A DNA stretch of 64,000 nt from Crambe crambe (lineage: Eukaryota > Porifera > Demospongiae > Poecilosclerida > Crambeidae), in assembly GCA_963924555.1 (NCBI GenBank), contig OZ004586.1, positions 8,779,634 through 8,843,633 of the forward strand, given 5' to 3'. Position numbers and translations under genes: made by a program. Numbering within the stretch: position 1 is the first letter of the stretch; each line of letters starts with the position of its first letter. The notes beneath the pieces were generated by a model that saw only the letters and a program-made list of their open reading frames with translations, searched no databases and had not been told where the DNA came from. Positions 1 through 64,000 of this stretch are shown piece after piece.

Positions 1-3000
1 TAAGGCAACTGATCTTCATTGTTAATAGCTTGGTATGTATGAAGGCTCTTCTTCAGCAGGTTCTCAACCCTAGTCCCCAACTGCTTAAGAAGACACCTAG
101 CTCCAACATTGAGTGTCGTGCCCGAAGCATAAGTTCATCCATAATAAGCTTCTTTTCAGAATAAAACTGAACGACATTGCAAGCCTCACCTTTCAATAGT
201 TTGAATTCTTCTTTAGATGGACAGATTGTTAGATATGCTTCTATCATCTGATGTTTCCTACTGTCAAAATCTCCAAATCGGTCACACTCCTTTACAATCA
301 CAGAAGGGTCTAAGGCCATAGCAATGGTAATATTATGTACAGGACGGCAGTCATTATAGTCTTGCAACAACACTCTTATTTTCGCTACTTCCTTAGAGAT
401 CTGTAAAGACAGTATCTTTTGACCATCTGTAAAATTATAAATGAATAAAATGTAGACTTTGGAAAGGGGGCACATGCATCTCATGCTGCATGGCTCCTAT
501 GCTGATCTATAGATGGATTATTCTATCTCACTCCAGAACCACCTAGCATGTTACTGTGTACCTGCATACTTTGACTTCAGCTTCAGTAAAAACATTCGCC
601 TCCGTGAGGCTTTCCAAATCCCTAATAATAGCTGCTCCCTCTTGTTAGCAGTGAGTTGCTGTTCACATTGGGATGTATTCAGCATCCATTGGCATCCACC
701 TGACAGATACGAGATGTTTTCGTTCAATCTCTTTCAACTTCTTGTCCAGCCTACAGTAACAATAATGGTAGTATCCAAAACCACTATAATAATGTACACT
801 TACCTTGCTACCTCGACATAGTCGTCATCAGGTGCAAGTTGGTTTCTAGAAATGATAAAATGCATGATTAGTGATAGACCACACGCAGCTGTACATAATT
901 ATTGTACAAACATCGTGCCACACAAACATCATGCCAATACTGATGATCACCTCAGCAGGTGGTATGATCGAAGAGTTTGAAAGTAGTTAACCTGCCATTG
1001 AATAAGTTCTGGAAAGAAAAGATAGAAGAGAGAGAGATAAATTTATGGGCAAAACAAACATCAGCAGCTGTAAATTAAATTAAGATACTGTTATTTGGTT
1101 CAGAGTGATTGCTGTATTGCATTCCCTCTTCAGCTATCCATTGCTGAATAACTTGATAGTAATCAGTACCATCAGATCCAGTAGATGTTAACTGATGGAA
1201 GCATTCTTCAGCAATCTGGCATACTTTCTGAGCCCTATCCCATCTCATCAGCAGTAATTTAGCTAAACGGAGTTTGTGTGATAGCTAGCTACTTGAGTTC
1301 ACGACACTTCAATTACATACCTTGGTCCGGTAACCATAGTACACCAAAGCATGTGAAAGAACATCAATGCGACGTGCTGGTCTCATTTCCTTAGTCATCT
1401 TTCCAAATCTTTGTAAATAAGACCACATTCTCTCCATGGTCTCACCATCACTGTGACCAAGTCCTACGCATCTTTTGGGACCGAGGGAAAAGAATAAAGA
1501 TTGTATAACAAACAAAAACTGAGCTGCCAACTTCTAACCTGACAGGAAACCTTATGGCCATACGAGTGGAAAATAGGCAAAGAGAGGGTGATGGACTCCA
1601 GGATGTCAGATCCGTGTGTTAGCTGTGTTGGTAGAAATAGCTATAGCGATATCGTTTCATGTGCTCACCCTTACCTTGAGATGGCTGTACAGAGTACATG
1701 CTATGTCATACGTGATAAATAATTGGTTTGAGTTACTAGGACAGCATAACTCAATCTAAATGTGAATTCAAGTGTCAACAACAACAGAAAACATGCCAGC
1801 CTTCCTACTTATTAAGCTTTCTTTCTAGGCAATCCAAACAATGCATCCATTGAATATGTGACAGTCGAGGGTAGAAATCAAACTTTATTCACGTTTTAGT
1901 CAAAGTTTACTTTTGTCATGACTGATGCTTTACAATAAAAATTTCTGCTTTTCGAACTTTTTTTTTCAAAAGTAGAAAGCGTGAATAAAGTTTGATTTCT
2001 ACCCTCGACTGTCACATATACAATCTTTCCATTGTCCTTTTTACAAGAAAACAATAATGAATTTTCATACACTGTAGTGCTATAATGGTATTGTAGGCAC
2101 ACCTTAGGGCAAGCTGGACATACATTACCAGAATCAAGATGTTCACTTAGGAAGTGAAGATTTCGTAGCTCATAATTCAGTATTTTAAAAGTTTCTATAC
2201 CTGTATTCCTCAAAGGAGTCTCTCAAAGATGAATAAATATCTCGTCTCAATACTGGTGCTATAATCACACATACCTTCAAAACATTGAATGGACAACTAA
2301 AGTAAAGGGCAGTGCAGAAATCTCTCATTGCAACTTGGCATTCAAGCACGAGTGCTTCAGCCCAATTCAATAAACTAAACGTAAATGCCAATCGGGGATG
2401 TTGCTGGCCATAGCTCAGCTCTAGTCTATGTAACTGCAACTGGTTCACAATCACAGCAAACAAACTGAACAGAGTGTTCAAAGCCTAATGAAAGTATACT
2501 TTAAAGTATAGTATTACTGTTATAAAGAACGAACCATATTCATCAATACACTGAAGATTGATATCCCTTTTTGTGTTACACAAGTGTGACAGTCGAATGT
2601 CTATGTGACATTTGCCTTCGACAGTTACATAACTGCCATCCTAATAATGAAATAACTACATATCCATTAGGGGGAAGATCCCTTAGGGGAACATTCCATT
2701 CCATCTATAATAGCACACCATTCAGATATCTTACACGTTCTCACCTCAAATTTCTCTGCAACATGAAAAATATTGACCGTCTTGTGCAGCTTGTTAAAGC
2801 ATTCCAAACAGTAAGAACCAAAAGGTCCACACCGCTGACAGCGAAGTGAAGCTGTACCTTGGCAATTCAAGCATAGCTGATCGAAAGGCATAGCAGTAGA
2901 TTCCGTAACTGCAGCTAACATATTGGGCCTGATTTTCTCCCAGCCAGATACAGAAGACTTGGACTCTAGTTCATACATAGGAAATGGTGGCCCAGAGAAG

Positions 3001-3188
3001 ATCAAATTGGAGCGATTTGTTGAAGCTCTTGGATCCAGAAACTGGTTTGACATATGCAGCACTGTCAGGTTCGATGCAGAGAGGACGTTTAGCCCCAAAG
3101 TCACCCAATTTACGATATTCCTACGAGGCCAGATACACCGAATAATATGGAACTGGCTAAGATGAAGTGACAAGAGATGCAAGTTCAA
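1..3188 (-). pseudogene. KDZ-family transposase, multi-exon, broken and cut by the window edge
   Basis: Pieces read right to left on the - strand match the order of a KDZ (Kyakuja-Dileera-Zisupton) transposase. A CxC2-like cysteine cluster lies near 2750-2880 (CLNC, RCQRC, YCLEC, then LHK and H) and ends at a splice donor (GAG|GTGAGA). A stretch at 2185-2481 holds HPRLAFTFSLLNWAEAL. A CPACPK stretch is at about 2105-2130. SMDALFGLPRKK is near 1815-1850. The family-typical GLGHSDGETMERMWSYLQRF, followed by TKEMRP, is at 1330-1470. An exon at about 1076-1270 follows a GTATGT donor. The C-terminal KYA|DGQK junction crosses an intron at 427-561. KDZ proteins are DNA transposases, often with a cysteine cluster, best known from fungi and some invertebrates. 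The copy looks dead: a MITE interrupts it at 1855-2018, frames change around it and again near 100, and the middle between 1530 and 1815 has no clear exon. The 3' end runs off the window. Confidence 0.75.
1855..2018. mobile_element. TA-flanked hairpin MITE (Tc1/mariner-type) inside the KDZ gene
   Basis: Two perfect 39-bp inverted repeats, 1855-1893 and 1980-2018, begin TATGTGACAGTCGAGGG and enclose 86 bp. TA sits at both outer edges, as expected for a Tc1/mariner-type target duplication. The insert splits a KDZ exon and supplies read-through codons to it. No coding capacity of its own. Confidence 0.75.
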
Positions 3189-3189
3189 T

Positions 3190-4490
3190 TACGAATTTGA
3201 TTCTGGATGAAATTATAAGGATTGCTACGATTTTAGCTAAACATGTTACACTGGAATCCTAAATGTGGCCCTTAAAATTAATATAATCAGGACAGATATA
3301 ATCTCACCTCTGAAATCCGGAATGGACATTTCATCAGGGTCCCACATGTACACCTTGTGTGTACTTTTCGATACGGGGATCTAAATCTGTGTACACTAGA
3401 ACCAGGACACTCTGATGTGCCAATGTATAAAGGACATAAAACAGTATATCTGGGTCGCTTCTGGCATGGTTCAATAGTTTAATTAACTGTATTGGTTGAC
3501 AATCTTGGGCCTATCTCGACTCTGGCTGCTGTCACCACTGATATCGAAGGGAAGGAATGGAGGAGGCACCAGACAGGATCCGAGCAGGAACGTCAGAATG
3601 TTTTTTTTAGTGTGATGCGTGATGCCTTGGGGAAAAATTTCACCACAAAACTGGCCAAGTTGTGCTTGGAGTTTGATGGATCCAGAGCTACCTTACTATT
3701 ACCATACATCTACACATATTACATTACACCGTGCAACCATGCCAACGCAAGGTAGCCTTGCAATTCGAGCAACGTTTCATAATACACCCCTTGACCTCCC
3801 ACCCCCACCTATTCATGTAACTGAACACTCTGATATAGCTAGCTATATAATAAAGCTGATTATACTTTCATGTAGAATAAGCACTGCATAACATTGCTTG
3901 TAACATAACCCTGCTATAGCATGCTTCTTATATCAGTCATATATCAATGTTCTGTTATAGCAAACAGTTTCCACTGTACTTATATCCCTAATATCAATAT
4001 AAGGATATCTTATAGCAGTGAAGTGTTATACTCATTATAATAACGACTTATGCCAAATAAAAAAAATAAATTTAACTAAAGGTACACAAACTATTACATT
4101 ATCATTCCATACTCAAATATTTGAGTAGTTTTGACAAATGCACACCGACCAGCAATTCTACGGTGTAAAACACGCCGGTGATCCTGTTTCATATACCGAA
4201 GAATAACAGGTTACTGAAGAATGGAAGGAGGATGATCTCGAAACCAATTTACACGGACCAATAATATGTGTGATAATGTTATCAAGAACTATCTGGTGCT
4301 TTAAGAATAAGTTCACATTAATAGAGCCTGGCTGAGTTGTATAATCCTGAACATGAATATACAACTTTGACCAACCTTAATATTTGCCCATTAAAAATGA
4401 AAATACTTAAATATCACCCCTGCCCCAGTTTCCATAGCAACCTACCACCACTTAAAAATTATACCCCATTTTTAACAAGTTTAGTATTTA
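3190..4490. other. Intergenic, no recognisable gene
   Basis: AT-rich sequence. An 87-codon open frame at 3492-3755 (+) has no family match I recognise and no clear splice signals that extend it, so I do not call it a gene. No RNA gene or clear repeat boundary was seen. Confidence 0.5.
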
Positions 4491-4516
4491 ACTAGCTATT
4501 ATCTCCTTTCAGAGCT

Positions 4517-4871
4517 ATGAACGAAGGGGAAAGAAGGGCGAAAAATAAACAGCAAGAAGTAACCCCTAGGATGATGTCAGATGAAGAGGAAGCTGATGGA
4601 ATATATATACGCCAACCACCTTCATTTCGATCTGATTTGCTTAATAACTTTATTGCAAAATTGGAGTCATGCCGTGAAAAGGCCCCAAATAAGCAACCAA
4701 GAAAGAGAAGGAAGGATCTTGCAGTCTCAGTCACCAAGTGCAAAAAATTGGATATTAAAACCTGAATTCAGATCTACAAGTGAAGAGATAAGAGTACAAA
4801 TCGATCATGAGAATAATGGTTTAGAGTGTTCTTCTGGAGAAGAAAGTGAAGAATACTACTTATTATTATAA
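4517..4871 (+). pseudogene. C-terminal fragment of a transposon-associated hypothetical protein
   Basis: The open frame starts NEGERRAKNKQQ, has an acidic patch (SDEEEADG) and then RQPPSFRSDLLNNFIAKLES followed by a basic KKRRK-like stretch. From about 4700 the better continuation is in another frame (SQSPSAKNWILKPEF, then an acidic tail ending EESEEYYLLL), so a frameshift is likely. The pattern 'RxPxxRSDxLNxFIxxLE, basic linker, SxSPSAxxW' resembles a C-terminal block I associate with multicopy hypothetical proteins of sponges and cnidarians; I cannot name the family. No upstream exons were recognised. Confidence 0.4.
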
Positions 4872-5150
4872 AACAATATTGCTTATTGAGTCATAATGAC
4901 TTGGTCATAAAACAATTGTATTGTATCGTATCGTTGTTATAGTATTGAACTCGCACAGTGTTATAGAAAGAGAATAGAATGTTTGGTTCTACACCAGTGT
5001 TTGAAGCATCTTATAATACTTATGCTATACTCTATCAATAGACTGGTATAGAGCAGTATATAGAAATGTTATTACCATATACGACCATCTTCTAGAATAA
5101 GAGTGGATATAAGTAGAGTTATACTGTTTGTTTTATACAGTGTGCATTGG
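4872..5150. other. Intergenic, nothing recognised
   Basis: AT-rich sequence without open frames of note or clear repeats. Confidence 0.4.
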
Positions 5151-5400
5151 CTGATCCTTTGGTCTTTGACTGCCAGTCTTCTCTTGGTTATGACTGTCAT
5201 TCGACAGACCGGCTATGCCATGGTAGTTTGTGGAACAATTTCTTAGCCACTAGCTATTCCAGAGGCGCTGCCTATCTCTGCCTTGTTTGATGACTGTTCT
5301 GCAAACTACTGTACAGTGCTACTACTTTCACCGTGGAAGGATGGTATAATGACAAGAGTATGCAACAGTACAGAAGGTGGTACTAATGACACACAGCACA
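5148..5400. repeat. Left copy of an inverted repeat shared with about 24850-25015
   Basis: Segments such as TTTGATGACTGTTCTGCAAA and the following TACTACTTTCACCGTGGAAG region recur in reverse complement, with point differences, at 24850-25015. This is one of several outer pairs that mirror the left and right sides of the 5-27 kb region. Confidence 0.6.
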
Positions 5401-5523
5401 AACTAAGATTGCCATTGGACCATTAGAAATGGAAACGCTAGCTACGACTACAGCAATCTTACCTATGTAGCTGGTTCAAGCTAATCGCACACTTCGGTAG
5501 GTTTTTTTAGCAAACCCAACTCT

Positions 5524-5801
5524 TCTGAAATAATTGGCAAGGCATCGGCAGAAATCGGGTGCATTGCAAAGCTGAACCTTCAGCTTCGTGTCCATTCACA
5601 CGTAATGCCTGGCCTAATGGCCTAGATTGACTTTTGACTTTAGTAATTATGTTTAGATACTATTGGAAAAATTAGAAAATGTTTTAAAATAAAGTCGAAA
5701 GTGAATCTAGGCCATTAGGCCAGGCATTACGTGTGAATGGACATGAAGCTGAAGGTTCAGCTTTGCAATGCACCCGATTTCTGCCGATGCCTTGTAATTC
5801 A
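5524..5801. mobile_element. Hairpin MITE with ~105-bp inverted arms
   Basis: Arms at about 5536-5641 and 5692-5795 are near-perfect reverse complements (GCAAGGCATCGGCAGAAATC outermost, CTAGGCCATTAGGCC inner) around a ~50-bp AT-rich loop. Similarity continues weakly outward (TCTGAA on both sides). A fragment of the inner arm (GTGAATCTAGGCCATTAGG) recurs at about 24825-24850. Non-coding. The target duplication is unclear. Confidence 0.7.
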
Positions 5802-6084
5802 GATATGTGAAGAACCCCAGGGGTGGTTGGGCATGTACGCTCATCAAAGTGGTTTGTAGGCTCAAGAATACAGCCTTTTGTCACATAGGATCTAAGCTTA
5901 TCAAAGTGGATTGTAGGAGCTTGGCTTATCGAAGTGCTTGTGGTGAGCATTTACAGCTTTCTGTATGGAGCTTCCCACCACTTCAATGACTCTGTCTCTC
6001 GGCTTTCTATGTATGAAGACTGCCTGACACGGCAAAATCTTCTAAAGATTTGAAGCACTTGCTCACTTTCAAATTTTTCACATT

Positions 6085-6470
6085 GCCTTAGGATGGTTTT
6101 TGAGAATTTCAATTATGATAATACTAGTATATTGTATATCTGTAATTTCATAGAAATCCTCCTGATGGTTTTTGAGACATGGTATTACAGTAATAACCCC
6201 TTAATGACAAAAAGGAATTCAAAGAATTTCAAATATGTTGTAGGCATATTGTATATCTGTAATTTCATAGAAATCTCTCCGGTGATTTTCAAGATATTGT
6301 ATTATGGTAATAACCCCTTAATGACTTAACAGAATTCAAAAATTTCAAATATGTCGTATGGAATTACTAGTATGTCATATATATGTAATTTCATGGAAAT
6401 CCCTTTTGTTATTGAGGAGTTATAACCATTTGTTGTCATTGGGAGATACCTATACAAGTCTAGCACTAGC
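6085..6470. repeat. Repeat copy shared inverted with about 27065-27345
   Basis: Contains internally repeated units of roughly 115-150 bp (AATTTCATAGAAATC, then GGTTATTAC or TAATAACCCCTTAATGAC). The block, including TTGGGAGATACCTATACAAG at about 6442, recurs in reverse complement at 27065-27345. A related TTAAGGAGTCATAACCATTTG stretch is also at 11925-11955 and inverted at 15625-15650, so this is a dispersed family. Confidence 0.55.
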
Positions 6471-6950
6471 AATAGTGCAGTGCAAGCACATCTCGATCCA
6501 GTTTGCTCCTCTAAATCCAAAAGAAGTCGAACTCACTGCACATGACTTCTCCATTTGTTTTTAGTTCATATTTCCGTGCATGTGTTCAACGTTTATAGTA
6601 CACCTGTAAAGACAATTTGAGTCACAGGGCCCTGCTAGTTCTGGCTTCTTGAAACTTGACCAATCAGACTGCTAGAGAGTTAGTTACATAAGGGGCCCCT
6701 CGCATAACTAAGCTCGTGCGTGTGCGCTTCTCTGGACATACGACACATACATACGTACAGACGAAATTGCCACAGAACTCTTAAATGTGGGGTTTCGCCC
6801 CAATTAAGTGAAACCACAGGATTGCCAGCTTGTACTTTGACATACTGAAAAGGCATGACAACATGTATAAGCTCTAGCTACACGTATATACACACAACTA
6901 TATACACACTTTCAAAATTTTTATGCTGGTAGTTTACAAGGAAGTACAGA

Positions 6951-8324
6951 TCATCTCGACTCTTCCACACTCCATGCTCTATGAGCAGCTTCGTCATACC
7001 GACCTTCGTAAGAGTGGCAGACTGTTATGACATACCTCAATTTTCACAAAATGAGTAACTCACCATTGTGTATCAGCTTTGTTATGAAATCATGTGTAGA
7101 GCCAGCGAGTTCCTGAATCAACATTCCAAACTGCTTCCAATCGAGGTTCTCGCAAGTCCACGAAGCTGTAGGGCACTTGTACATTTCTGACTTTGAATAT
7201 AGCACGTAGAGTGAAGATGGGCCGTCTGTTATACGACAACTTCTATCAATGTCGATTAATATTGCTCTGCTGTTACCATCGAAACATATGTTCTCTAGTC
7301 GGATGTCCAAATGTGCGCTTCCGACACCGTGCAGTTCTTTGATAGCTTCTACGACAGTCTCCACAAGTGGAACAATGTACTGCCTGGCATTGCTTGAACT
7401 TAGTGGGGGGCTGTAGGCATCATATTCGAACCAACCACGGAGAGATGTAGCAATCCTGGGCTTAGCTGTGCGTTGCAAGTCCAGATTGGTAGCGAAATAT
7501 GTTAAGCTAGCAAAAGCTCTACGACCAAGTGGAAATTTATATACCAAGTGCCTACTAGGGCACATGATTACCACTGATTCTCCCGAGTGAAGTTGATAGG
7601 AATCAGCTCCAAATTTGGCGCGTAAGAAACTTACAGTCATGGGGAGAGTGAACCGAGTGCAAGGACCACTAAAAGATGTGGACGTTCTGTTGCCCCAAAT
7701 TTCTAAAACCAGTTGCTTAGCATCTTCTAATTCTAGTTGTGTACAAGTGACGTCGTACTGTACATCTTCATCGTTCCATACACAGTCTACACGTTCGATG
7801 AATCCCTCGCCAATAGGGAAATAAAACCCAGTAGTCTTGGATATGGTAGTGTTATAGTTCCTTTCATATCGACTCTGGTCGATTAGTCCAATTATGAGGT
7901 GGAAGATTGTAGTCTCTCTACCACCAGAGTCGACTTCTACCTGAATTACTAACTCGTCCTCGCCATAGAGAGACACATCTGGAAATTTTCGACCTTGTGT
8001 CCATAGGGAGTTACTTGAAATAGCAGGAGGAAAAGCTTTATTTATTAATATGAGATTGTCCGACTCGTCTCCTAAGCCACACAGACTAGCAAGCCATTCT
8101 TTTACGTCTTCGCACACGGCATCGTGCGAGTCCCTCCAAAAGCAATTTGAGGGAGTGCTGCTCAGTGGTACATCAGTCTGTCTGATTATGTCAAATGGGT
8201 CACTCAGAGCACTAGAAGACTTGGAGTGATTTACCATTCTCCGACTTGGGGCTTTAGAAGCCTTAACCCAAGTTCTCGGGTTAACCGATCGCCTCCTGAG
8301 AAATGAACCAAACGCTTGAGCCAT
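6951..8324 (-). CDS. Two-domain protein: PD-(D/E)XK-like region plus protein kinase-like domain (paralogue A)
   Basis: Predicted 443-aa protein from two exons: 8324-7064, a 42-bp GT-AG intron at 7022-7063, then 7021-6951. Splicing is supported because the joined C-terminus (SYEGRYDEAAHRAW) matches paralogue B at 21731-23184. Residues 1-60 are basic and low in complexity. Residues 105-200 hold KFPDV (PD at 115-116), QVEV (128-131), GLIDQ, TTGFYFP and a conserved WND, a pattern like a PD-(D/E)XK nuclease fold, although the usual final lysine is not obvious. Residues 245-410 look like a kinase: Lys263 (VYK), catalytic loop HLDIRLEN (338-345) and DID (358-360) in place of DFG. Nuclease-plus-kinase fusions are known among Crinkler-type eukaryotic effectors; placing this protein there is inference. 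No signal peptide or membrane segment seen. Activity is unknown. Confidence 0.75.
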
Positions 8325-8340
8325 GACTTCTGCAGGTGAG

Positions 8341-8362
8341 TGTATGTATGTATGTATGTATG
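8341..8362. repeat. (GTAT)n microsatellite
   Basis: About five GTAT units lie 15 bp upstream of the start of the kinase-like gene on the - strand. Confidence 0.8.
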
Positions 8363-8885
8363 AGAGAGTGTATAGAAAGGGTCAGATAAGTCAGGTCCCT
8401 TTTGGCGACATCAGCAACACGTCAAGTTAGTACGTGCATGTGCAGGGATATAGCTACCTGCTGCATGCATTGCTCAGCTCAGGCTCGCCCCCTGCAACGA
8501 TTATCATTCTTATAGTTACTGGCTTGGGAGAAATACAGTCATTGTTAAGGGTTGAAATTTTCCAACTTATAGTAAAAAGATAATCTTGAAAATAAAGGAA
8601 TGTGTAGCAGAGATTTACGGTAGGTACAGGGTATACAGCAACATGTACAACTATGAGGGTGGTTGGAGGTGAGAAATTAAGTAGAAAGGTCAGTATTTTC
8701 ACGATTCAACATGGTTACTTCATTCTCTGTGGGCACAGAGCAAAGCCGCCTACAGCACAGGCCGATAATGCGGAAGTTGTACAGTGTACCATAGTTTCCC
8801 CCCACACCCATGCTAACCAAGTGATATATACATATAGGCTAAAGGACACCATCCAGACAAACAGACCCCTCACTCAACCAACCAA

Positions 8886-10200
8886 ATGCGACAAGTTTTG
8901 CCTGTTAGTTATTTGTTCTGTCTAGCTACAGTACGGGTCGGGAGACTGACAACAGGACTAGGAGCAGAAGCGGAAGTGAGACCAAGTGACAGCTACTACT
9001 ACACAATGAAATATTTTAATTCAGGAGTAGCTGGCAATGAGTGTGACCAGTTTCGACAGCCATTACACTTTAAAAGAAAACGAAGCTGGAGAGAGAACCG
9101 ACAGCTACTACACAGTGAAATATTTCAATAGGAGAGTAAGATAGCTAGTTAGCAAAAGTGACCGACATGTAGTTGCGGTTTTTAGCTTGTATCTAGCTAC
9201 TACACAGTTAGGCATGGGGCTAATATGCTGGGAATAATAGGGCCTCACTGGAATAGCAGCACAATAGGCTAAAAAATCAGAATGAAAGGCTTCAGTCATT
9301 GTTATAGCTCGCTCCCTTGCCTACACATGGGTGCTTTTGAGTGCTAGAATTGCATTCTGAGCAAAAAAAAAATTTTTTTACATCCTTTTCAAATGCTACA
9401 CACAGTTCAAAATAATATATAATGTACTCTTTCAGGACATTTTTGTTGAGAATAATAGGCTGCTATGAAAAGAATAATGGGTCTACTGGAGGAGCACTGC
9501 AGAATAGAATAATAGGCCAAAAAAAGAGCATATTAGCCCCATGCCTATACACAGTGAAATATTTCAATAGTAGCTAGTTAGCAAAAGTGACAGACATGTA
9601 GTTGCGGTTTTTAGCTTGTATCTAGCTACGGTTGAATACTTACCTAGGGAACAGTCCCACGCAGGCAAAAGGGAGCAACGGCAGCTGACTCTAGGAACAA
9701 GCCGACGAGGCAACAGTCCCACAGCAGGCAAACGGGAGCAGGAGAGAGGACTGACAGCTACTACACAGTGAAATATTTCAATAGTAGCTAGTTAGCAAAA
9801 GTGACAGACATGCAGTTGAGGTTTTTAGCTTGTATCTAGCTACGGTTGAATATTTACCTAGGGAACAGTCCCACACGCAGGCAAAAGGGAGCAACAGCAG
9901 CTGACTCTAGGAACAAGCCGACGAGGCAACAGTCCCACAGCAGGCAAACGGGAGCGGGAGAGAGGACTGACAGCTACTACACAGTGAAATATTTCAGTAG
10001 CTAGCTAGTTAGCAAAAGTGACAGACATGTAGTTGCTTGTATCTAGCTACAGTTGAATACTTACGGCTCAGGAGACCAACAACAGGAATGAACGAGCAGA
10101 CTATGGCGCTAGCAGACAGCGAGCAACAACCTGGGAAACTGACAGAGGAAGCGAGGCCTTTTACTTTTATAGGCCCCGCCAGCCTCGCCCTTTCATTTTG
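8886..10200. mobile_element. Left arm of an inverted-repeat element, with ~215-bp subterminal tandem repeats
   Basis: The arm mirrors 20463-21400. CAGCTACTACACA, GTAGCTGGCAA, CATTACACTTTAAAA and GAAAACGAAG occur here on + and there in reverse complement. Inside the arm a unit beginning CACAGTGAAATATTTCA recurs near 9112, 9549, 9762 and 9979, spaced about 215 bp once the MITE at 9209-9547 is removed; each unit includes GGGAACAGTCCCAC. Together with the right arm, which abuts P-like transposase exons, this resembles a foldback or P-like DNA element of about 12.5 kb with long, internally repetitive ends. Confidence 0.55.
9209..9547. mobile_element. hAT-type MITE with 8-bp target duplication
   Basis: The 339-bp element has 21-bp perfect terminal inverted repeats starting TAGGCATGGGGC (9209-9229 and 9527-9547). 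It is flanked by the direct repeat TACACAGT (9201-9208 and 9548-9555). An 8-bp duplication is typical of hAT elements and also of P elements. The interior has several AATAATAGG-like motifs and no coding potential. It lies inside a subterminal repeat of the surrounding arm, so it is younger than the arm. A relative is at 23424-23856. Confidence 0.85.
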
Positions 10201-10385
10201 GCCTGACCTTTGACCCCCATTCACTTAGTGTGTGTGTAATGCTGTCCAGTCGGTACAAGTGGCATGTTCCAGGTTTGTAGAGTAGTGGCACAGATGGGGC
10301 AGTATTTCATAACTGGGGTAGGCACCATCTCTTGTGATACTCGGTTTGCAGTGTGTGGAAATGTGACTGATATTAAGCCTGTAAG

Positions 10386-10830
10386 ATCTCAATCTGGGAA
10401 CAAACCAACTCACTCACTGCTGGCTGTCTCAGAAGGGGGGGGGGGAAATGTGTTAAAAGTCCATGGTGTGATATAATTACAACCTTCCAGTCCATAGCGA
10501 AGCCACAGTGGACTGAATAGCAAATGGACTCTCACTGAATGCTCCACTGTGGTACGTTTGAACCACTTTACTCTCTTTCAATGCCTGGGGTCGATGTTAA
10601 TAAGTCGGGTTTATTCTCTCCACTAAAGCGATCACTTGACAATGATACAAGGTAAACATATTACAGCACACTAATTAAAGCATTTCCTTTTTTACCCAAC
10701 AGTCGAAGCAAGGTGTAGAGAAGATACAGGAGAGATGTTAAGACTAGCTGACTAGTGGTGCGTAATCGGATCCAAGCTGGCAGTTCCACTCGTCTAGAGA
10801 TTACCCCCTCCATAGCTTATAGCTTCGACG
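10386..10830. repeat. Copy A of a dispersed repeat (direct copy at 12263, inverted near 13500)
   Basis: CAATCTGGGAACAAACCAAC, CTGGCTGTCTCAGAAGGGG, TTTACTCTCTTT, ATGCCTGGGGTC and CTAGCTGACTAGTGGTGCG are shared in the same order with 12263-12785, and in reverse complement with 13500-13770. Non-coding. Confidence 0.65.
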
Positions 10831-10899
10831 TCATCTGGTAAGACCCTATGAGTTGTCATTTTTGCAACTGCATATTCTTATCTCTATGTGTGGCAACCA

Positions 10900-11490
10900 A
10901 TCCTTAGCTAGCCAGTTTGTTAGCTGATGAACCACCTGTGTGTGGCTGTACCGTGACATGTATATTTTATTCTCGTCGCTACGGCTGACTCGAAACACTC
11001 ACACAGCTTGCTGTGCAGGGGATCCCTAAGGAAACCGAGGAGCTTGAGGTCAAAGGTTTAGTCATGTATCCCGATTCGTAATCGTCTTAGAAGGTCACAT
11101 CTCTGTAGATGCAATACGGGTAGCCAATAGCATATCGATTCGGGATACCACTCTGATGGGGCCCATTGTATTTGAATAGCACATGAATATAAACGTTTTC
11201 ACTGGCTGACAGGAATCATCAATCGATGTGAATTTTAATACAAGTAGTTTGGTAATATGTGATAAGCAGGTCTAACGAAATCTGTGTAAACTTGAGGCCG
11301 TTTCTGAATAGATGCAGGTTTTTATTGCAGTCAATTTGTGCTTTACATTTGGACAGCCGACTTGCAGATGAGACTGACCTGTGGTAACCACAACCTTAAA
11401 TCAGTGTGTGGAATGCCAAGTTGTGTGTTCAGGCACAGGTGGTACCATTATAATTATGAGCTAGAGCCAAATAAAAATAATGTGGCCTGA
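10900..11490. repeat. Left arm of an inverted duplication (partner 13970-14640)
   Basis: TTGAGGCCGTTTCTGAATAG, TGCAGTCAATTTGTGCTTTA and GTGTGGAATGCCAAGTTGTG recur in reverse complement at 13970-14640 with small indels. Part of the nested palindrome centred near 13 kb. Confidence 0.65.
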
Positions 11491-11899
11491 ACCCATCCAT
11501 TATGTCACCCATTATAATTATGGGCTTGAGCGTAGGTAACCTGCAGGTGGAGCAAACCCACATGGGATGTCTGCTGAGTAGACACATTATGGAATACTGG
11601 TGACATGATGGATGAGTTCAGGCCACATTATTTCGATTTGGCCGGTGTGAAGTTCTTATCACCGTCTTGCCTATATCATTGGTAGGGACATGCAAATGCT
11701 GGCATAATATACTTCCAGAGGTTGGCAGATATTGATGTCGAGTTCTTAGAGTAGCCACCTATGTAATACGGATGGCACGGATGCTGGCTATGGAAGATTA
11801 CTTTATTTGCATTGGTGGTTGCCGCTAAGGTTTAAGGATTAAGACCCGAGAGGTATACCACCCATGTCCTAATTATTACGCCCACGTAAATACAATAAG

Positions 11900-12245
11900 A
11901 CTTTGATGTTTATTCAATCTACCCTTTGTTATTAAGGAGTCATAACCATTTGTCCAGGAATCCACGGAAGAAACTCGGTAGGAAGGTGCAAGGGACTGGA
12001 TATCTAGAGACCAGGCAATTCAACCTACATGTCTGCCAATGGTAAAATTTATCGTGCCTCGTCACTTTTATCACTGTCACCTTGATTTGACCATCTCTAA
12101 TCACAGAAATGGCAGAAGGTCAGCACACTAGCAACCCCAACAGCTCGTCAACAGGTGGTTGACTGTTCCCTTGAGGTCAACCTCACTCGAGATAGTGTTG
12201 ATTAGCTGTATGCTGTTGAGTGATAACTGACCAGTGTGCTGCATG
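11900..12245. repeat. Left arm of an inverted duplication (partner 15340-15680)
   Basis: AGGAGTCATAACCATTTGTC, GACCAGGCAATTCAACCTA and CAACAGGTGGTTGACTGTTC occur in reverse complement at 15340-15680. A third partial copy is near 17505-17560. Confidence 0.65.
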
Positions 12246-12262
12246 TGAATAGTAAGGCTATG

Positions 12263-12906
12263 GTTTGCCAATGATAGATCTTAATCTGGGAACAAACCAA
12301 CTGACAGAATAACACAGTTGTTGCTATGTCACTGCTAGCTGTCTCAGAAGGGGGGAAAGTGTTAGTTCTCCATGGTGTGATGTAATTACAGTCGACTGAA
12401 TGGCAACCTCTATGGCACTTTACTCTCTTTTAATGCCTGGGGTCAATGTTAAGAAGTAGTGCATAGCTGTAGAACGATAAAACTTTGTATTCCAGCTTAG
12501 ACTAACACCTGATTGCTGCTGATGCCTAATTGGCCTTGCCAGTTAGGTATCAGAAGAGTCAGGTTTGCTCTCTCCACTAAAGTGATCACTCGATCACGAT
12601 ACGAGGTAAACATTTTTTTTTTACCCAACAGTTGAAGCAAGGTGTAGAGAAGACACAGGAGATATCGTTCGGACTAGCTGACTAGTGGTGCGTAATTGGA
12701 TCCAAGCTGGCAGTTCCACTCATCTAGATTACCCCCTCCATAGCTTCGACATCATCTGGTAAGACCATATGAGTTATGTTACTTTTGCAACCGAATCACA
12801 TCTGTCACTTTTTAGCACAATAGAACAACTATGCCCAGCAATAACCCAACTTACAACAGCTGCAGTCTGACGTCCAAGTATCATAGTACAAGCCTCACAC
12901 TACAAA
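12263..12906. repeat. Copy B and inner left arm of palindrome (partner 13400-13768)
   Basis: From 12497 to 12906 the sequence is largely the reverse complement of 13400-13768, including AACACCTGATTGCTGCTGAT and CTTTTTAGCACAATAGAACA. The first part repeats copy A at 10386. The roughly 490-bp spacer at 12907-13399 continues weakly palindromic (AATGGGAACGAAGTA against TACGTTCCCATT). Confidence 0.65.
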
Positions 12907-13399
12907 TGGACGACACAATCACCACAGCAGGTGTAGTCAATGGGAACGAAGTAACACCTAGCTCTTGAGAAAGCTGCAGCTTTAGCTTCGAGTGCCCCTG
13001 TCAATCCAAGTTTGTATCCATTGTTCGTTCTTTCAAAACTGTAAATCCAGCCCAAGAAATACAAATTCTTATAATAAATAAAAATTGCCAATAATATTAT
13101 TGCATTAATTGGACCTCAGGCCCCAAAAGAGGACACATTGCACGCATAGGCCTATATGGTTTACACAGCTGCATATTCTCTATAGGGTCAGGTTTGGTAA
13201 GCCACTACAATTTAGCCAGAGCTCCTGTTCATATTGTTAACACTGTTTTGTCTCTTCAATACAGGTCAACTGTTGCTTGTCCTTGCAGCCACTTCTTTTG
13301 CTAGCTTCCAATGAATTCATTACAAGCATTCCTAGCAGCAGAATTAGTTAGTCACTACGTTCCCATTGGGTTTATGACACTTGCTGTGTTGTCTATTTG

Positions 13400-13768
13400 C
13401 AGTGTGAGGCTTGTACTATGATACTTGGACATCAGATATGCAGACTGCAGCTGTTGTAATTATTGCTGGGCATAGTTGTTCTATTATGCTAAAAAGTGTT
13501 GTAACATAACTCATAGTATGATCTTACCAGATAATGTAGAAGCTATGGAGGGGGTAATCTCTAGACAGTGGAACTGCCAGCTTGGATCCGATTACGCACC
13601 ACTAGTCAGCTAGTCTGGATGTAAAAAAAAGAAATGCTTTAATTGGCAATCAGTGTGCTGCAAGTTACCTCGTATGATCACTTTAGTGGAGAGAGAGCAA
13701 ACCTGACTCTTCTGGTACCTAACTGGCAAGGCCAATTAGGCATCAGCAGCAATCAGGTGTTAGTCCCG
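13400..13768. repeat. Inner right arm of the palindrome
   Basis: Reverse complement of 12497-12906 with point changes. It contains GTGAGGCTTGTACTATGATA and AACTGGCAAGGCCAATTAGG. Non-coding. Confidence 0.65.
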
Positions 13769-13969
13769 GACCAGATCATAATTATGCAGGACTACAATCA
13801 CTGATCACACGAAGAATTCCTATCCAGTATTCATTACACAATTATTTTTAACCTCGTGTTAACGGTCCTCATTGGTAGGTTCTCTCTGACACATTATATC
13901 GACATAATTATACATTGTATGTTCGTGTTCTGTCGAACTCTGCTCCTATATCCATGCTCTAGATCGATA

Positions 13970-14730
13970 CCACGGATGGGTTCAGGCCACGTTATTTCGA
14001 TTTGGCTCTAGCTTGTAATTACAATGGTATGTGATGCCCCACCTGTGCCGGAACACACAACTTAGCATTCCACACACTAATACAAGTTTCTGAAATGGTC
14101 AGATAGCACGTGGTTACCACAGGTCAGTCTCGGTCTGCAAATGTAAAGCACAAATTGACTGCAATAAAAACCTGCATCTATTCAGAAACGGCCTCAAGTT
14201 TACACAGATTTGATTGGACAACCAACTTGCAATCCTCACAATCTCATCCTCACTATGGGTTCCCCGAAGGAGACATATGATACCAAATTTCAATAATCAC
14301 ACCCATATTACCAAACTACTTCACTCGGGGGCCCATAAGGTGTATTAAAATTCAGGTCAAAGAATTATTCCTGCCAGCCGGTGAAAAAGGTGCTCGAATG
14401 CCACATTAAAGGATTTCCACGTGGCTATTCAAATACAATGGGCCCCATCAGAGTGGTATTGAACCCTGAATTGATATGCTATTGGCTACCCATATTGCAT
14501 CTAAGAAGATTACGAATCGGGATACCTGACTAAACCTTTGACCTCGAGCTCTTTGGTTTCCTTAGTGATCCCCTGCACTGCAAGCTGTGTGAGTCAGATG
14601 ATATGCCTATAGTGACGAGAATATACATGTCATGGTACAGCCAGGTGTTAATCTAAGCTTACATTAACCCCAGGCATTAAAAGTGCCATAGAGGTGGTTT
14701 TCGTTTGCGATTCAGGCACACACACCACGG
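13970..14730. repeat. Right arm of the inverted duplication of 10900-11490
   Basis: Reverse complement of the left arm, followed by an inverted piece of copy A (CCCAGGCATTAAAAGTGCCA, about 14667-14687). Non-coding. Confidence 0.6.
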
Positions 14731-14802
14731 AGAACTGACACTTTAAACTTTACCAGTTGGCAGCACACTGGTCAGTTATCACTCGATTACCCAACCCTGA
14801 GG

Positions 14803-15311
14803 GGCTGTTATGAATCAGTGGACCATTCCACTGGAATGGAATGGTGGAATGGAATACTGGAACACTTTTTTTTTGTTATTGTTTGTATGTGAGCAAACAA
14901 ATGTACCTATCCTTCACTCTCTCAGCCTATTCCCATGCCCTTCACTCCAGGTGCGTCCATTTCGTCATCCGCTCCCAGGGATACCTTTTTTCTCCTATGA
15001 TTATGCTTCATATCTGGATTCTTGCAAAAATATTCCAAGCCATTAAACGCCCACCATAGGACAAGGAATTGAGTGCCAGTCTTGATTACCACATTATTTC
15101 CTGTGTACGGGACTGCACAATTTGGAGATACCTAAAATTAATATATCATTTCCCAGCTCAGAAATACACACAAACAACTTCTTTTTTTACTGTGGAAGTC
15201 CAGCAACTCCTTTGGTCCCTTCCCTCTTGTATATTATAAATAAAAAATGAATTCCAGTATTCCATTCCACCATTCCATTCCAGTGGAATGGTCCACTGAT
15301 TCATAACGGCC
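14803..15311. mobile_element. 509-bp non-autonomous DNA transposon with 9-bp target duplication
   Basis: Perfect 56-bp inverted repeats (14807-14862 and 15252-15307; GTTATGAATCAGTGGACC at the outer side) sit inside slightly imperfect termini GGCTGTTATG / CATAACGGCC. The direct repeat ACCCTGAGG flanks the element at 14794-14802 and 15312-15320. The inverted repeat itself is built of GGAATGGAATGG-like words. A 9-bp duplication fits MULE-type transposition; 8 bp (hAT) is possible if one end base is shared. Open frames within are short and not convincing. Confidence 0.8.
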
Positions 15312-15339
15312 ACCCTGAGGCTTCTAGTCAAAGCACCGT

Positions 15340-15680
15340 CTTATCAACAGCATCAACACTATGTTGACCTCGAGGGAACAGTCAACCACCTGTTGACGAG
15401 CTGTTGAGGTTGCTAGTGTGCTGACCTTCACTCTACTATGCCATTTCTGTGATTAGCCAACAATATGAGATGGTAGAGGGGGGCTTTTCCCCCTCAAATC
15501 AAGTGTGGGCCTAATCTTTAGAAGGTGACAGTAATAAAGGTGACGATTAGGTTGAATTGCCTGGTCTCTAGATATCCGATCCCTTGGACCTTCCTACCGA
15601 GTTTCTCCTGTGGATTCCTGGACAAATGGTTATGACTCCTTAATGACCAAGGGCAATTGAATAAACATTACAGAGTCGTC
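15340..15680. repeat. Right arm of the inverted duplication of 11900-12245
   Basis: Reverse complement of the left arm with small indels, e.g. GAACAGTCAACCACCTGTTG and GGACAAATGGTTATGACTCC. Confidence 0.65.
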
Positions 15681-15994
15681 CTTTACAAAGTCTTATTGGG
15701 TGTAATAATTAGGACATGATGTGGCTGGGTGGTAACCTCTCAGGTCTTAATCCTGTTATTGCAGCAACAGTCTGTGGGTCTACATTTATGCCAATATGTA
15801 GAGATATGCTTCCTATTATGCTATGTTCCAATGCCAGAACCCCTGCCCTGTTATGCTTTTAAAAAATCGGTAAGAAAATTAATTGCAGCGAGAGAGCTGA
15901 CTCCCTCATTGAAATTTTATTATATATCTATGTCTACATACATGTTTATAATTCAATAGAATTAGTTCTCATAAAATTAGTTTATGAAACAAAC

Positions 15995-16044
15995 CACCAA
16001 CGTTTCGACCAGAAATACAGAATACTCTAGCCTTCATCAGGGTG
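15995..16044 (-). ncRNA. Hammerhead-like ribozyme motif (minus strand)
   Basis: On the - strand: CACC, core CTGATGA, a hairpin (GGCTAG paired with a GGTC-containing strand), GAA, palindromic ACGT, T and GGTG. CACC/GGTG forms helix I. One extra A after the CTGATGA core is atypical. Same class as 38156-38196. Confidence 0.45.
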
Positions 16045-16194
16045 ATACAAAAAATGCACACAGAAACGTCCTTATATAGCTACGCTCCTAGACAACGCAC
16101 ATGCATACGCCTATGGATATTATATTATAGCATGCCAATACCTGAAGTCATAAACACTATTTCCCTAAGGCTTTATTATTATTATTTTTTGTAT

Positions 16195-16236
16195 CACCCT
16201 GATGAAGGCTAGAGTATTCTGGTCGAAACGTTGGTG
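16195..16236 (+). ncRNA. Hammerhead-like ribozyme motif (plus strand)
   Basis: CACC at 16195-16198, CTGATGA at 16199-16205, helix II of GGCTAG with CTGGTC, GAAACGTT at 16225-16232 and GGTG at 16233-16236. It is the inverted partner of the motif at 15995-16044 with a shorter helix II loop. Confidence 0.45.
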
Positions 16237-16349
16237 GTTTGTTTCATAAGCTAATTTTATGAGAACTAATTCTATTGAATTTTTATCATGCTAGCTGAGA
16301 ATAATAAGCAGATGTTTATAATTGCTTTGTACATCGCTCTGTAGGCACT

Positions 16350-16680
16350 AGACGTGCTTTGTGGCGAGTACTTGCATGCAGCTGCCTGCCACTTACACAA
16401 CTCTGACAGCAAAGCACATCAGTTTCTACAGCAGATTGTACTTTGTGGTAAGTACTTGCATGCAGCACCTGCCACTTACATGACTCAACAGCAAAGCACA
16501 AATCGACTACCAGTTTCTACAGCGGATTGTACTTTGTGGTAAGTACTTACATGCAGCTGCCTGCCACTTACATGAATCAACAGCAGATCAGAGCACAAAT
16601 CAACTATCAGTTTCTACAGCGGATTGTACTTTGAGGTAAGCATTACAGTTTCCTATGTATGCAGCTGCCTGCCACTTACA
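16350..16680. repeat. ~90-bp tandem repeat, about 3.5 copies
   Basis: A unit containing CTTTGTGGTAAGTACTTGCA, CTGCCTGCCACTTACATGA and CAGTTTCTACAGC is repeated from about 16350 to 16680. No coding role apparent. Confidence 0.7.
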
Positions 16681-16834
16681 TATGAAACTCACATGGAAAT
16701 CTTCTGTGACTGAAATGTACATTGCCCTAGTTGATAAATTGCAGCCTCATTTAGTGTTCCTTCAGAGTTAGTTTGCTGGAACATTTAATAGAGAAAAGCA
16801 GCAATAATATTCATAATATCAGATATAGGTTTAT

Positions 16835-17640
16835 CCAAATAATGTGGCCTGAACTCGTCCATTATGTCACCGATATTCCATCCGTGCTGGTGGGTTTGCC
16901 CATAATTATAACGGGTGACATAATGGATGGCATTATATTGATTTACCCCAACTTAGCATTCCACATAATAATCTTATGCTCTGCAGAAAGGTTGGATAGT
17001 GGTTACTACAGGTCGTGTCTTGTCTGCAAGTCGGTTGTCCAAATGTAAAGCACAATAAAAACTTGTAGTCCTCTCAATCTCGTCCTCGCTATGGGTTCCC
17101 ATGCTTATCGTACCTAATTTCAATAATCACACCCACGTTACCAAACTACGTATTAAAATTCACATCGATTGATGATTCCTGCCAGCCAGTGAAAACTTGC
17201 TTTAAAGGATTTTGATGGCTATTCAAATACAATGGGTGGTATCCTGAATTGATATGCCCATAATTATTGCTGACTATATGCCTATAGTGATGACAATATT
17301 CATGTGGTTTTCATTTTCAGGTCAGTCCACTAAAGTGGCTTCAGTTGTAATTATATCACTAATTATCAGTCACATTTCCATACACTGCAAACCAAGTATA
17401 CTGGCATAGCCTTCTAGAGAGGAAAAGGGAATCAGTTTACTATACACGTGATTTGCTAGAAATCGTTATCACTTGATTAGCCGCTTCTAGTCAAGATACT
17501 GTCTTATCGACAGCATACAGCTCATCATGGGAACAGTCAACCACCTGTTGATGAGCTGTTGAGATATGGCCATTTCTGCAATTAGCCAGATGGTAGCCCT
17601 CAAATCAATACTTCAGTAATAAAGGTGATGAGGCAGCAGT
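16835..17640. repeat. Deleted derivative of the 11-15 kb repeat family
   Basis: Pieces of the same repeats occur in shortened form: AATAATGTGGCCTGAACTCG (about 16838), ATTCAAATACAATGGG (about 17220) and GGAACAGTCAACCACCTGTT (about 17530). Non-coding. Confidence 0.5.
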
Positions 17641-18400
17641 GACAGCATTGTTTGTTGGTTAGCCTTGTCTGTGGCTGACTATAGCAACAGATTTGTATTG
17701 TTGTGTTTGTATTCAGACCTGTGTTAGAGGTCAAATATGAACCTCCCATTCAAACCTGGTGTCTATTGAAAGAAAGGCTACTCTCCATTTTTTAAGCAAA
17801 GTACAGACGTGTCTGCCAATGTTGTCGCTGCCAATTTAGAGGAAACCAAATCAAATTTGAGATTACCGTCACGGTAATTCACTTATTTCTCTCAAGTATT
17901 AATCTGTGATTCGAGTACAAAGCACCTTAAATTTTAACCACATTTCCATGGGAGCCCTCCTCCCTATGACTGAAATCCCCCAACTGTCCTAGTACAGAAT
18001 CGTAGGCATCAGTTAAGCAGCCTCGTCACATGCGCCTATCACAAGAGATGGTGCCTACCTCAAAATTGTCCACTACTTTATAAGGTTAAGGAACACGCCA
18101 CTTGACTTGTACCAAATCTATCATCAATACAATCCTCACCGTGGGTATACCCCGAAGGAGACATGTCAAAAATAGCATCCATCGTAGTAGCTGGCAGCGC
18201 TCCAGTTCAAAGGAAGCTCTTCAGTCCTTAAGCTGGCTTGCCTGTGAGGGGATAAAATTTACTAGTACTTGGCAACAGTGAAGGTCAAAGGTCATGCCAG
18301 ACATATTAAAGGGTGGGGCTTTATGCTATAAAAGCAGGCTGCTTGGCCCGCGCCCAGAGCGGCGCTGCTGGAGATCTCAGCTCCGAGTCTTGAACAAGCC
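17641..18400. other. Intergenic with scattered repeat fragments
   Basis: No gene recognised. CCCCGAAGGAGACAT at about 18150 also occurs near 14260, so part of the stretch belongs to the same repeat family. Confidence 0.4.
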
Positions 18401-18403
18401 ATA

Positions 18404-18554
18404 CAGTAGATTTCAGGTTGCTTGACATTAGTACTGCAGCCACCGAGGTCACATGGACCAATCAGATTTGCAGGCAATGATGTTAGCATGAATCTGATTG
18501 GTCCATGTGACCTTGCTGACTGAAGTACTGTGTCAAGCAACCTGCAAACCACTG
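18404..18554. mobile_element. 151-bp TA-flanked MITE (Tc1/mariner-type)
   Basis: The ends read CAGTAGATTTCAGGTTGC and its imperfect reverse complement, flanked by TA at 18402-18403 and 18555-18556. The ~65-bp arms surround a 20-bp spacer. The 86-codon open frame across it on the - strand is incidental. Confidence 0.75.
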
Positions 18555-18636
18555 TAGATATACTACACGGAACGGGATTGGAAACCGCTCACGTGATCAT
18601 AGATTAACCCGTGCCATCCGTGTTTGCCGGTAAAGT

Positions 18637-18648
18637 TTTGGCGGGAAA
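18637..18648 (+). promoter_or_regulatory. E2F-like site and AT-rich start region upstream of the 18.67 kb gene
   Basis: TTTGGCGGGAAA at 18637-18648 matches an E2F-type site and is followed by ATATAAAATATG. It lies about 20 bp before the predicted ATG at 18665. Seen as a motif only. Confidence 0.3.
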
Positions 18649-18664
18649 ATATAAAATATGAGCT

Positions 18665-19764
18665 ATGGCTACAAAGATTCCAGGAAAGGATAAAACACCA
18701 AGAGGTACTATATAGCTATCTAGCATAGCTGATACCTATATACACCTATCTAGAGTATGTGAGGGAAGCAATATCTAGAGTTCTCACTGATGAAGGATTT
18801 AGCCTTCCTTCACCACATGCCAGAAGTGCCCGTGACTGTGCTGAAAAGCTCCTTGAGTGGATTTCAGATTCAGGTAATCAAGTCTCTGCAAATATTTTCA
18901 GTGAAGAGCTTGTGTCTAAACTTGAAGGATGTTTTCATACCACAAAGAGCATGAGAGTACAAAGAGAGAGAATGTGGGAGAATTATTATAAGTTGCGCTC
19001 AAGGGATGATTTTAAAAGCATGTGGAGCAAGTTCCTACATGATAGCATTGCTATACAAGCATCCCCCATATTTTTCCAATTTATAACTGATGAGGCTATG
19101 AAAAAAATGATAAAATTACATTTTCCACTGAAGTCAATACACAGTGAAGAAGAAGTGGCCCCATTGGATTATCTAGAAGCTAACGCTTTGAGATACATGG
19201 CTGGATGTTGTCCGATCTCTAAGGAAAAAAATCAAAGATTCTGCCCACCCACTGAAGAAAGAAGTTTTATTATGTCTAAAAGACCTTGAAGAAGATGTAG
19301 GTAAGACTGTATAATGCCTTATGTATGTGTATTATGCTTAATTATTTCAAAGGAAGTGTAAATATCGACCACACTTCAGAAGAGTGGACAGATGCCATCG
19401 ATAGAGGAGGGCTGATTCATGTGAACGATATGTTATACATGTTTTTAATGCCATGGAAGAGGAAGTTCGAAGAAATATCAATGAAAAGATTGCTAGTGAG
19501 GATGAGGGAGTAAAGGAGACTATTATACAGAAAATAAATGACAATGAAGATGCTACATTTTACTGGTCTTTATTAGCTGTGAACTGGGAAACAAAGGAGG
19601 CTACTACATTACGAGAATTTATAACCAGACATTGGGTTACCATTCGTGGGTTTTCAAATGCAAGCGCATGTATGGAAAAATATAAGCAGAGGAATAAAAA
19701 AACCACACAAAAGTCAAAGGGACTAAGGAAAAATTTAATAACTGGAGAAAAATCTAATGAATAA
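18665..19764 (+). pseudogene. Transposon-associated hypothetical gene, three exons, two frameshifts
   Basis: Exon 1, 18665-18704, starts MATKIPGKDKTPR. A GT-AG intron (18705-18753) joins in frame to EYVREAISRVL. Exon 2 runs to 19300, a second GT-AG intron covers 19301-19352, and exon 3 continues GSVNIDHTSEEWTDAIDRGG and ends at 19764. Two lesions are visible. The frame shifts after ALRYMAG near 19205; VVRSLRKKI follows in another frame, consistent with a 2-bp loss. A 1-bp loss in the T-run near 19445 separates LYMF from the MEEEVRRN frame. Motifs ALRYMAG, DRGG, and TIRGF followed by a basic KYKQRNKKTTQKSKGLRK tail recur in multicopy invertebrate proteins that I associate with DNA transposons; I cannot name the family. 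The gene is convergent with the P-like exons, only about 23 bp away. Confidence 0.55.
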
Positions 19765-19787
19765 TAGGAATGTACATATGTGTATTA

Positions 19788-20497
19788 TTATAAATCCTTA
19801 TCTTTCATAGTATTAGTAGTTGGTCTCTTCCTTTTTGGGAGAGGAGTACAAAAATCATAAGGCATGGCTGAAGTGGAACCACGGCAATTGCCCCGCACAG
19901 GAGCACGACAAAATGAATCCACTACCCTGAGAGCCTGAGTATTTTGATAATATTCCAATACATTTGGATTATCACTTGTGCCACCCCGTTGTCGTTGGCA
20001 CCCAAAAAAGTTTTCAAGGGGGTCTTGACATATATTCATGCTGAGGAAAGCCAAGTTTTGGTCCTTGACTTCAGGTAGGGAGAAAAGAAATTTCACCAAG
20101 CCTACAAAGGACTTAGCTATAATGATAAAAAAGTACTTTTAAAAATAAGGTAATAGCTAGGTACAATGTTTACCTGTCATCCGAAGACCTGAACGAGTTT
20201 CAGCACTCAACAGCATGCGCTCTTGTTGTGCCTTCTCATTTTTGTACCCTTCACGGGAACCAACACTTTTTTCCCACTCGTCCAAATATGGCAAAAATAC
20301 TTCTTCTAGCCACTATCAAATTAAGAAAGCCACAGATTCTATATTGAGCACACCAACTACTACACTTACCGCCAATCTGAAATCATCTGCTCTTCGATAT
20401 GGATGCTGAAATCTCTTGCGTTTCTTGGTGCCATTGGTAAAGTTGTGCTGGTAAGTTAAGCTTCGTTTCCTTTTAAAGTGTAATGGCTCTTCTTTGG
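19788..20497 (-). pseudogene. P-element/THAP9-like transposase, C-terminal exons only
   Basis: Three exons join cleanly on the - strand: about 20497-20370, a 57-bp GT-AG intron (20313-20369), 20312-20174, a GT-AG intron (20117-20173), and 20116-19788. The joined protein reads PYRRADDFRLA-WLEEVFLPYLDEWEKSV, then MLLSAETRSGLRMTAKSF and CQDPLENFFGCQRQRGG followed by DNPN. The blocks 'LSxxTxxGLxxTxxS' and 'QDPLENFFGxxRxxGGxxDNP' are hallmarks of the C-terminal half of P-element and THAP9 transposases. The THAP DNA-binding domain and the first catalytic half are missing upstream, where the repetitive arm at 20463-21400 begins. The reading frame of what remains is intact. Confidence 0.7.
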
Positions 20498-21400
20498 CTG
20501 TCAAAACTGGTCACATCTATTGCCAGCTACTCTTGAATTAAAATATTTCATTGTGTAGTAGCTGTCACTTGGTCTCCCTCCCGCTTCTGCTCCTCGTCCT
20601 GTCGTCAGTCTCCTGACCCGTAAGTGTTCAACCGTAGCTAGATAGAACAAGTTCCACACCGCAACTAACTTTCGAAACCTGTCACCTTTGAGATTTATTG
20701 CTAGCTACTCTTAATTGAATTATTTCCATGCAGTCGGTCTTCCTCCCACTCCCGTTTGCTGCCTGCTGTGGGACTGTTCCCTCCTCGGCTTGTTCCTGTC
20801 GTCAGCTGTAAGTGTTCGACCTTAGCTAGATAGAACAAGCTACACTCTATTGCTAGCTACTCTTGAATTGAAGTATTTCTATGCAGTCGGTCTTCCTCCC
20901 ACTCCTGTTTGCTGCCTGCTGTTGGACTGTTCCCTCCTCGGCTTGTTCCTGTCGTCAGTCTCCTGACCCGTAAGTGTTCAACTGTAGCTAGATAGAACAA
21001 GCTACACACCGCAGCTAACGTCCAAAACCTGTCTCCTTTGAGATTTATTGCCAGCCACTCTTGAATTGAAATATTTCTATTATGTAATAGCAGTTAGTCT
21101 TCCTCCCACTCCCTTTTGCTGTCTGCTGTGGGACTGTTCCCTCCCTGTCCTCAAGTGTTTAACTGTAGCAAGCTACACACATTCAAGTCTATATTTATTG
21201 CTAGCTACTCTCGAATTGAAATATTTTATTGTGTAATAGCTGTCGGTACTCTCTCCCGCTCCTGTTTGCCTGCTGCCCGCTGTGAGACTGTTCCCTCGTC
21301 TGCTTGTTTCTGTTCCTTCTTACCCGTAAATCCATCAATTGTGGGAGGTGCCAACGAAGTGGTTGAATTCCAGCCCTCATACTAAGTAAGGTCAACTGAG
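20463..21400. mobile_element. Right arm of the inverted-repeat element (partner 8886-10200)
   Basis: Reverse complement of parts of 8886-10200. Tandem units of about 150-190 bp each contain TTGCTAGCTACTCTTGAATTG-like sequence (near 20519, 20698, 20857, 21047 and 21197) and TGGGACTGTTCCCTCCTCGG. The arm abuts and slightly overlaps the first P-like exon. Confidence 0.55.
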
Positions 21401-21730
21401 GAATACTCTGCTCTACTTAACCTCTCACGCGGTTGTGGCCTTCTTGGGTGTTTCTCTGGCACTCTGCGAGCCCTTTCTAGCTGGTTGGCCTCCGTGTCCA
21501 TTAGCTGTCCCCCAAAGTGTGAGAAAGAGCCCAAAGGGGGAGGAGGCTTTCAGTGGTCATCGACCTCGAATGAGCAAATTGTGGGTGCAGTGTCCAAAGG
21601 AACGCTCTAATTAAAAGAGCTAACCAAAATGTGACCCAGTAAAAATGACCCCCCCTCCATATAGTTGAAAACTCGTTATGTATGTATTGTCTTGACGCAG
21701 CATGTTACTCCTCGATTATTACTTGCAGAA
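21401..21730. other. Upstream region of kinase-like paralogue B
   Basis: Unique-looking sequence, no repeat or promoter motif recognised. A TTGCAG just before the ATG could be a 3' splice site of an upstream non-coding exon. Confidence 0.35.
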
Positions 21731-23184
21731 ATGGAAGACTTTCACAGTTTTCTGAGCAGTATACCTAGTGGCCTCGAAGCGTGGACATCATGGACAAAGT
21801 CCTCGTTTGCATCCGTCCGCCCGAAACCTAATGCCACGGACTCCTCAGTCTCACAGCGTACTGCTAACACCCTGAGTTTACTCAACATCGTAATGCCGTA
21901 TAGCTACCCATGTGCATATCACCTGTCAAATGTCATTGGCAGTGTCGACGACGGGCACGGGGACTCGTGTGAAGCATTGAAAACGTGGATAAACAGAAAG
22001 GCCAACATCCGCAACAACCTAGAGATACGAACTGGAAAAAGCCTCGGAGAACCTACATCTGACGATCCTCTTTGGATCTCGTCGTCAAAGTATCCGGATG
22101 TGGCTTGGTACAGAAATGAAGTTTTTTTACAGTTTGAAGTAGTTTCCAACTACAACTTGGAAAAGACGATCAACAAGATGTGCCTGGGGCTAGTTGATCA
22201 GCTTCGTTCATGGAAGAACCGGCGGTCCAGTGTTTATTCCGTTACGGGATTTGTATTTCCTGTCTATAAAAGCGACAAGACCGTCGAGGCGTGTGGACGA
22301 TGTGTCCACAGGGTGGATTTGTGTTGGAACGACAGTGAATTTCAGTATACTGTTGATGTGACCCCACTCGAATCGTCACAAGTTTGGGATAACGTTATCC
22401 GAGTAGCGGGTGATCAGAGGACACAGCTGAGCAACCTACCAGGCACAAACAACCACTTTATGTTGCCAATGACTGAACAATACATCAAGGACAATTTCGG
22501 CTTTAGGGCAATGCAGGTCAAGTCGGGTGAATCTGTGGTTATATTGGACGACGAACATGCATACAAACGCATCCTTAACTCTAGAGCGATCCACAGGTTG
22601 AGTTGTCTGAAAGAGATGCAGATATCATTTTCATCGTACAAGGCTTGTGCACTTCCATGCAGTTATTATGGATCCGGCTTCTTTGCGTTTGAGAGGTACA
22701 ACCGGCCATTGACCGTCGATGAGATTACACGCAGCAGCAGCGATAAACACGCTTTCATAACGTCTGTGATCAAGTCCCTGAAAGTTCTGCACGACGAGGC
22801 TCGTATTGCCCACCTGGACATCAGAATCGAAAACGTATGCTGGGACAACGATCAGCGTGCCGTCTTTGTAGACCTGGACCGAAGCGAACACGTTGACTGT
22901 CCGGCAAAGGAATGTGTCGGTAAGTACGGGAAATCTCTGATGTATCAACTTCCCAAAGCCGATTGGACAGCAGAAAACGTCGATTACTGCCAAATCGCTA
23001 TAATGATTGGTAGGATCGAAGGGAACGTGGATCCTCACGTTGTTCCACCAAACCTGGCTCATCCATTCATGGAAACGTTGTACGTCGAAGGTAAGTTGAC
23101 ACTCTGTTTGGAATTATCGTTGACACTCCTTTACGTACAGGTAAATATGACGAAGATTTACACGAACTGTGGAAATCAGAATGA
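21731..23184 (+). CDS. Two-domain protein: PD-(D/E)XK-like region plus protein kinase-like domain (paralogue B)
   Basis: Predicted 467-aa protein. Exon 1 is 21731-23090, a 50-bp GT-AG intron is 23091-23140, and exon 2 is 23141-23184, giving a C-terminus VEGKYDEDLHELWKSE that aligns with paralogue A. I start at MEDFHSF because upstream codons follow a possible acceptor site. Domain order matches A: KYPDV (PD 122-123), QFEV (134-137), GLVDQ, VTGFVFP, RVDLCWND (about 194-201), then SGESVV, Lys279 (AYK), HLDIRIEN (361-368) and DLD (381-383) in place of DFG. All kinase catalytic-loop residues (H, D, N) are present. Overall similarity to A is moderate, so the duplication is old or the two arrived separately. 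Base composition is more GC-rich than the neighbouring repeats, as expected for a maintained gene. Function unknown. Confidence 0.75.
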
Positions 23185-23423
23185 GATGCCAGAGGTTCTT
23201 CTCCAATCACCAAAGTCATTAAGTAATCTTGTGTTTGTCATTTTATTTTGTTCTCGAGACATTTTCCCTTATTTGAAAGTTTAATTCGAGACCGCAGAAG
23301 TCTCATAATGCTCCATTTGAATCTTTATTGTCACCAAGTTTAAGTCGATAACTGACTGTGAACTGCTTAAAAGGGAGGATCATCCGTATTTCTATTAAAA
23401 AGAAATTACCACATACTTGGGAG

Positions 23424-23856
23424 TAGGCTTAGGTAGATTATGCCAGCATAATTTTGGGAATAATTGGGACTTCCTGGAATCAAGCATAATGCCAGAATAA
23501 TGGGGCATATTTTGAGCATAATGAGAATAATTGGAGCTTCTGCAAGCCTGAAAACAAAGACTTCTGTCACTCTCTACTGCCTGAGGTGGTTTCTTGCTAC
23601 ACTGTGACAGTGTCTAGCTATATCAATACCTAAGACCTGAATCATATTATGGACAACTACATGCAGCTGTTAGTTTATGGCAATGGCTAAGCTACTTCTA
23701 GCTCTGCTACTGGTGGACTGGGGAAGCATAATCATTAGCTTATTTAAGAATAATAGTGGGAATAATTGGTGCATTTGAGGGAATAATAGGTAGCATTTTG
23801 GAGCATTGTGGAATAGAATAACTGGAGAAATCTTGAGCATAATCTACCTAAGCCTA
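23424..23856. mobile_element. hAT-type MITE with 8-bp target duplication (relative of 9209-9547)
   Basis: The 433-bp element begins TAGGCTTAGGTAGATTATG and ends with its reverse complement. It is flanked by the direct repeat CTTGGGAG (23416-23423 and 23857-23864). It shares the terminal TAGGC and internal AATAATTGG/AATAATAGG words with the MITE at 9209-9547, so the two form one family. No coding sequence. Confidence 0.85.
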
Positions 23857-24086
23857 CTTGGGAGGCCTTTGATACTCCTTTTCAATCTGGAGCCATAACG
23901 TACACCTGAAACATATGCTGGAATATTTTCGGATACACGAGTTGACTCTAATGGAAGAAATTGAAACTTGTTAACTTTTGATAATTTTTTCCTGTACTAG
24001 TTTTACTTCGTGTTGTGCAAGTGCACTTCTTACAGTGTGGTGGCAAAACAAGATCACTTGACTCTAAATTATCTGAGAAGCTGAGA

Positions 24087-24800
24087 TCAGTGGTAAACTC
24101 TGACTGTAGGACGGTGTGCAAGTAGAAGAGAATTTCCGATTAATCTCTCAGAGAATAACCAAAATGAGTGTAGGGGTCCAAAGTCTTCAATTACTTCCTT
24201 TAGATGCCCATGCAGGTGCATGTTGGGTGTTACGGCATCTGGACCAAAGAGCTCCAATTTTTTTTTTTTTGCAATGGACATCTTGGAGTTTCAGGTTTTT
24301 TTTTACACAGAAGATGGCATGCGATTACAAAGCTATGCCAGCACTCCAAATAGCATTTGTCCACAGGGAATAGAGTATAGGGTGACCCAGTTTTTAAATT
24401 GTGCTGCAGTGAATCCAACAAAATTAGTTTCTAATTTTTCCACAGTCTGATGGAACACAAAAGCTGTCCATTACTTGTTGCATTTGTTGTAGCAAAGGTT
24501 TAGTTAAAATACCATTTTTTGTAAATAACTCCATTGCATGCTTTGCAGACCCCAAGAATAAATTATGCATAGGGTCTATCACTGAATCTCTGCATTCATA
24601 CTCATTTTCCTTTTCTTGCCTGTTTTGTTTTTAGCTTTTTTTATTTCTTGAATTGCTGCACGATATTTCCATAAACTGCATTCAAAGCCAGTCCAACCCA
24701 CCCCCCTGAAAATTTCTTCATACATTTCGAGCAACCAAATTTAGCTGAATGGCTTAAAAATCCAGTGACTTCACATATCTGAAATTCTTCAAGGGGTTAT
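24087..24800 (-). pseudogene. En/Spm (CACTA)-like transposase, heavily decayed
   Basis: Read right to left in shifting frames: GFLSHSAKFGCSKCMKKFSG, CRDSVIDPMHNLFLGSAKH, LLQQMQQVMDSFCVPSDCGK, FTAAQFKNWVTLYS, and AVTPNMHLHGHLKEVIEDFG followed by PLHSFWLF. 'DPMHNLFLG' and 'TPNMHLHxHL...FGPxxxFWxFxFER' are typical of En/Spm tnp2-type transposases with a DUF4218-like region. Stops and frame changes are frequent and the ends are missing, so it is inactive. Confidence 0.75.
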
Positions 24801-24819
24801 TACCAATTTTTTTAAAGTC

Positions 24820-25015
24820 AAAAGTGAATCTAGGCCATTAGGCCAGTCATCAGTACCACATTCTGTACTGTTGCATACTTTATCATTATACCATCCTTCC
24901 ATTGTGAAAGTAGTAGCGCTGTACAGTAGTTTGCAGAACAGTTATCAAACATAAGGCAGAGATAGGCAGCAGCTCTGGAATCTGGCAGTCAAAGACTGAA
25001 AGGATCTGCTCAGCT
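24820..25015. repeat. Right copy of the inverted repeat shared with 5148-5400, plus MITE fragment
   Basis: GTGAATCTAGGCCATTAGGC at about 24828 matches the inner arm of the 5.5-kb MITE. The rest (TTTGCAGAACAGTTATCAAA and neighbours) is the reverse complement of 5148-5400. Confidence 0.55.
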
Positions 25016-25690
25016 GCTGATGCCCAATTGCCGATTATGTATCGGGTTTGCTATCGTCTACTAAAGTGTGTGGTCAACTCGAACAAGCTACTTTGGTATC
25101 AAACAGATGTAGCTATAGTGTTTGCTATCATCATCTACTGAAGTGTATCACCACCTTGGACACATTTATATACTAAAAAAAAGTTGTAAAACTGTTGAAA
25201 CATAATATCCACTAAGCTTTGTGAGTGTTATCAGAGAGATAGGCCCGTGAGATTTGCGCTTTACATCTATTACAATTTACAATTTGATTATATGAATCTA
25301 TTGGTTGTGTATGCAGCAGTAAGCCCTCAGGTTTGGGGTCCTACAGTTTACATAACTGCATATTCTGTATTGGGATCAGGTTTCTTGCCTATTTCTCTGA
25401 CAATAACTGACTACTGGTCACACACTGGGTACATACTGAGTTATACTTGACTATGAAATAGCTAATTGTATGATTTGCTATTGACTTTACATTTACAATT
25501 TCTATTCAATAGAGTAATCATATAGTGTGATCAATAGAAGAATATTTTGAAAATCGTCTTAGTATTTCATAACTGATTTAATCAGGGGAATCATGTATAT
25601 ATATTATATTTATATATGTATTGTATTCATAAAAGATTTTAAAAGTAAATACTCTATGCATTTTTGGAAATCATTAATAGATCCAATGAT
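25016..25690. other. Intergenic, AT-rich, nothing recognised
   Basis: Only short open frames without family features. No clear repeats apart from low-complexity TATATA runs near 25590-25620. Confidence 0.4.
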
Positions 25691-25726
25691 AGTATGTAAG
25701 TCAGTCTTGGATCACAGTCCCTGGAA

Positions 25727-26952
25727 TTAATTGTGTTTCGTCAGGGTCTTCCTCATCATTACTGTGAAAGAGTAATAGCAGCAACATTTCCTCTTCCTGA
25801 AATAAGTATAGCGTGAATGCAATAACTAGCTGTTATGTATGTCAAGATTTAGAAATATGTTACCCGAGTGGTTTTTCTAGTGTAAACCTGTGCCCCATGT
25901 GGCCAGAGTCCATAATCATCTTCCCGATAAAATTTAATAGACTAAGCAATAATAACTACTACCTACCTAGCTAACATAGTCAACCTGAATAGTCTGATGA
26001 AGAGATTTGTTGACCATACAACCGTGTGACTGCAGCCTATATGTGTACTTTCTTTAGGAAGATGATGATGTTGTAGCTATAATCGATATAACGTTACGAA
26101 GTCAAACATATTGCATGAACTCACAGTTGCATTTTGCTTTTTTTTCTTTTCCTGCCTAGCCTTTGCTAAATGGCAGTCTTTTTCTCAATGTTTTCTGTTT
26201 GGCCTCTTCATCATCACTGCTCTCAGGAGGAGACACCAATTCCACCTGTACCTTTTTAAGAAATTATTATTATAATATTTGAAATAGTAGACAATAATAC
26301 CTGTTGAACTCTCTTTCTGATTGCATCCATCTCATCTTCATTATCTCCATCTATTTCACCCTCTTTGATAATCTATTTTTTTAAAATCAAATTTTCGCTT
26401 CTTTTTCTTTTCAGGGTCTTTCTTTATTAATTGCAAGCTTCTCCTGTTGGAATAAAAGCCTTTGATCCTCCAGTTGACAGATGCGCATCCCATTTTTGAC
26501 AGATGATGTTAATTTTTGTCTATCCATACTTTTGTCTCATACATTACATCAAGTTCTTCCTTCAGTTCACCATCAACTGTATAGCCTATTAAAGTTGATA
26601 ACAATTGTAATATATATAGCCTTGGTGATAGACATCTAGTCATTTAATTCATGCCAAAGAAATGTTTTCTGTGGCTTTGGTAGATGTGCTGCTACCAGCT
26701 CTTCTCATAGCTGCAAAATAGCTAAGTAGAGTTGGACATCAGCTACTCTTCTATTACTGACAAGTGCTGAAGATTTTCAGCACAATCTTAAAATGTGATA
26801 CAGCTACATTAAATTGATCATTCTTGTTATAGTACAATCAAGCTAATGCTTATAGCTAGTACGTAAGTACCTTCTTCCATCATTGCATTCCCAAATTGAA
26901 CATTTTGTGATCTTATAGCTCGAAGCTTGAATAGAATTTCGTTCTTCTCCAT
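25727..26952 (-). pseudogene. Fragmented multi-exon gene for an acidic, coiled-coil-like protein, family unknown
   Basis: A start at 26952 (MEKNEILFKLRAIRSQ, ending at a GAAG|GTACTT donor) is followed by candidate exons: SSTSTKATENIS near 26650-26720, an EELDVMYETK stretch near 26550, and GDNEDEMDAIRKRVQQ at about 26290-26350 ending at a GTATTA donor. ELVSPPESSDDEEAKQKTLRKRL follows near 26160-26245, and EEEMLLLLLFHSNDEEDPDE ends with TVIQD and a stop near 25727. Frames break in the middle part. Charged residues and heptad-like spacing suggest coiled coil. I do not recognise the family. Confidence 0.35.
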
Positions 26953-27064
26953 GTCATGATAAATCGCTTGGTTACATGAGCATGCTCAGTCTAGATTGAT
27001 TATGGCATGCTGGTGTGGCAGTGAATAATGTCCCCTGAAAAACTTGTCCCCCCGGACAAAATAT

Positions 27065-27345
27065 CCTAGGACTTGTATAGGTATCTCCCAATGATGACAA
27101 ATGGTTATAACTCCTTAATAACAAAAGGGATTTCTATGAAATTACATATGACATACTAGTAATTCCATACAACATATTTGAAATTCTTTGAATTCCGTTA
27201 AGTCATTAAGGGGTTATTACCGTAATACCATATCTCCAAAACCATCAGGGGGAATTCTATGAAATTGCATATGTATATATACTGGTAATTCCCCACAACA
27301 TAATTGAAATTCTTCAAATCCCCTCAAGTCATTAAGGGGTTATTA
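27065..27345. repeat. Repeat copy, inverted relative to 6085-6470
   Basis: TATAGGTATCTCCCAATGA, GGGATTTCTATGAAATTACA and GTCATTAAGGGGTTATTAC mirror the left-hand block at 6.1-6.5 kb. Confidence 0.55.
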
Positions 27346-27459
27346 CTGCAGCATTGCTCTCTGTTTAAGCTTTCTATTGATATGCTTAGTTTGACCATAC
27401 CGATGATTTTAAAAATATATCATAATAGGTCTTTAAAGTAACTATTCATACCCGTGTTA

Positions 27460-27602
27460 AACTTTGCGCGAGCAATCGCGTAATCTAGCGATGTTTGCGC
27501 AACTACGCGTATTTACGTCAATTCACGTCAATTCGCGCGAACTTCATCCGCGGGCGGAATGCGAAGGATCGCGAGAAATCATCCGCGCTATCACGCGAAT
27601 GT
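27460..27602. other. CpG-dense patch
   Basis: About 140 bp rich in CG dinucleotides (TTTGCGCGAGCAATCGCG, AATTCGCGCGAAC, ATCCGCGGGCGG) inside otherwise CpG-poor DNA. Words are partly repeated and palindromic (TCGCGCGA), suggesting a MITE core or regulatory patch. Gene not identified. Confidence 0.4.
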
Positions 27603-28059
27603 GCTTTTTTTTCATGTGAATTTGGCTATTTCATGGTGCGCGCATTTATATATTTATATATAACTTGGTAATTTTTCCCCTTTCCAGGCATACTACAGCA
27701 GTACTAATCCAAGATGCTAGCCATTCTATAGTATTATACATCATATTGCTGTTGTTGTTTGTTTATTTTCAGTGATAATTATATGAAATTTGGATACATA
27801 AGATTGTCAGAGAAACATTTTGTATGACTAGTTTTGAAGACACCTTGACAGGAGTAGCTAATTCTTAGCTGGAGTAGCTGGTACAATAAACCTACACTTG
27901 AAATAGTGATTCTAGTATCTATTTCTTGTATCAGTCGATATTCAGTATTCTTGTTTCTATATCCAAGAGCTGTCAGGGGACTATAACTGTAAATTAAGGA
28001 TAAACAATAGTGAACAAAAATTATGGACTGGCTTCAAGTATAAAATAGTCACACAACTA

Positions 28060-28930
28060 TACAAAGCCCGACATAGCTATCTGTCAGTCACATGACCACA
28101 AACCCCAACATATATCCGATTGCCAGCCACATGACTACAAAGCCCAACATATATATCAGACTGCCAGCCACATGACTACAAAGTCCAACATATAACTATA
28201 TCAGACTGCCAGCCACATGACTACAAAGCCCAACATATATATATGACTACCAGTCACATGACCACAAAGCCCAACATAATATCAGACTGCCCACAAAGCC
28301 ATACATATATATCAGACTGCCAGCCACACAACTACAAAGTCCAACAATATCAGACTGCCAGTCACATGACCACAAAGCCCAACATATATATCAGACTGCC
28401 AGCCACATGACTACAAAGCCCAACATATATATAAGACTGCCAGCCATACGACTATACAAAGCAAAACATGCCAGCCACACAATTACAAAGTCTAACATAA
28501 TATCAAACAGCCAGTCACACGACCACAAAGCCCAATATATATCACACTGCCAGCCACATGACTACAAAGCCCAACATAATAATTATATGAGACTGCCAGT
28601 CACATGACCACAAAGCCCAACATATATATCAGACTGCCAGCCACACGACCACAAAGCCCAACATAGCTAATATATCAGACTGCCAGTCACATGACCACAA
28701 AGCCCAATATATATCAGACTGCCAGCCACATGACTACAAAGCCCAACATAAAAATTATATCAGACTGCCAGTCACATGACCACAAAGCCCAACATTATAT
28801 CTGACTGACAAAGCCCAACATAGCTAATATATCAAACTGCCAGACTGCTAGCCACACAACTACAAAGCCCAACCTATAGTCACAGTCACATGATCACAAA
28901 GCCTAACATATAATCAGAGAGCCTGTCACA
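28060..28930. repeat. ~40-bp minisatellite
   Basis: A unit around CAGACTGCCAGCCACATGAC and TACAAAGCCCAACATATAT is repeated about 20 times with variable TA-rich spacers. The 66-codon open frame inside is a by-product of the repeat. Confidence 0.85.
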
Positions 28931-28959
28931 AAGTATATCAGAAGCATAATAGACAACCT

Positions 28960-29550
28960 TACATCACTACAAAGGCCAGTATTAGACTGCATGCCAGGGT
29001 ATGAGAAGCACCTTCTCCCTGCTATAGCTAGCTAGTAGTAAGTACCTAATTATAAAGCAAGATTAGCTAGTCTGCTTACATACAAAAAGCTCAGTCCTTC
29101 TTACCTGTCGATTACGTGCACCTCACTTATAATCTTGTTATTAAATAATACGCATAATTTTTAACTTTCGCATTTATATCCACCTCATGCTTACCCGACA
29201 ATTTCCAAAATAAATGGTAAAGGGTCGTAAAAGTTCTAACCTATTCATCAGACAGTGACTTTTGGCTATCATAACTTTTGAAATATCAAGTGTATACTGA
29301 TAATTCTCTCTGTGTAAACTTTCTGCTCATATGCATACTTTGTCCATATCAATAAAGTTCCAACTATGCACAACAATCACGTCATTAATTTTCGAAATAT
29401 TCACCCCCATTTTGTTAAACTTTTCTTAACACACCTACTTATTTAAGACAATTGCGCATGTCAATTACCAACTACGCAATATTTCGCCAATTGATGCCCA
29501 CCATATCCAATCGACGCCCACCATTAATTTCGCGCGCACGAATTAGGGGC
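28960..29550. other. Intergenic, nothing recognised
   Basis: Between the minisatellite and the internal telomeric tract. A short CG-rich patch (TTTCGCGCGCACG) sits at about 29528-29540. Confidence 0.4.
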
Positions 29551-29555
29551 TTATG

Positions 29556-29592
29556 GTAGGGCTAGGGCTAGGGCTAGGGCTAGGGCTAGGGG
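29556..29592. repeat. Interstitial telomeric tract, about 6 CTAGGG units
   Basis: GTAGGGCTAGGG... runs for about 37 bp with the G-rich strand on top, the same orientation as the terminal array. It marks the left limit of the repeat-dominated subtelomere. Confidence 0.85.
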
Positions 29593-29744
29593 CATGGAGA
29601 AGGATCCCTCACCATCCCTCATATATATAATATGATCCCTTATATTCATATACTTGAGTGTTTTATCCCTCAAATTCGCAAATTTGAGTCTTTTTTCCCC
29701 TTATGGTCATATACTTGGAGGATTTTACCCTTAAGTCAACCTCA

Positions 29745-30195
29745 ACTTCATGGATAAATCTTATCTCGATTTAGGGGTAAAATATCCATGAGGTTAGGTT
29801 TCTTTAACCTGGGTTGAGGTTTCCAGAGGTAAAATAGCCATGAGGTTATGTATTGTTAACCTGGGTTGAGGTTTCCAGAGGTAAAATAGCCATGAGGTTA
29901 TGTCCTGTTAACCTGGGTTGAGGTTTCCAGAGGTAAAATAGCCATGAGGTTATGTCTTGTTAACCTGGGTTGAGGTTTCCAGAGGTAAAATAGCCATGAG
30001 GTTATGTCCTGTTAACCTGGGTTGAGGTTTCCAGAGGTAAAATAGCCATGAGGTTATGTCTTGTTAACCTGGGTTGAGGTTTCCAGAGGTAAAATAGCCA
30101 TGAGGTTTTCCAACGTTAACCTGGGTTGAGGTTTCCAGAGGTAAAATAGCCATGAGGTTTTGTTTCGTTAACAGGGGTTGAGGTAAAGTATCCAT
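29745..30195. repeat. 52-bp minisatellite, first block
   Basis: Unit of 52 bp built of GTTAACCTGGGTTGAGG, TTTCCAGAGGTAAAATAGCC and ATGAGGTTATGTCTT, in about 8 copies with few changes. The same unit returns at 31372-32100. Confidence 0.9.
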
Positions 30196-30470
30196 GAGGT
30201 TAGTTAAGTATTTATGAAGTCCCTCAAGTCACGGTAATGCACAGTAGATGTCCCTCAAGTCTATTCCTACACTTTGAAGTATTACCAAGTACACTTAAGT
30301 CCCTCAAGTATAGATAAAGACATTCAAAGTCCCTCAAGGCCAGATAGATATTACGGAAGTCCCTCAAGTCATGGTAATGCACAGTAGATGTCCCTCAAGT
30401 CTATTCCTACACTTTGAAGTATTACGAAGTACACTTAAGTCCCTCAAGTCCATGCATCCGTAGCGCAGGC
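30196..30470. repeat. AGTCCCTCAAGTC-rich repeat, first block
   Basis: Repeated words AAGTCCCTCAAGTC and GGTAATGCACAGTAGATG in two longer units of about 180 bp. A shorter copy is at 32100-32275. Confidence 0.7.
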
Positions 30471-30517
30471 TGAAGGGGAAGTGCACGCCGTAGCCAGCCA
30501 TATGACACACTCAGTAG

Positions 30518-30907
30518 ATGTCCACCAGTCAACCTACCAACAGGCCGGCAACACTGAAAAGACTGTCGAAACGTAAGTCATTTACAGTCTGCACACACAC
30601 TAGTTCAACTCACGTTGTACCATTCAGATACAAGAAGTTGTGGCCACGCCTTCCCAAAGCACATCAAACTCCACCCCCAGCAAAAAAGAGACGACTCTAT
30701 TCCGAAGAAGAATACTCAATCCTAAAGAGATATTTCGACATTGGCGGAGAGAGGTCTAAAGTGGCAAAACTTTCTGAGTGTGCAGATTTCCTTAGAGAGT
30801 ACCAGAGAGTTATGCAGTTTGATGGGAAGGACACAGGACAAGATCAAAAACATGATAAAGCAGAGCAAGTGACAGCAAACCAACAGTTCTTTTTATTTAA
30901 AATGTAA
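30518..30907 (+). pseudogene. Fragment with a possible SANT/Myb-like C-terminal block
   Basis: The open frame contains KKRRLYSEEEYSILKRYFD, then KLSECADFLREYQRVMQFDG and QDQKHDKAEQV. The spacing 'EEExxxLxxYF...L..C..FL....F.G.....Q.DK' resembles a C-terminal block of invertebrate transposon-associated proteins; assignment is weak. Parts are copied to 32275-32330 (direct) and 32495-32552 (inverted), so the locus has been rearranged within the minisatellite region. No start context or upstream exon is convincing. Confidence 0.35.
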
Positions 30908-31029
30908 TCAATCATTCTCACAAAAAACAGTACTAATGTAATCAATCATTCTCACAATTTCTTTCTATTTCTAATCAAGTCTCACAATTCAAATTTTTCC
31001 TCTAGAAATTTAGATACTTTTTGCTGGAC

Positions 31030-31371
31030 ATCCCTCCTAGCTATACACTTATCTTTCCCTCCCGGCTTGCACGTCTCGGTGAATATCCTTCATGGATCCT
31101 TCCTGGATATTCTGGGACTTTGAAATTTCAGATACTTCTAGGAGGACAATTGGTGGCCCCCATGGATTCTGAGAGGACAATTGGTGACCCCCATGGATTC
31201 TGGGAGGACAATTGGTGACCCCCATGGGCCAGATATATCATCCCTCCTAGCTATGACCTTACCTTTCCCTCCTGGCTTGCACATCTCAGTGAATATCCTT
31301 CATGGTTTCGTATTCGATCCTTCCTGGATATTCTGGGACTTTGAAATTTCAGCTCCTTCTTGGAGGATCCA
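31030..31371. repeat. Composite satellite with 30-35-bp GGAGGACAATTGGTG subrepeats, first block
   Basis: A longer unit (TCCCTCCTAGCTATGACC, GGCTTGCACATCTCAGTGAA, CGATCCTTCCTGGATATTC, CTTTGAAATTTCAG) is followed by a variable number of GGACAATTGGTGACCCCCAT subrepeats. About 1.5 units; the main block is at 32555-34107. Confidence 0.85.
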
Positions 31372-32100
31372 GAGGTAAAATAGCCATGAGGTTATGTCTT
31401 GTTAACCTGGGTTGAGGTTTCCAGAGGTAAAATAGCCATGAAGTTATCCATCGTTAACTTGGGTTGAGGTTTCCAGAGGTAAAATAGCCATGAGGTTATG
31501 TCTTGTTAACCTGGGTTGAGGTTTCCAGAGGTAAAATAGCCATGAGGTTATCCAACGTTAACCTGGGTTGAGGTTTCCAGAGGTAAAATAGCCATGAGGT
31601 TATGTCTTGTTAATCTGGGTTGAGGTTTCCAGAGGTAAAATAGCCATGAGGTTATGTCTTGTTAACCTGGGTTGAAGTTTCCAGAGGTAAAATAGCCATG
31701 AGGTTATGTCTTGTTAATCTGGGTTGAGGTTTCCAGAGGTAAAATAGCCATGAGGTTATCCAATGTTAACCTGGGTTGAGGTTTCCAGAGGTAAAATAGC
31801 CATGAGGTTATGTCTTGTTAACCTGGGTTGAGGTTTCCAGAGGTAAAATAGCCATGAGGTTATCCAACGTTAACCTGGGTTGAGGTTTCCAGAGGTAAAA
31901 TAGCCATGAGGTTATGTCTTGTTAACCTGGGTCGAGGTAAAATAGCCATGAGGTTATCCAACGTTAACCTGGGTTGAGGTTTCCAGAGGTAAAATAGCCA
32001 TGAGGTTATGTCTTGTTAACCTGGGTTGAGGTTTTCAGAGGTAAAATAGCCATGAGGTTTTGTTTCGTTAACAGGGGTTGAGGTAAAGTATCCATGAGGT
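31372..32100. repeat. 52-bp minisatellite, second block
   Basis: About 14 units of the same repeat as 29745-30195. Variants ATGTCTTGTTAACC and ATCCAACGTTAACC partly alternate, which suggests a higher-order dimer. Confidence 0.9.
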
Positions 32101-32275
32101 TAGTTTAGTATTTATGAAGTCCCTCAAGTCATGGTAATGCACAGTAGATGTCCCTCAAGTCTATTCCTACATTTGGAAGTATTACCAAGTACACTTAAGT
32201 CCCTCAAGTCCATGCAAAGTCCCTAAAGGCCTGATAGAGATTACAAAAGTCCCTCAAGTCATGGTAATGCACAAG
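32100..32275. repeat. AGTCCCTCAAGTC-rich repeat, second block
   Basis: Shortened copy of 30196-30470, followed by a fragment of the 30.5-kb open frame. Confidence 0.7.
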
Positions 32276-32554
32276 AAGTTGTGGCCACGCCTTCCCAAAG
32301 CACATCAAACTCCACCCCTCAACCACCAGCAAGTGTATAGCTAGGAGGGATGTCCAGCCAAAAGTATCTAAATTTCTAGTCCTAATTGAGAGGAAAAATT
32401 TTTTATAATTGAATTGTGAGACTTGATTTGAAATATAAAGAAATTGTGAGAATGATTGATTACATTAGAACTGTTTTTTGTGAGAATGATTGATTAGTCG
32501 AAATATCTCTTTAGGATTGAGTATTCTTCTTCGGAATAGAGTCGTCTCTTTTTT
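32276..32554. other. Rearranged copy of the 30.6-31.0 kb segment
   Basis: AGAAGTTGTGGCCACGCCTT is direct relative to 30630, whereas the following 32335-32554 is mostly the reverse complement of about 30690-31045, including CCTAAAGAGATATTTCGAC. A local inversion is implied. Confidence 0.65.
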
Positions 32555-34107
32555 ATCTTTCCCTCCCGGCTTGCACGTCTCGGTGAATATCCTTCATGGA
32601 TCGATCCTTCCTGGATATTCTGGGACCTTGAAATTTCAGATACTTCTAGGAGGACAATTGGTGGCCCCCATGGATTCTGAGAGGACAATTGGTGACCCCC
32701 ATGGGCCAGATATATCATCCCTCCTAGCTATGACCTTACCTTGCACATCTCAGTGGATATCCTTCATGGTTTCGTATTCGATCCTTCCTGGATATTCTGG
32801 GACTTTGAAATTTCAGCTCCTTCTTGGAGGACAATTGGTGGCCCCCATGGATTCTTGGAGGACAATTGGTGGCCCCCATGGATCCTGAGAGGACAATTGG
32901 TGACCCCCATGGATTCTGGGAGGACAATTGGTGACCCCCATGGGCCAGATATATCATCCCTCCTAGCTATGACCTTACCTTTCCCTCCTGGCTTGCACAT
33001 CTCAGTGAATATCCTTCATGGTTTCGTATTCGATCCTTCCTGGATATTCTGGGACTTTGAAATTTCAGCTCCTTCTTGGAGGACAATTGGTGGCCCCCAT
33101 GGATTCTTGGAGGACAATTGGTGGCCCCCATGGATCCTGAGAGGACAATTGGTGACCCCCATCATCCCTCCTAGCTATGACCTTACCTTTCCCTCCTGGC
33201 TTGCACATCTCAGTGAATATCCTTCATGGTTTCATATTCGATCCTTCCTGGATATTCTGGGACTTTGAAATTTCAGCTCCTTCTTGGAGGACAATTGGTG
33301 GCCCCCATGGATTCTTGGAGGACAATTGGTGGCCCCCATGGATCCTGAGAGGACAATTGGTGACCCCCATGGATTCTGGGAGGACAATTGGTGATCCCCC
33401 ATGGGCCAGATATATCATCCCTCCTAGCTATGACCTTACCTTTCCCTCCTGGCTTGCACGTCTCAGTGAATATCCTTCATGGTTTCGTATTCGATCCTTC
33501 CTGGATATTCTGGGACTTTGAAATTTCAGATACTTCTAGGAGGACAATTGGTGGCCCCCATGGATTCTGAGAGGACAATTGGTGACCAGATATATCATCC
33601 CTCCTAGCTATGACCTTACCTTTCCCTCCTGGCTTGCATATCTCAGTGAATATCCTTCATGGTTTCGTATTCGATCCTTCCTGGATATTCTGGGACTTTG
33701 AAATTTCAGCTCCTTCTTGGAGGACAATTGGTGGCCCCCATGGATTCTTGGAGGACAATTGGTGGCCCCCATGGATCCTGAGAGGACAATTGGTGACCCC
33801 CATGGATTCTGGGAGGACAATTGGTGACCCCCCATGGGCCAGATATATCATCCCTCCTAGCTATGACCTTACCTTTCCCTCCTGGCTTGCACATCTCAGT
33901 GACTATCCTTCATGGTTTCGTATTCGATCCTTCCTGGATATTCTGGGACTTTGAAATTTCAGATACTTCTAGGAGGACAATTGGTGGCCCCCATGGATTC
34001 TGAGAGGACAATTGGTGACCAGATATATCATCCCTCCTAGCTATGACCTTACCTTTCCCTCCTGGCTTGCACGTCTCAGTGAATATCCTTCATGGTTTCA
34101 TAGAAGG
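32555..34107. repeat. Composite satellite, main block
   Basis: About 6-7 long units (roughly 170-260 bp) differing mainly in the number of GGAGGACAATTGGTGGCCCC subrepeats (1-4 per unit). All open frames reported across this stretch are read-through of the repeat. Confidence 0.9.
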
Positions 34108-34330
34108 GATGACTAGGGCTAGATGCAACTCGGAAGGGATGACTAGAGCTAGATTCAACTTGGAAGGGATGTCTAGGGCTAGATGCAACTTGGAAGGGAT
34201 GTCTAGGGCTAAATGCAACTCAGAAGGGATGACTAGGGCTAGATGCAACTCGGAAGGGATGACTAGGGCTAGATGCAACTTGGAAGGGATGATTAGGGCA
34301 AGATGCAACTCGGAAGGGCTAGATTTCAAA
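34108..34330. repeat. 30-bp minisatellite containing TAGGGCTAG
   Basis: GAAGGGATGACTAGGGCTAG followed by ATGCAACTCG is repeated about 7 times. Each unit carries a telomere-like CTAGGGCTAG or a 1-bp variant. Confidence 0.9.
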
Positions 34331-34740
34331 GTATATAACCTACATGGCTAAATTAGGTGCCCCGGGTTAATACAGGTTGAGGTTATAAACCTACATGGCT
34401 AAATTAGGTGCCCCCGGGTTAATACAGGTTGAGGTTATAAACCTACATGGCTAAATTAGGTGCCCCCGGGTTAATACAGGTTGAGGTTATAAACCTACAT
34501 GGCTAAATTAGGTGCCCCCGGGTTAATACAGGTTGAGGTTATAAACCTACATGGCTAAATTAGGTGCCCCCCGGGTTAATACAGGTTGAGGTTATAAACC
34601 TACATGGCTAAATTAGGTGCCCCCGGGTTAATACAGGTTGAGGTTATAAACCTACATGGCTAAATTAGGTGCCCCCGGGTTAATACAGGTTGAGGTTATA
34701 AACCTACATGGCTAAATTAGGTGCCCCTGGGTTAAGACCT
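34331..34740. repeat. ~52-bp minisatellite
   Basis: GTTATAAACCTACATGGCTA, AATTAGGTGCCCCCGGG and TTAATACAGGTTGAG repeat about 7.5 times. Copies differ mostly in the length of the C-run. Confidence 0.9.
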
Positions 34741-34744
34741 CAAC

Positions 34745-36960
34745 CTACAGGTTAAGGAGATAAGCCCTCAGATTTCTTCAGGTTTCTTCAGGTTAGGTTC
34801 AGGTTAGGTTAGGTTGAGGTTAGAGGTCCAAATCGGCCCGAAGGGCATATGTACACCCCCTAGGGGATCTCTATGGCACATGGGGGCAGGGTTAGCTGTC
34901 CTGGGGGCAATTTCATCTGGATTACCACGAAATTATCCCTCATGCTTCTCAGGTTATCCCTCCTGACTGTTTTCCACCCATTCAGGTTTCTTCAGGTTTC
35001 TTCAGGTTTCTTCAGGTTAGGTTAGGTTGAGGTTAGGTTGAGGTTAGAGGTCCAAATCGGCCCTAAGGGCATATGTACACCCCCTAGGGGATCTCTATGG
35101 TACATGAGGGCAGGGTTAGCTGTCCTGGGGGCATTTTCATCCGGACTACCACGAGGTTATCCCCCATGCCTCTCGGGTTATCCCTCCTGACTGTTTTCCA
35201 CCCATTCAGGTTTCTTCAGGTTTCTTCAGGTTTCTTCAGGTTAGGTTAGGTTGAGGTTAGGTTGAGGTTAGAGGTCCAAATCGGCCCTAAGGGCATATGT
35301 ACACCCCCTAGGGGATCTCTATGACACATGGGGGCAGGGTTAGCTGTCCTGGGGGCAATTTCATCTGGATTACCACGAAATTATCCCTCATGCTTCTCAG
35401 GTTATCCCTCCTGACTGTTTTCCACCCATTCAGGTTTCTTCAGGTTTCTTCAGGTTAGGTTAGGTTGAGGTTAGGTTGAGGTTAGAGGTCCAAATCGGCC
35501 CTAAGGGCATATGTACACCCCCTAGGGTATCTCTATGGCACATGGGGGCAGGGTTAGCTGTCCTGGGGGCAATTTCATCTGGATTACCACGAAATTATCC
35601 CTCATGCTTCTCAGGTTATCCCTCCTGACTGTTTTCCACCCATTCAGGTTTCTTCAGGTTTCTTCAGGTTTCTTCAGGTTAGGTTAGGTTGAGGTTAGGT
35701 TGAGGTTAGAGGTCCAAATCGGCCCTAAGGGCATATGTACACCCCCTAGGGGATCTCTATGGTACATGAGGGCAGGGTTAGCTGTCCTGGGGGCATTTTC
35801 ATCCGGACTACCACGAGGTTATCCCCCATGCCTCTCGGGTTATCCCTCCTGACTGTTTTCCACCCATTCAGGTTTCTTCAGGTTTCTTCAGGTTTCTTCA
35901 GGTTAGGTTAGGTTGAGGTTAGGTTGAGGTTAGAGGTCCAAATCGGCCTGAAGGGCATATGTACACCCCCTAGGGGATCTCTATGGCACATGAGGGCAGG
36001 GTTAGCTGTCCTGGGGGCATTTTCATCCGGACTACCACGAGGTTATCCCTCATGCTTCTCAGGTTATCCCTCCTGACTGTTTTCCACCCATTCAGGTTTC
36101 TTCAGGTTTCTTCAGGTTTCTTCAGGTTAGGTTAGGTTGAGGTTAGGTTGAGGTTAGAGGTCCAAATCGGCCCTAAGGGCATATGTACACCCCCTAGGGG
36201 ATCTCTATGGCACATGGGGGCAGGGTTAGCTGTCCTGGGGGCAATTTCATCTGGATTACCACGAAATTATCCCTCATGCTTCTCAGGTTATCCCTCCTGA
36301 CTGTTTTCCACCCATTCAGGTTTCTTCAGGTTTCTTCAGGTTAGGTTAGGTTGAGGTTAGGTTGAGGTTAGAGGTCCAAATCGGCCCTAAGGGCATATGT
36401 ACACCCCCTAGGGGATCTCTATGGCACATGAGGGCAGGGTTAGCTGTCCTGGGGGCAATTTCATCTGGATTACCACGAAATTATCCCTCATGCTTCTCAG
36501 GTTATCCCTCCTGACTGTTTTCCACCCATTCAGGTTTCTTCAGGTTTCTTCAGGTTTCTTCAGGTTAGGTTAGGTTGAGGTTAGGTTGAGGTTAGAGGTC
36601 CAAATCGGCCCTAAGGGCATATGTACACCCCCTAGGGGATCTCTATGGTACATGAGGGCAGGGTTAGCTGTCCTGGGGGCATTTTCATCTGGATTACCAC
36701 GAAATTATCCCTCATGCTTCTCAGGTTATCCCTCCTGACTGTTTTCCACCCATTCAGGTTTCTTCAGGTTAGGTTCAGGTTAGGTTAGGTTGAGGTTAGA
36801 GGTCAAAATCGGCCCGAAGGGCAAATGTACACCCCCTGGGGGATCTGTAGTGCTCATGGGGGCAAGGTTAAATGTCCTGGGGGGATTTTATTCAGAGGTT
36901 ATCCCCCATGCTTCTCAGGTTATCCCTCCTGACTGTTTTCTACCCATTCATGGCTATTTT
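34745..36960. repeat. ~224-bp satellite, about 10 copies
   Basis: Units start with 2-3 copies of CAGGTTTCTT, then AGGTTAGGTTGAGGTTAGG, TCCAAATCGGCCCTAAGG, CCCCCTAGGGGATCTCTATG, GGGGGCAGGGTTAGCTGTCC and TTATCCCTCATGCTTCTC. At least two variants alternate (ATTACCACGAAATTATCC and ACTACCACGAGGTTATCC). No coding potential. Confidence 0.9.
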
Positions 36961-37480
36961 TTGGGCCCCCTAGGTTTGATCAGGTTTGATCAGGTTTGAT
37001 TATTGGTCGAAAATGACCATGGGGGCCTCGAATTTAGCCGTGAGGGCATTTTTTTAGTCCTAAGGGACGTTTTTTTAGCCATTAGGGCTCGATATTATCC
37101 ATGAGGGATGCCATGAGGGCCTTGCTCAAAAGAAAATTGTAGTTTATCCCCCAAGGTTGGTAACCTGACCCCTGTGGCATCAAAACCCATCCCTCAACTC
37201 AAAATAAGACCAGTTTTTAGTCCTAAGGGCCGGGTTATGTTGCCACGAGGGATAACCGGGTGCTCATGAGGGCAAGGTTAAGGTAGCTTTAGGGATATTT
37301 CCCTCATGCTACCGAACCTGGCCCCCATGCTTATCAGGTTTGCCCTCAGGCTCGAAACCTAACCTCAGGTTAAACCTGAGGTTTCTTCAGTTTTCTTTAA
37401 ATCCCTAGTTTTCGAGATCGATTTTGCCCTCAAGGGCCAAGGTTTCTCGGCATGGGGGCGATTTTTAGCCCTAAGGGAAC
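36961..37480. repeat. Degenerate G-rich subtelomeric repeats
   Basis: Words such as TGAGGGCATTTTTTTAG, GGTTTGATCA and CATGAGGGC recur irregularly. The stretch ends directly at a telomeric tract at 37481. No gene seen. Confidence 0.6.
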
Positions 37481-37538
37481 CTAGGGCTAGGGCTAGGGCT
37501 AGGGCTAGGGCTAGGGCTAGGGCTAGGGCTAGGGCTAG
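37481..37538. repeat. Interstitial telomeric tract 1 (58 bp)
   Basis: About 9.7 perfect CTAGGG units. The right end merges with the CTAGGGCTAG decamer of PLE ORF1 (37529-37538). Confidence 0.95.
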
Positions 37539-37858
37539 TGCATCAAGTTTTGTGTTGAGCGAACCCACGCCTGTGTTCTTCTTTGGGTAGTTCTTTTTGG
37601 CTGTTCTTGTTGCCATTGTTCTTGGTACGTCTGGTGGTAGGAAAGTTCTGGTGAATGAAGTTCTGCGTCTGATAAAACAAAGCAGAGTGGTCTCTGCCAC
37701 AGTTCGATAGCCGGTAGTAAATAGAGTAGAGAGATATAGCAGGTAAAAAATCTTTTTTTTTTTTTTTGGAAAAAAGAAACACCAACGTTTCAACTAGTGG
37801 ATCTAGTCTTCGTCAGGGTGAAATGAATAAAGCACGTGGCGTGTGTGTCTTATATATA
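37529..37858 (-). mobile_element. Short Penelope-like fragment: 5' region and start of ORF1 only
   Basis: Equivalent to 43469-43792 of a full unit: TATA box, hammerhead-like motif, then the first ~29 codons of ORF1. Toward the chromosome it ends exactly at the CTAGGGCTAG decamer and continues as telomere repeat. Toward the telomere it ends at TATATACCTAG and again continues as telomere repeat. It differs from the array copies by a longer T-run (17 against 8), the absence of one GATA, and an extra TA in the TATA region. Remaining ORF1 codons read through the telomeric tract as Ala-Leu repeats. Confidence 0.85.
37780..37820 (-). ncRNA. Hammerhead-like motif in the short PLE fragment
   Basis: Same 41-nt motif as 38156-38196, unchanged in the core. 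Confidence 0.5.
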
Positions 37859-37859
37859 C

Positions 37860-37917
37860 CTAGGGCTAGGGCTAGGGCTAGGGCTAGGGCTAGGGCTAGG
37901 GCTAGGGCTAGGGCTAG
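37860..37917. repeat. Interstitial telomeric tract 2 (58 bp)
   Basis: Perfect CTAGGG units, the same length as tract 1, lying between the short PLE fragment and the tandem PLE array. The right end again merges with the ORF1 decamer (37908-37917). Confidence 0.95.
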
Positions 37918-38224
37918 TGCATCAAGTTTTGTGTTGAGCGAACCCACGCCTGTGTTCTTCTTTGGGTAGTTCTTTTTGGCTGTTCTTGTTGCCATTGTTC
38001 TTGGTACGTCTGGTGGTAGGAAAGTTCTGGTGAATGAAGTTCTGCGTCTGATAGATAAAACAAAGCAGAGTGGTCTCTGCCACAGTTCGATAGCCGGTAG
38101 TAAATAGAGTAGAGAGATATAGCAGGTAAAAAATCTTTTTTTTGGAAAAAAGAAACACCAACGTTTCAACTAGTGGATCTAGTCTTCGTCAGGGTGAAAT
38201 GAATAAAGCACGTGGCGTGTGTGT
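37917..38224 (-). mobile_element. Pseudo-LTR: partial PLE 5' region at the proximal end of the array
   Basis: Contains the leader and the first ~29 codons of ORF1, matching 43478-43785. It lies downstream of the first full unit and would form the 3' end of its transcript. In other units the same sequence is followed by the rest of ORF1. Confidence 0.8.
38156..38196 (-). ncRNA. Hammerhead-like ribozyme motif in the PLE leader
   Basis: On the - strand: CACC, CTGACGA, A, helix II GACTAG/CTAGTT with loop ATCCA, GAA, palindromic ACGT, T and GGTG. CACC with GGTG makes a 4-bp helix I; CTGANGA and GAAA are the invariant hammerhead core. Helix III would be only 1-2 bp, the minimal form reported for Penelope-like elements, which may act as dimers. 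Against it: an extra A after the core and U rather than C at the presumed cleavage position. Predicted cleavage is just before GGTG. Confidence 0.55.
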
Positions 38225-38314
38225 CTTATATACCTAGCTATATGAGTGTTCTGATTGGTCAACGTTTGGTGAGTCTGATTGGTCGGCTATGACGTATTGG
38301 CAATGACGTATTGG
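38225..38314 (-). promoter_or_regulatory. PLE RNA polymerase II promoter: four CCAAT, two CRE-like sites, TATA box
   Basis: On the - strand: CCAAT at 38310-38314, 38296-38300, 38278-38282 and 38254-38258; CGTCA at 38304-38308 and 38290-38294; TATATAAG at 38225-38232. Transcription would begin roughly 25-30 bp downstream, just before the hammerhead-like motif. Present unchanged in every unit. Confidence 0.6.
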
Positions 38315-38814
38315 CATTTTGCTTCGGCTCCGTCTGGTGGGTGTGGCCTTCACGATCTTTTTCTCGGTCTTGTGTTGGGAGGAGAACTTGCTTCTTTTCT
38401 GTCTCTGTTGGGTCTTTTTCTCTGTTGTTGAGGTGGGATCCTGCAAGTGGTAGTTAGGGATTGTCAGAGGGTGTCTGTTTGGTAATTCTCCGTGTCGGAG
38501 GTGTCTCATTGGGTGTGGTGCTTGGTTCTGGTCTGGTGTTTGGGGCCAGACCCGAACACAGCCTTGATAGTGTCCAGTGTTTGGGGCTGGACAGTTATCT
38601 CGGCTTTGTTTGTAGCAGGGAGACGAATGGGGGTTTTTATTGGGCCAGTTGGGTCTGTAGTGTTTAGTCAGTGGGTGTGGTTCTCCATGTCGGAGATGTC
38701 TCATTGGGTGTGGTGCTTGGTTCTGGTCTGGTGTTTGGGGCCAGACCCGAACACAGCCGTGATAGTGTCCAGTGTTTGGGGCTGGACAGTTATCTTGGCT
38801 TTGTTTGTAGCAAG
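38315..38814. repeat. Region upstream of the PLE promoter with a ~195-bp direct duplication
   Basis: TCGGAGGTGTCTCATTGGG with following TGGTGCTTGGTTCTGGTCTG at 38495 recurs at 38690, and GGGGCTGGACAGTTATCT also appears twice. A 156-codon open frame (38234-38704, -) overlaps the promoter and the duplication. It is basic and low in complexity and I do not regard it as a gene. Confidence 0.6.
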
Positions 38815-39950
38815 GGCTAGGTTTGTACGGGAAGAGTTAGAGTGGGTGTGGTCTTGTGACCACTTCTAGGTGTATAGGGATGGTTTTCTCACAGTGTTAT
38901 GACAACATCTGGATGTATTTGTGTCGGTTTCTTGGCTCCAAGGCTAGGTTTGTATGGCCAAAGGGCTTGGCTAGGGCCAGGGGAAGAACTAGAGGGGGTG
39001 TGGTCTTGTGACCGCTTCTAGGTGTGCAGGGGTGGTTTTCTCACAGTGTTGTGACAACATCTAGGTGTATGTGATGTACTTGTGTTGATTTCTTGACTTT
39101 AAGGCTGGGTTTGTATAGCCAAAGGGCTTAGCTAGGGCCAGGGGAAGAGCTAGAGAGGGTGTGGTCTTGTGACGACCTCTAGGTGTACAGGGGTCGTTTT
39201 CTGACAGTGTTGTGACAACATCTAGGTGTATGGGATGTACTCGTGTGGATTTCTTGACTCCGAGGCTAGGTTTGTATGGTCAAAGGGCTTAGCTAGGGCC
39301 AGGGGAAGAGCTAGAGAGGGTGTGTTCTTGTGACACCTCTAGGCGTACAGGGGTCATTTTCTCACAGTGTTGTGACTACATCTAGGTGTATGGGATGTAC
39401 TTGTGTTGGTTTCTTGACTTCAAGGCTAGGTTTGTATGGTCAAAGGGCTTAGCTAGGGCCAGGGGAAGAGCTAGAGAGGGTGTGGTCTTGTGACAACCTC
39501 TAGGTGTACAGGGGTCGTTTTCTCACGGTGTTGTGACAACATCTAGGTGTATGAGATGTGCTTGTGTTGATTTCTTGACTCCAAGGCTAGGTTTGTATGG
39601 CCAAAGGGCTTAGCTAGGGCCTGGGGAAGAGCTAGAGGGGGTGTGGTCTTGTGGCCACTTTTAGGTGTACAGGGGTCGTTTTCTCATGGTGTTGTAACAA
39701 CATCTAGGTGTATGGGATGTACTTGTGTTGATTTCTTGGCTCCAAGGCTAGGTTTGTATGGCCAAAGGGCTTAGCTAGGGCCAGGGGGAGAGCTAGAGAG
39801 GGTGTGGTCTTGTGACAACCTCTAAGTGTACATGAGGCGTTTTTTCACAGTGTTATGACAACATCTAGGTATATGGGATGTACTTGTGTTGATTTCTTGA
39901 CTCTGAGGTTAGGTTTGTACGGCCAAAGGGCTTAGCTAAGGCTAGGGTAA
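38815..39950. repeat. ~161-bp tandem repeats in the PLE 3' region, unit 1
   Basis: About 7 copies of a unit with GGCTAGGTTTGTATGGCC, AAAGGGCTTAGCTAGGGCC, GGTGTGGTCTTGTGAC and GTGTTGTGACAACATCTAGG. G-rich on the + strand and carrying GCTAGGGCC, a near-match to the telomere repeat. It lies downstream of the ORF2 stop, as a 3' UTR. Confidence 0.85.
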
Positions 39951-40050
39951 GTGGGTGTGGTCTTGTGACCAATTCTAGGGTACGGGGAGGGGTTGGGGAG
40001 GGTGTGGTCTTTTGACCAGATTGTTTGCTTATCTTAGAGTTGATTGGGTG

Positions 40051-42558
40051 TCAATCGAATCTGCTGTTGAGGCCTTTAGGGTAGACTGTGTCCAGTTGGC
40101 TTATCCAGTGGCTCTCTCTTTGTTTGAGGGATTCTGTTTTCGTCTTTTCCAGGACTGTGATTCTTATGTCCCTTGTAAAGTCGTGGAGTGGGTCTGTAAA
40201 GTGCTTATACAAGGGGAGGTTAGTTTTAGTTGTACTGGCCGCTCTGTGGCCAGCTACTCTGGTTCCTATTGTTCTCTGGGTCTGTCCCACATATTGGTTT
40301 CTTTTGGGGCATCTGGTGCATTCCAGTAAGTAGACTACGTTCGATGTCTGACAGTTGGTGTGTTTGGGGGTAGGGAAGGTCTTGTTGTTTTGGTTGGAAG
40401 TAACCCTGGGTTTCCTAGACATTACTCTACAGCACTTGCAACCTGGTGTTGCACATGCTGCCGAGTTGCCATGAAAGTTTGGGGTCACAGGGATCTTTAT
40501 TTCCTGTGTGGACTTGGGGGGGTCCGGGAATTGTTTCAGTTTTGCCCTTACTAGTTTGTTGGCTAGGTTTTTTGGCCTCTTGAGGCTGAGGCAGGGAACA
40601 GGGACATGGTTCTTCTCCTGCTCATTTGGTTTCAGGTTTTCCTTTAACTGTTTCACATTAAGGTCTGGGGTGTATTCTGCGACCAGAAATGTGTCATATT
40701 TTGTTTGGGTGTTTCCCTTGTCTTTTTCTTGTAGGGTGAGGGGTCGTGATTCAAAGGGGACCGACTCTTGTACGTTCTTGATTAGGGATTGTGGGTATCC
40801 TCTGTCTCTGAATATTTGGTACATTTTGTCTTGTATTTTGTTGTACTCTGTTCTGCAAGAGCAGGCTCTGAGGAGTCTGGTCAATTCCCCTTTGACCACG
40901 CCCCTAAATATGTTTCTGGGATGGGCGGAGGAGTATTCCAAGTATTGGAATTTATTTGTCTTTTTAAAGAAGGGTTTGACGTCCAGTGTGCGTGTGTTAT
41001 CAAACCTCTCTCCCTTGTAGATTGTGATGTCGAGGAAGTCCACACTGCTTTCAGAGCATTCGAACGTGAACTTGATCGTGGGGTGTTTTCCGTTTAGATA
41101 CTTGACAAAGTCTTTCAGTGATTCCGGGGAGTCTGGCCAGATGCACAGGACGTCATCTATGTATCTCTTCCATAGGATGGGTGTGGTCGGATGGTCTCGG
41201 AGGAGTTTTTCTTCGAGCGAGGCCATGAAGATGTTGGCATATGCTGGGGCCATCTTAGTTCCCATTGCCGTACCCTGTACTTGGTGGAACATTTTGTCCG
41301 CAAATTGGAAATAGTTTCTGGTTAGGACTATGTTTAGGAGGTCTGACATTGTACCCGGGGGTATTGGTACTTCTTCGGCTTTGGGATTATTTGTGTAGAT
41401 TCTGTCTTTGATTGCCTGTATGCCCTCCTTGTGTGGGATGTTGAGGTACAGTGCTTTGACATCTATGGTTGCTAGGGTGCAGTTTCGTGGGAGTTTGAGT
41501 TTCTCTAGGATGTTAATTAGGTGACCAGTGTTTTTAATGTGTGATTCTATCTGGGGGACAAATGGTTGTATGTGGAGGTCCACTAGTTGGGAAATCTTTT
41601 CTGTGGGGCCTCCACATCCACTAACTATTGGTCTCACCGCTATGGGGTTCTTGTGGATCTTTTTGAGGAAGTAGAGTTGTTGTGTGCGTGGTGTTTCTCC
41701 TTTCTCGAATGTCAGGTATTTTCTGGTAGTCTCATCTATGATTCCCCTTTTGTGCATGACGCTGACGTATGTGTTGATGGCTTCCGTCAGATGTAGTGTG
41801 GGATCACTGTCAATTTGTTGGTAGATTGTGTTGTCAGAGAGGTGGTCTAGGCCATCCCTGACATATCCATCTGTGTCTTCAACCACGATGCCGGAGCCTT
41901 TGTCTGCACTCTTTATGACCAGGGTTTGGTCTGTGGCCAGTTTGTGGAGGGTGTGGCGTTCCTCTGCTGTCATGTTTGAGTTGAACCTCTTGGGGGTGAG
42001 GTCTTCAATGGATCCTTCCACGCGTTGCAGGTAGTCTTCTATCTCTTTGGAGGCTCTGGGTGGGTTCCAGGTGCTCTTTCTCCTGAATGGGTGTGGTTTG
42101 GGTGTGGCTTGGTCTCTGAACCTGTATGCAAGTCTGTTTGACCTCTTAAAGAGTGCAAAGGCATCTAGTAGGTTGGGGGTGTGCATCTTGTTACTGGGGA
42201 CAAATGTCAGGCCTTTGGATAAGACCTTAGTTTCTGTTTCTGTGAGTTTTCTGGAGGAGAGGTTAGTGACGTATTCCTGTGAGGCTATCACGTCATCTGC
42301 CCTCTTCCTGAGTGATCTATTGTATCTACTCTTATGGTTCTCAGGTATGTAGGTTGGAACAATTTTATTGATTCTGAGTTTATATAGTTTTGGTCTTTGG
42401 TGACGTGTATAATTATCTGTGTAGTTACCTATGTAATTATCTAGTTGTACAGTTGTTTTACTGGCCGTACTCCTGGTTACTTGCCAGTATGCCGGAAAAC
42501 CTGCGTGTTCAGAGGAGGCAGCGGGGGTTGCTGCTCCTGCTGAACTCCCTGGGCCCAC
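40051..42558 (-). CDS. PLE ORF2: reverse transcriptase with GIY-YIG endonuclease (unit 1)
   Basis: 835 aa. Residues 295-520 form a Penelope-type RT: LKKIHKNPIAVRPIVSG, motif A TIDVKALYLNIP (Asp366), motif B QGTAMGTKMAPAYANIF (428-444), motif C RYIDDV (Asp468, Asp469), then DFLDI. Residues 700-750 hold a Cys/His cluster (C702, C707, C709, C710, H733, C736, C747, C750). The GIY-YIG domain follows: VVYLLEC (Tyr743), QYVGQT (Tyr756), Arg767, His771, Glu815 in RESHWI, and Asn831 in GLN. All expected catalytic residues are present, so the enzyme looks active. It would copy the PLE RNA and nick DNA. It starts inside ORF1 (overlap 42477-42558) in the -1 frame, so frameshifting or reinitiation is needed. 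No frame-breaking mutation seen. Confidence 0.93.
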   Translation of the reverse strand: MGPGSSAGAATPAASSEHAGFPAYWQVTRSTASKTTVQLDNYIGNYTDNYTRHQRPKLYKLRINKIVPTYIPENHKSRYNRSLRKRADDVIASQEYVTNLSSRKLTETETKVLSKGLTFVPSNKMHTPNLLDAFALFKRSNRLAYRFRDQATPKPHPFRRKSTWNPPRASKEIEDYLQRVEGSIEDLTPKRFNSNMTAEERHTLHKLATDQTLVIKSADKGSGIVVEDTDGYVRDGLDHLSDNTIYQQIDSDPTLHLTEAINTYVSVMHKRGIIDETTRKYLTFEKGETPRTQQLYFLKKIHKNPIAVRPIVSGCGGPTEKISQLVDLHIQPFVPQIESHIKNTGHLINILEKLKLPRNCTLATIDVKALYLNIPHKEGIQAIKDRIYTNNPKAEEVPIPPGTMSDLLNIVLTRNYFQFADKMFHQVQGTAMGTKMAPAYANIFMASLEEKLLRDHPTTPILWKRYIDDVLCIWPDSPESLKDFVKYLNGKHPTIKFTFECSESSVDFLDITIYKGERFDNTRTLDVKPFFKKTNKFQYLEYSSAHPRNIFRGVVKGELTRLLRACSCRTEYNKIQDKMYQIFRDRGYPQSLIKNVQESVPFESRPLTLQEKDKGNTQTKYDTFLVAEYTPDLNVKQLKENLKPNEQEKNHVPVPCLSLKRPKNLANKLVRAKLKQFPDPPKSTQEIKIPVTPNFHGNSAACATPGCKCCRVMSRKPRVTSNQNNKTFPTPKHTNCQTSNVVYLLECTRCPKRNQYVGQTQRTIGTRVAGHRAASTTKTNLPLYKHFTDPLHDFTRDIRITVLEKTKTESLKQRESHWISQLDTVYPKGLNSRFD

Positions 42559-43556
42559 AGCGGTGGTTGCTGAGGGTAACCAGGGGTGCAGTACGGCAAA
42601 GGTGCTGGTGGGGGTACCCGGTGGGGGGTTAGTGGTGGTACATACCCCTGTTGGACGAGGGAGGAGAGGAGACCCATCAGGATTCTTCCCGGATCCATGG
42701 GCGGGGCCATCATTGGTGGTGGGTGTTGACTTCCAGAGGGTGGGGCTTGGGTGGGTGGTAGCTCTTCACGTCTTGGACGGCGTTCTTTCTTCTTGTGGGT
42801 CTCCCTTTCCCTTTCCCTTCTCGTCCGGTTGGTAGTGCTGGAGGAGGCGGCGGAGGTTGAGAGGTCCTGTCCTCTCCTCTTCTTCTGTCTCTGGGGATTT
42901 GGTTCCTCCAGATTGGAGAGTTTCCTTTTCTTTCTTTCGGTTAGTTTCTCTCTCTCCCTCATGACGTTGTCCAGGGTCTTAGTCATCATGACTGTATGCC
43001 TTTCCCTTTGCTCTGGGGAGACTTGGGGGAGTCTGGCATCCATGGCCTCCTGGATCTCCGCCTTCTCACGGGAGAGTCTGAGGTATGTTTGTTCGTAGTG
43101 ATCTACGAGTAGAGAGGTCAGTTCCCTTTGGGTCCGGTTTGTGGTCTCTTTGAATCTTTGTTGTACGTCCGTGTAGTCAGCCAAGAGGGCATTGCATTTC
43201 GTCCCCACCTGTAGGCCTTTGGGGATTCTGTCGTTTTGTAGGCAGTCCGCGAGGAACTGCCTATGGGAGTCGACTTTGGTTAGATTTGTGGCAGTCCTTT
43301 TAAACTTCTGACGGAGGGCTAACAGTGCCTTGTCGTCTGGCAGCTCTGGTTCGGTTGTGGCTGGAGGGTCTGTCTGCATGAGCAGCTCCTGGAGAGCTTC
43401 TTGCGCATCTAGTACAGTGTCGGTTGGTTTGGTGGTGGTGGCGGATCGAGTCTTGGGTCCAGCTCCGTCTAGGGCTAGTGCATCAAGTTTTGTGTTGAGC
43501 GAACCCACGCCTGTGTTCTTCTTTGGGTAGTTCTTTTTGGCTGTTCTTGTTGCCAT
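42477..43556 (-). CDS. PLE ORF1: basic coiled-coil protein (unit 1)
   Basis: The 359-aa product starts at MATRTAKKNYPKKN. The frame is open upstream to 43730 (MKRWCFFFPKK), but that part covers the leader and hammerhead-like motif, so I prefer the internal Met. Residues 25-29 (DALAL) are encoded by the telomere-like decamer CTAGGGCTAG. Residues 135-215 are charged with heptad-like spacing (likely coiled coil). Basic clusters KKRKLS (209-214), RQKKRRG (223-229) and RRERERETHKKKERRPRRE (246-264) look like nuclear localisation or RNA-binding signals. Residues 266-350 are Pro/Gln-rich. No zinc knuckle seen. A second PLE protein of this kind would be expected to bind RNA or the telomere; that is inference. 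Confidence 0.75.
   Translation of the reverse strand: MATRTAKKNYPKKNTGVGSLNTKLDALALDGAGPKTRSATTTKPTDTVLDAQEALQELLMQTDPPATTEPELPDDKALLALRQKFKRTATNLTKVDSHRQFLADCLQNDRIPKGLQVGTKCNALLADYTDVQQRFKETTNRTQRELTSLLVDHYEQTYLRLSREKAEIQEAMDARLPQVSPEQRERHTVMMTKTLDNVMREREKLTERKKRKLSNLEEPNPQRQKKRRGQDLSTSAASSSTTNRTRRERERETHKKKERRPRREELPPTQAPPSGSQHPPPMMAPPMDPGRILMGLLSSLVQQGYVPPLTPHRVPPPAPLPYCTPGYPQQPPLWAQGVQQEQQPPLPPLNTQVFRHTGK
43469..43478 (-). other. Telomere-matching decamer within ORF1 (unit 1)
   Basis: CTAGGGCTAG on the + strand. The RNA carries its complement, which could pair with a telomeric G-strand overhang. Repeated at 49030-49039 and 54591-54600. Both array-proximal truncations, at 37529 and 37908, fall precisely here. 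Confidence 0.7.
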
Positions 43557-43716
43557 TGTTCTTGGTACGTCTGGTGGTAGGAAAGTTCTGGTGAATGAAG
43601 TTCTGCGTCTGATAGATAAAACAAAGCAGAGTGGTCTCTGCCACAGTTCGATAGCCGGTAGTAAATAGAGTAGAGAGATATAGCAGGTAAAAAATCTTTT
43701 TTTTGGAAAAAAGAAA

Positions 43717-43757
43717 CACCAACGTTTCAACTAGTGGATCTAGTCTTCGTCAGGGTG
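43717..43757 (-). ncRNA. Hammerhead-like motif, unit 1 leader
   Basis: Identical to 38156-38196, shifted by 5561 bp. Confidence 0.55.
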
Positions 43758-43785
43758 AAATGAATAAAGCACGTGGCGTGTGTGT

Positions 43786-43875
43786 CTTATATACCTAGCT
43801 ATATGAGTGTTCTGATTGGTCAACGTTTGGTGAGTCTGATTGGTCGGCTATGACGTATTGGCAATGACGTATTGG
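43786..43875 (-). promoter_or_regulatory. PLE promoter, drives unit 1
   Basis: Same CCAAT, CRE-like and TATATAAG set as 38225-38314. It lies about 230 bp upstream of the preferred ORF1 start at 43556. Confidence 0.6.
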
Positions 43876-44375
43876 CATTTTGCTTCGGCTCCGTCTGGTG
43901 GGTGTGGCCTTCACGATCTTTTTCTCGGTCTTGTGTTGGGAGGAGAACTTGCTTCTTTTCTGTCTCTGTTGGGTCTTTTTCTCTGTTGTTGAGGTGGGAT
44001 CCTGCAAGTGGTAGTTAGGGATTGTCAGAGGGTGTCTGTTTGGTAATTCTCCGTGTCGGAGGTGTCTCATTGGGTGTGGTGCTTGGTTCTGGTCTGGTGT
44101 TTGGGGCCAGACCCGAACACAGCCTTGATAGTGTCCAGTGTTTGGGGCTGGACAGTTATCTCGGCTTTGTTTGTAGCAGGGAGACGAATGGGGGTTTTTA
44201 TTGGGCCAGTTGGGTCTGTAGTGTTTAGTCAGTGGGTGTGGTTCTCCATGTCGGAGATGTCTCATTGGGTGTGGTGCTTGGTTCTGGTCTGGTGTTTGGG
44301 GCCAGACCCGAACACAGCCGTGATAGTGTCCAGTGTTTGGGGCTGGACAGTTATCTTGGCTTTGTTTGTAGCAAG

Positions 44376-45511
44376 GGCTAGGTTTGTACGGGAAGAGTTA
44401 GAGTGGGTGTGGTCTTGTGACCACTTCTAGGTGTATAGGGATGGTTTTCTCACAGTGTTATGACAACATCTGGATGTATTTGTGTCGGTTTCTTGGCTCC
44501 AAGGCTAGGTTTGTATGGCCAAAGGGCTTGGCTAGGGCCAGGGGAAGAACTAGAGGGGGTGTGGTCTTGTGACCGCTTCTAGGTGTGCAGGGGTGGTTTT
44601 CTCACAGTGTTGTGACAACATCTAGGTGTATGTGATGTACTTGTGTTGATTTCTTGACTTTAAGGCTGGGTTTGTATAGCCAAAGGGCTTAGCTAGGGCC
44701 AGGGGAAGAGCTAGAGAGGGTGTGGTCTTGTGACGACCTCTAGGTGTACAGGGGTCGTTTTCTGACAGTGTTGTGACAACATCTAGGTGTATGGGATGTA
44801 CTCGTGTGGATTTCTTGACTCCGAGGCTAGGTTTGTATGGTCAAAGGGCTTAGCTAGGGCCAGGGGAAGAGCTAGAGAGGGTGTGTTCTTGTGACACCTC
44901 TAGGCGTACAGGGGTCATTTTCTCACAGTGTTGTGACTACATCTAGGTGTATGGGATGTACTTGTGTTGGTTTCTTGACTTCAAGGCTAGGTTTGTATGG
45001 TCAAAGGGCTTAGCTAGGGCCAGGGGAAGAGCTAGAGAGGGTGTGGTCTTGTGACAACCTCTAGGTGTACAGGGGTCGTTTTCTCACGGTGTTGTGACAA
45101 CATCTAGGTGTATGAGATGTGCTTGTGTTGATTTCTTGACTCCAAGGCTAGGTTTGTATGGCCAAAGGGCTTAGCTAGGGCCTGGGGAAGAGCTAGAGGG
45201 GGTGTGGTCTTGTGGCCACTTTTAGGTGTACAGGGGTCGTTTTCTCATGGTGTTGTAACAACATCTAGGTGTATGGGATGTACTTGTGTTGATTTCTTGG
45301 CTCCAAGGCTAGGTTTGTATGGCCAAAGGGCTTAGCTAGGGCCAGGGGGAGAGCTAGAGAGGGTGTGGTCTTGTGACAACCTCTAAGTGTACATGAGGCG
45401 TTTTTTCACAGTGTTATGACAACATCTAGGTATATGGGATGTACTTGTGTTGATTTCTTGACTCTGAGGTTAGGTTTGTACGGCCAAAGGGCTTAGCTAA
45501 GGCTAGGGTAA
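44376..45511. repeat. ~161-bp tandem repeats, unit 2
   Basis: Same as 38815-39950 with no difference seen; follows the ORF2 stop of unit 2. Confidence 0.85.
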
Positions 45512-45611
45512 GTGGGTGTGGTCTTGTGACCAATTCTAGGGTACGGGGAGGGGTTGGGGAGGGTGTGGTCTTTTGACCAGATTGTTTGCTTATCTTAGAG
45601 TTGATTGGGTG

Positions 45612-48119
45612 TCAATCGAATCTGCTGTTGAGGCCTTTAGGGTAGACTGTGTCCAGTTGGCTTATCCAGTGGCTCTCTCTTTGTTTGAGGGATTCTGTTT
45701 TCGTCTTTTCCAGGACTGTGATTCTTATGTCCCTTGTAAAGTCGTGGAGTGGGTCTGTAAAGTGCTTATACAAGGGGAGGTTAGTTTTAGTTGTACTGGC
45801 CGCTCTGTGGCCAGCTACTCTGGTTCCTATTGTTCTCTGGGTCTGTCCCACATATTGGTTTCTTTTGGGGCATCTGGTGCATTCCAGTAAGTAGACTACG
45901 TTCGATGTCTGACAGTTGGTGTGTTTGGGGGTAGGGAAGGTCTTGTTGTTTTGGTTGGAAGTAACCCTGGGTTTCCTAGACATTACTCTACAGCACTTGC
46001 AACCTGGTGTTGCACATGCTGCCGAGTTGCCATGAAAGTTTGGGGTCACAGGGATCTTTATTTCCTGTGTGGACTTGGGGGGGTCCGGGAATTGTTTCAG
46101 TTTTGCCCTTACTAGTTTGTTGGCTAGGTTTTTTGGCCTCTTGAGGCTGAGGCAGGGAACAGGGACATGGTTCTTCTCCTGCTCATTTGGTTTCAGGTTT
46201 TCCTTTAACTGTTTCACATTAAGGTCTGGGGTGTATTCTGCGACCAGAAATGTGTCATATTTTGTTTGGGTGTTTCCCTTGTCTTTTTCTTGTAGGGTGA
46301 GGGGTCGTGATTCAAAGGGGACCGACTCTTGTACGTTCTTGATTAGGGATTGTGGGTATCCTCTGTCTCTGAATATTTGGTACATTTTGTCTTGTATTTT
46401 GTTGTACTCTGTTCTGCAAGAGCAGGCTCTGAGGAGTCTGGTCAATTCCCCTTTGACCACGCCCCTAAATATGTTTCTGGGATGGGCGGAGGAGTATTCC
46501 AAGTATTGGAATTTATTTGTCTTTTTAAAGAAGGGTTTGACGTCCAGTGTGCGTGTGTTATCAAACCTCTCTCCCTTGTAGATTGTGATGTCGAGGAAGT
46601 CCACACTGCTTTCAGAGCATTCGAACGTGAACTTGATCGTGGGGTGTTTTCCGTTTAGATACTTGACAAAGTCTTTCAGTGATTCCGGGGAGTCTGGCCA
46701 GATGCACAGGACGTCATCTATGTATCTCTTCCATAGGATGGGTGTGGTCGGATGGTCTCGGAGGAGTTTTTCTTCGAGCGAGGCCATGAAGATGTTGGCA
46801 TATGCTGGGGCCATCTTAGTTCCCATTGCCGTACCCTGTACTTGGTGGAACATTTTGTCCGCAAATTGGAAATAGTTTCTGGTTAGGACTATGTTTAGGA
46901 GGTCTGACATTGTACCCGGGGGTATTGGTACTTCTTCGGCTTTGGGATTATTTGTGTAGATTCTGTCTTTGATTGCCTGTATGCCCTCCTTGTGTGGGAT
47001 GTTGAGGTACAGTGCTTTGACATCTATGGTTGCTAGGGTGCAGTTTCGTGGGAGTTTGAGTTTCTCTAGGATGTTAATTAGGTGACCAGTGTTTTTAATG
47101 TGTGATTCTATCTGGGGGACAAATGGTTGTATGTGGAGGTCCACTAGTTGGGAAATCTTTTCTGTGGGGCCTCCACATCCACTAACTATTGGTCTCACCG
47201 CTATGGGGTTCTTGTGGATCTTTTTGAGGAAGTAGAGTTGTTGTGTGCGTGGTGTTTCTCCTTTCTCGAATGTCAGGTATTTTCTGGTAGTCTCATCTAT
47301 GATTCCCCTTTTGTGCATGACGCTGACGTATGTGTTGATGGCTTCCGTCAGATGTAGTGTGGGATCACTGTCAATTTGTTGGTAGATTGTGTTGTCAGAG
47401 AGGTGGTCTAGGCCATCCCTGACATATCCATCTGTGTCTTCAACCACGATGCCGGAGCCTTTGTCTGCACTCTTTATGACCAGGGTTTGGTCTGTGGCCA
47501 GTTTGTGGAGGGTGTGGCGTTCCTCTGCTGTCATGTTTGAGTTGAACCTCTTGGGGGTGAGGTCTTCAATGGATCCTTCCACGCGTTGCAGGTAGTCTTC
47601 TATCTCTTTGGAGGCTCTGGGTGGGTTCCAGGTGCTCTTTCTCCTGAATGGGTGTGGTTTGGGTGTGGCTTGGTCTCTGAACCTGTATGCAAGTCTGTTT
47701 GACCTCTTAAAGAGTGCAAAGGCATCTAGTAGGTTGGGGGTGTGCATCTTGTTACTGGGGACAAATGTCAGGCCTTTGGATAAGACCTTAGTTTCTGTTT
47801 CTGTGAGTTTTCTGGAGGAGAGGTTAGTGACGTATTCCTGTGAGGCTATCACGTCATCTGCCCTCTTCCTGAGTGATCTATTGTATCTACTCTTATGGTT
47901 CTCAGGTATGTAGGTTGGAACAATTTTATTGATTCTGAGTTTATATAGTTTTGGTCTTTGGTGACGTGTATAATTATCTGTGTAGTTACCTATGTAATTA
48001 TCTAGTTGTACAGTTGTTTTACTGGCCGTACTCCTGGTTACTTGCCAGTATGCCGGAAAACCTGCGTGTTCAGAGGAGGCAGCGGGGGTTGCTGCTCCTG
48101 CTGAACTCCCTGGGCCCAC
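45612..48119 (-). CDS. PLE ORF2: RT plus GIY-YIG endonuclease (unit 2)
   Basis: 835 aa with the same amino-acid sequence as the unit 1 copy; YIDD, the Cys/His cluster and the GIY-YIG residues are intact. The overlap with ORF1 is at 48038-48119. Confidence 0.93.
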   Translation of the reverse strand: MGPGSSAGAATPAASSEHAGFPAYWQVTRSTASKTTVQLDNYIGNYTDNYTRHQRPKLYKLRINKIVPTYIPENHKSRYNRSLRKRADDVIASQEYVTNLSSRKLTETETKVLSKGLTFVPSNKMHTPNLLDAFALFKRSNRLAYRFRDQATPKPHPFRRKSTWNPPRASKEIEDYLQRVEGSIEDLTPKRFNSNMTAEERHTLHKLATDQTLVIKSADKGSGIVVEDTDGYVRDGLDHLSDNTIYQQIDSDPTLHLTEAINTYVSVMHKRGIIDETTRKYLTFEKGETPRTQQLYFLKKIHKNPIAVRPIVSGCGGPTEKISQLVDLHIQPFVPQIESHIKNTGHLINILEKLKLPRNCTLATIDVKALYLNIPHKEGIQAIKDRIYTNNPKAEEVPIPPGTMSDLLNIVLTRNYFQFADKMFHQVQGTAMGTKMAPAYANIFMASLEEKLLRDHPTTPILWKRYIDDVLCIWPDSPESLKDFVKYLNGKHPTIKFTFECSESSVDFLDITIYKGERFDNTRTLDVKPFFKKTNKFQYLEYSSAHPRNIFRGVVKGELTRLLRACSCRTEYNKIQDKMYQIFRDRGYPQSLIKNVQESVPFESRPLTLQEKDKGNTQTKYDTFLVAEYTPDLNVKQLKENLKPNEQEKNHVPVPCLSLKRPKNLANKLVRAKLKQFPDPPKSTQEIKIPVTPNFHGNSAACATPGCKCCRVMSRKPRVTSNQNNKTFPTPKHTNCQTSNVVYLLECTRCPKRNQYVGQTQRTIGTRVAGHRAASTTKTNLPLYKHFTDPLHDFTRDIRITVLEKTKTESLKQRESHWISQLDTVYPKGLNSRFD

Positions 48120-49117
48120 AGCGGTGGTTGCTGAGGGTAACCAGGGGTGCAGTACGGCAAAGGTGCTGGTGGGGGTACCCGGTGGGGGGTTAGTGGTGGT
48201 ACATACCCCTGTTGGACGAGGGAGGAGAGGAGACCCATCAGGATTCTTCCCGGATCCATGGGCGGGGCCATCATTGGTGGTGGGTGTTGACTTCCAGAGG
48301 GTGGGGCTTGGGTGGGTGGTAGCTCTTCACGTCTTGGACGGCGTTCTTTCTTCTTGTGGGTCTCCCTTTCCCTTTCCCTTCTCGTCCGGTTGGTAGTGCT
48401 GGAGGAGGCGGCGGAGGTTGAGAGGTCCTGTCCTCTCCTCTTCTTCTGTCTCTGGGGATTTGGTTCCTCCAGATTGGAGAGTTTCCTTTTCTTTCTTTCG
48501 GTTAGTTTCTCTCTCTCCCTCATGACGTTGTCCAGGGTCTTAGTCATCATGACTGTATGCCTTTCCCTTTGCTCTGGGGAGACTTGGGGGAGTCTGGCAT
48601 CCATGGCCTCCTGGATCTCCGCCTTCTCACGGGAGAGTCTGAGGTATGTTTGTTCGTAGTGATCTACGAGTAGAGAGGTCAGTTCCCTTTGGGTCCGGTT
48701 TGTGGTCTCTTTGAATCTTTGTTGTACGTCCGTGTAGTCAGCCAAGAGGGCATTGCATTTCGTCCCCACCTGTAGGCCTTTGGGGATTCTGTCGTTTTGT
48801 AGGCAGTCCGCGAGGAACTGCCTATGGGAGTCGACTTTGGTTAGATTTGTGGCAGTCCTTTTAAACTTCTGACGGAGGGCTAACAGTGCCTTGTCGTCTG
48901 GCAGCTCTGGTTCGGTTGTGGCTGGAGGGTCTGTCTGCATGAGCAGCTCCTGGAGAGCTTCTTGCGCATCTAGTACAGTGTCGGTTGGTTTGGTGGTGGT
49001 GGCGGATCGAGTCTTGGGTCCAGCTCCGTCTAGGGCTAGTGCATCAAGTTTTGTGTTGAGCGAACCCACGCCTGTGTTCTTCTTTGGGTAGTTCTTTTTG
49101 GCTGTTCTTGTTGCCAT
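48038..49117 (-). CDS. PLE ORF1 (unit 2)
   Basis: 359 aa from the internal Met, identical to the unit 1 product. The frame is open upstream to 49291 through the leader. Confidence 0.75.
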   Translation of the reverse strand: MATRTAKKNYPKKNTGVGSLNTKLDALALDGAGPKTRSATTTKPTDTVLDAQEALQELLMQTDPPATTEPELPDDKALLALRQKFKRTATNLTKVDSHRQFLADCLQNDRIPKGLQVGTKCNALLADYTDVQQRFKETTNRTQRELTSLLVDHYEQTYLRLSREKAEIQEAMDARLPQVSPEQRERHTVMMTKTLDNVMREREKLTERKKRKLSNLEEPNPQRQKKRRGQDLSTSAASSSTTNRTRRERERETHKKKERRPRREELPPTQAPPSGSQHPPPMMAPPMDPGRILMGLLSSLVQQGYVPPLTPHRVPPPAPLPYCTPGYPQQPPLWAQGVQQEQQPPLPPLNTQVFRHTGK

Positions 49118-49277
49118 TGTTCTTGGTACGTCTGGTGGTAGGAAAGTTCTGGTGAATGAAGTTCTGCGTCTGATAGATAAAACAAAGCAGAGTGGTCTCT
49201 GCCACAGTTCGATAGCCGGTAGTAAATAGAGTAGAGAGATATAGCAGGTAAAAAATCTTTTTTTTGGAAAAAAGAAA

Positions 49278-49318
49278 CACCAACGTTTCAACTAGTGGAT
49301 CTAGTCTTCGTCAGGGTG
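49278..49318 (-). ncRNA. Hammerhead-like motif, unit 2 leader
   Basis: Identical to 38156-38196. Confidence 0.55.
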
Positions 49319-49346
49319 AAATGAATAAAGCACGTGGCGTGTGTGT

Positions 49347-49436
49347 CTTATATACCTAGCTATATGAGTGTTCTGATTGGTCAACGTTTGGTGAGTCTGA
49401 TTGGTCGGCTATGACGTATTGGCAATGACGTATTGG
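49347..49436 (-). promoter_or_regulatory. PLE promoter, drives unit 2
   Basis: Same CCAAT, CRE-like and TATA arrangement as the other units. Confidence 0.6.
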
Positions 49437-49936
49437 CATTTTGCTTCGGCTCCGTCTGGTGGGTGTGGCCTTCACGATCTTTTTCTCGGTCTTGTGTTGG
49501 GAGGAGAACTTGCTTCTTTTCTGTCTCTGTTGGGTCTTTTTCTCTGTTGTTGAGGTGGGATCCTGCAAGTGGTAGTTAGGGATTGTCAGAGGGTGTCTGT
49601 TTGGTAATTCTCCGTGTCGGAGGTGTCTCATTGGGTGTGGTGCTTGGTTCTGGTCTGGTGTTTGGGGCCAGACCCGAACACAGCCTTGATAGTGTCCAGT
49701 GTTTGGGGCTGGACAGTTATCTCGGCTTTGTTTGTAGCAGGGAGACGAATGGGGGTTTTTATTGGGCCAGTTGGGTCTGTAGTGTTTAGTCAGTGGGTGT
49801 GGTTCTCCATGTCGGAGATGTCTCATTGGGTGTGGTGCTTGGTTCTGGTCTGGTGTTTGGGGCCAGACCCGAACACAGCCGTGATAGTGTCCAGTGTTTG
49901 GGGCTGGACAGTTATCTTGGCTTTGTTTGTAGCAAG

Positions 49937-51072
49937 GGCTAGGTTTGTACGGGAAGAGTTAGAGTGGGTGTGGTCTTGTGACCACTTCTAGGTGTATAGG
50001 GATGGTTTTCTCACAGTGTTATGACAACATCTGGATGTATTTGTGTCGGTTTCTTGGCTCCAAGGCTAGGTTTGTATGGCCAAAGGGCTTGGCTAGGGCC
50101 AGGGGAAGAACTAGAGGGGGTGTGGTCTTGTGACCGCTTCTAGGTGTGCAGGGGTGGTTTTCTCACAGTGTTGTGACAACATCTAGGTGTATGTGATGTA
50201 CTTGTGTTGATTTCTTGACTTTAAGGCTGGGTTTGTATAGCCAAAGGGCTTAGCTAGGGCCAGGGGAAGAGCTAGAGAGGGTGTGGTCTTGTGACGACCT
50301 CTAGGTGTACAGGGGTCGTTTTCTGACAGTGTTGTGACAACATCTAGGTGTATGGGATGTACTCGTGTGGATTTCTTGACTCCGAGGCTAGGTTTGTATG
50401 GTCAAAGGGCTTAGCTAGGGCCAGGGGAAGAGCTAGAGAGGGTGTGTTCTTGTGACACCTCTAGGCGTACAGGGGTCATTTTCTCACAGTGTTGTGACTA
50501 CATCTAGGTGTATGGGATGTACTTGTGTTGGTTTCTTGACTTCAAGGCTAGGTTTGTATGGTCAAAGGGCTTAGCTAGGGCCAGGGGAAGAGCTAGAGAG
50601 GGTGTGGTCTTGTGACAACCTCTAGGTGTACAGGGGTCGTTTTCTCACGGTGTTGTGACAACATCTAGGTGTATGAGATGTGCTTGTGTTGATTTCTTGA
50701 CTCCAAGGCTAGGTTTGTATGGCCAAAGGGCTTAGCTAGGGCCTGGGGAAGAGCTAGAGGGGGTGTGGTCTTGTGGCCACTTTTAGGTGTACAGGGGTCG
50801 TTTTCTCATGGTGTTGTAACAACATCTAGGTGTATGGGATGTACTTGTGTTGATTTCTTGGCTCCAAGGCTAGGTTTGTATGGCCAAAGGGCTTAGCTAG
50901 GGCCAGGGGGAGAGCTAGAGAGGGTGTGGTCTTGTGACAACCTCTAAGTGTACATGAGGCGTTTTTTCACAGTGTTATGACAACATCTAGGTATATGGGA
51001 TGTACTTGTGTTGATTTCTTGACTCTGAGGTTAGGTTTGTACGGCCAAAGGGCTTAGCTAAGGCTAGGGTAA
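49937..51072. repeat. ~161-bp tandem repeats, unit 3
   Basis: Same copy number and variants as units 1 and 2. Confidence 0.85.
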
Positions 51073-51172
51073 GTGGGTGTGGTCTTGTGACCAATTCTAG
51101 GGTACGGGGAGGGGTTGGGGAGGGTGTGGTCTTTTGACCAGATTGTTTGCTTATCTTAGAGTTGATTGGGTG

Positions 51173-53680
51173 TCAATCGAATCTGCTGTTGAGGCCTTTA
51201 GGGTAGACTGTGTCCAGTTGGCTTATCCAGTGGCTCTCTCTTTGTTTGAGGGATTCTGTTTTCGTCTTTTCCAGGACTGTGATTCTTATGTCCCTTGTAA
51301 AGTCGTGGAGTGGGTCTGTAAAGTGCTTATACAAGGGGAGGTTAGTTTTAGTTGTACTGGCCGCTCTGTGGCCAGCTACTCTGGTTCCTATTGTTCTCTG
51401 GGTCTGTCCCACATATTGGTTTCTTTTGGGGCATCTGGTGCATTCCAGTAAGTAGACTACGTTCGATGTCTGACAGTTGGTGTGTTTGGGGGTAGGGAAG
51501 GTCTTGTTGTTTTGGTTGGAAGTAACCCTGGGTTTCCTAGACATTACTCTACAGCACTTGCAACCTGGTGTTGCACATGCTGCCGAGTTGCCATGAAAGT
51601 TTGGGGTCACAGGGATCTTTATTTCCTGTGTGGACTTGGGGGGGTCCGGGAATTGTTTCAGTTTTGCCCTTACTAGTTTGTTGGCTAGGTTTTTTGGCCT
51701 CTTGAGGCTGAGGCAGGGAACAGGGACATGGTTCTTCTCCTGCTCATTTGGTTTCAGGTTTTCCTTTAACTGTTTCACATTAAGGTCTGGGGTGTATTCT
51801 GCGACCAGAAATGTGTCATATTTTGTTTGGGTGTTTCCCTTGTCTTTTTCTTGTAGGGTGAGGGGTCGTGATTCAAAGGGGACCGACTCTTGTACGTTCT
51901 TGATTAGGGATTGTGGGTATCCTCTGTCTCTGAATATTTGGTACATTTTGTCTTGTATTTTGTTGTACTCTGTTCTGCAAGAGCAGGCTCTGAGGAGTCT
52001 GGTCAATTCCCCTTTGACCACGCCCCTAAATATGTTTCTGGGATGGGCGGAGGAGTATTCCAAGTATTGGAATTTATTTGTCTTTTTAAAGAAGGGTTTG
52101 ACGTCCAGTGTGCGTGTGTTATCAAACCTCTCTCCCTTGTAGATTGTGATGTCGAGGAAGTCCACACTGCTTTCAGAGCATTCGAACGTGAACTTGATCG
52201 TGGGGTGTTTTCCGTTTAGATACTTGACAAAGTCTTTCAGTGATTCCGGGGAGTCTGGCCAGATGCACAGGACGTCATCTATGTATCTCTTCCATAGGAT
52301 GGGTGTGGTCGGATGGTCTCGGAGGAGTTTTTCTTCGAGCGAGGCCATGAAGATGTTGGCATATGCTGGGGCCATCTTAGTTCCCATTGCCGTACCCTGT
52401 ACTTGGTGGAACATTTTGTCCGCAAATTGGAAATAGTTTCTGGTTAGGACTATGTTTAGGAGGTCTGACATTGTACCCGGGGGTATTGGTACTTCTTCGG
52501 CTTTGGGATTATTTGTGTAGATTCTGTCTTTGATTGCCTGTATGCCCTCCTTGTGTGGGATGTTGAGGTACAGTGCTTTGACATCTATGGTTGCTAGGGT
52601 GCAGTTTCGTGGGAGTTTGAGTTTCTCTAGGATGTTAATTAGGTGACCAGTGTTTTTAATGTGTGATTCTATCTGGGGGACAAATGGTTGTATGTGGAGG
52701 TCCACTAGTTGGGAAATCTTTTCTGTGGGGCCTCCACATCCACTAACTATTGGTCTCACCGCTATGGGGTTCTTGTGGATCTTTTTGAGGAAGTAGAGTT
52801 GTTGTGTGCGTGGTGTTTCTCCTTTCTCGAATGTCAGGTATTTTCTGGTAGTCTCATCTATGATTCCCCTTTTGTGCATGACGCTGACGTATGTGTTGAT
52901 GGCTTCCGTCAGATGTAGTGTGGGATCACTGTCAATTTGTTGGTAGATTGTGTTGTCAGAGAGGTGGTCTAGGCCATCCCTGACATATCCATCTGTGTCT
53001 TCAACCACGATGCCGGAGCCTTTGTCTGCACTCTTTATGACCAGGGTTTGGTCTGTGGCCAGTTTGTGGAGGGTGTGGCGTTCCTCTGCTGTCATGTTTG
53101 AGTTGAACCTCTTGGGGGTGAGGTCTTCAATGGATCCTTCCACGCGTTGCAGGTAGTCTTCTATCTCTTTGGAGGCTCTGGGTGGGTTCCAGGTGCTCTT
53201 TCTCCTGAATGGGTGTGGTTTGGGTGTGGCTTGGTCTCTGAACCTGTATGCAAGTCTGTTTGACCTCTTAAAGAGTGCAAAGGCATCTAGTAGGTTGGGG
53301 GTGTGCATCTTGTTACTGGGGACAAATGTCAGGCCTTTGGATAAGACCTTAGTTTCTGTTTCTGTGAGTTTTCTGGAGGAGAGGTTAGTGACGTATTCCT
53401 GTGAGGCTATCACGTCATCTGCCCTCTTCCTGAGTGATCTATTGTATCTACTCTTATGGTTCTCAGGTATGTAGGTTGGAACAATTTTATTGATTCTGAG
53501 TTTATATAGTTTTGGTCTTTGGTGACGTGTATAATTATCTGTGTAGTTACCTATGTAATTATCTAGTTGTACAGTTGTTTTACTGGCCGTACTCCTGGTT
53601 ACTTGCCAGTATGCCGGAAAACCTGCGTGTTCAGAGGAGGCAGCGGGGGTTGCTGCTCCTGCTGAACTCCCTGGGCCCAC
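51173..53680 (-). CDS. PLE ORF2: RT plus GIY-YIG endonuclease (unit 3)
   Basis: 835 aa, identical in translation to units 1 and 2 and intact. This is the full copy closest to the telomere. Confidence 0.93.
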   Translation of the reverse strand: MGPGSSAGAATPAASSEHAGFPAYWQVTRSTASKTTVQLDNYIGNYTDNYTRHQRPKLYKLRINKIVPTYIPENHKSRYNRSLRKRADDVIASQEYVTNLSSRKLTETETKVLSKGLTFVPSNKMHTPNLLDAFALFKRSNRLAYRFRDQATPKPHPFRRKSTWNPPRASKEIEDYLQRVEGSIEDLTPKRFNSNMTAEERHTLHKLATDQTLVIKSADKGSGIVVEDTDGYVRDGLDHLSDNTIYQQIDSDPTLHLTEAINTYVSVMHKRGIIDETTRKYLTFEKGETPRTQQLYFLKKIHKNPIAVRPIVSGCGGPTEKISQLVDLHIQPFVPQIESHIKNTGHLINILEKLKLPRNCTLATIDVKALYLNIPHKEGIQAIKDRIYTNNPKAEEVPIPPGTMSDLLNIVLTRNYFQFADKMFHQVQGTAMGTKMAPAYANIFMASLEEKLLRDHPTTPILWKRYIDDVLCIWPDSPESLKDFVKYLNGKHPTIKFTFECSESSVDFLDITIYKGERFDNTRTLDVKPFFKKTNKFQYLEYSSAHPRNIFRGVVKGELTRLLRACSCRTEYNKIQDKMYQIFRDRGYPQSLIKNVQESVPFESRPLTLQEKDKGNTQTKYDTFLVAEYTPDLNVKQLKENLKPNEQEKNHVPVPCLSLKRPKNLANKLVRAKLKQFPDPPKSTQEIKIPVTPNFHGNSAACATPGCKCCRVMSRKPRVTSNQNNKTFPTPKHTNCQTSNVVYLLECTRCPKRNQYVGQTQRTIGTRVAGHRAASTTKTNLPLYKHFTDPLHDFTRDIRITVLEKTKTESLKQRESHWISQLDTVYPKGLNSRFD

Positions 53681-54678
53681 AGCGGTGGTTGCTGAGGGTA
53701 ACCAGGGGTGCAGTACGGCAAAGGTGCTGGTGGGGGTACCCGGTGGGGGGTTAGTGGTGGTACATACCCCTGTTGGACGAGGGAGGAGAGGAGACCCATC
53801 AGGATTCTTCCCGGATCCATGGGCGGGGCCATCATTGGTGGTGGGTGTTGACTTCCAGAGGGTGGGGCTTGGGTGGGTGGTAGCTCTTCACGTCTTGGAC
53901 GGCGTTCTTTCTTCTTGTGGGTCTCCCTTTCCCTTTCCCTTCTCGTCCGGTTGGTAGTGCTGGAGGAGGCGGCGGAGGTTGAGAGGTCCTGTCCTCTCCT
54001 CTTCTTCTGTCTCTGGGGATTTGGTTCCTCCAGATTGGAGAGTTTCCTTTTCTTTCTTTCGGTTAGTTTCTCTCTCTCCCTCATGACGTTGTCCAGGGTC
54101 TTAGTCATCATGACTGTATGCCTTTCCCTTTGCTCTGGGGAGACTTGGGGGAGTCTGGCATCCATGGCCTCCTGGATCTCCGCCTTCTCACGGGAGAGTC
54201 TGAGGTATGTTTGTTCGTAGTGATCTACGAGTAGAGAGGTCAGTTCCCTTTGGGTCCGGTTTGTGGTCTCTTTGAATCTTTGTTGTACGTCCGTGTAGTC
54301 AGCCAAGAGGGCATTGCATTTCGTCCCCACCTGTAGGCCTTTGGGGATTCTGTCGTTTTGTAGGCAGTCCGCGAGGAACTGCCTATGGGAGTCGACTTTG
54401 GTTAGATTTGTGGCAGTCCTTTTAAACTTCTGACGGAGGGCTAACAGTGCCTTGTCGTCTGGCAGCTCTGGTTCGGTTGTGGCTGGAGGGTCTGTCTGCA
54501 TGAGCAGCTCCTGGAGAGCTTCTTGCGCATCTAGTACAGTGTCGGTTGGTTTGGTGGTGGTGGCGGATCGAGTCTTGGGTCCAGCTCCGTCTAGGGCTAG
54601 TGCATCAAGTTTTGTGTTGAGCGAACCCACGCCTGTGTTCTTCTTTGGGTAGTTCTTTTTGGCTGTTCTTGTTGCCAT
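53599..54678 (-). CDS. PLE ORF1 (unit 3)
   Basis: 359 aa from the internal Met, identical to the other units. The frame is open upstream to 54852. Confidence 0.75.
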   Translation of the reverse strand: MATRTAKKNYPKKNTGVGSLNTKLDALALDGAGPKTRSATTTKPTDTVLDAQEALQELLMQTDPPATTEPELPDDKALLALRQKFKRTATNLTKVDSHRQFLADCLQNDRIPKGLQVGTKCNALLADYTDVQQRFKETTNRTQRELTSLLVDHYEQTYLRLSREKAEIQEAMDARLPQVSPEQRERHTVMMTKTLDNVMREREKLTERKKRKLSNLEEPNPQRQKKRRGQDLSTSAASSSTTNRTRRERERETHKKKERRPRREELPPTQAPPSGSQHPPPMMAPPMDPGRILMGLLSSLVQQGYVPPLTPHRVPPPAPLPYCTPGYPQQPPLWAQGVQQEQQPPLPPLNTQVFRHTGK

Positions 54679-54838
54679 TGTTCTTGGTACGTCTGGTGGT
54701 AGGAAAGTTCTGGTGAATGAAGTTCTGCGTCTGATAGATAAAACAAAGCAGAGTGGTCTCTGCCACAGTTCGATAGCCGGTAGTAAATAGAGTAGAGAGA
54801 TATAGCAGGTAAAAAATCTTTTTTTTGGAAAAAAGAAA

Positions 54839-54879
54839 CACCAACGTTTCAACTAGTGGATCTAGTCTTCGTCAGGGTG
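54839..54879 (-). ncRNA. Hammerhead-like motif, unit 3 leader
   Basis: Identical to 38156-38196. Confidence 0.55.
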
Positions 54880-54907
54880 AAATGAATAAAGCACGTGGCG
54901 TGTGTGT

Positions 54908-54997
54908 CTTATATACCTAGCTATATGAGTGTTCTGATTGGTCAACGTTTGGTGAGTCTGATTGGTCGGCTATGACGTATTGGCAATGACGTATTGG
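54908..54997 (-). promoter_or_regulatory. PLE promoter, drives unit 3
   Basis: Same motif set. It is the most distal intact promoter; upstream of it only a truncated 3' region separates it from the telomere. Confidence 0.6.
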
Positions 54998-56216
54998 CAT
55001 TTTGCTTCGGCTCCGTCTGGTGGGTGTGGCCTTCACGATCTTTTTCTCGGTCTTGTGTTGGGAGGAGAACTTGCTTCTTTTCTGTCTCTGTTGGGTCTTT
55101 TTCTCTGTTGTTGAGGTGGGATCCTGCAAGTGGTAGTTAGGGATTGTCAGAGGGTGTCTGTTTGGTAATTCTCCGTGTCGGAGGTGTCTCATTGGGTGTG
55201 GTGCTTGGTTCTGGTCTGGTGTTTGGGGCCAGACCCGAACACAGCCTTGATAGTGTCCAGTGTTTGGGGCTGGACAGTTATCTCGGCTTTGTTTGTAGCA
55301 GGGAGACGAATGGGGGTTTTTATTGGGCCAGTTGGGTCTGTAGTGTTTAGTCAGTGGGTGTGGTTCTCCATGTCGGAGATGTCTCATTGGGTGTGGTGCT
55401 TGGTTCTGGTCTGGTGTTTGGGGCCAGACCCGAACACAGCCGTGATAGTGTCCAGTGTTTGGGGCTGGACAGTTATCTTGGCTTTGTTTGTAGCAAGGGC
55501 TAGGTTTGTACGGGAAGAGTTAGAGTGGGTGTGGTCTTGTGACCACTTCTAGGTGTATAGGGATGGTTTTCTCACAGTGTTATGACAACATCTGGATGTA
55601 TTTGTGTCGGTTTCTTGGCTCCAAGGCTAGGTTTGTATGGCCAAAGGGCTTGGCTAGGGCCAGGGGAAGAACTAGAGGGGGTGTGGTCTTGTGACCGCTT
55701 CTAGGTGTGCAGGGGTGGTTTTCTCACAGTGTTGTGACAACATCTAGGTGTATGTGATGTACTTGTGTTGATTTCTTGACTTTAAGGCTGGGTTTGTATA
55801 GCCAAAGGGCTTAGCTAGGGCCAGGGGAAGAGCTAGAGAGGGTGTGGTCTTGTGACGACCTCTAGGTGTACAGGGGTCGTTTTCTGACAGTGTTGTGACA
55901 ACATCTAGGTGTATGGGATGTACTCGTGTGGATTTCTTGACTCCGAGGCTAGGTTTGTATGGTCAAAGGGCTTAGCTAGGGCCAGGGGAAGAGCTAGAGA
56001 GGGTGTGTTCTTGTGACACCTCTAGGCGTACAGGGGTCATTTTCTCACAGTGTTGTGACTACATCTAGGTGTATGGGATGTACTTGTGTTGGTTTCTTGA
56101 CTTCAAGGCTAGGTTTGTATGGTCAAAGGGCTTAGCTAGGGCCAGGGGAAGAGCTAGAGAGGGTGTGGTCTTGTGACAACCTCTAGGTGTACAGGGGTCG
56201 TTTTCTCACGGTGTTG
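54998..56216 (-). mobile_element. 5'-truncated PLE capping the array
   Basis: Contains the ~195-bp duplication and about 4.5 of the 161-bp repeats (from 55498), then stops at GGTGTTG (56216), equivalent to 39533 in unit 1. ORF2 and ORF1 of this copy are absent. The next base starts the telomeric array. A 5'-truncated last insertion is expected from incomplete reverse transcription or from end erosion. Confidence 0.85.
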
Positions 56217-59200
56217 GGCTAGGGCTAGGGCTAGGGGCTAGGGCTAGGGCTAGGGCTAGGGCTAGGGCTAGGGCTAGGGCTAGGGCTAGGGCTAGGGCTA
56301 GGGCTAGGGCTAGGGCTAGGGCTAGGGCTAGGGGCTAGGGCTAGGGCTAGGGCTAGGGCTAGGGCTAGGGCTAGGGCTAGGGCTAGGGCTAGGGCTAGGG
56401 CTAGGGCTAGGGCTAGGGCTAGGGCTAGGGCTAGGGCTAGGGCTAGGGCTAGGGCTAGGGCTAGGGCTAGGGCTAGGGCTAGGGCTAGGGCTAGGGCTAG
56501 GGCTAGGGCTAGGGCTAGGGCTAGGGCTAGGGCTAGGGCTAGGGCTAGGGCTAGGGCTAGGGCTAGGGCTAGGGCTAGGGCTAGGGCTAGGGCTAGGGCT
56601 AGGGCTAGGGCTAGGGCTAGGGCTAGGGCTAGGGCTAGGGCTAGGGCTAGGGCTAGGGCTAGGGCTAGGGCTAGGGCTAGGGCTAGGGCTAGGGCTAGGG
56701 CTAGGGCTAGGGCTAGGGCTAGGGCTAGGGCTAGGGCTAGGGCTAGGGCTAGGGCTAGGGCTAGGGCTAGGGCTAGGGCTAGGGCTAGGGCTAGGGCTAG
56801 GGCTAGGGCTAGGGCTAGGGCTAGGGCTAGGGCTAGGGCTAGGGCTAGGGCTAGGGCTAGGGCTAGGGCTAGGGCTAGGGCTAGGGCTAGGGCTAGGGCT
56901 AGGGCTAGGGCTAGGGCTAGGGCTAGGGCTAGGGCTAGGGCTAGGGCTAGGGCTAGGGCTAGGGCTAGGGCTAGGGCTAGGGCTAGGGCTAGGGCTAGGG
57001 CTAGGGCTAGGGCTAGGGCTAGGGCTAGGGCTAGGGCTAGGGCTAGGGCTAGGGCTAGGGCTAGGGCTAGGGCTAGGGCTAGGGCTAGGGCTAGGGCTAG
57101 GGCTAGGGCTAGGGCTAGGGCTAGGGCTAGGGCTAGGGCTAGGGCTAGGGCTAGGGCTAGGGCTAGGGCTAGGGCTAGGGCTAGGGCTAGGGCTAGGGCT
57201 AGGGCTAGGGCTAGGGCTAGGGCTAGGGCTAGGGCTAGGGCTAGGGCTAGGGCTAGGGCTAGGGCTAGGGCTAGGGCTAGGGCTAGGGCTAGGGCTAGGG
57301 CTAGGGCTAGGGCTAGGGCTAGGGCTAGGGCTAGGGCTAGGGCTAGGGCTAGGGCTAGGGCTAGGGCTAGGGCTAGGGCTAGGGCTAGGGCTAGGGCTAG
57401 GGCTAGGGCTAGGGCTAGGGCTAGGGCTAGGGCTAGGGCTAGGGCTAGGGCTAGGGCTAGGGCTAGGGCTAGGGCTAGGGCTAGGGCTAGGGCTAGGGCT
57501 AGGGCTAGGGCTAGGGCTAGGGCTAGGGCTAGGGCTAGGGCTAGGGCTAGGGCTAGGGCTAGGGCTAGGGCTAGGGCTAGGGCTAGGGCTAGGGCTAGGG
57601 CTAGGGCTAGGGCTAGGGCTAGGGCTAGGGCTAGGGCTAGGGCTAGGGCTAGGGCTAGGGCTAGGGCTAGGGCTAGGGCTAGGGCTAGGGCTAGGGCTAG
57701 GGCTAGGGCTAGGGCTAGGGCTAGGGCTAGGGCTAGGGCTAGGGCTAGGGCTAGGGCTAGGGCTAGGGCTAGGGCTAGGGCTAGGGCTAGGGCTAGGGCT
57801 AGGGCTAGGGCTAGGGCTAGGGCTAGGGCTAGGGCTAGGGCTAGGGCTAGGGCTAGGGCTAGGGCTAGGGCTAGGGCTAGGGCTAGGGCTAGGGCTAGGG
57901 CTAGGGCTAGGGCTAGGGCTAGGGCTAGGGCTAGGGCTAGGGCTAGGGCTAGGGCTAGGGCTAGGGCTAGGGCTAGGGCTAGGGCTAGGGCTAGGGCTAG
58001 GGCTAGGGCTAGGGCTAGGGCTAGGGCTAGGGCTAGGGCTAGGGCTAGGGCTAGGGCTAGGGCTAGGGCTAGGGCTAGGGCTAGGGCTAGGGCTAGGGCT
58101 AGGGCTAGGGCTAGGGCTAGGGCTAGGGCTAGGGCTAGGGCTAGGGCTAGGGCTAGGGCTAGGGCTAGGGCTAGGGCTAGGGCTAGGGCTAGGGCTAGGG
58201 CTAGGGCTAGGGCTAGGGCTAGGGCTAGGGCTAGGGCTAGGGCTAGGGCTAGGGCTAGGGCTAGGGCTAGGGCTAGGGCTAGGGCTAGGGCTAGGGCTAG
58301 GGCTAGGGCTAGGGCTAGGGCTAGGGCTAGGGCTAGGGCTAGGGCTAGGGCTAGGGCTAGGGCTAGGGCTAGGGCTAGGGCTAGGGCTAGGGCTAGGGCT
58401 AGGGCTAGGGCTAGGGCTAGGGCTAGGGCTAGGGCTAGGGCTAGGGCTAGGGCTAGGGCTAGGGCTAGGGCTAGGGCTAGGGCTAGGGCTAGGGCTAGGG
58501 CTAGGGCTAGGGCTAGGGCTAGGGCTAGGGCTAGGGCTAGGGCTAGGGCTAGGGCTAGGGCTAGGGCTAGGGCTAGGGCTAGGGCTAGGGCTAGGGCTAG
58601 GGCTAGGGCTAGGGCTAGGGCTAGGGCTAGGGCTAGGGCTAGGGCTAGGGCTAGGGCTAGGGCTAGGGCTAGGGCTAGGGCTAGGGCTAGGGCTAGGGCT
58701 AGGGCTAGGGCTAGGGCTAGGGCTAGGGCTAGGGCTAGGGCTAGGGCTAGGGCTAGGGCTAGGGCTAGGGCTAGGGCTAGGGCTAGGGCTAGGGCTAGGG
58801 CTAGGGCTAGGGCTAGGGCTAGGGCTAGGGCTAGGGCTAGGGCTAGGGCTAGGGCTAGGGCTAGGGCTAGGGCTAGGGCTAGGGCTAGGGCTAGGGCTAG
58901 GGCTAGGGCTAGGGCTAGGGCTAGGGCTAGGGCTAGGGCTAGGGCTAGGGCTAGGGCTAGGGCTAGGGCTAGGGCTAGGGCTAGGGCTAGGGCTAGGGCT
59001 AGGGCTAGGGCTAGGGCTAGGGCTAGGGCTAGGGCTAGGGCTAGGGCTAGGGCTAGGGCTAGGGCTAGGGCTAGGGCTAGGGCTAGGGCTAGGGCTAGGG
59101 CTAGGGCTAGGGCTAGGGCTAGGGCTAGGGCTAGGGCTAGGGCTAGGGCTAGGGCTAGGGCTAGGGCTAGGGCTAGGGCTAGGGCTAGGGCTAGGGCTAG

Positions 59201-62200
59201 GGCTAGGGCTAGGGCTAGGGCTAGGGCTAGGGCTAGGGCTAGGGCTAGGGCTAGGGCTAGGGCTAGGGCTAGGGCTAGGGCTAGGGCTAGGGCTAGGGCT
59301 AGGGCTAGGGCTAGGGCTAGGGCTAGGGCTAGGGCTAGGGCTAGGGCTAGGGCTAGGGCTAGGGCTAGGGCTAGGGCTAGGGCTAGGGCTAGGGCTAGGG
59401 CTAGGGCTAGGGCTAGGGCTAGGGCTAGGGCTAGGGCTAGGGCTAGGGCTAGGGCTAGGGCTAGGGCTAGGGCTAGGGCTAGGGCTAGGGCTAGGGCTAG
59501 GGCTAGGGCTAGGGCTAGGGCTAGGGCTAGGGCTAGGGCTAGGGCTAGGGCTAGGGCTAGGGCTAGGGCTAGGGCTAGGGCTAGGGCTAGGGCTAGGGCT
59601 AGGGCTAGGGCTAGGGCTAGGGCTAGGGCTAGGGCTAGGGCTAGGGCTAGGGCTAGGGCTAGGGCTAGGGCTAGGGCTAGGGCTAGGGCTAGGGCTAGGG
59701 CTAGGGCTAGGGCTAGGGCTAGGGCTAGGGCTAGGGCTAGGGCTAGGGCTAGGGCTAGGGCTAGGGCTAGGGCTAGGGCTAGGGCTAGGGCTAGGGCTAG
59801 GGCTAGGGCTAGGGCTAGGGCTAGGGCTAGGGCTAGGGCTAGGGCTAGGGCTAGGGCTAGGGCTAGGGCTAGGGCTAGGGCTAGGGCTAGGGCTAGGGCT
59901 AGGGCTAGGGCTAGGGCTAGGGCTAGGGCTAGGGCTAGGGCTAGGGCTAGGGCTAGGGCTAGGGCTAGGGCTAGGGCTAGGGCTAGGGCTAGGGCTAGGG
60001 CTAGGGCTAGGGCTAGGGCTAGGGCTAGGGCTAGGGCTAGGGCTAGGGCTAGGGCTAGGGCTAGGGCTAGGGCTAGGGCTAGGGCTAGGGCTAGGGCTAG
60101 GGCTAGGGCTAGGGCTAGGGCTAGGGCTAGGGCTAGGGCTAGGGCTAGGGCTAGGGCTAGGGCTAGGGCTAGGGCTAGGGCTAGGGCTAGGGCTAGGGCT
60201 AGGGCTAGGGCTAGGGCTAGGGCTAGGGCTAGGGCTAGGGCTAGGGCTAGGGCTAGGGCTAGGGCTAGGGCTAGGGCTAGGGCTAGGGCTAGGGCTAGGG
60301 CTAGGGCTAGGGCTAGGGCTAGGGCTAGGGCTAGGGCTAGGGCTAGGGCTAGGGCTAGGGCTAGGGCTAGGGCTAGGGCTAGGGCTAGGGCTAGGGCTAG
60401 GGCTAGGGCTAGGGCTAGGGCTAGGGCTAGGGCTAGGGCTAGGGCTAGGGCTAGGGCTAGGGCTAGGGCTAGGGCTAGGGCTAGGGCTAGGGCTAGGGCT
60501 AGGGCTAGGGCTAGGGCTAGGGCTAGGGCTAGGGCTAGGGCTAGGGCTAGGGCTAGGGCTAGGGCTAGGGCTAGGGCTAGGGCTAGGGCTAGGGCTAGGG
60601 CTAGGGCTAGGGCTAGGGCTAGGGCTAGGGCTAGGGCTAGGGCTAGGGCTAGGGCTAGGGCTAGGGCTAGGGCTAGGGCTAGGGCTAGGGCTAGGGCTAG
60701 GGCTAGGGCTAGGGCTAGGGCTAGGGCTAGGGCTAGGGCTAGGGCTAGGGCTAGGGCTAGGGCTAGGGCTAGGGCTAGGGCTAGGGCTAGGGCTAGGGCT
60801 AGGGCTAGGGCTAGGGCTAGGGCTAGGGCTAGGGCTAGGGCTAGGGCTAGGGCTAGGGCTAGGGCTAGGGCTAGGGCTAGGGCTAGGGCTAGGGCTAGGG
60901 CTAGGGCTAGGGCTAGGGCTAGGGCTAGGGCTAGGGCTAGGGCTAGGGCTAGGGCTAGGGCTAGGGCTAGGGCTAGGGCTAGGGCTAGGGCTAGGGCTAG
61001 GGCTAGGGCTAGGGCTAGGGCTAGGGCTAGGGCTAGGGCTAGGGCTAGGGCTAGGGCTAGGGCTAGGGCTAGGGCTAGGGCTAGGGCTAGGGCTAGGGCT
61101 AGGGCTAGGGCTAGGGCTAGGGCTAGGGCTAGGGCTAGGGCTAGGGCTAGGGCTAGGGCTAGGGCTAGGGCTAGGGCTAGGGCTAGGGCTAGGGCTAGGG
61201 CTAGGGCTAGGGCTAGGGCTAGGGCTAGGGCTAGGGCTAGGGCTAGGGCTAGGGCTAGGGCTAGGGCTAGGGCTAGGGCTAGGGCTAGGGCTAGGGCTAG
61301 GGCTAGGGCTAGGGCTAGGGCTAGGGCTAGGGCTAGGGCTAGGGCTAGGGCTAGGGCTAGGGCTAGGGCTAGGGCTAGGGCTAGGGCTAGGGCTAGGGCT
61401 AGGGCTAGGGCTAGGGCTAGGGCTAGGGCTAGGGCTAGGGCTAGGGCTAGGGCTAGGGCTAGGGCTAGGGCTAGGGCTAGGGCTAGGGCTAGGGCTAGGG
61501 CTAGGGCTAGGGCTAGGGCTAGGGCTAGGGCTAGGGCTAGGGCTAGGGCTAGGGCTAGGGCTAGGGCTAGGGCTAGGGCTAGGGCTAGGGCTAGGGCTAG
61601 GGCTAGGGCTAGGGCTAGGGCTAGGGCTAGGGCTAGGGCTAGGGCTAGGGCTAGGGCTAGGGCTAGGGCTAGGGCTAGGGCTAGGGCTAGGGCTAGGGCT
61701 AGGGCTAGGGCTAGGGCTAGGGCTAGGGCTAGGGCTAGGGCTAGGGCTAGGGCTAGGGCTAGGGCTAGGGCTAGGGCTAGGGCTAGGGCTAGGGCTAGGG
61801 CTAGGGCTAGGGCTAGGGCTAGGGCTAGGGCTAGGGCTAGGGCTAGGGCTAGGGCTAGGGCTAGGGCTAGGGCTAGGGCTAGGGCTAGGGCTAGGGCTAG
61901 GGCTAGGGCTAGGGCTAGGGCTAGGGCTAGGGCTAGGGCTAGGGCTAGGGCTAGGGCTAGGGCTAGGGCTAGGGCTAGGGCTAGGGCTAGGGCTAGGGCT
62001 AGGGCTAGGGCTAGGGCTAGGGCTAGGGCTAGGGCTAGGGCTAGGGCTAGGGCTAGGGCTAGGGCTAGGGCTAGGGCTAGGGCTAGGGCTAGGGCTAGGG
62101 CTAGGGCTAGGGCTAGGGCTAGGGCTAGGGCTAGGGCTAGGGCTAGGGCTAGGGCTAGGGCTAGGGCTAGGGCTAGGGCTAGGGCTAGGGCTAGGGCTAG

Positions 62201-64000
62201 GGCTAGGGCTAGGGCTAGGGCTAGGGCTAGGGCTAGGGCTAGGGCTAGGGCTAGGGCTAGGGCTAGGGCTAGGGCTAGGGCTAGGGCTAGGGCTAGGGCT
62301 AGGGCTAGGGCTAGGGCTAGGGCTAGGGCTAGGGCTAGGGCTAGGGCTAGGGCTAGGGCTAGGGCTAGGGCTAGGGCTAGGGCTAGGGCTAGGGCTAGGG
62401 CTAGGGCTAGGGCTAGGGCTAGGGCTAGGGCTAGGGCTAGGGCTAGGGCTAGGGCTAGGGCTAGGGCTAGGGCTAGGGCTAGGGCTAGGGCTAGGGCTAG
62501 GGCTAGGGCTAGGGCTAGGGCTAGGGCTAGGGCTAGGGCTAGGGCTAGGGCTAGGGCTAGGGCTAGGGCTAGGGCTAGGGCTAGGGCTAGGGCTAGGGCT
62601 AGGGCTAGGGCTAGGGCTAGGGCTAGGGCTAGGGCTAGGGCTAGGGCTAGGGCTAGGGCTAGGGCTAGGGCTAGGGCTAGGGCTAGGGCTAGGGCTAGGG
62701 CTAGGGCTAGGGCTAGGGCTAGGGCTAGGGCTAGGGCTAGGGCTAGGGCTAGGGCTAGGGCTAGGGCTAGGGCTAGGGCTAGGGCTAGGGCTAGGGCTAG
62801 GGCTAGGGCTAGGGCTAGGGCTAGGGCTAGGGCTAGGGCTAGGGCTAGGGCTAGGGCTAGGGCTAGGGCTAGGGCTAGGGCTAGGGCTAGGGCTAGGGCT
62901 AGGGCTAGGGCTAGGGCTAGGGCTAGGGCTAGGGCTAGGGCTAGGGCTAGGGCTAGGGCTAGGGCTAGGGCTAGGGCTAGGGCTAGGGCTAGGGCTAGGG
63001 CTAGGGCTAGGGCTAGGGCTAGGGCTAGGGCTAGGGCTAGGGCTAGGGCTAGGGCTAGGGCTAGGGCTAGGGCTAGGGCTAGGGCTAGGGCTAGGGCTAG
63101 GGCTAGGGCTAGGGCTAGGGCTAGGGCTAGGGCTAGGGCTAGGGCTAGGGCTAGGGCTAGGGCTAGGGCTAGGGCTAGGGCTAGGGCTAGGGCTAGGGCT
63201 AGGGCTAGGGCTAGGGCTAGGGCTAGGGCTAGGGCTAGGGCTAGGGCTAGGGCTAGGGCTAGGGCTAGGGCTAGGGCTAGGGCTAGGGCTAGGGCTAGGG
63301 CTAGGGCTAGGGCTAGGGCTAGGGCTAGGGCTAGGGCTAGGGCTAGGGCTAGGGCTAGGGCTAGGGCTAGGGCTAGGGCTAGGGCTAGGGCTAGGGCTAG
63401 GGCTAGGGCTAGGGCTAGGGCTAGGGCTAGGGCTAGGGCTAGGGCTAGGGCTAGGGCTAGGGCTAGGGCTAGGGCTAGGGCTAGGGCTAGGGCTAGGGCT
63501 AGGGCTAGGGCTAGGGCTAGGGCTAGGGCTAGGGCTAGGGCTAGGGCTAGGGCTAGGGCTAGGGCTAGGGCTAGGGCTAGGGCTAGGGCTAGGGCTAGGG
63601 CTAGGGCTAGGGCTAGGGCTAGGGCTAGGGCTAGGGCTAGGGCTAGGGCTAGGGCTAGGGCTAGGGCTAGGGCTAGGGCTAGGGCTAGGGCTAGGGCTAG
63701 GGCTAGGGCTAGGGCTAGGGCTAGGGCTAGGGCTAGGGCTAGGGCTAGGGCTAGGGCTAGGGCTAGGGCTAGGGCTAGGGCTAGGGCTAGGGCTAGGGCT
63801 AGGGCTAGGGCTAGGGCTAGGGCTAGGGCTAGGGCTAGGGCTAGGGCTAGGGCTAGGGCTAGGGCTAGGGCTAGGGCTAGGGCTAGGGCTAGGGCTAGGG
63901 CTAGGGCTAGGGCTAGGGCTAGGGCTAGGGCTAGGGCTAGGGCTAGGGCTAGGGCTAGGGCTAGGGCTAGGGCTAGGGCTAGGGCTAGGGCTAGGGCTAG
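56217..64000. repeat. Telomere: (CTAGGG)n, at least 7.8 kb
   Basis: About 1300 hexamers, G-rich strand 5'->3' toward the right edge. Near the start a few units have an extra G (GGGGCTA at about 56232-56238 and about 56330-56336); beyond that I saw no variants. The polarity and terminal position mark a chromosome end. The motif differs by one base from the usual animal TTAGGG. Confidence 0.95.

Follow-up and report, generated by a model that had tools for sequence, protein, structure and literature searches.

Tandem Penelope-like elements at the right tip of contig C9

The window, i.e. the whole stretch of 64,000 nucleotides of Crambe crambe DNA that was analysed, represents the right tip of contig C9, in an assembly of 143 Mb and 119 contigs (Table 1). 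It harbours about 3.3 head-to-tail units of a Penelope-like retroelement (PLE), which directly abut the telomeric array: the 12,748 bp from position 37908 to 50655 match the sequence 5,561 bp onward with 0 mismatches, the outermost copy ends at position 56216, and (GGGCTA)n extends from there to position 64000. ORF1 and ORF2 are both located on the minus strand and are read from the telomere to the chromosome interior, hence the 3' ends of the elements point to the chromosome body. Both the tandem arrangement and the inward direction of all 3' ends had been part of the original prediction and were confirmed by the self-match and by the strand of the ORFs, respectively. The number of units in the array, three of which are identical, may have been mis-sized by the assembler. 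Tandem and partial tandem units, together with a 3' end (pLTR) that extends into the start of an ORF, are traits shared with other PLEs.

Table 1. Coordinates of the features identified in the window.
Feature	Position	Strand	Remarks
Inner (CTAGGG)9CTAG tract, 58 bp	37481..37538	+	
5'-truncated element fragment, ~320 bp	37539..37859	-	3' end joined at the ORF1 motif to telomere repeat
(CTAGGG)9CTAG tract, 58 bp	37860..37917	+	inner junction of the tandem array
Tandem PLE array, 3.3 identical 5,561-bp units	37908..56216	-	5' truncation of the outermost unit at unit position 1616
161-bp tandem repeats in the 3' part	38829..39951	-	also 44390-45512, 49951-51073, 55512-56216; telomere-like 8-mers, sense strand only
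ORF2, 904-codon open frame, reverse transcriptase (RT) + GIY-YIG	40051..42765	-	copies 45612-48326, 51173-53887
GIY-YIG endonuclease domain	40054..40350	-	Y812, Y825, R836, H840, E884, N900 of ORF2, numbered from the open frame
RT core	41101..41592	-	Pfam RVT_1, E 1.3e-9
ORF1, 359 aa from ATG	42477..43556	-	copies 48038-49117, 53599-54678
RT-start / telomere-complement motif CUAGCCCUAG in ORF1, codons 27-30 (+79 to +88)	43469..43478	-	also 49030-49039, 54591-54600
Terminal telomere array (CTAGGG)n, 7.8 kb	56216..64000	+	reaches contig end

Between the two inner CTAGGG tracts, each of exactly 58 bp, sits the element fragment of ~320 bp, whose junction is identical to that of the array; this fragment with a junction of its own was absent from the original prediction. 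The region at positions 34103-37480 is occupied by nested, AGGTT-rich subtelomeric repeats with 224-bp units, which by eye resemble the flanks at the ends of C10 and C13.

Apart from the RT core, ORF2 contains motifs which we take to be PLE-like RT motifs, and an in-genome relative (29% identity over 497 aligned positions) shows only a weak match to telomerase RT in the PDB (E 0.37). Telomerase and PLEs are considered to have a common ancestor, according to the available part of PMC3846280. No direct Pfam match was obtained for the GIY-YIG domain of ORF2; an in-genome relative with 31% identity over 137 aligned positions clears the Pfam GIY-YIG cut-off (23.8 vs 22.6 bits). The Tyr, Tyr, Arg, His, Glu and Asn positions, presumably catalytic, are retained in ORF2, in line with the earlier claim that the Tyr, Arg, Glu and Asn residues are kept. 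Sequence searches of the PDB for a GIY-YIG match returned none, those of NCBIfam and PHROGs gave weak nuclease hints only, and the search of viral_contigs revealed no relatives. Judging from the residues retained, a C-terminal GIY-YIG endonuclease (EN) is present and residue-intact, i.e. the element is EN(+). A single-sequence AlphaFold model of the C-terminal 315 aa of ORF2 was unusable (mean pLDDT 38).

ORF1 and ORF2 overlap at positions 42477-42765 in different frames, and ORF2 has its first Met at residue 194; its expression may therefore need a frameshift or splicing. The overlap was scanned for a strict in-phase -1 slippery heptamer, and none was found.

The inner edge of the array is not the end of a 3' UTR: positions 37908-37917 fall within the start of ORF1, at nucleotides +79 to +88 as counted from the ATG at 43556. 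The coding DNA of ORF1 codons 27-30 is CTAGCCCTAG, the complement of the telomere repeat; intact units read GCA CTA GCC CTA GAC at this site, ten ORF1 bases being telomere-complementary in the sense orientation. At the inner end of the array, the telomere repeat passes into CTAG followed by TGCATCAAG, the complement of the ORF1 codons up to 27. The sole 10-nt telomere-complementary match of the unit is located exactly at the junction site, and such a match occurs anywhere in 3.25% of shuffled units. The element has a telomere-complementary stretch, within ORF1, at what would be the 3' end of its RNA.

The predicted folding of the RNA surrounding the motif was not better than that of shuffled sequences (z 0.44). 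A hammerhead core-like string, CTGACGA...GAAAC, occurs in the element, with stem I not evident by eye, and an Rfam scan for the hammerhead ribozyme gave no match. For want of an Rfam hammerhead, we did not adopt the idea that the identical units arose by a rolling-circle route via a ribozyme and circular RNA.

Element 3' ends and chromosome ends across the assembly

The 26-bp tag beside the junction was searched for over 143 Mb with up to three mismatches. Of the 33 matches of a separate pattern search, only those running on into the element were used. The tag was found in 14 places, three of them in frame inside the C9 array and the other 11 at element 3' ends, all of which (11/11) lie opposite CUAGCCC near the beginning of ORF1 and are preceded by GGGCTAG. 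Nine of these 11 young 3' ends adjoin telomere repeat (two on C9, two in series on C13, and one each on C10, C20, the C3 tip, C47 and C113) and represent five chromosome ends or duplicate contigs, the remaining two being located away from the telomere (C3:129k and C3:414k). The orientation toward the nearest tip is identical in all placed cases. As the flanks of C47, C113 and the C3 tip are common at 98.6-99.4%, these three were regarded as one event; contig C113 ends within the element, leaving the outer side unseen. With the number of loci judged by hand, five of seven lie within 20 kb of a chromosome end, 42 ends being assumed (P ~1e-10). The anticipated occurrence of CTAGGG junctions in one orientation was thus substantiated at several ends: nine of the 11 near-identical 3' ends adjoin telomere repeat, and these differ in their 5' truncation and, for the most part, in their flanks.

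At C10:8718042-8730060, a forward CTAGGG array is followed by a reversed CCCTAG array, so that two telomeres stand head to head, which is probably a scaffold misjoin. Since the reversed telomere array follows the C10 copy, the latter was taken as lying at an end. A block of up to 1.45 kb upstream of the junction is found at C3:129k and at the C20 end, with a related one at C3:2.02 Mb (L039, L041 and L046 for the three copies), the element parts differing in age. C20 and C3:129k have 1.45 kb of flank in common at 99% and the C3:2.02 Mb flank is related to it, hence these copies may not be independent. Eleven interior places with CTAGGGCTAGGGCTAGGGCATCAGT were observed at C11:1.70-3.71 Mb, perhaps a satellite with interstitial telomere-like repeats.

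The 5' breaks of the telomeric copies are located at unit positions ~320, 995, 1107, 1148, 1366, 1616 and 1696, and the two copies in series on C13 have different breaks. Wherever the outer side is visible, CTAGGG repeat lies directly on the 5' break, in some cases via shared letters (5 nt at C10, 4 nt at the C9 fragment). The six longer breaks are all situated among the 161-bp repeats (unit positions 912-2034), and a bias to short products could account for part of this clustering. The inner telomere tracts measure 24-147 bp at the nine telomeric 3' ends and 19 and 7 bp at the other two. The outer arrays, by contrast, extend over 5.4-8.4 kb, as estimated from boundaries and sampled points, the value for C10 being 6 kb or more. 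Of six ends that lack the 3' tag, all (6/6) had telomere repeat 2 kb in and none (0/6) had it 9 kb in. Three inner tracts (37481-37538, 37860-37917 and L041 1443-1500) consist of exactly (CTAGGG)9CTAG and were perhaps RNA-templated or copied.

The young copies, C3:129k included, differ by 0-12 of 972-975 bp, a range which, like the count of informative sites, leaves out C3:414k (truncated at 698) and the 320-bp C9 fragment; two variant sites are common to the C13 copies. A DNA search with window positions 37918-38830 yielded 30 matches, including the near-identical copies and the C9 fragment (96%). The other matches exhibit 75-94% identity and are located on C3, C5, C11, C13 and C16, away from tips except for the C13:7.54 Mb copy, which lies 24 kb from a non-telomeric contig end. 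The old copies at C5:5.50 Mb, C13:7.54 Mb and C3:2.02 Mb likewise terminate at CUAGCCC and have no telomere tract, which indicates that the 3' site is set by the RT, independently of a telomeric location. The C5 copy is accompanied by a 54-bp exact target duplication ending GGCTAAGG and adjoining CTGGGTTAGGG, a telomere-like site, and target cutting has therefore occurred. Target duplications of at least 9 bp were found in none of five other copies; for two of these (L050, L052), which stop elsewhere than at the junction, the result is hardly informative. From the older CUAGCCCUCGAU to the young CUAGCCCUAGAC the changes are synonymous, one of them extending the telomere match. Among the 50 of 110 candidates that were scored, ORF2 was found at 100% only in the C9 array, which is thus likely the source of the young copies. 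The proposed telomere-targeting EN(+) lineage therefore holds as regards an EN(+) element with telomere bias and a fixed orientation at several ends, but the bias is confined to the young copies, since the older relatives are interior.

Proposed attachment to telomeres and alternative explanations

CTAGGG caps 28 of the 41 contig tips sampled (15/23 starts and 13/18 ends, that of the window included). On C6, a search without exon modelling recovered a TERT RNA-binding domain as two pieces, one of them containing an in-frame stop. Three zf-C4 receptor hits in the assembly point to an animal genome. The tag is known at 4 of the 28 telomeric tips, plus the misjoined C10 end, the other 24 being without it. 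Because a TERT domain is encoded and 24/28 telomeric tips show no tag, the element looks, from the sequence data at hand, like a passenger of telomeres rather than their builder, and the part of the original prediction that described it as telomere-building was not supported. HeT-A and TART of Drosophila form head-to-tail arrays with the 3' ends toward the chromosome body and replace telomerase. The C. crambe array resembles them in being head-to-tail with inward 3' ends; here, however, the ends are capped by repeats of the telomerase type, the genome codes for a TERT domain, and the element neither takes the place of telomerase nor is present at most ends.

The reading that we prefer, with a probability of roughly two in three, is that of an EN(+) PLE which attaches to telomeres, its internal RT start site having turned into a telomere-complementary template. 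By analogy with PLEs whose RT start lies inside an ORF, a tandem or multimeric RNA would carry the ORF1 start near its 3' side. The CUAGCCCUAG motif would pair with a G-rich 3' end, provided either by a short telomere or by a nick in telomere-like DNA, and this paired end would prime reverse transcription. Synthesis of the cDNA would stop early, usually in the 161-bp repeats, after which telomerase would extend the free cDNA 3' end with CTAGGG, sometimes from a telomere-like seed, until a full telomere is restored. The C9 array would be the master locus, formed either from a single multi-unit cDNA or through recombination at a later time. Short inner tracts combined with long outer arrays fit such attachment to short ends followed by telomerase, and do not fit random cuts in long arrays.

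The strongest rival is recombination between telomeres, in which one or very few telomeric insertions spread from end to end by recombination or break-induced replication through CTAGGG, while erosion and telomerase healing make the 5' breaks. Copying would be expected to give one orientation and one 3' junction at all ends, and the small divergence of the young copies (0-12 of 972-975 bp), the two variant sites shared by the C13 copies and the flank shared by C20 and C3:129k point the same way. However, the interior copies on C5, with its 54-bp target duplication, and at C13:7.54 Mb have their 3' end at the identical base and lack a telomere tract, which argues that this 3' end is made by retrotransposition; moreover, the C3:414k flank is unlike the other nine flanks compared and carries only three repeats, and the C13 copies stand in series with differing breaks. 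Spread by recombination seems rather unlikely.

Alternatively, the EN might cut within double-stranded telomeric repeats, as TRAS/SART do, which represent a different RT class with an APE-type nuclease; the telomere on both sides of a copy would then be pre-existing. We regard this as quite unlikely. Telomere repeat does flank copies on both sides, the endonuclease appears intact by residue, and one old copy has a target duplication at telomere-like sequence, but random cuts would leave kilobases of repeat on the inside, and the inner tracts measure 24-147 bp against outer arrays of 5-8 kb. Cutting near the base of the telomere may still take place, since target duplications are invisible within repeats.

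A further variant assigns to CUAGCCCUAG, which equals 1.67 telomere repeats, the role of a true repeat template: the PLE RT would copy it, slip back and recopy it, adding CTAGGG before the element. The template of telomerase RNA is of about the same size. This variant is hinted at by C3:414k, an interior flank without telomere where GGGCTAGGGCTAGGGCTAG precedes the element, and by the three tracts of exactly (CTAGGG)9CTAG. We consider it decidedly improbable; if true, a coding sequence would double as a telomerase-RNA-like template. Lastly, the chance placement of an ordinary EN(+) PLE tandem beside one telomere, combined with misjoined contigs, is hardly credible, for although C10 does contain a head-to-head telomere misjoin and the C3 tip, C47 and C113 do duplicate one end, five separate chromosome ends with differing breaks are involved (P ~1e-10).

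Relation to known retroelements

In a literature search of limited depth, the available parts of the sources contained no description of an EN(+) PLE as telomere-targeting. The nearest case is that of the lake sturgeon (PMC12031113), in which degraded GIY-YIG PLEs lie by telomere-like repeats of variable length on a subset of five contigs beside an integrated herpesvirus. It resembles the present one in that EN(+) PLE sequence has telomere-like repeats on one side, but the ORFs are not intact, and in the portion of the report available the PLEs are mentioned in passing and telomere targeting is not inferred by its authors (PMC12031113). PLEs have been described as having either one ORF with EN or two ORFs without it (available part of PMC6431247). 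The element of C. crambe joins two ORFs, an EN and a telomere complement at an internal start site. If attachment to telomeres through this site is true, loss of the EN is not needed for the life of a PLE at telomeres, the telomere-attaching PLEs described being without EN, and the element would provide a case of an internal RT start site becoming a telomere template.

As far as the accessible text of PMC4700185 goes, TRAS and SART of Bombyx, which are non-LTR elements, are likewise EN(+) retrotransposons within telomere repeats, but are reported to be full-length at telomeres and not 5'-truncated. Reverse transcription of PAc, an EN(+) PLE, begins within the ORF, 111-118 nt from its start, at a site without homology to the cleaved DNA (part of PMC11167929). 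The pLTR of one Adineta Pen family includes the first 12 aa of the ORF, or 22 aa if the tail is counted (part of PMC3846280). PAc/Poseidon and Adineta Pen elements thus resemble the present one in combining RT with GIY-YIG, in their tandem units and in an RT start or pLTR end within the first ORF codons (PMC11167929, PMC3846280). PAc, however, prefers AT-rich targets in the part of the source available, whereas here the start site matches the telomere, the young copies are mostly telomeric and a separate ORF1 is present.

The Athena/Terminon elements of bdelloid rotifers share with the C. crambe element a PLE RT, telomere attachment, telomere repeat at the truncated 5' end and a telomere-complementary stretch at the RNA 3' end, according to the available portions of PMC6431247, PMC3846280 and PMC12477314. 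In the EN-deficient Terminons, reverse-complement telomere repeats are exposed at the RNA 3' end and pair with chromosome ends (PMC6431247, in part). Of the Athena/Terminon traits, the location of insertions at chromosome ends, their truncated 5' ends bearing telomere repeat, was found here and the absence of EN was not: the RT protein of Athena/Terminon elements, as described in the text available, is without an endonuclease, whereas the GIY-YIG domain is kept in C. crambe. Furthermore, their C-rich repeats are reported there to be non-coding and to lie beside a hammerhead ribozyme, whereas here the telomere complement is coding sequence of ORF1.
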